NCBI RefSeq assembly: GCF_000003815.2
Contig: NC_049994.1
Span: forward strand, 1,896,643-1,960,642
Reading direction: 5' to 3'
DNA: 64,000 bases
DNA from: Branchiostoma floridae
Lineage: Eukaryota > Chordata > Leptocardii > Amphioxiformes > Branchiostomatidae
Part shown: one piece after another, positions 1 to 64,000 of the stretch
Position numbering within the stretch: position 1 is the first letter of the stretch
Layout: every line of letters begins with the position of its first letter
Notes under the pieces: model-generated
Database searches by the model: none
The model's input: the letters and a program-made list of their open reading frames with translations, nothing else
What the model was told of the DNA's origin: nothing
Made by a program: the position numbers and the translations under genes

Positions 1-1180
1 AGGCAGTCGTTTTCTATCTTACATTGCACTATTTTAGGGCACCCACTCCGAGGAATACATTTATAGGACCTGTGAACTATATAAAAGGTATCAACTGCTC
101 GATCCGATTTTTTACAAAATGTACTGGAATTTTGTGCAAGCAAGGTTGGTTGTCATAATCTCAGAAATGAAAAATTGTTTTGTTTTTTTACGAATTGGTC
201 ATGAAGTTGCCATTCTTGATTCCGACAGATTTCTCCCTTCTTTCCTTATTGTTACATATCAAATTGTTTGTTTGCCGGCTGGATATGTGAGCAATGGGCA
301 TGAACATGGCGACCACCTCCAGGAACCCAAGAGTTGCAATTTTCACTGACGTTTTCTACGCCGGAATGTTAGTTTAAATGAGCATTTTTCCGGCATTTCT
401 TATTGCTCACCCTTCACTATATCGTACACTCTTTTTCGAGGTTTAAAAGAAATAAAAGTTCATTGTTTAGACGCTAGCCACGCGCCGTTCGTTTATAGTT
501 GCAAAATGTATCAATCACTTGGGTATCCAGTTTCTCTGAAGATTTTAGAACATAGCAGGACTAGGCAGCCAAGTTCTTTTTGTTTACTATTATTATCACG
601 TTAGTTTCAAGCCTAACCTGCATTAAATGCCTTGCCTTCCCTCTTGCCCATGTAAAAATTGTAGATGGATAGATAGAAGATCATTGAATAGAAAAATAAT
701 AATACACACGTGGAATTGTCCACTGAAACTGACAGAACAAACACAGAAAGCCGCTACATCTTGTTTGTGTTCAGAGGGTGTTTTGAGGCATCTTAGGTTT
801 CACATGAATGTCAGGGAGGCCAGAGTCGGCATACATGTAAACAAGGGGGCGTGGTGATGTTGCTTGCTACGCGGCAATACATCTTTTGTCACAATTTTGA
901 AATTTTTCTCATAATGAAGATGTCCAGTTTACAATGTACTCTTTGTTTTACGATTCAAAATACTATTACTCACTATTACTCTCCTGCCAATCGTTGTGTA
1001 GTCGACACAAGGATACTGTATGCAAGGAAGTATGTGTATTTTGCATGAATGAAGTATTGTTACTTGCTGGGCCACTATAGCACTCATATTTATGAATAAA
1101 ATCGTACTCAATTTTTCTTTTTAAAAATGTTGTCACGATTTCTCAATAAAATCTAATCTGTCGGGCTATGGGAGTGAGAC
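1..1180. other. Intergenic, no supported gene
   Basis: AT-rich DNA with only short chance frames. AATAAA-type signals at about 1097 and 1145 could end a transcript entering from the left, but no exon was recognised. Confidence 0.4.
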
Positions 1181-1195
1181 ATGGTACTGATCCTA

Positions 1196-2525
1196 AGGCT
1201 GTCCTGGGTGCTGAAAACCATCAATATTTGTACAACTTGACCTGTCCTTAGTGCTGAACACTATCGATACATGAACAACTAAGCCTGTCCTTGGTGCTGA
1301 ACACTATCGATACATGAGCAAGTAAGTCTGTCCTTGGTGCTGAACACTATCAATACATGAGGAACTAAGTCTGTCCTTGGTGCTGAACACTATCAATACA
1401 TGATCAACTAAGTCTGTCCTTGGTGCTGAACACTATCAATATATGAGCAACTAAGCCCGTCTTTGGTGCTGAACACTATCAATACATGAGCAACTAAGTC
1501 TGTCCTTGGTGCTGAACACTATCAATACATGATCAACTAAGTCTGTCCTTGGTGCAGAACACCATCAATACACGAGCAACTAAGTCTGTCCTTGGTGCTG
1601 AACACTATCAATACATGAGGAACTAAGTCTGTCCTTGGTGCTGAACACTATCAATACATGATCAACTAAGTCTGTCCTTGGTGCTGAACACTATCAATAT
1701 ATGAGCAACTAAGCCCGTCTTTGGTGCTGAACACTATCAACACATGAGCAACTAAGTCTGTCCTTGGTGCTGAACCCTATCAATACATGAGCAACAAAGT
1801 CTGTCCTTGGTGCTGAAAAGCACCATTATATATAAACAACAAGACCTGTCCTTGGTGCTGAAAACCATCAATACATGAACAACTAGACCTGTCCTTGGTG
1901 CTGAAAACCATCGAAACATGAACAACTAAGCCTGTCCTTGGTGCAGAAAACCATCATTATATATAAACAACTAGATCTGTCCTTGGTGCTGAAAAGCACC
2001 ATTATATATAAACAACAAGACCTGTCCTTGGTGCTGAAAACCATCAATACATGAACAACTAGACCTGTCCTTGGTGCTGAAAACCATCGAAACATGAACA
2101 ACTAAGCCTGTCCTTGGTGCTGAAAACCATCGAAACATGAACAACTAAGCCTGTCCTTGGTGCAGAAAACCATCATTATATATAAACAACTAGATCTGTC
2201 CTTGGTGCTGAAAAGCATCATTATATATAAACAACAAGACCTGTCCTTGGTGCTGAAAACCATCAATACATGAACAACTAGACCTGTCCTTGGTGCTGAA
2301 AACCATCGAAACATGAACAACTAAGCCTGTCCTTGGTGCAGAAAACCATCATTATATATAAACAACTAGATCTGTCCTTGGTGCTGAAAAGCACCATTAT
2401 ATATAAACAACAAGACCTGTCCTTGGTGCTGAAAACCATCAATACATGAACAACTAGACCTGTCCTTGGTGCTGAAAACCATCGAAACATGAACAACTAA
2501 GTCTGTCCTTGGCGCTGAAAACCAT
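1196..2525. repeat. 43-45 bp minisatellite with higher-order repeat
   Basis: About 30 units containing CTGTCCTTGGTGCTGAA then a variable ATCAATACATGAACAACTA part. The right half (from about 1850) shows a higher-order period of about 176 bp (four units), with unit types alternating between CATCAATACATG, CATCGAAACATG and CATCATTATATATA. The open frames on the minus strand here are only the repeat read through. Confidence 0.93.
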
Positions 2526-2545
2526 CAATATATGAACAACGAAAC

Positions 2546-3400
2546 AAAAGTTCGGAGACCTCATACCTCCATGAGATAATCTTATTATGCAAATAACTTT
2601 CACATAATTTATGCTTGATTATGTACACCTTTAACTAACACGGGTCACAATTTTGACAATCCAATCACTTACTACATGAATTAGGCCCCTTTCACATTAA
2701 TTTTATGCAATATTATGCAAATCAGGAACTTTTTTTGCATAATTGATATCGGCTAATCGTCCACCTACCACAAACTGTAATGGAAAGCAATGTACATATA
2801 GTCTTTTCTCATAAATTAAGCATGCAAATTAAGTCCACATTTGCATAATTTGAACTTCATTATGTACATCTCTGTCAAAGATACCTGCATGCTAAATATC
2901 ATGGAAGTCCATCGTCCCTATACTTCATTATGATCCTTGGATGATTTTGACAAAATTGCCCCTGCAGTTCCAGAGCTAGCAAGCCGCTAGGGGGCCCAAA
3001 TATACATCACTTCTTCCTGATATCACAAGCTATCTACCACCATACAATCAAGGCCAAAGCATGTCCAGGTCAAAAGATAAAAAAGAAATCGAAGTTTTGT
3101 TGCAGTACCAAGGTCACAGTACCAAAATTGACCCTAAACTTCGTCTTCCCAACTCCTACCCATATACCAAATACCATTTTAATCCATCAAGAGGTTCTTG
3201 AGTTATGGCATGGCAAATCTTCATTCCAAGATTCCAACGTCCAATCTTCTGACTGCAGCCGCAAAATACAAAACAACTGCAATGCATATTAATTGGCGTT
3301 CGAAGTTTATGTTAGGAATAGTTTCAAACATATATTGGCACGATTTCAATGTGTTCTATCTTTCTGCTGTATGTAAGGATGCTTCGCTGGAGTTGTAATG
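2546..3400. repeat. Dispersed repeat-like intergenic DNA
   Basis: Contains CCCTGCAGTTCCAGAGCTAG next to AAGCCGCTAGGGGGCC (about 2958-2998). Related wording (CTAGCGGCTT, ACTGCAG.GGAACTTC) recurs on the opposite strand at 10920, 16730 and, more weakly, 49420, so this is part of an old interspersed family. No coding sequence supported. Confidence 0.5.
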
Positions 3401-4430
3401 GCTGGGTATACGCGTGATGGTTTGGTTTTAATTCAGTTTTAGTTTCTCAGGCATCCCTTTTCCTCCATATTATCAACTTTTTGATGTTGTCATAGACACC
3501 CCTTGTCTCTGATGTCCTTGCCTTGATAGTCCATATATGTATGTATGAATGAAATTAATTGCACGACAATTGTACACGGTAGAATGTACGGCAGCAACTA
3601 TTACACAGAGTACGAAATAAAGATATAGGGGAAAACATCCTAATTAATATAACAATAATTAGGGCCGTCTCTTGGTCGACTGGGACCTGCAGTCCTGAGA
3701 GCTATCGCAGGGGGGATGTGTCAGAAGATCCAGAGAAAAAGTACAAGATTGTGCTGGATCATAATAACCTTAGCGGGTCAGTGGTCGCATTACCATGCAT
3801 TTTTGCTGTCGGATGTGTAGACCAAAACATGATGCTACATACAAAAAATCATGTCCTTCTTAACAGTAAACTGGCCTCTGAATTAACAAAACATGCCGCC
3901 AGGGGGCCCAAACCTTTACCACTTACTCTCAGCCTTAACACTGTCAAGCACAAACTAAACTACTGTTAAAGGTTCTTGGAAAGGGGGCCGCCCATTTCAC
4001 ATGTTGTAAAGGTTCATGCAAGGGATGGATTATTCATGTTACCAGGGGGGGGGGGTAAGGGTGTGGAAAAAGAACCACCATTCATTTCACCAGGGGTTAT
4101 CTTAAATCAAAGGATGTGGGATCCATTTAACCAACATGTTCATATTTCAGCAATGCCGCAGGTAGTGTTTTTGGACTAGTCTATTTCACCTCTTTACATG
4201 GAATGCACTGTCTGTAATTATCTATTCTTGCACGCGGGAAACTTTTTAAGATTCATTTTTGGGCAAAAGGGTGTTTAGTTGAAATCATTTCTAAGCAGAA
4301 GAGTTGCATGAGGCCCTCCATGTTCGCACATGGGTAATTTTGTATGTATGGTGGAAATATGCTATATTTGCTCTAAAACAAATGTTGGCCTTTCTTGTTT
4401 ACTTGATTTTACTCAGGGTCAGGCATGGGA
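3400..4430. other. Intergenic, no supported gene
   Basis: Only short frames, plus a G run near 4044. Fragments such as GCCGCCAGGGGGCCC (about 3894) point to the same repeat family as 2546-3400. Confidence 0.4.
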
Positions 4431-4444
4431 GGGTTCATCTATTT

Positions 4445-5200
4445 CACAAGAAGTTAAGGGTGTGGGAAGAAAGGATCATCCATTTCACAAGGGGCAAATG
4501 GTGTGGGGAGAAGGGGCCATCCATTTCACAAGGGGCAAATGGTGTAGGGAGAAGGAGCCATCCATTTCACAAGGGGCAAATGGTGTAGGGAGAAGGAGCC
4601 ATCCATTTCACAAGGGGCAAAGGGTGTAGGGAGAAGAAGCCATCCATTTCACAAGGGGTTAAAGGAAGGGGCCAACCATTTCACAAGGGGCAAAGAGTGT
4701 GGGGAGAAGGAGCCATCCATTTCACAAGGGGCAAAGGGTGTGGGGAGAAGGGGCCATCCATTTCACAAGGGGCTAAGGGTGTGTGGAGAAGGGGTCATCC
4801 ATTTCACAAGGGGCTAAGGGTGTGGGGAGAAGGGGCCATCCATTTCACAAGGGCAAATGGTGTGGGGAGAAGGGGCCATCCATTTCACAAGGGGCAAAGG
4901 GTGTGGGGAGAAGGGGCCATCCATTTCACAAGGGGCTAAGGGTGTGTGGAGAAGGGGTCATCCATTTCACAAGGGGCGAAGGGTGTGGGGAGAAGGGGCC
5001 ATCCATTTCACAAGGAGTTAAGGGTGTGGGGAGAAGAGACCATTTCATTCAGGGTCAGGCAAGGGAGGGGACATCCATTTCACAAGGGGGTAAGAGTGTA
5101 GAGAAAAGGGGCCATTCATTTCACAAGGGGGTAAGAGTGTAGGGAGAAGGGGCCATTCATTTCACAAGGGCTAAGGTTGTGGGGAGAAGAGACCATTTCA
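4445..5200. repeat. 41 bp minisatellite
   Basis: About 18 units of GGGGAGAAGGGGCCATCCAT then TTCACAAGGGGCTAAGGGTGT, purine-rich on the plus strand. Since 41 is not a multiple of 3, reading frames cycle through all three phases and the open frames here are artefacts. Confidence 0.93.
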
Positions 5201-5214
5201 TTCAGGGTCAGGTG

Positions 5215-5860
5215 AGGGGTGCACCATTCGTTCCACAGGGGGTAAAGGGAGTGAGGGGGACGTCCATTTTGCGTCTGGTCGAGGTTGTGGGACGGGAGCA
5301 CCAATCCATCTCATTTCAAGTCTAATGTAAAACAAACACTACACATCTGATTCAACATACTTGTTCAATAGCATTTATTGGCAAAATAGATAAATGCAAG
5401 TATAAACATTTCAAAACCACACAAGAAATACCATAGCATTAAAACATGATGAATTGAACATAAAACTTATAACCTATTTAGATTAACAATTATCCTTACT
5501 CTAGTCTAGGATATGGATAAAAGAGCCTAGATTCAGTAATTTCATATTGCCGGTACATGGTATAGAGGTAGCCTTTGAACTAAAAGAATCATAGCAAGTT
5601 TTTGAAGGCATTTGCGCTGATGTTTGTGTGTGTTTGGTGGGGTTAGTCTGTTAGTCAGTTAGTGTGTGCGTGTGTGTGTCATTGTGTTAGTGACAGCGCC
5701 AGCCTATTTAGCCTTAGGTAGGGAAATTTCCAAAGGATTGATTTAAATGGCTACAATAGACCTCTGTACAATGGACCGGCAATATTGACAACAACTGGAT
5801 TCTTCTTGAAGCTTAGCTACATACATCTAACACCATACGTGATGACTGTAACGGTGTACA
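5215..5860. other. Intergenic, GT-rich stretch
   Basis: A GTGTGTGT-rich region at about 5618-5680; nothing else recognised. Confidence 0.4.
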
Positions 5861-5879
5861 CTTTGCATTCTGCATCGAT

Positions 5880-6150
5880 TTCCTTTCTGTGACTGTGTCG
5901 ATAACTACTAATATCGACTGTCTTCCTTTCTGGCCTGTGTCGTTCTCTTGGTTCCGGACCCAAGATAACATCACGAGGCAGAGAGGTTCCTGACTACCAC
6001 TGACCACAACATGAAACAGAAATATAAAACATAAAACAGGCTGAGTGCAAAAGGAGCCTCCATTCACAAAATGTCCTGACCAACTACTGGCTACAAAACT
6101 CAGCATGTCAACAAAGCCCACTCAAGCACCTTAACATCAACCGAGAAGTT
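5880..6150. repeat. Left copy of a duplicated block flanking the H4-like relics
   Basis: Shares ordered matches with 8330-8812: GTGACTGTGTCGA, CTGTCTTCCTTTCTGGCC, CTCTTGGTTC.GGACCCAAG and CATGTCAACAAA..CACTC. The order and spacing are those of a local duplication, now diverged. Confidence 0.7.
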
Positions 6151-6327
6151 GTGATCAGTCCTTCCAACAATACCCTCAGGACGTACAGAGGGTATTGTTT
6201 GTTCAGTTAAAGCAATGATTGCAATCTCACAATTCATTTACTTTCTAGTCACAAGGACATAAATCGTTCATTGACAAATATTGTTATTCTACAACTGCAA
6301 CAACAAAAAGTACACCATATGATATGT

Positions 6328-6453
6328 CTAGAAAAGACTGCACCTCCTTGTCTTGGAGATGCACTGGATATTGTCACGAAGCACCCTCAGTAACGGTGAC
6401 GCTTTACACTCTATTCCCCAGCTCCTTTTCTCTCGTACGACGTAGCTAGACAT
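6328..6453 (-). pseudogene. Histone H4-like relic 1
   Basis: A 41-codon minus-strand frame starting MSS and containing VLRDNIQCISK, which matches the conserved H4 segment VLRDNIQGITK. At DNA level AAGCGTCACCGT precedes it, as in H4, but out of frame. Everything before and after has diverged, so this is a broken H4-derived fragment or a small H4-like remnant. Confidence 0.55.
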
Positions 6454-6665
6454 TGCTAACAAATCTGTAAAAGAAACAGACACGCATCATTCCCCCAACA
6501 CCACTGCAACAAACACACAAGGTTCAACGCCTGTCTAATAGCGAATGGGGCTGTGATATATAACTAGGACATCTTGGATGTTACTTCAATGTTTTTATTA
6601 CCACCAACATGGCTAATGCAATTTAAGATAGATATCCATATATATGTGTTTAGTTGTACTGTAAG

Positions 6666-6730
6666 TAGTTGTTATACATGTAGACCGTACGAAAGTCGCT
6701 GTACTTTTGTCGTGTCAATAAAGATCTTTT
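6666..6730 (+). repeat. Short interspersed 3'-tail repeat, copy 1
   Basis: GTTATACATGTAGACCGTAC...TTTTGTCGTGTCAATAAAGAT. Matches 46280-46345 (plus) and 55600-55660 (minus). The terminal AATAAA suggests the 3' end of a retroposon or processed transcript. Confidence 0.65.
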
Positions 6731-6779
6731 TTCACACAATACAATACCTTGTCAAATGTCTGGAAAGGTCCCATTGTCC

Positions 6780-6977
6780 ATTAAGGCATCACAACATAAT
6801 TTCATATAGAAAGTTTTCTGAAGAAGCTGATGAAGACATCCAAGGAAACCCACAACGAGAGGAGGCACCAAGACGCCTTCTGCCAGGAGCATTGTCTCTC
6901 CGGGTGTTGTGATGCGCTTTCGTGGCTGTGACGCCTGGCACCTCCTCTGCCCACCTTCCCTTAGCAAGTCCAGACAT
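6780..6977 (-). pseudogene. Histone H4-like relic 2
   Basis: On the minus strand the sequence starts ATGTCTGGAC, then GGAGGTGCCAGGCGTCACAG, close to the H4 codons for GGAKRHR, then AGGCGTCTTG...CGTTGTGGG resembling the RRLARRGG region. Frames are broken by indels. Judged from nucleotide pattern only. Confidence 0.5.
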
Positions 6978-7329
6978 TGCTGTAGAAAAGACGATAAAAG
7001 AAACAAACATGTATCAGCTGCCTTACCACTGATGTAACAAACACTAAACGTCAGTGACCAGATAGAAGTCAGATCAGCGATAGAAAAGAATTACAAGTCA
7101 GGTAAGTGAGAGAAAAAAACACTTTGTGCTAACATTGTACAAGACCATAAATTAAACTGTAAACTTACACTTGCCGACGCGAAGGGATTTATTGACAGTC
7201 TGCACTACAATTACAAATCTGAATGTATTAGCATAGTCACAGAACCTTTATTATAATGAATGCTACCAACACAGCTATTGTCACTTAAATCCTGCTTTCA
7301 CACAATACAATACCTTGTCAAATGTCTGG

Positions 7330-7445
7330 GAAAGGTCCCATGTCCATCAAGACATCTAAACATAAAGTCATGGAATGTCTTCTGACGAAGCTGATGAAGA
7401 CTTCCAAGGAAACCCACAACGAGGCACCAAGACGCCTTCCGCCAG
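7330..7445 (-). pseudogene. Histone H4-like relic 3 (partial)
   Basis: The minus strand repeats the AAGGCGTCTTGGTGCCTCGT block and downstream wording of relic 2, with the same trailing TTTGACAAGGTATTGTATTG at 7302-7321. No start region remains. Confidence 0.45.
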
Positions 7446-8039
7446 GACCACTGTCACATTTCGTACACATTCCTGTGATATTTGAAAGAGACATACATAA
7501 GCCCCCTTACTACCACTGTAACAAATACAAAAGACTGAACGCCTATCCCTTGGCATGTAAAATTTGTTAACAAAATGCAGTAACAATAGGTTGCCTTTGT
7601 CGGGAAGGACTAATGCCACCTTGGTCACTAGCGGAACTCTGTCAGTTTGTGACACTCGATGTCGACGTGGTACGCCCAGTTTTGGAGCATTGAATTGAAA
7701 ATATTGATAAACCCAAATTCTAACTTCGAATTCCTAAACATGTTGTGACAGACATTTTATTATCTTTCTTATACTTAGATGTCAAGAATATGCTGTATAC
7801 TTTGATATCCTTACGCCAACCTATGGAAATATTTAGGGGCACCGATGCACCCACAAAAAAAATGGGTGCACATTCACCTAATTTTTTAGGCCTTCCAAGG
7901 AGGCCAAATCTCCTTGCTTAAACTTTCCAACACAAATGAAAAGTCAATCATTGACAAAGAATGTTGTCCTATAGTGAAAAACTGTTTTCACACAATACAG
8001 TATGATACCTTGTCATATGTGCAGGAAAGACTGCGAAGT

Positions 8040-8107
8040 CCCTTTTGTTCATGCATGTTCGGCACCTTCCTTCACCAGTCCTTAGCACCTTTCCCACGTC
8101 CAGGCAT
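8040..8107 (-). pseudogene. Histone H4-like relic 4 (N-terminal)
   Basis: The minus strand begins ATGCCTGGACGTGGGAAAGG, then GCTAAGGACTGGTGAAGG and AGGTGCCGAACATGCAT, aligning with the H4 start ([19 protein letters not shown]) with small indels. It ends into the same GACAAGGTAT...TATTGTGTGAAAA tail as relics 2 and 3. Confidence 0.6.
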
Positions 8108-8329
8108 GTCTTCCTACGGTGCAATGATCCTCGGTAGAAAAGACGAGACAAAATTAAACTACAAAATTTAAAATAGAAATAGCTGGAAGAATCATGATCT
8201 CATGATGGGTGGCAGGAGGCTGAGTGCGCTTTGATGAAATCTCAATAAATGTTGCTGTTTGTTTCGGTTTAAATTTCGAAAGCAAGTTTTGTTTCTATGG
8301 TATACCAAGCCCAGTACATAGCTGATTCA

Positions 8330-8812
8330 GTTTCTGTGACTGTGTCGACGCCGGGAAAGTGTTTCTAAAGAAGAAAAAATCAACTACTATGATTTCATTC
8401 ACCTGTCTTCCTTTCTGGCCGGTGTCGCTCTCTTGGTTCGGGACCCAAGATAACGACACAGGCAGCTTATGTAATGGTCAAGGAAGTCCCGACAACCAGT
8501 GACCACGACATAAAAAAACAGAAAGAAGAACAGGTAGTGAGTTAACCAGGGAAGACCCTGTTTACTACAAAACAGAACTTACAAACTGACCGAATGCAAT
8601 CCAGACTATCGACACAGTCACAGAAACCTTCAGAAACAAAATCAGCCATACACCCGACCTGTACACCACAGAAAGAGCTAAAGCCCCGAATTCAAAATGA
8701 GCCTCAATTTACAAAGTATCCGAATATAAAACCCTACCAGCATCATCACTCGGCATGTCAACAAAACACACTCAAGCACCTTACACCAACAAAGAGCTTG
8801 CTAAGCTAAGGC
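8330..8812. repeat. Right copy of the duplicated block
   Basis: Partner of 5880-6150 in the same orientation, about 2.45 kb to the right, with extra inserted sequence between the matches. Confidence 0.7.
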
Positions 8813-9201
8813 TAGGCAATAAATCAAACAATCGTCAGCAAATAGTCGAACATGTGAGTCTACGGAATCGGGTAGGTCGTTAATATAGAGCAGGAAGAGT
8901 AGAGGGCCTAACACAGTACCCTGCGGAACTCCAGATGTGACCTTGGCGTTCCACCGTCAAAGACAACCCTATGGGCTCTCTCCGTAAGGAAGTCCCTAAG
9001 CCAAGACTGAAGGAGGCCAGAAATGCCATAGTGCTCGAGCTTGCTCAGTAGACGTTCGTGAGGCACGGTATCGAATGCTTTGCTAAAATCAAGCACCGCG
9101 GCATCGACCTGTTTGTTCTGGTCCATGCTCTTGTCCAGGTCTTGGAGGGTTAGCACCAGCTGGCTCTCGCAGGACAGACCCTTCCTGAAGCCGTGACACA
9201 C
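8801..9201 (-). pseudogene. Non-LTR retrotransposon reverse transcriptase fragment, frameshifted
   Basis: On the minus strand a first frame reads HGFRKGLSCESQLVLTLQDL, then VDAAVLDFSKAFDTVPHERL and [18 protein letters not shown]. After a one-base shift a second frame continues [40 protein letters not shown] and stops at 8801. DFSKAFDTVPH, SGVPQG and the catalytic FADD identify a LINE-type RT palm. Both ends are missing, so it is a dead fragment. Confidence 0.9.
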
Positions 9202-9239
9202 AAGAACTTAACTTAGTTTCAGGTCCTCTGGTAGGGCTT

Positions 9240-9570
9240 GACGTACACACGAGCACCGATCTATCTGGACGTCACCAAAAGTCCCACCCTGGATAGCTGC
9301 AGGCGGTTGATCCTGGCTTGATGGCTCCAATACTGATATCCTGGAAGCAAGAAAGTAAAATAAGAATTAGATCGAAACGTCAATACAAATTAAAGCAATA
9401 GATAAGGCACAAGGATGCCTTACATAACAAGTCCTGCTGTGTCGGCGTTTTTTGTAGCCTTGAGGACGTATATCTATATGTAATACTATATAATTCACAT
9501 TTCTTAGACCGTGGGTCCTATGCTACATGTCTATAGACCGTTCTTATATGAAGTCATTTTATCTTATCAA
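9240..9570. other. Intergenic between LINE-like fragments
   Basis: No supported gene; may be decayed transposon sequence. Confidence 0.3.
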
Positions 9571-9571
9571 C

Positions 9572-9895
9572 TTAAGCATTCCACACCCACCTATTCCTGG
9601 CTTGTCTGGCCAAGAGGTCGAAAGGTAAGTGTTCACAGTCCATCAGGAGGGAACCTTCAGCCGGGTTTTCTCCTCCGCACACGTATAGGCCTGACGGGTC
9701 CATGCGGAGAACGTGGCCCAGGGAACGAAGTCGTCTCGGGTGGATGGCTGCCATCAGGTTGAAATCTGGGTGTGCTGCTATGTTGAGGGCATATAAATAG
9801 TTTAGCTCATGGAATCGTGTCTCACGGCTGCGTTTTCTGTATCCACTGACGGTCACAAAGGAATTAATCGTTAAGTTACCGATTATTGGCATCAC
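9572..9895 (-). pseudogene. Possible LINE C-terminal tail fragment
   Basis: The minus-strand frame contains HPRRLRSLGHVLRMD, then EGSLLMDCEHLPFDLLARQA and RNRWVWN, resembling the W/S-L-G-H-V-x-R-M to R-x-x-W tail after LINE RT domains. It lies 5' of the RT fragment in the minus-strand sense, so the two are not collinear parts of one element. Confidence 0.5.
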
Positions 9896-10297
9896 ATTGG
9901 TCTGACAAGTGTAACGTTAAAGCGTAAATCAAACATACATACAGGCACTTTGTGAAGAACGACCCTAATAACTAGTCTCTACCAGACTCCCGCCTGACCG
10001 AATAGTAATAGGGGAATTTTGCCAAGGTAGGAATAAAAGTCTAGTACGAGTTATAACTGGCCTAGGAGTAAACTGTTCGACCGCGGGTGTTAGCTGGATA
10101 TACTACAAAAGCCTGACTAAAAACCCATAGTAACTTATTTGTCCCTATTTGGCTAAATTCTTCTCTATTTTTATCAATCTGACACGTCTGCCTGGAGACT
10201 ACCTACTAACCTGTTGTCTAAGGTAGAACGCTGAAAGTACAAAGAGCTCTGTCACATAGCGGCCGTTGCGTTGTTCTGTATTGAGAAGCTGCGATGT

Positions 10298-10370
10298 ATA
10301 TATAAAGTCCGTCACTTCAGACAGCAGACAATGGCGCGACACTCAGACAGACTGGCGGGGATTCCAACAG
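10298..10370 (+). promoter_or_regulatory. Candidate TATA promoter and first coding exon A of SSPO
   Basis: A TATATAAAG box at about 10298 is followed 30 bp later by an ATG at 10331 in a strong start context (A at -3, G at +4), a 13-codon open frame (MARHSDRLAGIPT) and a consensus donor GTGAGC at 10371, phase 1. Splicing to the acceptor at 16961 would read through GGT-TGG-GCC into the ATG at 16970 in frame, lengthening the signal peptide's N-region. The link to SSPO, 6.6 kb away, is inference. Confidence 0.4.
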
Positions 10371-12590
10371 GTGAGCACAGGGTCTGCTCGTCCATGATTG
10401 GTCTAGTCTGAAAAATCCCTATAGTTTAATTGGTCAAAAGAATGCACGTGTGTGATTGGTTATCTGAAATGATTAAATTAATTGTACACTACCATGGAGC
10501 AGTCTAAAGCCTAGCTTACACAAAGCTGAATCTAGCTCCCAACTCTCCCGACTCTCTCCCGACTTAGCCATGTACCATATAGAAAGTAGTTTGCTCCAAC
10601 GTTCATTATATACTATATACGGCCGCTTCTAGCTCTAAAATTCATTATACATTATATATTTCGCTTCTCTGCTGTTCCGTCTGGGACCCCGGAACGTTTG
10701 GAATCGTCCAAATTTTGGACGATGGCGCTGATTGGTTGGTTCACATGAGCGAATTAAGGATCGGGCTCAAGCGATCGTTCAAACGGGCTTTCCAACACAG
10801 GACAAGCTCTATCTGCGTCCGCGTGCGGAAGGCCTGTTGTCATCGAACGAGTGATTTAGAACCAATTCTTTAATGTGTAGTATGTGGGAAGGTCTTACTT
10901 AATTAAAAACGATTAGATTTTGGCCTCCCTAGCGGCTTGTTCCCGTACTGCAGTGGAACTTCTGGGTTCTAAACATGCTGTCGTCATGATTTTTGAGTGG
11001 TAGATACTAGCCCAGTAGTTAGCCCTTGGGACTAAGTGATATAGGTTTCGGCCCCCTTGTGGCTTGTTTTGGAACTGCAGGGGCCAGATAGTGTCAAACT
11101 TTGAAACGGAATAACTCAAGAAGGGATTAACGGATCGTCGTGATTTTTGGTATGTAGATAGCTCAAGTGATGCTTCATAAAGTCAGATATTTAGTGTGCA
11201 AATTAGCCGTTTTTTGCTTTTTTCCGACACACGTATTGGTATCGCCTGTCTCATTTTTCCGGTAGAGCATGTAGTGAAGTTTTTATTTTGAACCCGAAAA
11301 GTATCATTTCTAAACACTTTTTTGATCGAAGCTGCTTAGAAAAAAACGAAGTTTCCCAGGATTAACGGCTTACGTGATAGAGAAGCTAAATTATTCATAT
11401 TTGTTATAAAAGATCCATGTAATATAACTTTTTTGCAATCTCCGATGACGCAAATTCATCGACTATTCGAGAAGACCTTTATCAGATTTCGCCGTTGTAA
11501 GGATGATGTAATTTACGTGACCATGTAATTTACGCTACCTTTTTTTCTTCCGCATGTTCAAACAATTCAAAATTTCAAAAATTAAGCCTGCTCTCTTGAA
11601 CATCGCAAGAAAAGGAAAAACGTTTTCGAATAACATTATTCGTTTATAGTTTTCTACTCCATTTTTTCCTCGCAAGGATGTAGCCCAAGCAGTAGGGGCA
11701 TAAGCCAAACCGTTCGCGGCCCTTTTTGTTAGGTTAGCAGTTCCGTAGACCAGTGGATATCTAGAATTACACAACCCCATCTCAAAACATGTTTATCAAA
11801 GAAGAAGTGTCATCGCTATCAAAAAAATCGCTTAAAAACAGGATTTGTTTTCTTAGAAATGTATAGTCATGCCAAGCCAAAGTTACCACACAACAATTGT
11901 CACCGGTAAAATGTAAGGCAAGTAATGTAAATTGTATATAACTGGCTATATATTTAGTAACATTAATGTAATGTAGTACGTGTAGATTATAGGATATACA
12001 ATGTTGAAATAAAGACACACTGTACAAGGTTTGTCAAAGCATTACATCAGACAACTTAGTACAAATCTGGTAAAAAAAATACACGCGTTCTATGCTATAC
12101 AATATGAAAAGAATACATAGTGAAGAGCTGTATGTCTAGTATATAGATGCTATGTTCATAACCTTAAGTCTTTATTATAATGTTTCCTTTTTGCCTGGAT
12201 GTATATATGATATATATGATGTTGTTCTCGATTTCTCAGAAATATTCCATCAGCAAACTTTAGATAATTGTCACATCATATCATACACATTGCGAGTACA
12301 AAAGTCATAGAAAGATACAGGATGTTGCAAAATACCTTTACATAAAAAAATCAATCCCATTACACAAAGTATGAATAACAGAAAATCAGCAAAATGAAGG
12401 AAAAACGTCGATAGGATGTTCCTTTCAGTGTCGCCATGTGTTACCGTGCTTTAGAAATCATCGTCGAATCAGTGAAGCGTCAAATGTTCGTCTTTCTGTC
12501 CCACCGGGCACAACTGGTGCAGGGAACAAAAGTTTTCTTCTCGTCAACAACTTCGGGAACAAAAGACGCTAGACGTCATCTTGGAGGGTA
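10371..12590. other. Intergenic, possible SSPO 5' intron
   Basis: No gene supported. 10915-11180 carries dispersed-family wording (CCTAGCGGCTTGTT, ACTGCAGTGGAACTTCTGGG) in two diverged tandem versions. The rest is AT-rich. Confidence 0.4.
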
Positions 12591-12593
12591 CGG

Positions 12594-12779
12594 TATAAAA
12601 GGGCCAGCGAGACAGGGACGGTCGGAGAAGGGCACTAGTGCCTTCAAGAAGACTTGAAGACGTACCAAGCCCTTCGAGAAGACGACAAGACTAACAGTGT
12701 ATAGTTATTACTTTGAACAAGTTTAAATCCATCAACGGTGTCAACTCGAGAGTAGTGAGAACATTTATCAATAGACAAG
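12594..12779 (+). promoter_or_regulatory. Candidate TATA promoter and non-coding first exon B
   Basis: TATAAAA at 12594-12600 is followed by about 180 bp containing no ATG and ending in AAG|GTAAGT at 12779/12780, the layout of a 5' UTR exon. It could splice to the acceptor at 16961 and serve the ATG at 16970. It is an alternative to, or an additional promoter beside, candidate A. Confidence 0.35.
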
Positions 12780-14980
12780 GTAAGTTTGTTGAAAGTCAAT
12801 TTTCGTAGCATTTTAGACGTCCTTCTGGTTCACCTGGTAGCGGCCTCGCGGTGTAGCTCTGGGTTCCTTTCGCCGGGCGTCTCGGTAGGGGCTGCACCGT
12901 CTTTCGGAAGGAACGTAAAATTGGGGTCCCTTGTTCGAGTAGATGCCTCGTGTATGTGAAAAGGGAAGGGCTAACAACCCCTCCCTGTAAAAATATGCCC
13001 TGTTACAGAAACAGCAGAGAAACTTGCTCACCTATGTGCCACTAGGCACTGCAGTATACAAAGTAAACAGCACATTTTAGGCGATTGTAGTTTATCAGCC
13101 AGTCTCCGCCAATGACTCCGGTCCGTGTTTGGGAAGACCAGACAAACAACTTAACTTTAATTACACATGGTTTTAGAAAACCTTTTGAAATTTGGTGAGT
13201 TTTTTCTCTTAACACATATAGCCAAAGGTTCAAGAATCCGGAGTTTCGTCCAGTTTCTTAGCCTGGATGCTAGACTGTTTCCACGGTTGACACTAAGGCA
13301 GCTCCTGGTCTCAAGAGTCAATGTGCATATGCCCTCAAGAAAATTTAAACGTAGACCCCCTTGAGTTAGACCCTGACAAGCAGTCTTTTATATAAAACCC
13401 TCTGAAACCTGTGACTACACAGTCTTTGATACTCGTGTCTGAACTGAACTAGGATGTTTCCCATCCCAAGCTTTATCGAAAAGAGTAGGGGCCCTTCCCA
13501 AAACTCACAGTCCGTACTTACGCAACTTGTACAAAACTGATACGTTACCACTAGAAAGGGCAGAGACATTGTTGTTCACCATGTAGGCCGGCAATTGTCT
13601 CCTTCTAAGTCTCTGTAGCAGGTATATTTCAACTCTTACCCTGTTAACGTGCTCTAGACACCTCCCCGAACAGCCCTAATCGAGATGGCCTTCCCCGGAC
13701 TGGAAATGTGTTTCCCGTGGCATTTAGGCCTAGGTGCCAATTCCCAACCTGGGGCCCAGCCTGGCAACTTTCCGAAACGAAAAGTATGATAAGAACGCCA
13801 ATAAAACACACAGAACGTAAAAAAAATTAGTCAGGACCATAATTTGTATATATTCCTAAATAAACACTTTTATTTTTCGTTTCCGCAAGCATTCCCGTGC
13901 CCCGTTTCAGAAATGGAACCTAAGCATAAAGGCGTAGTCATATTTGCACGGGTTGAAGCCCCGGCCGGGCTTCGAAGCCACAAATTTGTCCTGGTGAACT
14001 GCAAGATACAGCGGTATACCTCTTGGTGTTCTCATTATTTTTGGCATACGGCGTCTATATGTTAGGCTTAAGTCACATTTCCAAACCGGGGCCCGGCCGG
14101 GATGTTTTAAGAAAAGAAAAATTAAAATGTATACCTTGAAATATGCAGAAATCATGCCCATTAATCTCTTTGACATTTTGTTGATTTTTAAGGCTTTATA
14201 CCCTTCTATTCGCTCCCGAAAGCTGGCCCCGGTTTGGAAATGTGACCTAAGCATAACCGGGTCCCAGGTTCATTGTACGCCCTATTTAAACTCGGCTGGG
14301 CCCAAAAAATCTTCCTGGAGCCGCAAGTTGTCCCACGAATCCACGTGGCGACCATGCCCAAAAGTGCCAAAAAAATCCAGCCCGTGAACTGCTCGGCAGC
14401 CCCCCCCCCCCCTTAAAAACTTAAAAACTAACTACTTTGAACCAGTAACTCAACTCTGGGGCTGCTACCACTTGGGCTACAGGGACATCCCTACACAAGG
14501 GGCACGGCTATCCAAAAAATCAATTCCTTGAATGGATCGACGCCTACATAATAATGCAAACGATCCGTTTAAACCGTTACTAGGCTGTATGAATGGTTCA
14601 ATAATCTTTTATCGCCAATACATGACAGCTGTACCCGTTTAGCTAATCATCCTCCAGGCTTGGAGATCATCATCAATGCATTGAGATAAGCCAACAGATT
14701 TAACGATTGGAAAATGCTATTGTTGTCCTTTGAGCTATAGAGCATTAGAACATATTTGTCCAGTGCCATGTATCTAATGTTCTATTCTCGCGTTATGTAT
14801 GTGTGTGTGTGTATGCATATATACGTGGGGAAAGATTGAATAGACCGATACTGACTGTCCATTACAATTAGCGGTTCCACCAATGAGAGAGTGGCTGCGT
14901 GTTTATCAATTTGTTATGTTCTTCTGAGGAACATATTCAAAAACTACACGATTTTTATGTCTCCTTCCCACGTTTTTATA
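12780..14980. other. Intergenic or 5' intron with one fold-back
   Basis: No gene supported. About 14062-14255 folds back: CTTAAGTCACATTTCCAAAC at the left is answered by GTTTGGAAATGTGACCTAAG at the right, flanked by GGGGCC/GGCCCC. A C run of about 13 lies near 14400. Confidence 0.45.
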
Positions 14981-14981
14981 G

Positions 14982-15715
14982 TCTGGAGTCCAGCCTTGTT
15001 AGCTTTGTTCCGCTCCCGAAGGTCGCTACTCGAACAAAGCTAACAAGGCTGGACTCCAGGCTACGTTTTGACGGAGATAGGCCGGGTTATGATGACGTTT
15101 TTGTAGTTAGGCCTCCATCTCACTCGGGTGGTGGCCCTCGCAGCGACGAATCACACAGATAAAACGAACCTCTTTACGCTCTGTGTGATGTTGTCTTTTA
15201 GTCATGCTTACGCATTTTTTATGATATTCCAAACATGAAGACGATGGTTTCACAAATCACGTTCAGGTCGCAGCGCAACCACCGTGTTCTGGACGTGACA
15301 AATGATAACTTGGCATGGCACTTAGCCCGCCTGAAAAGTACAGTTTGAGACCTAAAGGTGGTATCTTACTGCACTTGCGTCACCGATGCGTCGCTGGGGT
15401 TTCGCAATATACTCAACGAATCTCAGAGATAAAGAACGAATTTTCTTACGTTTTGTGTATTTTGTTGTATTCTAAGTCATACTTTTAAGTATTACGCAAT
15501 ATCTGAATTATAAAAAATGGCGAAAATAACACAACAATGCCGTAGAGAACGAACCCCGCAGTGCCGCATCGGTGCTGTGAGATACCACCTTTCCGCATAC
15601 TGACTCTCCGAATTGTACCGAATTCTACGATCCATGCCCCGATAGAAAGGCCTGGTAGAGGCTAAAATGTATCTACTAGTCCGGGGTAGCAACGAGGCTG
15701 GATTCCAGACTACAG
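14982..15715. mobile_element. Composite fold-back element with CTGGAGTCCAGCC ends
   Basis: The left end is a near-perfect hairpin (about 14983-15063): GGAGTCCAGCCTTGTTAGCT, loop, then AGCTAACAAGGCTGGACTCC. The right end at about 15687-15714 (CAACGAGGCTGGATTCCAGA) is an inverted match to the left end. Inside, GGTGGTATCT near 15358 answers AGATACCACC near 15580. Probably non-autonomous; no transposase. Confidence 0.6.
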
Positions 15716-16824
15716 ATGTTGACCCGTAGAAACTGTTAGAATATCGAACTCGGGGGACGAAAGACAATGAAGTACTGAAACAGGTGTTCGTATTGTTGAT
15801 TTCCCATAGGAAAACTAGAACTGTTATGTTTGCATTAGAGGGGTGTGAGTGTTGAAGAGTTTTCCACATTCTTTCATATCTATACTATATAGTAATGAAG
15901 GTTTTTCGCCCATTGTGACTCTGACATCGCTTCATCTTTTTTACACTTTGGTAATTTAGTCCTATATTTTTCGTACAGACTTAAAAGCTGTCCAGTGAAG
16001 GGCAAATTTGTAGTTCTCACGTCATTTGTCGTACGGTCGTCGTACGATTGCAAACTGAAGACATTCTTAGTATAGTCGTAAATGTGTCGTACAAACCTGT
16101 TACACAAAAGGCTGGCTTGGAAAGTCCGATCAAAGTCTTTCGACGACCTGCGACGAACGTGTCCTCGTTGACTGAAATTCCTCCAACAAAAGGATTAATT
16201 AAAATTTTACATTGACGGTGATCAGGCTTTATCATGATCTATTGATATATCCCGCATATACTGTAGAGTATTAGATAGACAAAAGTTGTTAAGCATATAA
16301 ATCTAGTACACAGGTACAGACATTTTCAACTTGCAAGTCATGTCCCGACTCATATCTGCGTTCCTAAGGGCTTTGATAAAAAGAGTATCATAACGGATAA
16401 AACGATTAACATACACCATGTCAATCCACCATTCCGCCCATATTCCTACAGTAGTACAGCGGCAAAGCTAGAAAAATCAGGTGAATTGTGCAGATCTGTC
16501 TAAAAGCATCTAATTTGGCGGGCACGTATTCAAGCAATTTAGACAATTCAAGATTTTTTCTAGCTATGCTTCATACTTTTCATCTATTCATGGAGGGTAT
16601 ATTTTCACTAACGTTTGTGTGTGTGTATGTCTGTCTATCAACAAGATAACTCAAGAACGGCTGGATGGATCGGTTTTATAAAGGGTGTGTTGGCGGGGGT
16701 GACGAAAGTCGGAAATGACTAGATCCCCTAGCGGCTTCCTTTGGTACTGCAGCGGAACTTCCGGTTTTGATATCTCGCGTTCTGAACAAGCTATGGTCAC
16801 GACTTCGGGGTGTTAGATAGCTCT

Positions 16825-16950
16825 TGTTTATTCATTCATTGATAGTATTCATTCATTCGTTCATTTATCCATCATTCAGTCATCCATCATTCATTCATTC
16901 ATGTCCTTTCTTTCCTTCATTCATTCCTTCATTCATTCATTCATTGTTTG
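16825..16950. repeat. (ATTC)n microsatellite just before the SSPO start exon
   Basis: Interrupted TTCATTCATTCA repeats ending about 10 bp before the AG at 16960-16961. It may act as the pyrimidine tract for that acceptor. Confidence 0.85.
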
Positions 16951-16969
16951 CTCGTGTTCAGGTTGGGCC

Positions 16970-17058
16970 ATGCCGGCGCCATCCATCCCGACTGCAGCGG
17001 CGTTTCTCGTGGCCGTTGCTTTAGGACAGACCCTGCTGACCCAAGATGTAAACGCCGA
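16970..17058 (+). CDS. SSPO: SSPO exon 1 (or 2): start codon and signal peptide
   Basis: ATG at 16970 opens residues 1-29 with a hydrophobic core ([15 protein letters not shown]), a plausible secretory signal peptide. The donor GTAAGT follows at 17059 (phase 2). A T-rich tract and AG at 16960-16961 lie just upstream, so this exon can also be an internal one starting at 16962. In that case the stretch GTTGGGCC before the ATG would be exonic, and it is open in the same frame. Confidence 0.8.
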
Positions 17059-20000
17059 GTAAGTGTCATGGCTTTCATTTCTTCTTATCGTGGATACCGC
17101 TTTCTTTCTTACTACTGATAGGGCCATGTTGATTTGATCATATGGATGGCATCCTTGTTCCGTCCGTTTCTTCCCAAAAGTTTTTGAACATACACTTAGT
17201 AAATCTTACAACTTAGTCAGCTGCATGCATGATGAGCAAATATGTGCTGTGAATTGCAAAAAGATATCTGAAAATGCATGCTTATGTCGTTGAATGCCAA
17301 AGACTCAATTCCAAAGTCAAAGAAGAAAATGTGTGATCACCCGTATTTCTTAAACATTTAGGGCCACTAATTTTCATAATGAAGGCAACTTTTTTTGGGG
17401 GGGGGGGGGCAAATTGTTTTTTATTCGCCCGCTCGCATCATCGCATCGGGTTTGCTTCAGTCCGTTCCGTTAAGGCAAAAACTGGCAAAAGGTGGAATTG
17501 GAATGGATTTTTTGGGGATGTTAGTTTAAACTTGTGTCCATATCGATGAAGGTTATACATCCAGGAAAAAAGATACGCCAGTGACTGACGAAAGACTCCG
17601 GATGGCTGTCTGAAACGCCTGTCCGTTTCCAAAATCATATCCAGTTTCTTGAGTAACTGCTTTTGGGCGTATCTTAGTTTAAACTTTAATATGTATCATT
17701 ATGTGTTTTGTCAAAAGACGGACATCGGTCCGGACGAAGACCTCCTTAAAGTTATCATGGTAAAGAAAAGAAAACTGAGAGTGTGTGTGTGAGTTAGAAT
17801 TATAGATTCTTAAAATGTTTGAATGTCCTTTCCGTTCGTAGACCCCACTTCTGTGACGTGACAGTGACGGTACCTCAGGAAGAGGAGATCACCCCACGGG
17901 AGAACACCACCGCGCCCTGCAGCGACGTCGTGACGCTGATGCTGGAGGTGACGCATTGACGTACTTACTTAGGTTTTAAGTCCGACATTGCACTGTTAAA
18001 CGTCATTCACTAAAAGTCAACAGAAAATACTTCAATATTCTTGTATGAATCACATGTTCACCCTCTGTATCTAACTTTCCAACCAGTATTTCCCCCTCAA
18101 TGTTGTCTTTCAATTTAGTGTTAACTCTGCATCCCCAGACTTGCATCTACTGGTCAGTCCCCAATTCCGTCCCCCGGGGCTTTCATCTATTGGTCATTTC
18201 TAAATCTTGTGTCCTGGTCAAACCCCAATCTCGTCCATGACAAATTATATCCACTGCCACTGGTGACAGTCCCCAATCTCGTCCCGGGTACTTTCATCTA
18301 CTGGTCAGTCCCCATGCAGTCTTGTCCCCCGGACTTACATCTACTGGTCTGTCCTCAATTCCGTACCCCGGCACTTTCATCAATCTCTATTCCGGAAGTG
18401 CTACTAGTACGTCTATTGGTCAGTCCTCGACCTCGCCCCCTGACTAACATCTACTGGTCAGTCCCTTATGTTCTCCCCAGAGACCTGACCACGAGGACTT
18501 CACCCCCGTCCATCGAATGGAATGACCCACTTCCTACCCTAACTCTCCAAACTGCAGAAGTCGCGATCATCGCGTGTTTGCCAATGTGTCTTGATCCTGA
18601 CTTCCGCCGCACTTTTCTCCACTATTAAAACGTGTATTTTACCACTGCACAGGGATGGCAACTGGACCCCGAATCGTCCGATCCAGACTCCTCAATCTGC
18701 GTCTACTACAAGTAAGTAAAATAGTGGGGAATTCTTGTAGTTTCGTTTTGGACACACATAGAGATGATAGACAAAACATTGGCTTGCACTTGCGCCTCCT
18801 GGCGGAATTGGGCTGTTATTATGTAACATTGTACTGAGATAGCACACACTATACAGACACCGGTCACAACCCCCTCCTCCATTCATAACCCCTCTACCTG
18901 CATAGACCTGGTAACCCCATTTCCTGCACACCCCCATACACAACCCCTCCCCCAGACAGACCCCAGTCACAACCCCCTCCTCCAGCCACATCCCCCTTCC
19001 CAAAACAGACCCTGGTCACTACCCCCTCCTCTAGACACAACCCCCTTCCCCATAGAGACCCCCTTCCCCATACAAACCCCAGTCACACACCCCTCCTTCA
19101 GCCACATGCAACCCATTCCCCATACAGACCCCAGTCACACACCCCTCCTCCAGCCACATCCCCCTTCCCCGTACAGACCCCTGTCACAACCCCCTCCTCC
19201 AGCCACAACCCCCTTCCCCGTACAGACCCGTCACAACCCCTTCCCCGTACAGACCCCTGTCACAACCCCCATCTCCAGCCACAACCCCCTTCCCCGTACA
19301 GACCCATCACAACCCCCTCCTCCAGTCACAACCCCTTCCCCGTACAGACCCCAGTCCTCCAGCCACAACCCCCCCTCCAGTCACAACCCCCTCCTCCAGC
19401 CACAACCCCTCCTCCAGCCACAACCCCCCCCACCAGCCACAACCCCCCCTCCAGTCACAACCCCCTCCTCCAGCCACAACCCCTCCTCCAGCCACAACCC
19501 CCTCCTCCAGATAAAAAAGTTTTTAAGACAATTGAGTTCAAAGTCAGTTGACATGATAATGAATTAGTGGTCAGGTTAGTAAAGACATGTTCCTGTTGCA
19601 GACCTGCGGTGACACAGACCATCATGGTGGAGGAGACTCACCAGGGATGCTGTGATGTTAGTTGATATGAGTTAATGAGTTATGTTAATGGGTTAGTGGT
19701 CAGGTTAGTAAAGACATGTTCCTGTTGCAGACCTGCGGTGACACAGACCGTCATGGTGGAGGAGACTCACCAGGGATGCTGTGATGTTAGTTGATATGAG
19801 TTAATGAGTTATGTTAATGGGTTAGTGGTCAGGTTAGTAAAGACATGTTCCTGTTGCAGACCTGCGGTGACACAGACCATCATGGTGGAGGAGACTCACC
19901 AGGGATGCTGTGAGGGTTGGGAGGGCCTAGCCTGCGATCAGCGTGAGTCAACTTACATTATACAGGGCTCGAAATACATTCTAGGACCAACTTGCACTGT

Positions 20001-23000
20001 TGCAGATGGAAAAAGTTTTTACAAGAATCAGAAGAATTTAGAAGAATTATGTGCACAACCAAACAAATTGAACTAATTATGAATAAAGGAAAGTAGTGAA
20101 CTATTAACCTTATCTTTCTTGTGCAAAAGCTATAATTGAATAACTTTTAACAACTTAATTATTGTACAAACAAGAGAAAATAAATTAGGGCTAGTACTAG
20201 TTCACCTTTATATGCGGGGTTACCTATATCCATTGCTTTGAAATAACGGATATTTAGGGGTATCAAGTTGACGGATGATAGTTTCAAATTGCAGTAGTTG
20301 GATCTTATTACAGCATGACACCACTGTCTGTCAACTTGATATCCCTTAAATTAATACTGTGTGGATAAACACAACAAATATAGGTTACCCTGCGGATAAA
20401 GGTGAACTAACGTTACATCTCTTTGTTTTATTATTTTCTTATGCAATTGCACACAAACATATAAACAAACAAACAAACAAACAAATGTTCTTTCCTCCCC
20501 AGCTATCTGTACCTACACCTGTCAGCATGGCGGTGTGTGCAGCGGCCCCGACACCTGCACCTGTCCACCTGGGTACTATGGGCTCAAGTGCGAGTGGGGA
20601 GGTCAGTCACTCTTCTCTTCCTCTGGTGACCCCCCTAACCGTATTTTCAGGCACTGCAGCATCACACACTGACACCCCCTACTTGAAAGTAGTGGGGTAC
20701 ATCCATTGCAGGGCTGTCACTAGGACCTTAGACAGTCCGTCTGTCCCAGGATGGAACTTTGCTTGTTGGGACGGAAAAAATATTACCCCCCTAAAATTCA
20801 ACAATATAGGCTCCCAAACGAGTGGGACGGAAAAGAATTTAAAGCAGGAGACAACCTTGATCCATTGTCAGCTTGTCAGCTGTCCCTAACAAATAAGAAA
20901 GGAGATAGCTAGGATTGATTAAGGGAAGAATCATAAACGTTTGTGATGTCTCTTTGAAATTCACAAAAACTCTACATAATTTCATGGAGGTACATCAGAT
21001 TCTTGTTTTTTTATTTGCTACTGTTTTTCCTCCTCAGGTGACACCAGTGGCATCGGTACATGCTACACTGATGTCTACTGCAGCTCTGCAGCGTTCTCAG
21101 GTTACTCCACATCGTACGAGGTGTGCTGTACGCAGGCGGACGCCATGTCGTGGGGAGACGACAGTCGCTGTTCGTTGTGTCCGCAGGCTATCAGCAACAT
21201 TGGTAAGGCTGAACCTGCACAATTCAATTTGGTGGCTCGCAAATTTGAAGAAAAACGATGTTTACTTAGAAGATCTACACACAATCAGAACCAGAAGATT
21301 GACAACATTATATCTGATTCAGTTCTCATTAGCTTACTGGTAACCCTAATTCCACTACGTTAGAAAATATGATTCTGAAGAGATCTATTCAATGCAGCAT
21401 CAATAATCTGAGAGGTTACACCCTTCAGATACCCTCTGGTGTTCAAGACATAAGGCCACTATAACACTACAGCTTTTTCATATCAGCTTTTAATTTTTAT
21501 TTTATTTATTTTTTATTACTTTTGCCAAGAAGATTACAATACCTTGTTTTTATTTGGGTCTGTAACTTGTAAAGCATAACTCGGGGAAATTATGGACGGG
21601 TATTTTAGGATCTTCTTCTTTCGTGTCATCACTACACGATAGTATGTCTATAGGTGATGTATATGGTACATGAGAAGCCTGACTAAATTACGTTCCTAGC
21701 GACTGGCTTGACAGTTACGGACCCTTTTCGGGTTGGGGTCATTAACCCGAAAACAGGCTTGTTAGGTGAGCATTTAGGAAGGGCATGTTAGACTGTCACG
21801 CTCCTCCACAGCGTCCTTTAATTAGATCCACGCCCCGGGCCCACTGAGCATAGCGGGGCGCCTTTTCGTGTTTACCAAGTCTTTGTGTCCTGGGTAACCT
21901 GGGTACGAGCGTATCTTTTCCGCGCAAAGCATGCTGGGGGAAGCGATATAAACCTGGGAAGGAGAGCTACTGGCGGAGAAGGCCAAACTCGCTACCGTAG
22001 CAAACTCCCTTCCGTGACATAACTCCCCTCTCGGCAATCTAGAGGGGTAATCTAACACTCTCGCAGCTCCACCAAATTAGGTACATTTTAAAGTTCCCTT
22101 TGATATAACGTATCACCATTGTGGCAACATTTTACCCCCGAAATAGTAAACTTTCGTCTTGTTTTCACCTCGGTAACTGTAGAAAACGCTAGCTAACTGG
22201 GGTATAGTCTCACGTTGTATAGAGACGCACAGAATGGTCACACAACTTACGATTTGCTAAGGTAATTGAGACAAACATAAAACAAAACAAAATGACAGAT
22301 GTGGATTCCATATAGTTTTATTTGTGTATTGGTTGAGCCCACAATCTAAAGCTATGGCTTCTTCGCGGCGCTGGGTACGAGCGTGTTAGACTGTGGCTTC
22401 TAGTGGATTTTTATAGTACTGCAGCAGAAATTCAGGTTTGACATGTTCTTACCTTTTTAAAAAATCTGAGAAGAAAGAAGATAAAGTTGTTAGATCCATC
22501 CGTACCAGCGGTTACTCAAGACAGTTTGTACTCTCAGAATAAATCAATTTTCCATTCTTCCTTTCTGATATTTTGAACAATGAGGTTATCAAAAGACAGG
22601 AAGGAGGAGCACAAAGAGATAATTGACAAGCAGGAGATGACAGAATCCAGCTGTTGTATCAGGCAACATCTTCACATTGATTGTATAGATCGTACCAACA
22701 GCTGCCTTGCCTTAGTACAGTTCTGTATAAAGAATGGTCCATTGTGTAGTAGGCATTCTTCCATCTTTGCAGATGGAAGATCTTTCCATTGTATCATGCT
22801 GTAAAAGTTTGTTAGTATCAAATCAATGACCACCAGTTGTTACCTCCGTGAAACAAATTTTTAAAGTTTTGTCGTCACTTGCTGTTAGCGTGTTTGTCAC
22901 TGGTCTGTCCACACTTATGGTTCGGCAGTTAGAATTCCAGGTTTTTGTTTAAACTTTAGTGGTGACCAAAAGGTCCCAGAAAGTAGTAGTAGCAGTTGTA

Positions 23001-26000
23001 TCCAAAGGTCTGACAGGAAATGGAACATGGCTCAAGCCCAGAGTATCTCCGGCTCAACCTCATATATGCGTTTTATTCATAGTAAGACAGCTCAAACATT
23101 ATTGAAGATGAACCTTAGCAATAAATCCATTTATTCATAGACAAATTTACCAAAATATGTTTCCATACTACAGTAGGCTATTCTGTAGTTAAGTTCAAAA
23201 CAGCCTTAACTTTAGAGTAACATGAAGGTTTTCTTTGATGAAGCATGGCTGCAAAGACTGGTTGTAAACATGTACATGTAATGTGTGTGCCCCCAATTGT
23301 TTTGCACAACTTGAGCAACTGGGAATAAAGACTACATGTTTGTATGTTGTCAAGGTTGAGTAATACAAGATATTTTAGTGCCAGAGTATTGATGGTGAGA
23401 ATGCCACCAGTGTCGTGGGCTAGTTTAAGTTTCATGTCTACTACAGTAACTGTAAAATTTGTATGCTTTTAAGTTTGCGAGGATTTACTTTCGCATTAGC
23501 GAGTGTTTCGGTGGTTTTAAGTTTGCGGTAGTGCCATAGACTGCAGTGTCATACTATAATTATAGAGAAAAATGTTTGCAGTGGTTTTAAATTCGTGGTG
23601 AAGTGGTCCCCGCGAAAACCACGAACATAAAACCACCGCGAACATTTCTGCATTCACAGTAATACTATACGCTAACAGATTTGCCCCCCCCCCCAGATGA
23701 CATCAACAATGCCCTGTCCACGGGGTTTGCAGCTGCAGACAGCCACTCCGTACACAGCTACGCCACCTGCCTCACCTGGGGACGCTTCCACTTCCGCACC
23801 TTCGATGGGCGCCACTTCAGGTACAACTGAGAAAATTTATGCACCTCAGTCTACCTTCATTTATCACACTATTTCTATTTCTTTTTAACTCTTAATCAGT
23901 GGAGCTGATACTATTTCAAGGCTACAGGTGATATGAAAAGGGTCCAGAACAGCATTTCTTTATCTGAAGTCAGAAACATTCTTATCCAAAATAGTAGTTG
24001 TAGTATCCATTATTTGATGCTACTGCCTGGGGTCCCTGATACACATGTGCCTGCGTAACTGTCTTCACACTGCTCTCCTAAGCAGCTCTGTCTTGCAGGT
24101 TCAAAGTAGATAAATAGATGAATAGAAGCATGCTGTTATTAGGACTGCTTGCTTAATGGCCTATGCCCTAACTGCACCCTATTTTTGAAGGAAATTCATG
24201 AAAAATGCCTTTTCCAAAGACTGACACCTGTCTGAACTAAGAACCTCTCTTTTCCCAGCTTCACAGGTGATTGTGCGTACATGCTGGCGATGGACGTTGA
24301 CAACACGTTCTCCGTGACCGTACGCGACGTGGACTGTGACTCAGCAGCCAGCTGCCACAAGGTTCGCTCGGTTTCTTACTCTTCAGAACTGCATCAGGAC
24401 ACTCTGGTGTATTGAACATCATGTAATAATCATAAAGTAATCATACAAATATAAGGCTAGTTCACCTTTATTCGCGGGGTAACCTTTATCTGTTGTATTT
24501 AACACCAGGATATTTTGGGATATCAAGTCGACTGACCATGGTCTCAAACTGCATTATATTGACAAAAAAACAATTTGAAACCACCGTCCATCTACGTGAT
24601 ATCCCTAAATATCCTGTTTTTAGGTACAACGGATATAGGTTACCCCAAGAATAAAGGTTATCTAGCATTACACTATTTATTCATATACAAGCACACTCAG
24701 GTACATTCAATAAATTGATCAGATTGAAAACCTGTGTTGCAAGGACGGGGGCATCGTAAACCTTGGACTTATGAAGTCAACAACTTACCATGGACCATAG
24801 TCCCCTTTTACCTACAGTAAGTCCAATTGTCTGAAAATGGACTTACTCAGGGAGGACTTAAGATGGACTTACTGCCTAAATTGGTATTAAGGACTAATAC
24901 TCTGGATAATAGTCCACCAAAACTAACACCTGACAGTGAGTGTTTTTGAGGTGGACTTACTCCGTGAGTAACTCCCCATCTGACACAAGTAAGCCCACCT
25001 TCAGTCTACATTCATCCTCTTTTAGGTCCAAGGTTTACATGGTTATATGGCACTTATGACCACATTACCAACACAGACCATCATGTGACCTTGCTAAAAT
25101 TTGAGTCATTTCATACATTATCAGGTTCTAGAGATGAAGCTGGGCTCCACGACAGTCCACGCGGCCGGACACAGCATCGTGTTTAACGGAGAACAGATCA
25201 ACCTGGTCGAACCCTTCTCCAGAAACGGTTGGTACAATGTAGCTGCGTCAATGTCTCTTAAATGTGTTTTGTTAGATAGTCTAGGAGATCTGTCAGTGCT
25301 GTGTTTGTGGTAGCACTAAAGTCAGATACTGCAACAGTAATGGAAACATTGGCGCCTTTGCTCAGTTTGAATCCACATAGAGCTGTAGTAGCAACTCGGC
25401 AAGGGTGTTGGAGATGGTCTGAACAGTTGCCTCCACACATCATAATACTGTACCATTGTATAGTTGACAAACATGCTGTGCTTAGACAAGGGGAACAGAC
25501 CAAAAACTTTTACGGTAGTTTCAAGCTAACCACAGAATAGAGTTCACTGTGAGTAGGTCACTGCAAAATCTGCGACGATAAATCACTGCAACCTTCAAAG
25601 TGTTTTTGGTAATACTAAGATCGTCATCATCATTAATCATCCTCTGAGGTGCAGCAAGTTAAGTTTGTCTTCCAGGACAGTCTGTCTTCCATCGCTGTGA
25701 AAAGTTCCAGGCCCTGCAGATCAGTTTCTTCAAAGTTAGCCTTGGGTGACCAACATGTTTTTTTACAGAAAACAGGTGCCCAGAACAAGAGTTTTCCGGC
25801 TGGCTCTCTACTAAGATGTGTAATACTATGTTTCTCCAGGTGTGAGTTTGAAGGTCCTGGGAGACTATGTGTTCCTGGAGGCCAGTCTCGGAGTCTGTGT
25901 GAAATGGGACACAGACACAGCAGACACTGAGTGTGTACATGACTGTTATGATGGTAGTAACTAAGATGTGACTGTTTCTCCAGGTGTGAGTTTGAAGGTC

Positions 26001-29000
26001 CTGGGAGACTATGTGTTCCTGGAGGCCAGTCTCGGAGTCCGTGTGAAATGGGACACAGAGTCCACCGTGTACATGACTGTCATGGCAGAGTACCTGGGCA
26101 AGACCAGGGGTCTGTGTGGGGTCTATAACTACAACCCTGATGGTAAGTTGGATGGCTGAAATCACCAACCCCTTATATAGCCTCTTGACTTTTTAACTGC
26201 AATGTAAAATACAAAGTCATGTATTAGATGCTGTGTAATTCTAAATTCATTATAAGTGTACCTACATGTGCTATATACTATGTATTCTACGCTTTACTTT
26301 ATTTATTTGGCCAGGTTAAAGTACACTCAGTGACATGTGTAACTCCTGCCTTTTTCAGGTAGTCCTTGTTTTCTAAAAATCATGTCATCTAAATGGCACA
26401 CAGAACATATATACGACAACATCATATTAAGTCACAATATAAATAATAAAAATAGCATAGATACACAATTCAAGCATATGTATTTAGAGGAGATTACAAT
26501 ACTGTGGGCTTGCTGGTCTCACAATGTTCAAAAAAACTTATCTGAACTGATTAAAAGACTTAGTACTTTTTGCTTAACGTAAAGTAAGGTGTCCAATATC
26601 CTTACTGTACTTTTCAATGCCTCAGGTTCCACTTATTAAATGTTTATAAAATAGTTATGTCATACAACATTTTGAAAATTGTCAATCCTCATTTTGCAAC
26701 TCTGGTATTGAATGATTGTACCTTTTTCTGGCAGATGACTTCAAAATGATCAACAATGAAATCGCAGTGTATCCTGCCATCTTTGGGAACAGCTGGAAGA
26801 TACCAGAGATTGGAGAGGTAAGGGGGGAACCATTTTATAGTTCACAGGAGGGAAGGAGTTTCATTGCCAGATATGCCCTAGATGTACTTGACATGTTGTA
26901 ATACAAGGGCAATGCTTTAAGTCAATTAAAATGATTATGTACATCTTGTAGTTTTGTCTGGTGTGTCATTGTACAGTACCTGGTATGAAAATGTACTTAA
27001 TGCAAATGCAGGAAGGATGACATTTTACATCAAGGAAAAGAACAGGATATTGTGACGAGTGTTGATGAGCAGCTGTCAACAGGATAACCACTGAGAAAAA
27101 GTCATGTGATGTAGGCTGGTTTGTTTGTTTTCCTTCACATGTTTTATTTACTTGTTTATTTGTTTGTTGTTGTTGTTACAGCACTGCCCAGACAGCGCGG
27201 CCCTCCCCCACACATGTGTTCAGCACAGTGACAGGGAACAGGCTGCCCAGCTGGCCTGTGGTAAACTCATGCAGACACCCTTCGACAGCTGCAACGGTGT
27301 GGTGAGTGGACACTTGTTCGTTTGTTTATGTTACAGATTTAAGACTGAACCATATATCCGTACACAAAATAAAGTGCTTACCAACAAGCTTTCGATCAGT
27401 CCTCTGATCCTTATCAAGTTGAAATGACCTGTACTGGCATACTGGCGCCATGGCAATGTGACATGACAAAATTTGGTTTGACTAAGTACATGTTAGTTAG
27501 TTAAAGTTAAAGTACTTCCCGTGCCTGATGGTGCATAGGATGGCGCCCATCTCCGTTTCAGTAGCCCTTGGGCCACGCAACACAATCACTACAGCAGGGG
27601 GCTAGTCCACTGGTAGTGCTGTGTGTTGAACAACTTCCATACTCTTTCCCGAATGCTGAGTGCTAAGCAGAGAAAGCAGCTGTACTATTTCTAAAGTCTT
27701 TGGTATGACTTGGCTGGGGATCGAACTCATGACCTTCCGCATGCAAGGCGAACACTCTACCCACTAGGCCATTGCACCAGTTACATTGCATTGTACATGT
27801 TACCAAGGATTAATAAAGGTTGACTGATAACGTAAAGATGAATTATTTGTTTGCACCCCTTCAGTTGGACCCCCAGCAGTTTTATGAGGACTGTATGTAC
27901 TCCTACTGTACGTGGGAGAACGAGGATGACCGCGAGGTGGCGCTGTGCTCCGCCCTGACCACCTACTCACGCCAGTGTGCACAGCAAGGCATTGTCTTCA
28001 ACTGGAGAGGACCTGGACTATGCGGTCTGTTTGTTAATATGTAACTCAAAACTCTCTTCTCCGTTGTTTGATTATATTGCTGCTGGAATCCCTGACGCAG
28101 GGGTAGGCAACAGTTGGCTAGTCTTCACACCACGCCCCCATGCGGCTCTGTCCAGTGGGTTGACCGCTGTTAGACCGCACACCTTCATGTCCTTCCTAAC
28201 ACACTTCATCAAGTTTTTCTCAGTCTACTACGACCCCCTGCAAACACAGTCAAAAGAGAGTATGCCTAAAAGCAGTTACTCAAGCAACTGGATATGATTT
28301 GGAAACGGTCAAACATTTCAACTAGCATCCTCTAGTTTTTGTCAGTGACACTGAAGTGATCTGGAAGAACTGATCTTTTATACCCTAACTATGAATGAAG
28401 ACAACTTTAGATGTCCAATAGGAAGACAACTTCAGGCTGAAGACAACTATAAACGTTTCCTATTGGACATCTAGAGTTGTCTTCATTCATAGTTAGGGTA
28501 TAAACGACCAGTTTCTTCCAGATCACTTCTGAATCAGTGTCACTGATGAAAACTAGTGGATGCTAGTTAAAACGTCTGCCAGTGATCATTGCCAAATCAT
28601 ATCCAGTTGCTTGAGTAACTGCCTTTTGGCATATCTTATTACCTGGATGCACAACCTTCATCGCCGTATCTCGAAATAGAGGTTTTGTAGTCACTTGCTG
28701 TTAGTGTGTTTGTATACCGGGTCTCGTTCTTGTCTGTTTTTTTAAAAGAAAGGCAATGCACATTGTATGAGTGCACAAAAGGTGAGTTCTAATGTACAAA
28801 TATGTAAGTCCCATTCCTCTGTTTTGGAATGGACATTTGCTTATTGGGACTGAAGAAAGTTTCACCCAGCCCAGCCAAAGAAATTTTATCTGAACTTCAT
28901 GACATGAAATGGATGAAAAGATACCTTCATAAGCTTGAAATGACACATTTAGCAATGGAAATTAACAAGAGTTCGGAACAAAATTTCAAGCTGGGACAGC

Positions 29001-32000
29001 CTAATCTATCTGCTATCTTTTCTTTTGTTCTTTTATTTATTTTTTATTTATTTGTTCAGCTGTTTACAAACAGCCAGGGCTGCCCAACTAGCAGTAGGCT
29101 ATTGTCAAGGGCTAACCCTGTACATGTTCGCACATGTTTGCACACGACGGGTTATACCGCCTTTGAATTTCAATTCTCTAGCACTGACAGAATGAATTAT
29201 TTTCTACTTTCAGAAAAGGAATGTCCCAATGGAAAGGTTTACGTGGAATGCGGCTCGCTATGCCCTTCGACTTGTGCGACCCTGAACTTCCAACAGGAGC
29301 CGTACTGCTCTGGGGACTGCATCCCGGGATGTGAATGTCCAACGGTACAAACTTCTCTATATATTACTTTTACTGTACTCAGACAACAGTCTGTGATGTT
29401 TACGTTTTTCAATGGTCAGATGTCAGAAAAAAATGTGGGAGATCCATATTCTTTTATTTCATAAGATTTCAAAGATTTTGAGAAGCTTTTAATTCATTAT
29501 GTGTATGATAGCTGTGTGACTGACTGACTACAGGTTGCGTATTTTGTAACAGCAGCCACAACATTACTACACAATGTCCATCAAATCAGCGCTACCATTG
29601 CTATTTATCAAATAGATAAGGAATGAATTAAAGATTATATAGAATATTTGGAATGCAATTATCTTTATAATCATTTAAGATCAGTACAAAATCAGTCTTA
29701 AATTTAAGGTATGTCATATGATAGGTCTTCCTGTATTACACGATAACTTAACATGTTAAGCCATGGTTACTTCCTTCACAAAATAATCCTCTGTATATCA
29801 ATGTAGAGAAATGTATAGTGTTTACATGTACATGTAGTGAAAACAAAAAGTTGTCCAAGTTCGTTGACCTTGATTGTTGTTTGACCTTTAGGGGACGTAC
29901 CTGGATGATGGGGAGTGTGTGCAGGCGGAGTCGTGCCCGTGCTACCATCGCCGTACGCGCTACGAATCTGGCGAAACAATCAAGCAAAGATGCAACACCT
30001 GGTAGGTCTTATTACATGATCGATGTTGCATTCGTGAGTGTAACCTTTTACTCCTCTAGTGTGGGGAACATATTTTAAGACCTTCCCAGTGCATATAAGT
30101 TATATTATTTTGTACCTAGCTTCCAGTGTGTGTAACATATTTAAACCTTCCCAGTGCATGTAACATATTTGTACCTACCCTCCAGTGTGTATAACATAAT
30201 ACAAGCCTACCCTCCAGTGTGTGAAACATTTTATAACCCTCCAGTTTGTGTAGGATACTTGTACTTAATGCTACATGGTAGCTAGTTCACCTTTGTTCAC
30301 AGAGTAACCTATATCCGTTGCTTTTAAAAAACAGGTATTTAGGGGTATCAAGTCGACAGATGTTTTGAGCATATAGTTTGAACATATTACAACTTTAAAA
30401 CTCGGTCCGTTGACTTGATACCCCTTGATACTTTTTCGGTAAACACAACGAATATACATGTAGGTTACCCTGCGGATAAAGTTGAACTTAAGCGTTATAT
30501 CTTGCCTCCAGTGTGTGTAACATATTTATACCTAACCTAAGTGTATGTAACATATTTACAATCTAACCTCCAGTGTGTGTAACAAATTTACACTGTATGT
30601 AACATATTTACCCCTCCCCTCCAGTGTATGTAACATGGGCCTGTGGACCTGTACTGAGGACAGGTGTGCCTCCACCTGCCATATCCTGGGGGATCCTCAC
30701 TTCATCACCTTCGACAATAAGTACTTCACCTTCCAGGGCGTGTGTGAATATACGCTGGTCGAGGTAATTTTCCTTTTGTCTTTCAAATTGGATGATAATC
30801 TCTTCATGATGCAGTCAAACCTGCTAAGAAGATGGTCCAAGGGAACTATAAAATATGGTCTTTGTGGTGGTCACAACAGGCAGGATTGTGTTAAAAGGAA
30901 ATTATTATTAAGGGACCACCCAAAAGAGGTCACCTTTGCTTTGACAAGCGGTCCTTAATCATGTAAAGTGTGGTCACTTGTACAGGTTTGAATGCATATT
31001 TTGTTGCTGCTGTAAGGCTAGGAAGTTGAAAGTTTGAATTTGACTGTGTCAATTCAATCTACTTGCAAGAGTTACATTGTATACATTGTATAATTAGTAC
31101 ATACATACATACATATTACAGTAACCATGGAATCAAATGATTTTGTACAATTATGATACTGTAGAGCCAGAATAGAAGAGAATAGAATAACTTAAAGGTA
31201 ACTTTTCAATTCATAATGCAAAAGACTGGCACTTTATTCCATGCAGGGACCTTTCTCAGATCATATCTTTTAACTATTAAACTTAGAAATAAATCAAGAA
31301 TGGTTTCCTTGGTTCCCCATCGAAATCACATTCATTTGTTTTTGTACAGGACTATATTGACAATAAGCTGTCGATCTCCGTGGAGACGGAGGTGTGCGGC
31401 AGTGGGGGCGCGGTCACCTGTGCCAAGTCCATCACCATCACCATGTACCTGTCCACTGTCAAACTCAAGAGGAACCAGGAGGTCACGGTCAACGGCATCG
31501 ACACCACTCTACCATACAGGTAATGCAATATAGATAATACAGCACGATACGTTCTGTATCCCCTGAGGTGCTAGCAGGACCAGTAGGTAGGGTTTTCAGT
31601 CTGCAGGACATGTTTATTGTTCCTGTGTCATAAGTGATATGTTGTAGGCCTCAGAGACTTGGGCAATGTCTACAGAAGACTTGAGAAGGCTAGATACGAT
31701 GTAGGTGCAACAATGCCATAATCAGATGGGTTATGCTCCAGAAGACTGTCAGAAAGAATGTCATCTGAACAGATTTCTATAAGATGTAGGATAGGTTTAC
31801 ATATAGCCTCCATAGCATCTTGCGCTACAACCGACTCACATGGTATGGCCACGTGCAAAGAATGACCCATGACAACTGGCCAAGAAAGGTCATGAACTTG
31901 TCTGTAGTGGGCCAGAACCCACGTGGACGTTCCACATCAATGAGGATATTAGAAAACTGGACTTGCAAAAAGCCAACCCCTTTGACAGAGGTGGATGGAG

Positions 32001-35000
32001 AACAGCTATAAGACCCAAATGACTTCTCACAACGTCCAACCCTTGCAAGATAGGGAACAACGGAGTCCAATGCTTTGTGTTCAGTCTTTTGATATTGAAC
32101 ACAAATGTGTTGTGTCCCATTGCAGGAGTCAGGACCTGTACGTGAAGAGAGCCTCGTCCATGTTCACCATGGTGCAGGGGTTCGGTGTGACCATCCTGTG
32201 GGACAATGCCCTGCGTGCTTACATCACTCTGGATCCTGTCTACTCAAACAAGGTGACTTTCGTACAATAAGTCAATTACCATACATGAAACATAACCTAG
32301 ATTACAGCTAATTGACTCTCAGATTCCAGGTATATTTACTAACTGAAGACTCTTGCTGAGAAACGCCAAAAATTAGTTTTTTTGACTGGATATGGTTTCA
32401 GAAATGGTCAGACGTTTCGGATAGAATCCACTATCCTTCGTCAGTGACACTGAAATGATCTGGAAGAAACAGGTCTTTTATACTCTAACTATGAATGAAG
32501 CCAATTTCAGATGTCCAATAGAAATGTTGTAAGTCACAATTCAGACTGAAGACAATTTGGATTCCAAAGGATAGCAAGGCTAAGACACAATTAATGCAAA
32601 TGAGTCCTTTAGCTGACCTGTTGTTTTTCCTCTTGCTCGAGAAGTATTGAAATGATCTGGCCTAGGAAAATCTCACCTCCTCACTGTCCCCCTCTCTCTG
32701 TCTGTTTCTGTGTCTCTCTATATGTGTGACATGGTAGAGACTGTGATCTGCAGCTGGTAGAATCAGCGATTCTACCGGTAGAGATACTAATCAGACTTTT
32801 GTCACAGAGACTCCGATCTCTTTTGGTAGGGATCTTGGTCAGAGTCTCTGTCAACAAAAATGCAGTCTCTGCCCTGACATATAACAGAAACTGGGTTTAC
32901 TAAGCATCCAAATAAATTTAGTTATAGTATGACATTACAGTAGAATATTTATGTTTGAACTGTTTGTTTGCCATGACTGTGCTTCTCCTGTAAATTTTCT
33001 GGGTAACTGTAAACAAGTGTCTACGTCTACATGGTAATGGAGGTTTCTTGAACTGAACAAATGAAATGACATTTACTAAACGCGTTTGGTTCTTCTTTCT
33101 GACAAGGTTCGTGGACTGTGTGGCACATTTAACTGGAACCAAGAGGACGAGTATTCCACAAGAGAAGGGGACGTTGAAACATCCCTAACGGCATTCGCCA
33201 ACAAGTTCAAGGTCAGTAGATTTTGCAGAACCTACCCCTGCATTCCCTATATTAGACTTTTACTTTATGATTAACATGAATACTTTTGGCATAAATACAG
33301 GACGATGAGCACAGCAAGAAGGCCAATTGTGGATGTTATCATTTAAGACTGAAGAACGAGATGACTTCTTTTTATTACCTTGAATTTTTGCAAACGGACC
33401 CCCTTGGTATTTAAATGCTCTTTTGAGAAAACACACTACACAGGTTTGGGACTAGAGTCTTTGTTTGTAGAATTTCCATTAGGTTAAGTTAGGCTGCTAT
33501 AGAATTGCTTGAACATTTGTGTGTGGAGAATATAACATTTAAACATTTGCTTTGAAGCAATTATAGATGATACAGATGCCTTCCTGCAGACAATATTTGA
33601 ATATTGAGATGTTCAGATTTGAGAAAATTCCTTTCTTTTTGTGAAATAGATGACATTTATTGCAGGAGTTGAACCAATAACCTCCTGATCCAATGCAACA
33701 TTCTTCTGCAGCTTAAGAAAACTATTATATCTCTCCCTACAGATGAAGTTTGAGTGTACGGATGTGGACCAGTCGCAGGAGAACTTCAACCCCTGTGTGA
33801 CCTACTCACAAAACTTCCTGTACGCCTCAGAAAAGTGCAGCTTCCTTAACAATGAGATCTTCAGTAGCTGTCACGCTGAGGTAACGTTTTACTAATTATT
33901 TACTTCAGATTAATCTGAGTTTTGTATGAAGAGAGCACGCAACCCACTAGTGACCTGAAAAACTGCACTAGTCAGAGTCTGCTTACCTGTTAGAATGTTG
34001 ATTTTAAGACTCGGTCATCGTTACTGTTGTAAAATCAAGGTGCTTACAGCGCGGACACTCTGGTTCATTATTGACCTCATTAGCGTTAATTACTGAAATC
34101 TAGTGTCCACACAAATGAAGCAAGATCATAAATTCACAGTGTGTGCATTTTGGCATCACCGTAACTACATTAAATCTTACGACACAGGTACTGTATTTTC
34201 CAGGTTAATGTGGACATTTACTATAAGATGTGTGAGTATGACGTCTGTGGCTGTGAGGACCCCAACAAGTGCCTGTGTTCCGCCATCGCTGCCTATGCTG
34301 CTGAGTGTGCCAAGTCATTTGGAACAGACCTGTTTATCAACTGGAGAGAGCACGAAGACATCTCCGACATTTGTGGTCAGTTCAGTCTACATGACATTGT
34401 AAAAAGTTTCCGCTCATTGATCATCATCTGCAGTGTAACTTTAAACACATTGAAATTGAATTTCCCAACTAAAATGAGAAAGTATCCATACAATATCTGT
34501 AGACCGTTAAGTAACTGCTATCTGCAGTCACCTATCTGCACACTGCAGTCACATATCTGCACACTGCAGTCACCTATCTGCACATGGCAGTCACCTATCT
34601 GCACACTGCAGTCACCTATCTGCACACTGCAGTCACCTATCTGCACACTGCAGTCACCTATCTGCACACTGCAGTCACCTATCTGCACACTGCAGTCACC
34701 TATCTGCACATGGCAGTCACCTATCTGCACACTGCAGTCACCTATCTGCACACTGCAGTCACCTATCTGCACACTGCAGTCACCTATCTGCACACTGCAG
34801 TCACCTATCTGCACACTGCAGTAACATATCTTCACACTGCAGTCACCTATCTGCACACTGCAGTCACATATCTTCACACTGCAGTCACCTATCTGCACAC
34901 TGCAGTCACGAATCTGCACACTACAGTCACCTATCTGCAAGTGCATTTAGGTGCTATCTGCAGATAGCAGATACCTGACTGTGATAAGACTGTGTTAAGG

Positions 35001-38000
35001 CTGCATAGTAACAGTATCTGTAGACTGCAGTTACCTATCTGCAATCTCCATACAGGTGAATGCAATCAGAGGGCAGTCTATATGGATGTAGTCTGTATAC
35101 TACATCAAGATGTACCTTAAATCATCGTAATAGATTATTATATTCTTATGCGATCAAAAATGACATAAAAAGTTGTGACCGACATGAAAATAAAACAAAA
35201 ATGTCGTAACCTACCAGTCTTACATGTACTTCATCGAATTACTGCAACAGTTAAAGTTGTGCTGAAATCAAATTGTTACAGTAACTGTTGTTACAGTACT
35301 ATAATTACAGTTGTGCTCGACAGTTTCATGTATTACTTATACATGTAGAAACCTGTTGCTTACATGTATTTGTTTGTTTATTTTTCTCCAGCCCCGTCCT
35401 GTTCCGGAGGCCAGGTGTATAGTGAGTGTATGAGCCCCTGCGGCAGCACCTGTAGCGACTTGCGTTACGCTGATGACTGCAACACCATGGGCATCGAGAT
35501 CCCCTGTATCGCAGGCTGTAACTGCCCCACAGGTAAACAGAAATACATGTTAACTCCTCTGTGTTGGTAGTAATCATAGTACAGTGCTAAAACTTTCTTC
35601 CAACACAAAATACACACCGATCAAATTTTCCTTCTTCAGGATCAATACCTATGACCAGTCACTGAAGTACTAATCTCATGAGAGTTAGATCACGCATCCA
35701 CAAGTTTGATCACGTGTTAATAAGGTCTCGTGTCTGTAAGTCTCGCGAGTTTAGATTCTGAAGTAATTGGTCATCAGTATTGATCCTGAAGAAGGTGACA
35801 GTGGTCAAAAATTTGATCCACGTGCACTTTTGTGCTGGAAGAAACTTTAGCATTGTACTAAGAATGGAAATAATTCTGATTGTTTTGCATTCCCGGTTAA
35901 CTTCCTTTAGGTCTTGTACAGTATGTACAAGCTGCATAAAACCAGACTGTAAGGGGGATGTAACACTTTTGAATGTACATACATCAAGTATGTATCAAGG
36001 GTATCAAGCCAAACATATGCAAGTGCATGAATCTGTTTGTTTATCTATTTGTTTGCTTGTTTATTCCCCAGGTTTGGTGTTGGATGATGCGGGTACGTGT
36101 GTCCAGCCAGACATGTGCAAGTGTATGAATGGCGACCTGTTCTACGAACCAGGGGCGACACTCAAACAGGGATGCAACCACTGGTAAAATCACTAGTCTT
36201 TTATCACTTTGCTGAGCACATTTCTATAAAGTAGGGCCACATGTATGGATGACATCTGTGCATGCTTCAATTTTCGTCTATTTACAATAAAGCAAAACAT
36301 TTTTGACCATACAGTAAATCATACTAAGTAGCTGCAACATGAGCAAATCTATACCGTAAAGTGCAAAATAATGGAAAACATAATGCTTGTTGTAGAATGC
36401 CAACTTGAAAGTCAATTTTTAAGTCAAAGAAGATCAGATGTAAAACTAAACTATTGTTCTGTGCACCATACACTGGTGTGTTTAGTCCACTGCTTCTGTG
36501 ACATCACGACTGTCGTTATGCAGATAGAACACATGACTCAGAGAGCAGTGGATCATAAGTTGCAGAAAATTTTGAAGTCAACGAAGATTAGATGTAAAAA
36601 ACTAATCTATTGTTCTGTACACCAAGAACATGTGACTTGGGGATCAGTGGATCATAAGTTGCAGAAAGTCTATAGTGTCCCCTGTCTCTGTTGAGCGATG
36701 GTTGTAAAGCCTTGTTTCTTTTCCTCAGTGTTTGTGAGACAGCAGTGTGGAACTGCACGACGACAGACTGCGAGGATCTGACCGTGTGTCCCGGCAACAT
36801 GGTGTACAAACAGTTTGTGTCTCAGTGTCCGCTGACGTGCGACAACCTGGACCATCCTGTCATCTGTCACGAGGTGCAGCAGTACCCTGGGTGTGCCTGT
36901 GAAACTGGCATGGTGTTGGAGGTATGTTTCTTTATTTCTTTAGGTGTACATGTGGCAGGGTTAAAGTCCATAGTCCTTTTACAAGTCCATATGCCCAAAT
37001 ACCCGGGGGCAAGTGAAAAACATTAAGTGCTAATTGGGTATAGCATGTCCTACTGTACTTGGCTGGGCCTGGGCTGTTTTGATCCACTGTACATGGTGGT
37101 ATTAATGCCTGTATAATTATGCTCTAAGTATTTGCTAGTTCTTGAAGTCTTGCTTTGAATAGATGAGAATAGGAGGAAAGGTCATATACTGCATTTTATG
37201 TATTATACATCTTGCGCCTGTGAAAAGTTGGTTTGGGCAAGTTGAAATGAACTTTGAAAACATGACGCCCCAGTCATGTCACAATTCCTGCTGATCTGTG
37301 CCAACCTTATTACCTACCAATTGCAAAGAGAGCAGAGGAATATGTACCTTTTCTAGTGTAAAGTGTAAAATTGCTTGTATTGCCATGGCAAGTGGTCCTA
37401 CATGTAAATGTTTGTTTTTGCAACCAGGGCAACCCCCAGTGTGTCATGCTGGGGGACTAGCACAGAGGGTAGAAATTCTGAATTCAGAATCAGACTCTGT
37501 ATCATTTGCTTGTTCATGCTGTTGCCATGGTAATGTTTGTTTGTTTGCTTGTTGCTAGGGTGACCAGTGTGTCAGCCCAGAAAACTGCCCCTGCACACAC
37601 GGAGGACAGAAGTATCAGCGGGGAGAGGAGATCAGACGTGACTGCAACACATGGTCAGTTCTTGTGCTATTCTTGTGCTTCTCTCATCCTGAAAATCTCT
37701 GTCCTAATGTAAGTGAAACATTTTACATAATGTTAATAACTGTCATAGATGAACCTTCAGTTTGGATGTTTACAGAATGATTGTTTCTTTGTGTATTGTA
37801 TACCTCTGTGAATTTTTTACTGGGTGTAACAAACCAGGTCTGTACTGAACAGTACAAATTAATTTGATCTTATTTTTTTTACTCATACCGGGAAGGCCCC
37901 TACTCTTTTCAATATGTCTGATCAAGATTCTTGAGGAGTAGCAGTCCTCCATTTCACATCCTATCAGAGGGACTTCTGAGTTACATTCAGAAAGTCATTC

Positions 38001-41000
38001 AGAAGGCTTTTCCTAAGGACTCAACAGATTTTTCAAACCCAGGACCTCTAGTGTCTGGACCAAACAGCCTTGGTACCATTACTTGCTAAGGGCACAACCT
38101 GCTGTATGTGTAATTTGTCCATACTTTTTTTAGAGGCCACGTTCGCCACATATTTCTGAAAATGTTCAGGCTGTACACTCAGGGCGGGTGCGTTGCCCAT
38201 TCTAGCATGTCCAAGGGGCGAATTTGTAGCCCAATGGCACACAAAGTTTTGCCTGCAGGTAAATTTGCAGAGTTCGTACGGAGGCGGTACTTACCACTTA
38301 CGGATCCCAAAAGATTGCCCACATTTTGTCACGTAGACAGCACGTATTTGCACGTACGGCGGGTTGAGCCCTTAGCTTTACGTCATGCTGACACCACCTG
38401 ATGATGTATTGTTGACCTCCCTGCAGCATCTGTAAGGGGAAGCACTGGGACTGCACCCGTGAGAAGTGTGACGGAACCTGCCTGGCCTCGGGAGACCCTC
38501 ATTACATCACCTTCGATGGGAAGTTCTTCTCCTTCATGGGCCAGTGTAACTACATCCTCTCCAAGCACAACGACAACCTCTTCACTATAACATCGGAGAA
38601 TGTCGCTTGTGGCACCAGGTAATCTTGTACAGTTACTGTATGTTCAGGATTAAAGCACACACCCCAATTAAAAACCCAGTTTTGGGTAAGACTGTAAAAC
38701 CGAAACCTAAAATCAACTATGGAAACAGTTAAAACCCCCACTGGTAATCTTATACTGTATGTTCTCAAAAGCACACACACAATTAAAAACCCAGTTTGGG
38801 GTAATTCTGTAAAACAAATCTGTAGGACTGAACCTAAAATGGAAACTGGTAAAACCCCAACTGCTAATTTTATACTGTATGTTCTGGATTAAAGCACATT
38901 CTCCCCAATTAAGAACCCAATTCCAGGGGGTTACATGTAAATGTAAGTCTCAGACAAGTCTGACAAGCAATCAAAATGGAAAATGGAAAAACTGGAATAA
39001 AGTTTGCACCCCTTCTCCACTGATCTTGAACACATTTTCAATTGGATGATGGCTAGGATTTTTAAAAGATGCCATTAGGGTCTAATTTGGATCTAGGACT
39101 TTTAGAAATAAATAGCAACATCCAACAGTAACATCCAAACTGATTCTTAGCAATGTAAATTTGTACATTTTCAGAGAGTGAATATACAGAGTTGTAGGAT
39201 GCAGGATTAGTTTTACTTCCAGTATCAGAGTCTGTATTTGTATCTGTATCTATATAGCCGGTATCTTGGTATAATCGCCCTTTGACGTAACTCACCAGCT
39301 TTGCAGGAGGTCACTTGCTAGATTTTTACTTTGAAGTGTACAAGAACCAAATTGAATGTATTAAATTGGATGTGGCCTAACCAACTCCCCCTATCCCCAG
39401 TGGAGTGACCTGCACCAAGTCCGTGACCATTAACATCGGTGGGATCGTGATCCACCTCCTGAGGGGGAAGGACGTGACCGTGAACGATCAGCCCGTGGCG
39501 ATCCCCGCCAACTTCGAAGCGGAGGGAATCGTGATCCACCAGGCGGGCCTGTTCCTCATCGTCAGCGCGCAGATCGGCCTGCAGGTCAAGTGGGACGGAG
39601 GTGGGTAGCCATGACAACAGTTGCCACGGAAATTGTAGCATTTGGAAAATTATGCTAATTACCTAGCTCGGAGTCCACAAAAATTGCCGAGGTAATGTAA
39701 ATGTAATATTGTGACTTGGTGTGTTTGTTTATTTGCAGTTGGATGCCTACTGCGTTGTAAGTGGTAATGCTTAGTTCACCTTTACCTGCAGGGTAACCTA
39801 TATTCATTGTGTTAACTAACACGGTATTAAGGGGTATCAACTAGATGGACGATGGTTTCAAGTTGTGATATGCTAAAAATATTGTACTTTGAAACTACCG
39901 TCCGTCGACTTCATATCCCTAAATACCCTTTTCTTAAAGGCGCCCAGAGCAGTTTTTAGTGCATTAAAATTGGGGATATTCTGGATGAGACAATCGGTAC
40001 GGTATTGACATTTACTTCACCATTCTAGCACGTTTGTGTCATTATTTCGTACTTTCAGCGTTTAAAAGGACGCACAAACATGCCACAAACGGACCCCTTT
40101 GATTTATTATATCCTACAATAAATCAGCACAGGATCGAGCCACTAACGGTTTCCCGTCGGTACTTTTCGGAGATTTTCGAACGCATGAGGTCATCGAGCG
40201 AATTGAATCTGATTCGCCCGTTCGCAAATCGAAACTTTATTCGAACAAGTGACGACATCTCCGGAAGCGTTCGGGATTCATTTGTCATGTTCGCGTGCGT
40301 TCCGAAAATTTGAAATAATGGCACGTGCAGCGCTCAGATTTTCAATAAGTTCTCACCACCCAACGACGTCTCATCTTTGCTCAATAAATGTCGATATGCA
40401 ATGAGATAGTGTTATTTAACCTTACTGTGTGAAAAAATGTCTTAAAAATTAAATTTCAAAAGGCTCAAAAACTGCTCTGGGTGCCTTTAAAGCAACAGAA
40501 TCTGATATAGGTTACCCCACGGATAAAGGTGAACTAGCGTTATACGTAAATAATGTCATCTGTAATAGTGTTGATCACGATGTCTAGTTTTGCTGTGGAT
40601 GTCTAGTTTGGCTCTATTCCAATGTTGTAGACAACCAGATAGTTTATGACTCATGACTAGCAAACAGTTGTATTGTACATGGTATGTCTGTGGGCATTTG
40701 GGGTTACCCATTATGGCTAATGACAATATTATAATATCATATTAGGAACAGTGACCATGCAGGAACTGGACCATTTGCAAGTCCAAGCTTTAGTTTCTGT
40801 CCCAAAGTTGAAATTACAGGCAGAGAAAAATCATTACAGCAAAATATGAATTTTGTTCATGATTGTTTTCAGCAACAAGAGTGTACATTAGCCTGGACCC
40901 ACAGCATGAACAGAATGTTGTTGGCCTGTGCGGAAACTTTGACGGTGACGTGGAGAATGACTTCACCACACGGCAGGGCAACATCGAAACACGCTCGGAC

Positions 41001-44000
41001 CTGTTCGGCAACAGCTGGCGTATCGACGAATCCTGTGCCACGATTGATCATGATGATATCATCCACCCTTGTCAGGTAAGATGCAACTCTTGTTTGAAAC
41101 TTTTACACAACACAAAATGTGACCTGATGTCTCCCCAATTTAGAAAACACTATAAATTTATTCCTTATCTAAATACTTGGATATTAAGAGGATAGAAAAA
41201 TGAAGACTAGTTACCAGATATTGCTGCAGATCTAGAGCTGTCTCATCTATTGTTTACAAATCTAGGGTGTCTGTGGATATGCTCCCCAGGAAATTTTGGC
41301 AATTGCAACCCTCTAAATTGATTTTTTTTACACATTTTCATGAATTCATGAAGCAAAAACTTTTCATTTTTGAAAGGTTACATGAAAGAAATCTTGGATT
41401 TGGATTTTTGGACAGACGGGGTAAAGTCTGTGTTCTGTCCTGTCCTGGGCCGAAGTTATAGGTCTTGGAGACATCCTTACATTGTGTGGATATTGTTGTC
41501 AAATAAGTTGAATATAGTGATTAATAATATGTTTGAAATACAGAAAAGGAATGAAAGACAAGACTTGTGTCATTCCAAAATGCAGAATCTAAGACTTACT
41601 GCAACTGTTTTTAATTTTGTTGCCAGGCCAATGAGAACAGAGAGACATGGGCCAGGAAGCGGTGTGCTGTCATCGCTGGGGACATGTTCTCAGCCTGTCA
41701 CAATGTGGTGGCCTACGAGCAGTATCTGGAGTGGTGCATCTTTGATGCCTGCGGGTAAGAACCAGCACTGTCATTGATGTGATGTCACTCTGCAGTTGCC
41801 TATGTGAAAATGCTATATAGAGTGGAAAGTATTTTTGACAAAAGTAGCCTTTTAATTTAGGAGAAAAAAACAGAAGTCAATTTTTTTTTTAAATCATTTG
41901 TGTTCTTAATAACTTAATTTTGACAATTGTAACATACGTTATCACATTTTGCCACAGTCACAATGTGCTGCTGCAGCTTCAGTGATCTATGAGACACCCA
42001 CTTTAAAACTAAATATTCCCTTAAACTGCAGTGTGCTTCTGTTTTCACTTGCAGGACCAAACAACTCAAACCTGCCCTAATGCCAAATAAACTGGTGAAA
42101 TGAACAAATTTTGACAAATAAAAAAGAGCTTCTGAATAGACCCTTAGACATGATTATGTACCTGTTCCTTCTAACCTAAAGTCCTCAAAGGCCAGGCCAA
42201 ATTTTTCAAGGAAAAGAAGGATTTTCAAGGATTTTGAGTGGTGCTATAATGTTTGTGTATTCCAATTTTGAGACCTGAACTGCACAACATAACTCTAGAT
42301 CTGATGTCTGCTGTCACTGTGACAGTAGTTTATATGACACTGTACAAGTCATGCATATGAAGCTCGTCACATTATTCCTGTTCTTGTGCAGATGTGACTC
42401 AGGAGGGGACTGCGAGTGTTTGTGTACTGCCATTGCTACATACGCTGAAGCTTGCAACGAAGTCGGCATCTACATCCGCTGGAGGTCCCAGGAACTCTGT
42501 CGTAAGTACAATATCACGTTCTGTGGTGTCAGGTTGCTCCATAATATTACGTATTATGTATCGCATATTGTGTAATAAAACTGTTTCCAGTCCTGATATC
42601 AAATACCAAGTCAATCTCTACAACTTGATAGAAATGGAAGGAACTGGCAAAAAGAAATATTTCAATACACCTGTGCATCTGGAAGGCTTGAAAATGGAAG
42701 CCCATATCACATGTGTGAAGGGCGAATGTTATTATAATACAAAATGTAACAAAATGTACTTAACACTCTGAGCATGTGTTTTAAACAATGTCTCCTTCCA
42801 TGCTGGCTCATTTCTTACTTGTTGTAACTACATTTTCAGCGTTACCAATGAAAATCACTATTTATTGGTCAGAAGAATTTTTGGAAGATATGACGGTGGA
42901 GATAGAAAAAAATGTGTCAGGAAATTTTGCTGTATTTCCTCCCTAGCAAAATGTTGATCTAATCTTTGGGTTTTGACATGGAAGCAACTGAAAAATTGTA
43001 AGAAATTGGATTGACAAGCATGATTCCTCCCCCAGCCATGCAGTGTGATAACGGGTACATCTACGAGGCGTGTGGCGCGATCTGCCAGGACGACTGTCAG
43101 AACATCGGAGACGAGCCCGACTGGTACTGTGTGGAGGGGGAGTGCTCCGAGGGGTGCTTCTGTCCCGAGGGATATCTCGCAAATGGTCTGAACTTCCATT
43201 ATCTCCTTTTAATCTTCTTTTTGATTTTTGAAGAGTTTGAATACCTTTTCTGATTACATGGTGGCCTTCATGACCTTATTCCTTAAAGCATAGGCAGCTT
43301 ATTTTTATGTTATGTAATTTCGTTGGGAAAGTTGTCTTAATTACATAATCTATAAATGGATTGCAATATACCATACTAGTAACTGTTACAGTGATTGTAT
43401 TTAGATTCGCTGGGATTTAATTTCATGGTAGCGGGAAAAAGGATTATTCTGGAGTCTTTTACCGCCATGGAAAAAATGTTTGCGATGGTTTTGATTTTGT
43501 GGTGAAGTGTCCACCACGAAAACCGCGAATATTTCTGAATTTACAGTATGCTAAGTGTTTCAAGTATTACACTCTTTCTTGATGTCTTTACACACCCATT
43601 TTACAGGCGAGTACTGTATCGAGGCCTTGGAGTGCCCATGTTACCTGAATGGCGTACCTTACCCAGCAAACACCGTCATTCAACACGATTGTCTCAACTG
43701 GTAACTCTAGCCATCCACATTCTATACCCAACTCCTATACTAGTTGACTTAATTCAGTTGACATTTAGAAAATGACAATTAGAAGTGGGTAATATAATTA
43801 AGTGTTAGATTTATTAAGTAACATAAAACCTCTTAGCAGTTACTGCAGACGTGGCTAGAAGTCTGACACTTATAGAAATTAACATGAACTATTAACAAAA
43901 ATCAAGTTAAGTAACATTATGATATCAAATGATAATGAATATATGAAGTCAAGAAGTATGATTAGAGCATAAATGAACTTATGATGGATAATTGATTTTC

Positions 44001-47000
44001 GTAATATTCATACCGTATTCTTCTATGAAATGCATTAAGTAATTCTACTGCTAACACCGTACTTGACTGTCTTACAGCACTTGTATTGATGCACGGTTTG
44101 AATGCTGGGGAGAGGCCTGCCCAGGTATGTAGTATACTTTTGTATACTTTATTATCTGGTATACATACCAGAAAATTGGCATTTCACACTAACTTTGCAG
44201 GGCATTGTGTCAGAGTTCGTCATATTACAGTGCCGCAGGTAACCTCAGCAAATCTACAGTGTACCTGCATGATTGCTTAAAGCTACATAGTGTTTGGTGG
44301 CAGCAAGTTCCACTCTTGCCAAAAACTTTGTACACATCAACCCAGGATTGATATCTCTGATACTTCAGGACATGACTCTTTCTTAATTGTTCTTTTCTTT
44401 TATCCTTTACTCAAACGTCACACCCTTTATTTATTCAAAATGATAAAAATCATAGCCTCAATTGGATAGTTGTGTAAAAGGTTGTATCATTAAAGACTTC
44501 ATTGCTTTTTTTGTTGCCCCCTTGCCTTGTTCAGAGGTGACTTGTGCTGAGAACCAGTACCAGTGTGAGAACGGGCGCTGTATTCCCGTTGGCTGGGTCT
44601 GTGACAACGAGAATGACTGTGGAGATGACAGTGATGAGGTGGATTGTGGTACGTCTTTATTCATTTCACTATCTCAATCTCCTGTGCATGGGGAGGTCTA
44701 GATCTAATGTAGCTTTTCCAGAGGCAACAAGGGTCCAAAACTACAGTCTGAGATAAAGTCAAACTAGATGTTGAACCTCAAAACACGCCAGAAAGTAAAC
44801 TCTCGAAACATTTCTGTGAGAAATGATTGTGAGTACTGTAGACTATAGAGATATAATGGAATGAAGATATTTCTGGGATCGTGAATCTCTCTTTCCTCAC
44901 ATGCCCATTCCTCCCATTCCCCTTCCCTCAAATCCCCCTAAGACACCCTTTCCACACACCCCTTCCTCACTTCCCCCTTTCCTTATACAATGTATCCCCC
45001 TTCCTTGACATCCCCTTCCCTCACATTCCCCTTCCCTCACATCCCCTTTCCTCACATCCCCCTTCCCTCACACCCCCCTTGCAATTCCCTCATCTCCTCC
45101 CAGTTTAGCTGATCCAATTGTTTTATTGACCTTGACACATAACCTCCCATTGTCTGTAGTGCGTACTTGCGGCCCGGATGATTACCAGTGCGACAGTGGA
45201 CAGTGCATTGCTATAGAGTACCACTGTGACGGCATCTTGGACTGTGGAGACTCTTCCGATGAGAAGGACTGTGGTAAGGACTTTCACCTTAAGATAGAAG
45301 AGCAATAGCTTTTATTTCCTTGTAATTCTTCAAAGATGTAAGTTTGGATAAAGTTTAATTGTAATTTCCAACACAAACTTGCCCAAATATTTTACTGATT
45401 GACTCCAGTCTATTTGTGTCAGAAAGTAAAGTTAGTAAAATGGGTTACCTAACTTCAGTGGATCTATTACTGGAACAGCCTCAAAAAAGGCCATGGGACC
45501 TTTAGTTTTATACCTAAACTTTAAATTTGCTGATTCTGTTGTTATTCCCCAGGCCCTCCTGTGTGTGAGGATAATGAGTTCACCTGTGCTGATGGCCGCT
45601 GCATCCCCATCCAGTTCCTGTGTGACGGAGACTATGACTGTGGGTTTGATGACCACTCTGATGAAACTGGATGTGGTATGTGGTGTCGGATATTCTGCTT
45701 CAAGTGCAAAGAATTATTCTGTTACTACATTTGTACATGAGCATGAAGCCATGATGTCTTAAGTAAGGAAGCTTTGACATGGCTACTGTAACATTCACTC
45801 ACTCATGGCAGGGTATTGTCGCTCCCTCTGACTGTAACAGTCAAGTAAAACCCAATCAACATGCATCAAAAACTATAAATGACAGCTGTAAGTTCAAATA
45901 CTGCAATTGGTAGAAAAAGTAGACCAACAAATGATCTTAAGGGTTTCCCTGCCATTCAACTAGGCCCTTACATCCTGGTCAACTTGGCCCAAAGTCCAAG
46001 TCAACTTAGCCAAACCCTCATCTGCTTAGCTCAGCCAGTGCTAGTGTTAGGGGGTTGGGCCAATTTGACCAGGGTGTTTGGCCAGGGAAGTTGGTAAATG
46101 GCCAAACTAATGGTTAGAGTCAACTTGGTCAGATTAGCCACAGGTTAAGTTGGTAAAGGAGCAAAGCGTCTGATTTCGAAGACCGAAGGTTTTACCAGTG
46201 TTTAGAGATTACTTCTGTCTTCATGTACATGTACTTCACCCAGAAGCTACATGTGAGCGATGTGTGTACTTATATATTGTAGTTGTCATACATGTAGACC
46301 TTACGAAAGTTGCTGTGCTTTTGTCGTGTCAATAAAGATTATATAATCCCTGCGTGTGATTGCAGAGAACACGTGTGCCACACCGTACGAGTTCTACTGT
46401 CAGGATGGGGAGTGCCTCCCGCTCACACACCGCTGTGATGGACACGACGACTGTGGAGACATGTCGGACGAAGTCGGCTGCAGTAAGTGTTTCTTTGCTG
46501 TTTTTATATGTTGAACCTCGGTTAGTAAGTCTGCTCTTACTTTTATGGATTACTTTGTCATGTGGTCAAACACATTTTGAACCAGATTCTGGCCGACAGG
46601 CTGAATTAAAGTTCAGAACTTGAACTATGTGGCTCCAGATGTTTTTCTGAGGGATGACTGCAGTGTAGCTTGAGGGATGAATCTACTCTATTATGTACTA
46701 AATTCTGAACCAGAACCTTCATTGTAGGTTGAATTTTTTTATAAAGTGTAATTAAAACAGATGGCAGGATACTAGTGCTGCATTGGCATCCACAAGTTAG
46801 GAAACTACATTGATGGGATGAACAAGACAAACTGCTGTATGATACCATCTAAATTCAAAGAAAAGTTTGTTTTATTGTGTGCTACATGTTGTAACACAAT
46901 TGTCAATGTCGGGTGTATGTGTTGTTCAGGACCTGAACATTGTACAGTTTGGTTTAAAGTGATTGACTACTAACAAAATGTAGAAAGGAACCAATAGTTC

Positions 47001-50000
47001 TCTCAGAAAAATCATTCAGCACCAAGGACAGGGACAATCTGAATTATTCTTCAGTTATTTGTATTAATCATTTATTAGCAATCTGTCTGTCTGTAGTAGG
47101 TACTGTTTATTCTGTTTTATAACATGAATTTTAAGTTTAGTCTTTCCAGTTATTCCATCTATTCCCAATGGAAGGGAGCCCTTATAAAAGTCTACAGAAC
47201 TTTTGACGTAATATTTAAACGACTTAAGCTTTTGGGACACACTCTGTCTCTTTTTCAACCCTGTGGATCTCGTCTTGGTGTTTTTATGTCACAAAAACTA
47301 TCTTAATATTGATAATCATGCGACAGAAATTATAATTATAGTGATAATCATTGTAGTTGTCATTGCTACCTTGCACAATGGTCATACACCTTTGCCAGCA
47401 TTTGTTTTTGCTGCACGGTTGCCTGGTTAGCACTAAGAATAATGAATTGCCAACTTGAAGACAGTATCTAATGTGTTAAACTTTGTAGAACTCTGTCAAA
47501 TGTATCTAATTAACTTTCAGGATTCAATCATTCATTTTGTGTGTACTATATGTACAATGTTTTTGCCTCATCTGTGATGGTTGTTTTCAATTGACGAACA
47601 TCTGAATTTGTATATTTTTTCCCACAGTTTGCCCACCTGGACATTTCCAGTGTTTGAACAATGAATGCATCAACGCCACACTGGTAAGCTCGGGTGCTTT
47701 TTCTCAAGTTCAGCTATTCTAGTCCCAAAACTAAGTTGTTTACAGGCAAGACAAGAAAAAGAAAAATTGCTAGAGCCATGGGTAACTTTAATTAATTTAT
47801 CTTAAAGTCAACCAATTAGTCAGACATGTTTATGTTTTTAAAAACCTGTCTTTTTTCTTCTAAACTGATTGACATTTTGGCATTAAAAATGAGTTCAATG
47901 CTGTTATTTGACTGATGGATAACAATTCCGAGCTGGCTAGAGCCCTGGTGTGAGGGTTAGTGCGAGCATCCCCCACCCCCATGTAAGGGCATGTTTCTTG
48001 GCCTTGTCTTCAAATGGATTTTCTGTTTCTCAGCTGTGTGACGGAACAGAGGACTGTACCCGTGGGGAGGATGAAGTCAACTGTGCGACCACAACGGTAC
48101 CGCCAACAACGGCCGTCACTACGACAGCAGCTCCAACAACAACGGCCCCACCAACGACAGCAACGACTGCACCAACAACAACGACAACTCCACTTCCCAC
48201 CAGTAAGTTGCAACATAGGATATATGAGAATTCTTGTACACAGCCAGGATATACTTACTGTGCTTACGTTTCGGTAACACCTTCTCCAGAGCTCTGACTG
48301 TAGTTCTGCTTCTCGACGCTATATGTAGCCGATGTAGGTGGTGCTTTTGTGGCGAGAACACAAGAAAGTCAACCTCAGTGAACCGGGATGAGGGGGGATA
48401 CAAACTTTTGGGATTGTGTTCTTGCTGCAAAAGCGCCACCTACATCGGCTACATATAGTGGCAAGAAGCAGAACTTCGGTCAGATTTAGCTCTTAGAATA
48501 AGGTGTCTGTTAGAGACCGAAACGTAAGCACCGTATCAGTTAAAGTATGCCCTGGTTGTGTACAAGAATTCTCCTATATTATTTCAACCTGATGAAATTA
48601 TTTTCGGAAGTAAGTTACAGTGTTTTGTCTGATAGTAATTAAAAACCCTCCCTACGGACATCCTATCTCCTATTCTAACCACTACTCCAAGTTGTGACTG
48701 TTTCTTTATATTGAAATAAAGTTGAAATCTTTTTAGTGATCCCATACAGTCTTGCTTTTTAGACCACCATATTGTTAGAAAGGTGTTAAAGCATCTGTAC
48801 TTATGTATGTCCTTTTTGATTTCAATTGCTATCTGATACGTATACTGTACGTGGGAAAATTTGTTAGACTTAAAGCTTAGCCTTCACAAATGTAGAGTGT
48901 TGTTCCCAAATTCATAGAAGAAAATGAAGAACTTTATTGCGCGATAATTGTAACAGGTACAATGTATGGCAATATGTACATACATGGGAGTTGAACCATG
49001 TACTATTGTAGGTATCTAGCAACTAATCTAATCTAATCTAACAGTATAAACAATCTTGTTGACATTATACATAGTCACCATGTTGTGTGTTATCAAGATC
49101 CACAACAAGCCTAAAAAGAAATACGTTAACATGATAGTCAGTCTTTAGCTACAGGATATAAAGTCTGTTCTCTGTCCTCTCCTCAGCCACTCCCTGTACA
49201 GAGTTCTTCGTGTGTGATGATGGGACAGAAATCTGTGGAGATGTCCTGTGTGACGAGATTCCTGACTGTCCAGATGGAAGCGATGAGCTGGAGGAAATAT
49301 GTAGGATACATGTATTTCTTTATCTATTTTGTTTCTTTTCGTTTTAATGTGAAACACTGGCTCTTGCTGTCTACAAGTGAAGGAACAGCTTTTCAGAAAG
49401 CAAAACTGATTAGATAATGGGCCACTGGCAGATTGTTACTGCACTGCAGTGGAATTTTGTAGTTTTGAAATTCCATGTTCTTGACAAGGGATGGTCATGA
49501 TTTTGAGATAACTTTGTAGATAATCTATTGTCTAAGTGACATAAAATTAGGCTGTCTAGCACAGCATTTTGAGACTACCCAAAAAGTGATTAATTAATTC
49601 GCATGATTTTTGACCTGTAGTAACTTTGATAAAGACTGGCAGGGTAATGGTATGTAGATTATACAAATCATGACACTACTTCCATGATTGGTTAGGAAAA
49701 TTTTAAACTATGTTCTTATTGTGCCAAATGACAGGAACTTCATAGTTAGTACATCGTGTAAATTGTGCACATTACAGGCAAGGAGGTTTGCTACCAGGAC
49801 CAGTTCCTGTGCCCCAATGGAACCTGCATCGACCCTCACAAGCTTTGTGATGGGGTCAACGACTGCGATAACGGAACCGACGAGCAGAACTGCTGTATGA
49901 TACCAGTTGTATTTCAGTCATTTTAGTTAAATGATGAAAACTTCTGCATGATACCATTATCGCGTATTTATACCAGGAAGTATTTGCCGGGCAACCAAAT

Positions 50001-53000
50001 CTCCACAACAAAACACTACGAAGAACAGGCTTTCTTGGAGATATAAGAGTTTAGCAATAGCTGAAAAATCTGGAGCCAAAAACCTAGGATTTTTGTCTTA
50101 GATTTATGGATTACTTCCTCATAGAGTCAAAATACATTCCGAACCGGAAGTTTCATTTGTTGGATGGAATTTTTAATGAAAACGGACTGTATCATACAAC
50201 TCTAATAGTGCTTCATTGATATCCACAACATGGGAAACTACATTAATGGAATATACAAGACAAACTGCTGTATAATACCATCTCAGTTGAAAGAGAATTT
50301 TGTTTTATTGTGTGCTCCATGTTGTAACACATTGTCACAGTGTTGTTTAGCACCAGGGACAATGTGCAGTTTCCTTGGAAAGACAATAATTGACCACCGT
50401 AAATGCAAAATGAACCAATAGTTCTTTCAGAATAACTATTCAGCACCAAGGACAGGGACAATCTGAGTTATTTGTATTATTTATCTATTTACAATTTCCT
50501 GTTGCATTATGAACATTTACTCATTTTAGTTCACCTTTGATTTCATTTTGATAATTTATTGCATTTTTTTCAACCAAGAACAAACTATGTGAACACTCCA
50601 TTTTCTCCCATCACTGAACTAAACCCTAGAGAACTTAAAGACTTTTACAGTCTATACCTTGGATGACAAAAAGATCATTGCAAATCTTGCCTCAAGGCTA
50701 ACTAATAATGATAAATGAAGATTAATGAAAATATGGGACTTGTGGCTACACTAACTTCAAACGGTACTGGCAAATAATTTAATCTAAACTTAATGTTGGG
50801 TTGACTTCTGTATTGGAAGCAGTGAAGTTTTAGTGGGAGTGCTGTTTTTCTTTTCATCAATTAGCAATGAAAAATTTCACTAGCTTATGTTTTGATGGCT
50901 TCTGTCATGATTACATCATTTCTGATTATTATTGAAGGAACGGTTAGTCATGATGACAAAGTTGACCGGAACTGTGTTCTCTTTCTAGTGACGACGACAC
51001 AACCCCCAGTAACGACACCTCTGCTCACTACAACACCAGGTGTGTCGGACTTATCAAGTTTGTCTCGTTTTTGTTAGAGGCTGGATTATGACAGTCACAG
51101 CTTAATTTGCTGTTACAGTAGCTATAGCAAAGCATTATCTTTTAATTAGTTTCAAATTCTATAAGCTACAGAAACTAGCTAATAAAGACTGTTCAGTAGT
51201 CTGCATAGCTGTAGTATGTAATTGTATATTCAAATTCTTGTCTGTTCTTAATTCATGATTCAAGATGGCATGTAATTATCTTTCCAAGATCTAATAACTA
51301 AGATGTTATGTGCAATTTATTGTGATAGACAACGTTATTTTACAGAATAATTTTACATCGTGTAAGCCCAAAGCTAAGGCACAAAATTTAACAAACAAGT
51401 CAGGTATGTTATTGGGGAGTTGCCATATTGTGTATTGTAATTATATAGTGAGGTTCTTCAAAACACAACCAGTAAGTTTTGTACTTTTCTCAACTTCAAC
51501 TTCCAACGTTTCGATGTCTGTCAGACACCATCAGCAGGTTTAGGATATTTACGGATGTATATTGTTAACGTTTTGTAGAGTCCCTAACAGTATGGTTGAA
51601 ACTTTCCAGTGTGTACTGGGTTCCCATGTGCCACGGTGCCTGGCTGTATCCATCCTAACAACACCTGTGATGGGGAGGACGACTGTGCTGATGGTTCTGA
51701 TGAACAAAACTGTAAGATCACATTTTAGAGTAGCATCACTTCTCTTGTCAAGGAGGTCATCTGTTATCTACATGTTTATTTTGCTCCGATTCTAGTTTTA
51801 TGCTTTGAGATTTTTTATGCTTTGAGTTCAATTCAATAGATGCGATTGTTAACTTCGGAAACCTGAAATCTGATGAACATGAATCTTATGGGCATAAATA
51901 GGAAACAAATCTTGTTTCTTTATGACATTGTTTTTCCCAAAGTTTTATGAAAACATTAATCTCAGCTAATCTTTGACATGTACATTTAAATGTATTTATA
52001 CATTACAATTAGCAGTACATGTACAAAGCTACATGTATAGCATTCTGTTAATTAGTTAAAGGGAGCACCAAGAAAAAAACATTGTACATGTTGGTCTTTG
52101 ACTTTCTCTGCATGTTTTTATTTACTGCTATTATTTCATGACATGTCTGCATATATGAATAAACAAATAAGAATATCTTGGATTATGAAGATACCATCTT
52201 AAGACGAGGATGTTATTTTCCTCTCCAGGCCAGGTAACCTGTGATACGCTGCAGTTCCCCTGCTATGATGGATTGCGATGTCTGAACCTGACCTACGTCT
52301 GCGATGGCCTGCCAAACTGCTTGGACGGGTCCGATGAGTATGATGAGATTTGCAGTAAGGGTTTTTCCATTCATGTCTGTCTGATATTTGACTTCCTCTT
52401 ACGCAGGGACATCCAATGGCAAAACCGCCTGTCTGGATGTACCCTGCTTTCTCAACTGTCACCCTTAGTTCCTTACTACGCTGCTTATAAATATTAATGA
52501 GCTTACCCTTATAGATGCGAGATCCCTTTTAAAAACTGAAAGACCTATTTCTTCATTGGCTGACAGCTGTTTTGTGGCGACGCCCACAGCAACTAAGAGT
52601 GACAGTTGAGAAAGCAGGATACATCCAGACAGGCAGTTTGGCTGTTGGATGTCCTGCATAGGAGGATGATATTTGAAACAGAAACAGAAAGAAAAGCTTT
52701 TTTGACTGTGATACTATATTTGTCACATCAATTGTTACAATATTTAACAGTTTGGTGTTTATTTTGAAAATCTAGCCATCTCACTTATTTTACCTAAAGT
52801 ATCTTTTGTTTTGTACCCTACTGAGTCTGCAGAGGATATCATCCCAAAAAAGTTACTCTCTGTGGCCTAAAAAAAGAAATTGAAGCTTCATATACTGTAA
52901 ATGCATTTAAGTTCGCGGGGATTTAATTTCGCAGTAGCGGGAAAAATGACTTTTCGCGGTGGTTTTAATTTCGCGGTAACACCATAGACTGCAGTCTAAT

Positions 53001-56000
53001 ACCATTATAGAAAAATATTCACGGTGGTTTTAAGTTCGCGGTGAAGTGGTCATCGCGAAAACCGCGAACATTAATCCACCGCGAACATTTCTGCATTTAC
53101 AGTAGTTGTGACTATCCTTTGCAGATGAGACGTGTACACAGTTCCGCTGTGATAGCGGGAAGTGCATCAACTTCACCAAGCTGTGTGATGGGAAAAATGA
53201 CTGTGCAGATGGGGAGGATGAGACTATGTGTGGTAAGTGGATATCAAATACAGAATATTGCTGTTATTTATGTCTGTCTGCTATTTTAATCAACCATTCA
53301 TTGTCCTATCTATGTCTAAATGTCCTGCTTCCTCCCTCATAACAGTGACCACCACAAGACCCACAACAACCACAGCTGTCACAACAACAGCTGGCACACA
53401 GGTAACAACAACAACAACCACGGCACCAACAACAACACAGGCTCCGACTACAACAATGTTCACCACAACTGGTATGTACAAATGTAGTTCCGTCACAACT
53501 GATAATTGGTTAGGGTGTTACAAAAATGTAAATTTGCATTAAATTAAATCTAATTGTGTAAGAAACATATAATTCTACTGTGTACACTAAGATCACCAGG
53601 TTAGACAGAAAACAGTGAAATTAAAGAAATCAACTTGATATACAGCATTTAGACAAATTATTTTAGTAATCTCTGTGGCAGTCACACTTCAGATATCTTA
53701 AAGACTTTGTGTACCCAGCAGAATGTTTGAGTGTTACAATAAAATGTGGTTTTGAATAAGCAGCTATTAATTATGTATTTCAATATACTATTGTTCAATG
53801 ACAAGAAATAGACCCGGTCCATTAAATCTTAAAGCATGGGTCTAACTCGCATTAGCTACATGTATAGGACACCCATGGTTGTGGTAACATCCTTTGTCTT
53901 GTTTATTGACATAACCTGCATTTCAGCTAAATTATCAAGTTTTGCTTGTGCCATTGACTAATATTTCAATCTGTTTTTACTAGGTCCCTGTACTGAGTAC
54001 ATCTGTCCTGATGGCAGCTGCATCGATTTTGAGGAGGTCTGTGATGGGACCATGCAGTGTCCAGGAGGAGAGGACGAGGACGACTGTGGTATGATATAAA
54101 ATGATAAATGATACAGCAAGTTTAAGGTGTATTCTGTATGACCTGAGGTACCAACCTGGCCTGGGTTAGAAGTGTTAATGTCAATCAGCCAAAAGTAAAG
54201 AGAAGTTTTAGTGTGAATGTCCATCAGCACGAAGGAAGGGACAGTGTTAGTTTGAATGTCTATCAGCACGAAGGAAGGGACAGTGTAAGTGTGAATGTCT
54301 ATCAGTACCAAGGAAAGGGACAGTGTTAGTGTGAATGTCTATCAGCACAAAGGAAAGGGACAGTGTTAGTGTGAATGTCTATCAGCACAAAGGAAAGGGA
54401 CAGTGTTAGTGTGAATGTCTATCAGCACTAAGGAAAGGGACAGTGTTAGTGTGAATGTCTATCAGTACCAAGGAAAGGGACAGTGTTAGTGTGAATGTCT
54501 ATCAGCACGAAGGAAGGGACAGTGTAAGTGTGAATGTCTATCAGTACCAAGGAAAGGGACAGTGTTAGTGTGAATGTCTATCAGTACCAAGGAAAGGGAC
54601 AGTGTAAGTGTGAATGTCTATCAGCACCAAGGAAAGGAACAGTGTAAGTGGGGATGTCTATCAGTACCAAGGAAAGGAACAGTGTAAGTGGGGATGTCTA
54701 TCAGTACCAAGGAAAGGGACAGTGTTAGTTTGAATGTCTATCAGCACCAAGGAAAGGGACAGTGTAAGTGTGAATGTCTATCAGCACCAAGGAAAGGGAC
54801 AGTGTTAGTGTGAATGTCTATCAGCACCAAGGAAAGGGTCAGTGTTAGTGTGAATGTCTATCAGCACCAAGGAAAGGGACAGTGTTAGTGTGAATGTCTA
54901 TCAGTACCAAGGAAAGGGACAGTGTTAGTTTGAATGTCTATCAGCACCAAGGAAAGGGACAGTGTAAGTGTGAATGTCTATCAGCACCAAGGAAAGGGAC
55001 AGTGTTAGTGTGAATGTCTATCAGCACCAAGGAAAGGGACAGTGTTAGTGTGAATGTCTATCAGCACCAAGGAAAGGGTCAGTGTTAGTGTGAATGTCTA
55101 TCAGCACCAAGGAAAGGGACAGTGGTAGAAGTGTGAATGTCTATGTTAATGTGAATGTCCATCAGCACCAAGGAAAGGGACAGTGTTAGTGTAAATGTTA
55201 GAAGATGTGAATGTTAGAAGTGTAAATGTCTATCAGCACCAAGGAAAGGGACAGTAATTAGAAGTGTGAATGTCTATGTTAGTGTGAATGTCTATCAGCA
55301 CCAGGGAAAGGGACAGTGTTAGAAGTGTGAGTGTCTATGTTAGTGTCAATGTCCATCAGCACCAAGGAAAGGGACAGTAATTAGAAGTGTGAATGTCTAT
55401 GTTTGAGTGTCTATCAGCAGCAGGGAAAGGGACAGTGTTAGAGGTGTGAATGTCTATGCCTGATACAGAAAATATTTTTCACTTTTGGTGCTACATTTGG
55501 ACATTCAAAGTACCATCTGGTGTTTTGGAGCCTGTCATTTAGGACCATCGAGTGCATGGGATATTGTCATCCAGTGTTTCCTTTATAGATAGAAAGAAAT
55601 CTTAATTAACACGACAAAAGTACAGTGACTTTCGAAACGTCTATAACAACTACTTACAGTACACTAAACAAACATATATGGATTTCTACAGGTATACATA
55701 AATCAACATATTAGGTCTAGCATGTCATTTACACCATTGGTTCTACAGTATAAGCATTCCTGGATATATTTGCCTACTTGTACACAGTGAGGGTTATCGC
55801 CTCCCAGAATGTAGTTAAGTTTATCTATCGAACAGAGAGTAGCAAATTCTTTAGAGAAAGCAGAAAGTAAATTAACGCTAGTTCACCTTTATCTGTAGGG
55901 TGGCCTCTATCTGCTTTAAAAACAGCACATTTCGAAGTTTTACGTCTGCTGACAGTGGTTTCGAATTTGCAATATTTTCAAAATGTTTGAAACCACCGTT

Positions 56001-59000
56001 CGTCGACTTCATATGCCTAAATGCGTTTTTTTCTTACAAAAAACGAATATAGGTTACCGTCGGATAAAGGTGAACCAGCGTCAAATGTGAACAGCTTTGT
56101 GCATTTATCATTATACCATGAACAATCCATGAATGAATGAATGAATGGTTTTATTCGATCAATGTGATCCATGAGAAAGTATATGGCAGCCACAGGCTGA
56201 ATTGCATACTTTTACAATCAAAATAATTGGCTAAGGCAAATAAAGCTAAAAAATACAGTGGAATTATAACTTGTAAGTTTGTATTTTTAAAATCAACAAT
56301 AGACGCTATCTTAAAACAGATAGGTTCAACGTTAAACCGATGAGGTAGTTTTGACATGCACAATGCGTGGCTACAAGTAGCTTACAGCAGGTAACATGTT
56401 CACTATATGGCTAGAGTCCATTCAGTAGGTTGGTCATGTAATGAATAGGACTGTTCTTGTATCGGTATGTCCTTGTCTTAATTGTGGCTAGAAGATGCTC
56501 GCTTCTAGTGTTCCTGTTGCTGATGATCCATAACAAAGTGACGTTTATATTAGGTGGCTGGACATCCTGGGGTCCATGGGGAGACTGCAGTGAGACGTGT
56601 GACAGCGGCATCCAGACGAGAACCCGCCTCTGCACCGACCCACCACCTCCCATTGATGACCCACTCAAGTATTGCCATGGCGACGCAGAGGAACAACAGG
56701 AGTGCTTTGTGGAACCATGTCGTAAGTACCCTTGCTAACTAAAAGGAGATTTTTATTGTTTTTTTCAATTGCTTGTCGCTTTTTGCAGGGTTGGACAGGT
56801 TTTCTAAACTTCACTTGTCCTATTGGGCAAGCTCATAAAAGACTTACTTCCCCAAACCCAATTTTCACTTGCTCAAACTTCAAATGTTACTGTTACTAGT
56901 ATATGCATTTTCACTTACAGCAATGGAATTCTCTTTGGACCATTGCTTGATGTCTTGACTGTAAAAAGTAACAAGTATATCAAAATTGCACTTGAGCAAG
57001 TGGGGTAGGTCATGCACTTGCCCAAACAGCACTTTCACTTGCCCTGGACAATATACTAGGGCTATTGGACTTGTCCAACCCTGGTTTGCTGTTTTGGCCT
57101 ATGGAAGATAGGATCACATTTGGTACAATTTCATCCCAGATTACTCGGTCATTCCAAAGATTGTCAGTTAAATTCCATTTAAAGATGTTGAAAATGTGGT
57201 CCTTGTTCAAGGTAACATTAACAATTTTACTAACAGGATATGAAAATGATTGTGTCCACAGCGGAGTCCTGGGGCCCGTGGTCGCGCTGGTCAGAGTGTA
57301 CTAATGGTTGCCTGGGAGACATGACGTACCGCGTGCGCATGTGCCGCAACAGGTCAGTCCTCTGTTCCCTTGTATAATGCAAGTTCACATTCATCTGCAG
57401 GGTTACCTGTATTCGTAGCATTTACCCACACGATATTAAGGAATATCAAGTCGATGGACAGTGGTTTCAAGTTGTAATATGTTCAAACCAGTGTAGTTTG
57501 AAAATGTCATCCATCGGCTTGATATCCCTAAATAGCTGCTTTCGAAAGCAATAAATATAGGTTACCCTGCGGATAAAGGAGAACTAGCGTTACATGTACA
57601 AACACTGTTTGGCTAAGTACATATACCTATACACAAACTCTCATTCATTTTGTTATGTATTCTTCTGCCATATCATATAATGGTAGAACTATGTTAGCAA
57701 GAAAATAGCCTTCAGACAGTTGTCACTTACCAACCTGTACCAAAGACCTCTATTTTAAACTTAACACTGTCAGCATAAAAATCTTCAACTTTGTCAAATT
57801 GTCCCAAATGTTAGAGCCCATATGGCAGGGTACTTACATGTAGGCTGTTAGAATCACACAGTTTAGATGCAGAACGTCAAGGTTGTACTGTTTGTCTTCG
57901 TCAGTTACATTGTATAATATCAGCTATGCCTCTATTCAGCCATTCTATGATTTTAAAATGTGATTTCTACATAAATACCAGTTATTTCGTTTCTTAGGTA
58001 TTGCAAGTTCACCTTTATCCGTGGGGTAACCTATACCCGTTGTTTTCAAAACAGGGTATTTTTGGATATCACGTCGACAGACATTGGTTTCAAATTGCAA
58101 TATTTTCAGTACATTGCAGTTTAAACTACCACCTATCGGCTTGATGTGCCTAGATGCTCTGTTTGAAAAACAACACTGTCAGGTAAAGGTTACCACACGG
58201 ACAAAGGTGAACTAGCGTTGCTTCACTTTCTTCCTTTTTAGGTATGAAAAGATAACTGTAATACTGGACAGGTAGATAAATTTTTCTGGAATCTTGCAGA
58301 GTTGGTGATGGGATGCCACAGTGTATCAACGTCCTGAATGCCACCATGACCACCCTGGAGTACAAAATGTGTAACAGGTCCGATTGTCAAGGTAAGTTAT
58401 CTCTTTTGATATGTTTGTTGCACCACAGGATTTCAAAGTTTTTCATTGGATATGTATGCATGAGTGTATAACTTGTGTTCATAGATATGCTCATATTAGT
58501 TAGGTTTATTAGTCACAACCAGGGAGTACTTACATCCAATGTTTCGATGTCTGTCAGACACCATCATCAGGGTAGAGTGACTGGATCTGCACTTATAGCC
58601 GGTGTAGGTGGCGCTGCAACAGCTCCAGTCATTCTAATCTGATCTAGTCATTCTAACCCTGATAGTCGTGTCTGCCTCCTTGCCTTTAAAACAACCAGGC
58701 AGTAGACAGAAACCATGGACAATATTAAGTTAAACTTGAAAGTTCATCTGTGTTGTTAGAAGTCATTATTATTTAAGACAGTGTAGTTTACAAAAATGTA
58801 ACTGTAACACAAAAATTGGACTCACCCAAATTTTCGACTGAACAGCACCTGAGTCTTAAAAAATGTCAAGGAATGAACAAGCCACTGTTGTCGTGATGTC
58901 ATGTTATGCAGATAGAACACGTGACTCAGTAAGCAGTGGATCATAGGCTGCAGGAATTCTATGGTGCCCACCGTCTCTGTCCAGGGATGGTTCTTTGGTC

Positions 59001-62000
59001 ACTCTAGCAAAAAAGTCTGGCTCTATGTCCAAGATTTTAACTTTGTCCAGTGAAACTGAATGACCAGGTGATTAGACAATATTGTTGCTGATATCATCCC
59101 ACAGAACCAGAATGTGTTGAGAACTCGGAGTGGCTTGAAGCAGACGAGTGCAAGACCTGTCCAGGAACGTGTCTGAACTTGTGGTCCCAGGAGATATCCA
59201 GCTTGGTGGGGCAGGTGGCAGAGTGTCTCCCACAGCCCTGCGAGCCAGGTTTGTTTGTTTATTTGTTTGTTTATTTGTTGTGTCTAAACTGGTGAACCAG
59301 GTTTGTTTGTGTATTTTGTTCGTTCTATCTAAACTACATGTAGTACGATAGGTGAAAGAGTGTCTTCCACAGCCCTGTGAACTAGGTTTGTTTGTTTGTG
59401 TATTTTCGTATCTAGTACGACAGGTGAAAGAGTGTCTTACACAGCCCTGTAAACCGGATGTGTTTGTTTGTGTATTTGTTGTGTATAATCTGGTGTGACA
59501 GGTGATAGAGTGTCTTCCACAGCCCTGTGAACCAGGTTTGTTTGTTGTGTATTAGTTGTGTTTAAACACTATGGATGACACTACGACCCTATCTTGTGAG
59601 TGGAATGACTTTTTAGTACTACTAAACAGTGTAATTCATAACCATTTGATACAAACCTGTACATCTCTTGTGTGTCCATCCAGGTTGCTATTGTAAGGAG
59701 GGTTTTGTTGAGCACAACGGAACCTGCATACGGCAGCAGGAGTGCCCCTGTTTCATCAATGGGGTTGTCTACGACTATGGTGATCCCATATCACTAGGAC
59801 CATGTGAAACTTGGTACATCAAGATCTTCTGCATTCTTTATTTCTTTATTTGGATTCATTACAGACTGAGAGCTGGGGCAAAACAGGTGCAAAATGCACC
59901 TTTGAAGGCTGCCCTCCCGCACATAAAAACACATACATGGCACAACAATCATAGACTATACGATAATAATGACATTATCAGAATATACATTTATAACTAA
60001 CATTAGGCAAATTCATGGTACAATTGGTGAAAATGAAAAAGTGTGCGAAAAACTAGCTCGGTCTTGATGCTAGGCAAGAAGCAACCACAAGAAGTGGTCC
60101 AGGTACAGGGAAGGTTGATACAGTCGATGGTACTAAATCTGTTGTATGTCGCCTTCAGTTCTTATCATTCTGTATCATTATCTAATGCCATATAGAGGGC
60201 ATAATGACCCTTCTCAGGCAGGCAGCATACACATGTAGCTGTAGGTTATATTGCACTGAAAGACCCATCACACATAACCTACAAGTCTAAAATTACACTG
60301 TACCATATACTTATGTACTTGTGACTTACCTGGCTTCTTGTGCTAACATGTTTCTGCATGTAAATTTGTTAAGAAAAAGTGTAACCTATTTTTTCATTAT
60401 CAACTGCCTAATTTTTTGTACTCCATTCTCCAGTTACTGCATCAATGGAACATTGGGCGAATGTGTGGACACCTACCCATGTAATGGTAGGTTTAAAATT
60501 AATACCATTTAAGTCATTCAGGTCCTTACCAGTTTAACATTCCAAGGTCAAGTATACAGTCCTTCATGAGTGTTTAATGAGGGTCTGCATGACACTTTTC
60601 GATATGGTGCAGGCAACGTCTTTGATTTCCTGCATGACGTGCATGACGCCATCTTATCAATGTACATGCGTACAGTAGAGTATAGTACATGCTAATGAGA
60701 CAGCCAAATTTTATCTGAGTAATACGCTGGTGGTTCTTCTGATTTCAGCATTTACCATTGAAGAGGTCCCCCATGCAGAACCTGTTCAATGTTGTAGTAC
60801 ATTACCACAGAATCTGATATGGGACCAAGTCTCCTTGAAATAAATTTTAAGACAGTTCTACAAAACAGTGGCTTTCAAGAATGGACTATAATCAAGTATT
60901 AATAAGTCTTAAGTTTGTATAATTATGTGAACTGAGTTATTATGTTTTATTCTTGTAGTTTTATCCAGAACACAGTAACTGTTGTTTTAACCAGTATGTT
61001 GGTACTGTTTGCAGTGGACTGCGAATGGTCCGAGTGGACGTCATGGGGACCAGTAGTTGGACCATGTGGTACAGAAGTACAGCAGTACTCCTACAGGTAC
61101 AGTCTGAAGTTATACTGTAAACTGGACCATGTGGTACAGAAGTACAGCAGTACTCCTACAGGTACAGTCTGAAGTTAAACTGTAAACTGGACCATGTGGT
61201 ACAGAAGTACAGCAGTACTCCTACAGGTACAGTCTGAAGTTAAACTGTAAACTGGACCATGTGGTACAGAAGTACAGCAGTACTCCTACAGGTACAGTCT
61301 GAAGTTATACTGTAAACTGGACCATGTGGTACAGAAGTACAGCAGTACTCCTACAGGTACAGTCTGAAGTTAAACTGTAAACTGGACCATGTGGTACAGA
61401 AGTACAACAGTACTCCTANNNNNNNNNNNNNNNNNNNNNNNNNNNNNNNNNNNNNNNNNNNNNNNNNNNNNNNNNNNNNNNNNNNNNNNNNNNNNNNNNN
61501 NNNNNNNNNNNNNNNNNNNNNNNNNNNNNNNNNNNNNNNNNNNNCCTACAGTAACTGTTGTTTTAACCAGTATGTTGGTACTGTTTGCAGTGGACTGCGA
61601 ATGGTCCGAGTGGACGTCATGGGGACCAGTAGTTGGACCATGTGGTACAGAAGTACAGCAGTACTCCTACAGGTACAGTCTGAAGTTATACTGTAAACTG
61701 GACCATGTGGTACAGAAGTACAGCAGTACTCCTACAGGTACAGTCTGAAGTTAAACTGTAAACTGGACCATGTGGTACAGAAGTACAGCAGTACTCCTAC
61801 AGGTACAGTCTGAAGTTAAACTGTAAACTGGACCATGTGGTACAGAAGTACAGCAGTACTCCTACAGGTACAGTCTGAAGTTATACTGTAAACTGGACCA
61901 TGTGGTACAGAAGTACAGCAGTACTCCTACAGGTACAGTCTGAAGTTAAACTGTAAACTGGACCATGTGGTACAGAAGTACAGCAGTACTCCTACAGGTA

Positions 62001-63865
62001 CAGTCTGAAGTTAAACTGTAAACTGGACCATGTGGTACAGAAGTACAACAGTACTCCTACAGGTACAGTCTGAAGTTAAACTGTTAACTGGACCATGTGG
62101 TACAGAAGTACAACAGTACTCCTACAGGTACAGTCTGAAGGGCTTTTGAGGCCCTCCACTTCTAAGTCCTTTAACTCTAAAACGACATGCCGTAGGGCCA
62201 CCAAATGTTCAGGACATGATTTCGACATAATATCTGACAAGTATGTGATGTTACGTTGACGTAAGATGACGTAATTATGACGTCATCAATTTGATTACAT
62301 TGGCCAAACCCACGAAAAATGGGTATTCTCAGAAAACTTCAAGTTATGCTGCAAAAATGTAACAACAAGTGCAGATAACAGAATAATAATGTTTATTACG
62401 ACTTGCGTTGTCAATAGCAACATCATTGACGTCAATATGACGTCATAAAATGACGTCATGCACATCTAAGATACGAATTGGGATCCACCATATTATATCC
62501 ACCACCTTGAATTTTTAAAAATACTTTTTTGGCAACAAATAATCACAAAGGGCAATGGAAATAGACTAAATTCATTCATTTAGATGGTTTTTGATGAAAA
62601 AATGCCAGGTAGTTACAAATTTTAAGGGATAATTAGCTTGTTATTCTTGATCTGGCCATTCGGTCCACCATCTTGGATTTGGGGCTGATGACGTCATCAA
62701 ATTAGCATAATTTATGCATATATAATTATGAAAGATATGCTGATTAATATAAGATTTTATTATAAATGTGAAGGTCTGAAGGGTTAAACTGTAAACTCCA
62801 ACACAAAGTTTGGACCGATATACAGAATGACCAACTCCAGTCTTTGTCAAGGAATGAGCAGTCAACTACATCACGTGGGACCGTGTAGCACAGTGGCAGC
62901 ATGTTCGGCCCATGACCAAGAGGTCGCGGGTTTGAATCCGGCTGCCGTGTGACCGATCTTGTGCCCTTGGGAAAGGCACTTTAGACGACTTTCCTCACTT
63001 TACTCAGGTGAAAATGAGTACCTAGCTTTGGCTAGGGCTGTCCCTCGGATAGACGTTAAATGGAGGTCCCGTGTCTGGGCAGAGCCATACCCCAGGCACG
63101 TAAAAGAACCGACCACACGTGCGATGGTGCGGTGTGAGTGGTTCAAAACCTACAGACCCTGGCCGCACCTGGGGCAATTACTGTGGTATTGAGGTCATTA
63201 GGCGCTGTGTACAGGCTGCCATTTCAGACCCTTGTGGCTTAGCCCTGCCTATTGTAAGCTCCTCGCAATTCAGCCCCTGGCTGCAAAGAGAGAGTAGCCG
63301 GCCCATACTATACAATACAATACAATACAATACAATACAATACAATAGAATCTGTGACACATTATGCATACATTGTTCATGTACAGAAAAGACATTAAGT
63401 CGTGTTAAGTTATAAGAGGATAACAGACAGGGGGCGCCAATTGGCTTTCTGAAAATTGGTCATCTAATACTTACAATGTTCTTTCTGTATACATGTAACA
63501 TGACATCACAGAAGCAGCGGATTGTATATTCCTTGACAAATGTGTGTAAAGCAGGCCTTATGATGTGAATATGTCACTACAAGTTCTGGGAATAATACAA
63601 TGTCATGTAAATTATTAAATACAGAGTCTGGGGAGTACTTGTAAGTGAAGGTATAGCAAGGTTCAGCTTCAAGTATTCTTCCAAGCTCTCAGTTTTTATG
63701 TTGACCTCTGAGACCTGTGTTGTATTTATTGTTAATTTTTAAATTACTAATTTTTGATTTTGTTGTTCACCAGAACTCCAGGTTTCCCCCCAGCCCAGGG
63801 TAATGGCACCAACTGTACAGGGTCAGACAGAAGGATGAGACTCACTATGACAGAGGATTGCATAC
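16970..63865 (+). CDS. SSPO: SCO-spondin-like giant secreted glycoprotein, 5' 55 coding exons (partial, continues past right edge)
   Basis: Multi-exon gene reconstructed from GT/AG splice sites. The 55 exons sum to 6,604 coding bases (2,201 codons plus 1 nt) and every junction keeps phase. Approximate residues: signal peptide 1-30; EMI 31-112; EGF-like 113-145; TB-like 8-Cys 146-200; VWD1 ~220-391; C8 392-484; TIL 485-564; VWD2 ~580-745; C8 746-848; TIL 849-932; TIL 934-1028; VWD3 ~1040-1227; C8 1228-1306; TIL 1307-1403; LDLa x11 1404-1917 with three Thr/Pro-rich linkers; TSP1 x2 1918-2034; TIL 2035-2143; TSP1 start 2144-2201. EMI, three VWD-C8-TIL units, an LDLa block, then TSP1 repeats is the known order of SCO-spondin, which in vertebrates is secreted by the subcommissural organ and polymerises into Reissner's fiber; amphioxus makes a comparable fiber from the infundibular organ. 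The function here is inferred from architecture. No F5/8 type C domain was found. Vertebrate homologues are about twice as long, so the TSP1-rich C-terminus is probably off the window. Confidence 0.92.
17573..17677. repeat. Half copy of the fold-back at 28261-28637
   Basis: CAAAATCATATCCAGTTTCT, TGAGTAACTGCTTTTGGGCG and TATCTTA match the right arm of the larger fold-back. Lies in intron 1. Confidence 0.6.
17842..17947 (+). CDS. SSPO: SSPO exon 2: EMI domain, first part
   Basis: Residues 30-65, beginning [20 protein letters not shown] and ending at LMLE. The acceptor is GTAG at 17838-17841 and the donor GTGACG at 17948 (phase 0). The Cys, the acidic stretch and the following PC match the start of an EMI module as in SCO-spondin N-termini. 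Confidence 0.85.
18120..18480. repeat. Imperfect repeats in intron 2
   Basis: Diverged tandem units of CATCTACTGGTCAGTCCCCA then ATCTCGTCCCCCGG; about six or seven recognisable. Confidence 0.7.
18653..18711 (+). CDS. SSPO: SSPO exon 3: EMI domain, middle
   Basis: Residues 66-84, [24 protein letters not shown] acceptor; GTAAGT donor at 18712 (phase 2). The C-V-Y-Y-K motif across the junction is the EMI centre. Confidence 0.85.
18845..19515. repeat. C-rich tandem array in intron 3
   Basis: Units around CCTCCAGCCACAACCCC with longer CCCCGTACAGACCC versions, nearly G-free on the plus strand. It makes a long polypyrimidine-like tract ending about 90 bp before the first exon-4 copy. Confidence 0.9.
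19545..19859 (+). repeat. 129 bp tandem block carrying two truncated copies of exon 4
   Basis: Acceptor plus exon-4 starts at 19602, 19731 and 19860 are each 129 bp apart and differ by about one base in the exon part (ACCATC or ACCGTC). The first two copies switch from exon to the GTTAGTTGATATGAG intron-like sequence after GGATGCTGTGAT, lose the donor and meet TGA, so they are not usable exons. Confidence 0.92.
19860..19942 (+). CDS. SSPO: SSPO exon 4: EMI domain C-terminus (third and only full copy of a tandem block)
   Basis: Residues 85-112, with the EMI end motif [13 protein letters not shown]. The acceptor TTGCAG ends at 19859 and the donor GTGAGT starts at 19943 (phase 1). Two upstream copies of the acceptor and most of this exon (from 19602 and 19731) lack the donor and run into a stop, so this third copy is the one that keeps the frame. 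Confidence 0.88.
20197..20416. mobile_element. MITE-1 copy 1
   Basis: Fold-back of about 215 bp. Left end CTAGTTCACCTTTAT..GGGG; right end GGATAAAGGTGAACTA. Inner arms TATCAAGTTGAC and GTCAACTTGATA. No coding capacity. Confidence 0.85.
20503..20601 (+). CDS. SSPO: SSPO exon 5: EGF-like domain
   Basis: Residues 113-145 with the EGF spacing [14 protein letters not shown], then [13 protein letters not shown]: six cysteines and the Gly-Tyr/Tyr-Gly signature. Phase 1 on both sides, so it is a symmetric exon that could be gained or skipped without shifting frame. From memory, vertebrate SCO-spondin has no EGF here. Confidence 0.85.
21038..21202 (+). CDS. SSPO: SSPO exon 6: TB-like eight-cysteine module
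   Basis: Residues 146-200. The Cys pattern [12 protein letters not shown], then [19 protein letters not shown] and SLCP resembles a TGF-beta-binding-protein (TB) module (C-C doublet, W-G, C..CP). Phase 1/1. A cysteine-rich segment with a CC doublet and WG also precedes VWD1 in vertebrate SCO-spondin as I recall it. Assignment to the TB family is by pattern only. Confidence 0.78.
21203..23440. other. Intron 6, mostly unassigned
   Basis: Largest intron in the first half of the gene. 22800-22920 shares CGTCACTTGCTGTTAG.GTGT with 28680-28715. No extra exon compatible with phase 1 was recognised. Confidence 0.45.
23445..23662. mobile_element. MITE-2 copy 1
   Basis: Ends ACAGTAACTGTAAAATTTG and TTTCTGCATTCACAGTAATA; inner GCGAGGATTTACTTTCGC, GCGGTAGTGCCATAGACTGC, then CCACGAACATAAAACCACCG. 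Fold-back with CG-rich arms, ending about 35 bp before exon 7. Confidence 0.8.
23697..23820 (+). CDS. SSPO: SSPO exon 7: start of VWD domain 1
   Basis: Residues 201-241, ending [17 protein letters not shown], the standard opening of a von Willebrand factor type D domain. The acceptor is a run of C residues plus AG. GTACAA donor (phase 2). A MITE ends about 35 bp upstream of the acceptor. Confidence 0.9.
24259..24361 (+). CDS. SSPO: SSPO exon 8: VWD1
   Basis: Residues 242-276, [19 protein letters not shown] onward to CDSAASCHK. The donor is the weak GTTCGC at 24362 (phase 0), chosen because exon 9 then reads VLEMKLG in frame as expected for VWD. Confidence 0.86.
24457..24669. mobile_element. 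MITE-1 copy 2
   Basis: CTAGTTCACCTTTATTCGCG at the left; GGTTACCCCAAGAATAAAGG and TTATCTAG at the right. In intron 8. Confidence 0.85.
25125..25227 (+). CDS. SSPO: SSPO exon 9: VWD1
   Basis: Residues 277-310, [20 protein letters not shown] and onward to EPFSRN. Atypical donor GTTGGT (phase 1), required by the phase of exon 10. Confidence 0.85.
25840..25963 (+). repeat. Partial duplicate of exon 10 with its acceptor (144 bp period)
   Basis: The acceptor TTTCTCCAG and the first part of exon 10 are repeated at 25840 and 25984, 144 bp apart. The left copy reads [20 protein letters not shown], diverges after KWDTD, and stops at about 25962. It has a Cys where the intact copy has Arg. Confidence 0.9.
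25984..26142 (+). CDS. SSPO: SSPO exon 10: VWD1 with Gly-Leu-Cys-Gly motif (intact copy of a partial duplication)
   Basis: Residues 311-363: [19 protein letters not shown], then [20 protein letters not shown]. The GLCG motif is the VWD hallmark. GTAAGT donor (phase 1). An incomplete second copy of its first half lies at 25840-25963. Confidence 0.9.
26735..26817 (+). CDS. SSPO: SSPO exon 11: end of VWD1
   Basis: Residues 364-391, [20 protein letters not shown] then WKIPEIGE. The F-G-N-S-W motif closes the VWD domain. GTAAGG donor, phase 0. Confidence 0.88.
27182..27301 (+). CDS. SSPO: SSPO exon 12: C8 domain 1, first half
   Basis: Residues 392-431: [12 protein letters not shown], then [20 protein letters not shown]. 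This is the Cys-rich C8 module that follows VWD. GTGAGT donor, phase 0. Confidence 0.88.
27497..27785 (-). mobile_element. tRNA-derived SINE, minus strand
   Basis: On the minus strand TGGCCTAGTGGGTAGAGTGT (box A-like), an Ala-type anticodon loop CTTGCAT closed by TTCGC/GCGGA, and GAGTTCGATCCCC (box B) form a tRNA-like head, followed by about 215 bp of body in intron 12. The T-stem pairs poorly, so it is not a working tRNA. Confidence 0.75.
27865..28024 (+). CDS. SSPO: SSPO exon 13: C8 domain 1, second half
   Basis: Residues 432-484: [19 protein letters not shown], then [18 protein letters not shown] and WRGPGLC. Canonical C8 second half (YEDC..Y.C, Y...C...G). Donor GTCTGT, phase 1. Confidence 0.9.
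28261..28637. mobile_element. Large fold-back element in intron 13
   Basis: The left arm (CAGTTACTCAAGCAACTGGA, ACTGAAGTGATCTGGAAGAA, AACTATGAATGAAGACAAC) is mirrored by the right arm to give two arms of roughly 180 bp around a short centre near 28445. Related half copies at 17573 and 32383. Confidence 0.88.
29214..29344 (+). CDS. SSPO: SSPO exon 14: TIL domain 1
   Basis: Residues 485-528: [19 protein letters not shown], then [13 protein letters not shown]. Trypsin-inhibitor-like Cys-rich fold as found after C8 in VWF, mucins and SCO-spondin. GTACAA donor, phase 0. Confidence 0.88.
29892..30001 (+). CDS. SSPO: SSPO exon 15: TIL domain 1 tail
   Basis: Residues 529-564: [19 protein letters not shown], then the Y.SGE..K..CNTC linker typical between TIL and the next VWD. 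GTAGGT donor, phase 2. Confidence 0.88.
30040..30624 (+). repeat. ~30 bp array derived from the exon 16 acceptor
   Basis: About nine units of CCTCCAGTGTGTGTAACATA then TTTATACCTAA, leading up to the real junction CCCTCCAG|TGTATGTAACAT of exon 16. Interrupted by MITE-1 copy 3. Each unit keeps the CAG and the first exon bases. Confidence 0.85.
30282..30490. mobile_element. MITE-1 copy 3, inserted in the exon-16 array
   Basis: CTAGTTCACCTTTGTTCAC on the left, GGTTACCCTGCGGATAAAG and TTGAACTTA on the right, with array units on both sides. Confidence 0.85.
30625..30763 (+). CDS. SSPO: SSPO exon 16: start of VWD domain 2
   Basis: Residues 565-611: [19 protein letters not shown], then [26 protein letters not shown] is the VWD start signature. 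Its acceptor (CCTCCAG followed by TGTATGTAACAT) closely matches the repeat unit of the array in the upstream intron. Confidence 0.92.
31350..31519 (+). CDS. SSPO: SSPO exon 17: VWD2
   Basis: Residues 612-667: [20 protein letters not shown], then [20 protein letters not shown]. Typical VWD beta-strand pattern. GTAATG donor, phase 2. Confidence 0.9.
31640..32010 (+). pseudogene. LINE-like C-terminal fragment in intron 17
   Basis: In-frame [20 protein letters not shown], then [20 protein letters not shown]. The R-L-x-W-Y-G-H-V-x-R-M and P-R-G-R motifs are those following non-LTR RT domains. Upstream wording (AGAGACTTGGGCAATGTCTA) fits the preceding ETWAMS region. No intact RT. Confidence 0.7.
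32126..32252 (+). CDS. SSPO: SSPO exon 18: VWD2
   Basis: Residues 668-710: [20 protein letters not shown], then [26 protein letters not shown] donor, phase 0. The upstream intron holds a LINE-like fragment. Confidence 0.88.
32383..32540. repeat. Half copy of the intron 13 fold-back
   Basis: GACTGGATATGGTTTCAGAA, CAGTGACACTGAAATGATCT and AACTATGAATGAAGCCAA match the left arm of 28261-28637; the right arm is absent. Confidence 0.7.
33107..33211 (+). CDS. SSPO: SSPO exon 19: end of VWD2
   Basis: Residues 711-745, starting [20 protein letters not shown] (GLCG motif). GTCAGT donor, phase 0. Confidence 0.9.
33743..33880 (+). CDS. SSPO: SSPO exon 20: C8 domain 2, first half
   Basis: Residues 746-791, [18 protein letters not shown] then [22 protein letters not shown] donor, phase 0. 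Confidence 0.86.
34204..34375 (+). CDS. SSPO: SSPO exon 21: C8 domain 2, second half
   Basis: Residues 792-848: [18 protein letters not shown], then [22 protein letters not shown] donor, phase 1. The frame stays open past the donor into a 21 bp intronic repeat to about 34824. Confidence 0.9.
34525..34945. repeat. 21 bp tandem array in intron 21
   Basis: About 20 units of CAGTCACCTATCTGCACACT plus G. Because 21 is a multiple of 3 it is open over long stretches in both strands; the plus frame continuing exon 21 reads repeated SPICTLQ units to about 34824. Confidence 0.94.
35392..35532 (+). CDS. SSPO: SSPO exon 22: TIL domain 2
   Basis: Residues 849-895: [18 protein letters not shown], then [16 protein letters not shown] donor, phase 1. 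Confidence 0.9.
36072..36183 (+). CDS. SSPO: SSPO exon 23: TIL domain 2 tail
   Basis: Residues 896-932: [18 protein letters not shown], ending in the CNHC linker across the junction. GTAAAA donor, phase 2. Confidence 0.88.
36420..36700. repeat. Duplicated and dispersed repeat in intron 23
   Basis: Two tandem versions of AGATGTAAAA.CTAA..TATTG with CAGTGGATCATAAGTTGCAG, about 130-170 bp apart. A further copy (GCAGATAGAACACGTGACTC, CAGTGGATCATAGGCTGCAG) lies at 58905-58990. Confidence 0.65.
36729..36921 (+). CDS. SSPO: SSPO exon 24: extra TIL domain 3
   Basis: Residues 933-997: [18 protein letters not shown], then [18 protein letters not shown] and [13 protein letters not shown] second consecutive TIL between C8-2 and VWD3. 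GTATGT donor, phase 0. Confidence 0.88.
37559..37653 (+). CDS. SSPO: SSPO exon 25: TIL domain 3 tail
   Basis: Residues 998-1028: [20 protein letters not shown], then RDCNTC across the junction. The acceptor is TGCTAG. GTCAGT donor, phase 2. Confidence 0.86.
38427..38618 (+). CDS. SSPO: SSPO exon 26: start of VWD domain 3
   Basis: Residues 1029-1092: [17 protein letters not shown], then [20 protein letters not shown]. The donor GTAATC at 38619 is the first base of a roughly 125 bp tandem array. Phase 2. Confidence 0.92.
38619..38935 (+). repeat. 125-130 bp array starting at the exon 26 donor
   Basis: The splice donor and following intron (GTAATCTTGTACAG, ACTGTATGTTC, CAATTAAAAACCCAGTTT) repeat at 38744 and 38874. 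The second unit keeps GTAATC; the third has GCTAAT and so a dead donor. Confidence 0.85.
39401..39600 (+). CDS. SSPO: SSPO exon 27: VWD3
   Basis: Residues 1093-1159: [20 protein letters not shown], then [23 protein letters not shown] donor, phase 1. Confidence 0.9.
39771..40537. mobile_element. MITE-1 copy 4, split by a nested element
   Basis: Left part TTAGTTCACCTTTACCTGC to about 39933; right part from about 40487 to GATAAAGGTGAACTAGCG. The 549 bp in between is a separate insertion. Confidence 0.88.
39938..40486. mobile_element. Nested TTAA-flanked terminal-inverted-repeat element
   Basis: TTAA at 39934-39937 and 40487-40490 flank inverted ends AGGCGCCCAGAGCAGTTTTT and AAAAACTGCTCTGGGTGCCT. 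TTAA target duplication is the habit of piggyBac-type transposases. The 549 bp interior holds a 77-codon frame of unknown nature and no recognisable transposase. Confidence 0.75.
40873..41075 (+). CDS. SSPO: SSPO exon 28: end of VWD3
   Basis: Residues 1160-1227: [20 protein letters not shown], then [12 protein letters not shown]. Textbook GLCGNFDGD motif. GTAAGA donor, phase 0. Confidence 0.92.
41627..41754 (+). CDS. SSPO: SSPO exon 29: C8 domain 3, first half
   Basis: Residues 1228-1269: [20 protein letters not shown], then [26 protein letters not shown] donor, phase 2. Confidence 0.88.
42392..42501 (+). CDS. SSPO: SSPO exon 30: C8 domain 3, second half
   Basis: Residues 1270-1306: [20 protein letters not shown], then [22 protein letters not shown] donor, phase 1. 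Confidence 0.9.
43036..43185 (+). CDS. SSPO: SSPO exon 31: TIL domain 4
   Basis: Residues 1307-1356: [20 protein letters not shown], then [15 protein letters not shown]. Donor GTCTGA, phase 1. Confidence 0.88.
43395..43549. mobile_element. MITE-2 copy 2
   Basis: TTTAATTTCATGGTAGCGGG and TGTCCACCACGAAAACCGCG, ending TTTCTGAATTTACAGTATG. More diverged than the other copies. Ends about 57 bp before exon 32. Confidence 0.72.
43607..43700 (+). CDS. SSPO: SSPO exon 32: TIL domain 4 tail
   Basis: Residues 1357-1387: [20 protein letters not shown], then HDCLNC across the junction. A MITE ends about 57 bp upstream. GTAACT donor, phase 2. Confidence 0.86.
44078..44124 (+). CDS. SSPO: SSPO exon 33: short link to LDLa block
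   Basis: A 47 bp exon, residues 1388-1403 ([15 protein letters not shown]), closing the third VWD-C8-TIL unit. It is too short to stand out as an open frame and is supported by phase on both sides. GTATGT donor, phase 1. Confidence 0.8.
44535..44648 (+). CDS. SSPO: SSPO exon 34: LDLa repeat 1
   Basis: Residues 1404-1441: [19 protein letters not shown], then [15 protein letters not shown]. Six Cys and the Ca-binding D-x-x-D-C-x-D-x-S-D-E signature. Phase 1/1 symmetric exon. Confidence 0.93.
44890..45105. repeat. C/T-rich imperfect array in intron 34
   Basis: Repeats of CCCTTCCCTCACATCCCC; pyrimidine-rich plus strand ending about 55 bp before exon 35. Confidence 0.8.
45160..45273 (+). CDS. 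SSPO: SSPO exon 35: LDLa repeat 2
   Basis: Residues 1442-1479: [20 protein letters not shown], then [16 protein letters not shown]. Phase 1/1. Confidence 0.93.
45553..45675 (+). CDS. SSPO: SSPO exon 36: LDLa repeat 3
   Basis: Residues 1480-1520: [20 protein letters not shown], then [18 protein letters not shown]. Phase 1/1. Confidence 0.93.
46280..46345 (+). repeat. Short interspersed 3'-tail repeat, copy 2
   Basis: AGTTGTCATACATGTAGACC, then TTTTGTCGTGTCAATAAAGA. Same family as 6666-6730. Lies about 20 bp before exon 37. Confidence 0.7.
46366..46482 (+). CDS. SSPO: SSPO exon 37: LDLa repeat 4
   Basis: Residues 1521-1559: [20 protein letters not shown], then [16 protein letters not shown]. 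Phase 1/1. A dispersed repeat with AATAAA ends about 25 bp before its acceptor. Confidence 0.93.
46547..47050. repeat. Long dispersed repeat in intron 37
   Basis: Shares ordered blocks with 50105-50475: GGAAACTACATT.ATGG, ACAAGACAAACTGCTGTAT, TTTGTTTTATTGTGTGCT, AACCAATAGTTCT and CAGCACCAAGGACAGGGACA. Copy lengths differ by indels. Confidence 0.8.
47628..47683 (+). CDS. SSPO: SSPO exon 38: LDLa repeat 5, first half
   Basis: Residues 1560-1578: [18 protein letters not shown]. This is the only LDLa module here split by an intron (phase 0) in its middle. Confidence 0.87.
48034..48202 (+). CDS. SSPO: SSPO exon 39: LDLa repeat 5 second half plus Thr-rich linker
   Basis: Residues 1579-1634: [17 protein letters not shown] followed by about 38 residues almost entirely T, A, P and V, a likely O-glycosylated mucin-like spacer. 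GTAAGT donor, phase 1. A fold-back element starts within 5 nt of the donor. Confidence 0.88.
48207..48589. mobile_element. Fold-back element at the exon 39 donor
   Basis: The left arm (GAGAATTCTTGTACACAGCC, GTGCTTACGTTTCGGT, GTAGCCGATGTAGGTGG) is mirrored by the right arm (CCACCTACATCGGCTAC, ACCGAAACGTAAGCAC, GTGTACAAGAATTCTC). The left end is only about 5 nt into the intron. Confidence 0.88.
49187..49300 (+). CDS. SSPO: SSPO exon 40: LDLa repeat 6
   Basis: Residues 1635-1672: [19 protein letters not shown], then [15 protein letters not shown]. Donor GTAGGA at 49301, phase 1; the last Cys is completed by exon 41. Confidence 0.88.
49410..49660. repeat. Diverged dispersed-family copy in intron 40
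   Basis: TACTGCACTGCAGTGGAATT, GGTCATGATTTTGAG and GTAGATAA repeat the wording of 10915-11180 and 16730-16815. Confidence 0.5.
49778..49894 (+). CDS. SSPO: SSPO exon 41: LDLa repeat 7
   Basis: Residues 1673-1711: [20 protein letters not shown], then [16 protein letters not shown]. Donor GTATGA, phase 1. Confidence 0.9.
50105..50475. repeat. Long dispersed repeat in intron 41
   Basis: Second copy of the block at 46547-47050, in the same orientation. Confidence 0.8.
50989..51039 (+). CDS. SSPO: SSPO exon 42: Thr/Pro-rich linker
   Basis: A 51 bp exon, residues 1712-1728: [23 protein letters not shown] acceptor, GTGTGT donor. The symmetric phase 1/1 lets it be included or skipped freely, so exact usage needs transcript data. 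Confidence 0.72.
51455..51550. repeat. Dispersed repeat with TTTCGATGTCTGTCAGACA core
   Basis: ACGTTTCGATGTCTGTCAGA, then CACCATCAGCAG. A matching piece (GTTTCGATGTCTGTCAGACA, CCATCATCAG) is in intron 50 at 58540-58572. Likely an end of a fold-back family. Confidence 0.6.
51610..51711 (+). CDS. SSPO: SSPO exon 43: LDLa repeat 8
   Basis: Residues 1729-1762: [20 protein letters not shown], then [11 protein letters not shown]; the terminal Cys is completed by exon 44. GTAAGA donor, phase 1. Confidence 0.88.
52229..52354 (+). CDS. SSPO: SSPO exon 44: LDLa repeat 9
   Basis: Residues 1763-1804: [20 protein letters not shown], then [18 protein letters not shown]. Phase 1/1. Confidence 0.9.
52401..52660. 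mobile_element. Fold-back element in intron 44
   Basis: GCAGGGACATCCAATGGC, CCTGTCTGGATGTACCCTGC and TTTCTCAACTGTCACCCTTA on the left are mirrored by TAAGAGTGACAGTTGAGAAA, GCAGGATACATCCAGACAGG and GGATGTCCTGC on the right. About 260 bp, no coding capacity. Confidence 0.87.
52896..53103. mobile_element. MITE-2 copy 3
   Basis: TACTGTAAATGCATTTAAGT at the left; ATTTCTGCATTTACAGTAG at the right; GCGGTGGTTTTAATTTCGCG and CGCGAAAACCGCGAACATTA inside. Best preserved copy; ends about 20 bp before exon 45. Confidence 0.87.
53125..53232 (+). CDS. SSPO: SSPO exon 45: LDLa repeat 10
   Basis: Residues 1805-1840: [20 protein letters not shown], then [18 protein letters not shown] ends about 20 bp upstream, so the acceptor tract starts at the element border. 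Phase 1/1. Confidence 0.92.
53346..53471 (+). CDS. SSPO: SSPO exon 46: Thr-rich linker
   Basis: Residues 1841-1882, over half Thr ([16 protein letters not shown] and onward), a likely mucin-type O-glycosylated spacer. It shares the T/A/P composition of exons 39 and 42. Phase 1/1. Confidence 0.85.
53984..54088 (+). CDS. SSPO: SSPO exon 47: LDLa repeat 11
   Basis: Residues 1883-1917: [20 protein letters not shown], then [18 protein letters not shown] acceptor, GTATGA donor. Followed by a long minisatellite. Confidence 0.9.
54212..55460. repeat. ~40 bp minisatellite in intron 47
   Basis: About 28 units of GTGTGAATGTCTATCAGCAC then CAAGGAAAGGGACAGTGTTA, becoming irregular after 55130. The core ATCAGCACCAAGGA matches the reverse complement of the 1.2-2.5 kb minisatellite core. 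Confidence 0.94.
55600..55660 (-). repeat. Short interspersed 3'-tail repeat, copy 3
   Basis: Minus-strand copy of the 6666-6730 family: ACACGACAAAAGTACAGTGA, then CTTTCGAAACGTCTATAACA. Confidence 0.6.
55878..56080. mobile_element. MITE-1 copy 5
   Basis: CTAGTTCACCTTTATCTG at the left, GGTTACCGTCGGATAAAGG and TGAACCAGCG at the right. In intron 47. Confidence 0.85.
56554..56721 (+). CDS. SSPO: SSPO exon 48: TSP1 repeat 1
   Basis: Residues 1918-1973: [20 protein letters not shown], then [12 protein letters not shown] and CFVEPC. It has the W-x-x-W-x-x-C-S-x-T-C core of thrombospondin type 1 repeats. Symmetric phase 1/1. Confidence 0.94.
57262..57352 (+). CDS. SSPO: SSPO exon 49: TSP1 repeat 2, first half
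   Basis: Residues 1974-2003: [19 protein letters not shown], then YRVRMCRN. Donor GTCAGT, phase 2. Confidence 0.9.
57381..57589. mobile_element. MITE-1 copy 6
   Basis: AAGTTCACATTCATCTGCAG at the left, GGTTACCCTGCGGATAAAGG and AGAACTAGCG at the right. Begins about 30 bp after the exon 49 donor. Confidence 0.85.
58005..58219. mobile_element. MITE-1 copy 7
   Basis: AAGTTCACCTTTATCCGTGG at the left, GGTTACCACACGGACAAAGG and TGAACTAGCG at the right. Same intron (49) as copy 6 and in the same orientation. Confidence 0.85.
58300..58391 (+). CDS. SSPO: SSPO exon 50: TSP1 repeat 2, second half
   Basis: Residues 2004-2034: [20 protein letters not shown], then [16 protein letters not shown] donor, phase 1. 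The intron before it holds two MITE copies. Confidence 0.88.
59105..59248 (+). CDS. SSPO: SSPO exon 51: TIL domain 5
   Basis: Residues 2035-2082: [20 protein letters not shown], then [11 protein letters not shown]. Unusual donor GTTTGT, phase 1. Three decayed copies of its 3' end follow in the intron. Confidence 0.86.
59249..59560 (+). repeat. Irregular array derived from the exon 51 3' end and donor
   Basis: Three copies of GAGTGTCTTCCACAGCCCTG with flanking GGTGAAA and donor-like GGTTTGTTTG occur at about 59358, 59430 and 59518 (original at 59221). Copies read [22 protein letters not shown] and [11 protein letters not shown]. The middle copy has lost the GT. Confidence 0.88.
59684..59813 (+). 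CDS. SSPO: SSPO exon 52: TIL domain 5 tail
   Basis: Residues 2083-2125: [20 protein letters not shown], then [12 protein letters not shown] and CETC across the junction. GTACAT donor, phase 2. Confidence 0.88.
60434..60486 (+). CDS. SSPO: SSPO exon 53: short TIL/VWC-like link
   Basis: A 53 bp exon, residues 2126-2143: [17 protein letters not shown]. Phases fit on both sides. GTAGGT donor. Confidence 0.8.
61015..61096 (+). CDS. SSPO: SSPO exon 54: TSP1 repeat 3, first half (left copy)
   Basis: Residues 2144-2170: [20 protein letters not shown], then VQQYSY. Acceptor phase 1, donor GTACAG phase 2. A second copy, identical as far as compared, lies at 61591-61672 across an N gap. Two copies in a row would break the frame, so only one can be used. 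Confidence 0.85.
61097..61418 (+). repeat. 65 bp array from the exon 54 3' end, left side of gap
   Basis: Five units of intron start GTACAGTCTGAAGTTA.ACTG plus exon end TGGACCATGTGGTACAGAAG and TACAGCAGTACTCCTACAG, each keeping the GTACAG donor. Enters the N gap at 61419. Confidence 0.95.
61419..61544. other. Assembly gap (126 N)
   Basis: A run of N between two copies of the same exon and array. True size unknown. Confidence 0.99.
61591..61672 (+). CDS. SSPO: SSPO exon 54, second copy right of the N gap
   Basis: Matches 61015-61096 with the same acceptor and donor, and is followed by the same 65 bp array in the same order of variants. Either it is the allelic or misassembled twin of exon 54, or a recent duplication giving a mutually exclusive alternative. 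Confidence 0.55.
61673..62140 (+). repeat. 65 bp array from the exon 54 3' end, right side of gap
   Basis: Seven units; the TTATACTG/TTAAACTG variant order of the first five equals that of the left array. Ends at GGGCTTTTGAGG. Confidence 0.95.
62150..62860. repeat. Intron sequence with five TGACGTCA palindromes
   Basis: Perfect TGACGTCA octamers at 62278, 62427, 62438, 62451 and 62689 in AT-rich DNA. It also contains CCACCATCTTGGATTTGGGG, typical of a dispersed repeat, so the CRE-like sites may belong to a transposon rather than a SSPO enhancer. Confidence 0.5.
62872..63351 (+). mobile_element. tRNA-derived SINE with (ATACA)n tail
   Basis: Head with TGTAGCACAGTGGCAGC (box A-like) and GCGGGTTTGAATCCGGC (box B), then a body including CCCTTGGGAAAGGCACTTTA and TTTCCTCACTTTACTCAGG, ending in ATACAATACAATACA at 63308-63348. 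Classic tRNA-head SINE layout. Confidence 0.85.
63774..63865 (+). CDS. SSPO: SSPO exon 55: TSP1 repeat 3, second half
   Basis: Residues 2171-2201: [20 protein letters not shown], then MTEDCI. CACCAG acceptor (phase 2), GTAAGG donor (phase 1). The gene continues beyond the window. Confidence 0.88.
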
Positions 63866-64000
63866 GTAAGGACCTGGTCTTATACATGTACAGTGTCAAT
63901 ACCCCCTAGTTATTATATAATGATTGTATTACTAAGATATTAAACATTAATTCAAAGTTCCACTGTGTTGGTACATGGCATTTTGAAGGAAGACTGAACT

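Follow-up and report, generated by a model that had tools for sequence, protein, structure and literature searches.

Border-spanning tandem arrays in the SCO-spondin-like gene of Branchiostoma floridae: five probable additions to the lancelet mirages

How does a single gene come to hold several tandem arrays built from its own exon borders, and what do these arrays do to it? The question is raised by a stretch of 64,000 nucleotides of the Branchiostoma floridae genome (NCBI RefSeq assembly GCF_000003815.2, contig NC_049994.1, positions 1,896,643 to 1,960,642, forward strand), which is referred to throughout as the window. A first-pass annotation had proposed that at least six exon borders of the gene SSPO were copied, together with adjoining intron, into arrays next to the parent exon. 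The arrays are very probably mirages, that is, chance duplications across a border which have grown as minisatellites, are tolerated through an intact copy at one edge, and contain decoy splice sites that are ignored.

The host gene was modelled with a splice and codon model trained on the window itself. The resulting plus-strand model has exons of 121 bp on average and introns with a median of 586 bp. Read by eye, the full domain order comprises an EMI-like motif, rows of VWD/C8/TIL, a row of LDLRA, a Thr-rich linker, and TSP1/TIL. Pfam searches covering 897 residues of the model in three stretches identify VWD (1.5e-39, in two stretches), C8, TIL, four Ldl_recept_a repeats (6.6e-47), and TSP_1 (1.1e-11). 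They return no EMI domain in these three stretches, and the EMI-like motif of exon 4 is a by-eye reading. The VWD/C8/TIL, LDLRA, and TSP1/TIL architecture is presumably that of SCO-spondin, and the gene name given at first pass is therefore likely right.

The 52-exon list omits a weak first exon (10321/10325-10370) and the decoy exons picked by the retrained model at exon 4. Exon 4 as listed comes from the first model pass, as does the end of the exon at 42392; the end of the exon at 34204 comes from the retrained pass. The exons at 60434 and 61015 are taken from a lower-penalty retrained pass, and an exon at 63774 and a longer end for the exon at 59684 are left unused. One predicted exon was rejected, since the sequence at 34522-34939 is an intronic 21-bp minisatellite of 20 copies with one open frame; it was first modelled as an exon and was masked before retraining.

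Five tandem arrays span an exon border of this gene, at the acceptors of exons 4, 10, and 16 and at the donors of exons 51 and 54 (Table 1). All five were recovered by local self-comparison of the window and by Tandem Repeats Finder (TRF), except that of exon 10, which was found by self-comparison only. The units of all five contain a splice site and exon sequence. The intact exon sits at the expected edge in every case, being the last copy at the three acceptors and the first copy at the two donors. As repeats, the arrays are far beyond chance, with BLAST E values of at most 2e-15 for the exon-10, exon-16, exon-51, and exon-54 clusters, and a TRF score of 694 for the exon-4 array. Differences between copies amount to about 2% at exon 54, 3% at exon 4, and up to about 12-30% at exons 51 and 16, which suggests that the arrays were probably born at different times.

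Table 1. Positions in the window of the gene model, the arrays, and associated features
Feature	Position	Strand	Description
SCO-spondin-like gene	17842..61096	+	52 exons modelled, incomplete at either end; self-trained splice/codon model
Exon-4 acceptor array	19553..19939	+	unit of 129 bp; real border in the final copy (exon 19860-19942); acceptor decoys 19602, 19731
Exon-10 acceptor duplication	25810..26084	+	single decoy copy (acceptor 25840), then real border (25984)
Exon-16 acceptor array	30053..30636	+	~30-bp unit; 10 copies with AG ahead of real 30625
Palindromic MITE-like element	30256..30495		splits exon-16 array; self-complementarity and BLAST
Further MITE-like copies	20197-20408; 24459-24666; 39769-39941; 55875-56079; 57381-57598; 58003-58218		
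Intronic 119-120-bp array	38634..38992	+	next to exon-26 donor (exon ends at 38618); not classed as border-spanning
Exon-51 donor array	59204..59564	+	real exon end 59248; copies end 59300 (short), 59385, 59457 (GT lost), 59535
Exon-54 donor array, left contig end	61058..61418	+	5.6 copies, gap cuts array
Assembly gap	61419..61544		126 N, probable unmerged contig overlap on both flanks
Exon-54 donor array, right contig	61634..62140	+	65-bp unit, 7.8 copies, 7 decoy donors

The first-pass descriptions of the three acceptor arrays are confirmed. The exon-4 array, described as 129 bp in three copies, is found as 129 bp x 2.8, and its first and second copies match at 125/129 bases. The exon-10 array indeed has two copies, at a spacing of 144-150 bp (given earlier as 144 bp); 86 of 87 bases are the same in the core, and identity is 85% over 141. 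The exon-16 array consists of the real border and up to 12 upstream copies of a unit of about 30 bp, against some nine estimated before. The exonic part of its unit is only about 12 bases. Two copies lack AG; one is at 30594, and the other, a weak copy at 30035, falls just beyond the array. A C-rich compound minisatellite (18851-19510), whose periods include 18-19 and 49 bp, lies just ahead of the exon-4 array.

A palindromic element interrupts the exon-16 array. It belongs to an intronic MITE-like family of about 210 bp, which is represented in the window by six more copies and a fragment. One transposon as the source of the arrays was considered and rejected, as the array units look unrelated to one another and the palindromic element found breaks an array. 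The differing unit sizes and divergences likewise bear out the earlier statement that no single transposon family accounts for them.

The exon-51 array, expected at 72-137 bp in four copies, has the parent and four partial or fuller copies. At exon 54, six or more copies of 65 bp had been noted, and 7.8 are present on the right contig. Here, units 1-3 recur unchanged as units 4-6, a pattern expected from an exchange of several units at once. The segment 60972-61418 repeats as 61548-61994, starting three bases past the end of the gap, with 446/447 bases the same, and two separate exon-54 arrays were therefore rejected. The doubling is most simply explained by a contig overlap left unmerged around the gap, so that exon 54 is printed twice, and exon 54 and its array are probably single. 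Such contig-merging trouble is to be expected from the heterozygosity of 3.2-4.2% given for lancelets in the accessible part of PMC12500494. The left version of the array seems one unit shorter than the right, but the gap truncates it; the difference could be allelic or due to collapse. The appearance of the exon-54 block on both sides of the gap is also what speaks for the arrays being mainly assembly artefacts. This is extremely unlikely, since the gap at exon 54 is the sole run of N in the window, and copies have diverged in the remaining four arrays.

The sixth array named at first pass, at the donor of exon 26 (given as 125-130 bp in three copies), does not hold up as a copied border. Its 119-120-bp units adjoin the donor, and the array starts there, but the two further copies have no recognisable exonic stretch. 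When 104 borders are ranked by local-repeat score, the exon-26 border is also not one of the 16 highest listed. The array was thus rejected as border-spanning, and of the "at least six" copied borders, five stand and that of exon 26 falls away.

The RE1/NRSE (REST) consensus, which is taken here to be TYAGMRCCNNRGMSAG, has 26 exact matches in the window, where 0.02 would be expected; 24 of them fall in a minisatellite that lies upstream of the gene and has a 43-bp unit (1193-2540, minus strand), and copies within such an array are not independent. The other two are intronic, at 47016 and 50440 on the plus strand, and sit in related stretches that are 74% alike over about 320 bp. A 40-bp intronic array at 54171-55458 (plus strand) carries a near variant of the same consensus. 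The matches are putative REST sites. A canonical site is given as TTCAGCACCACGGACAGCGCC in the part of PMC3529185 that is accessible.

Arrays of this kind have already been described and named in lancelets. The accessible text of PMC3087553 reports "mirage" minisatellites in Adh3 and in the globins BflGb6 and BflGb9, and that of PMC3902484 adds PGBD5 and TnC. In these two sources, mirage units measure 10-160 bp, both 5' and 3' boundaries are hit, and copy number varies between haplotypes. Mirages are said to leave regular splicing undisturbed and are proposed as a source of new intron positions (PMC3087553, accessible text). Similarly, the SCO-spondin arrays span 5' or 3' exon-intron borders, vary in unit length, and retain many decoy AG or GT. 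Five of the six arrays named have a unit with an exon-intron border and both exonic and intronic sequence, the exception being exon 26, and minisatellite-size units (about 30-144 bp) occur at either boundary, three at acceptors and two at donors. In contrast to the published mirages, five are found here in one gene, with units of 30-144 bp. The present arrays are very probably additional mirages, and five in one gene is unusual. Among the papers listed in literature searches, no title or abstract opening names arrays in a lancelet SCO-spondin gene, and the accessible parts of PMC8261243, PMC3145563, and PMC11025195 add nothing on these arrays.

Whether borders are preferred birthplaces was assessed on 12 arrays counted in the gene. 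These are clusters of the self-BLAST, with 18851-19913 split and 36414-36624 joined with its neighbour from the self-comparison. The upstream clusters 1188-2545, 4406-5313, 5918-8800, and 13724-14256 and the spread cluster 55873-58219 are left out. Short TRF arrays, such as 20453-20485 and, within exons, 48134-48193 and 53366-53398, are not counted, apart from three weak ones included in one of the five founder-segment settings below. Seven of the 12 are wholly intronic and five span a border. Random placement of the footprints gives more contacts than observed, with means of 7.5 by circular shift and 7.6 by independent placement, and 96-98% of random placements reach at least five. Local repeats (score at least 28) cover 5/103 borders, compared with 234/1731 intron positions and 5/159 exon-interior positions; the border at 61015, a contig-overlap copy, is dropped from this count, which becomes 6/104 if it is kept.

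A second null points the other way. When the founding segment is drawn at random and viable placements only are kept, 1.8 border-spanning arrays are expected against the five of 12 observed (nominal P 0.018), and five settings give P values of 0.020, 0.010, 0.048, 0.056, and 0.021. With units of at least 60 bp, 4/7 arrays span a border (P 0.039), and with exon 26 taken as touching, 6/12 do so against 2.0 expected (P 0.006). This excess, which is post hoc, is a lead and not a result, because the window was selected for these arrays and the unit sizes were chosen by the authors after the arrays had been seen. Border overlap beyond chance is not established, and the earlier suggestion of junctions as preferred seeds is not borne out by the footprint contacts or the local-repeat counts. 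True hotspots, at which border sequence or a transcription-linked structure seeds tandem duplication, are accordingly an unlikely explanation: the founder-segment excess favours them, but the footprints touch borders less often than random ones and repeats are rarer at borders than at intron positions. It is equally doubtful that lancelet exon-intron borders are preferred birthplaces of arrays beyond the effect of exon density, with decoy sites building up continually in the gene.

The decoy splice sites reported next to the real ones are present. AG or GT is kept in 23/26 copies (2, 1, 12, 4, and 7 copies at exons 4, 10, 16, 51, and the right contig of exon 54, respectively), so the decoys have escaped purging. 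The motif is kept in all copies at exons 4, 10, and 54, in 10/12 at exon 16, and in 3/4 at exon 51. The search patterns first used for the decoys of exons 16 and 54 themselves included AG or GT; exon 16 was recounted without that condition, and at exon 54 all eight units printed on the right contig carry the splice site. Approximate splice matrices, which serve only to rank sites, put the decoys of exons 4 and 54 level with the real site and the exon-10 decoy close to it (3.1 vs 3.4). At exon 51, two of the four copies score the same as the real site, and none of the 10 decoys scored at exon 16 reaches it. At exons 4 and 54, site strength alone therefore cannot tell the real copy from its decoys. 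The choice is likely made by pairing across the intact exon.

The arrays had also been suggested to feed exon gain, which is not clearly seen. Extension of the exon to the decoy meets a stop in 22/24 tested cases. The two exceptions are the first exon-54 decoy, where the frame is shifted, and the nearest exon-16 decoy acceptor (30574), which would lengthen the exon through 30574-30625 by 51 bases, or 17 residues, in an open frame. Similarity between donor and acceptor flanks was scored for 51 introns; in mismatched pairs, used as background, the 99% point is 12 and the maximum is 20. Two introns, at 14 (the best) and 13, exceed the former, against an expectation of about half an intron. Once aligned, the best-scoring one proves T-rich and the other is a 21-base match over a pyrimidine tract, and neither was accepted as an intron birth. 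Thus, no clear case of a new intron with both ends copied from one sequence is present among the 51, and none lies above the background maximum.

The idea that the arrays feed exon or intron gain has a precedent in the model put forward for lancelet globins (PMC3087553) and, in the accessible part of a review, in tandem genomic duplication as a general path to new introns (PMC3443670). As in the intron gain by duplicated AGGT-bearing exon segments outlined there, tandem duplication creates extra splice sites here, and the exon-54 unit, with AG directly followed by GT, could in principle serve as donor and acceptor. The in-frame exon-16 decoy and the two introns above the 99% point also speak for it. 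In contrast to that route, the present units span existing borders instead of lying inside an exon. With stops at nearly all decoys tested and no intron beyond the background maximum, a role in exon or intron gain is very unlikely for this gene.

The arrays are thus best read as mirages, which may have formed as follows. Short tandem duplications would by chance have spanned an exon-intron border and then expanded as minisatellites through unequal exchange or slippage. They would be tolerated because one edge copy retains the intact exon, the last in acceptor arrays and the first in donor arrays. The splicing machinery, most likely pairing sites across that exon, would ignore decoys without a partner.

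The question of border preference now comes down to a straightforward count across the genome against a stated null. For the proposed but unproven path by which mirages would become new introns, the SCO-spondin arrays are further cases. Five mirages in one gene, probably of different ages, offer a concentrated natural test of how near-perfect decoys beside the real sites are ignored in splicing.
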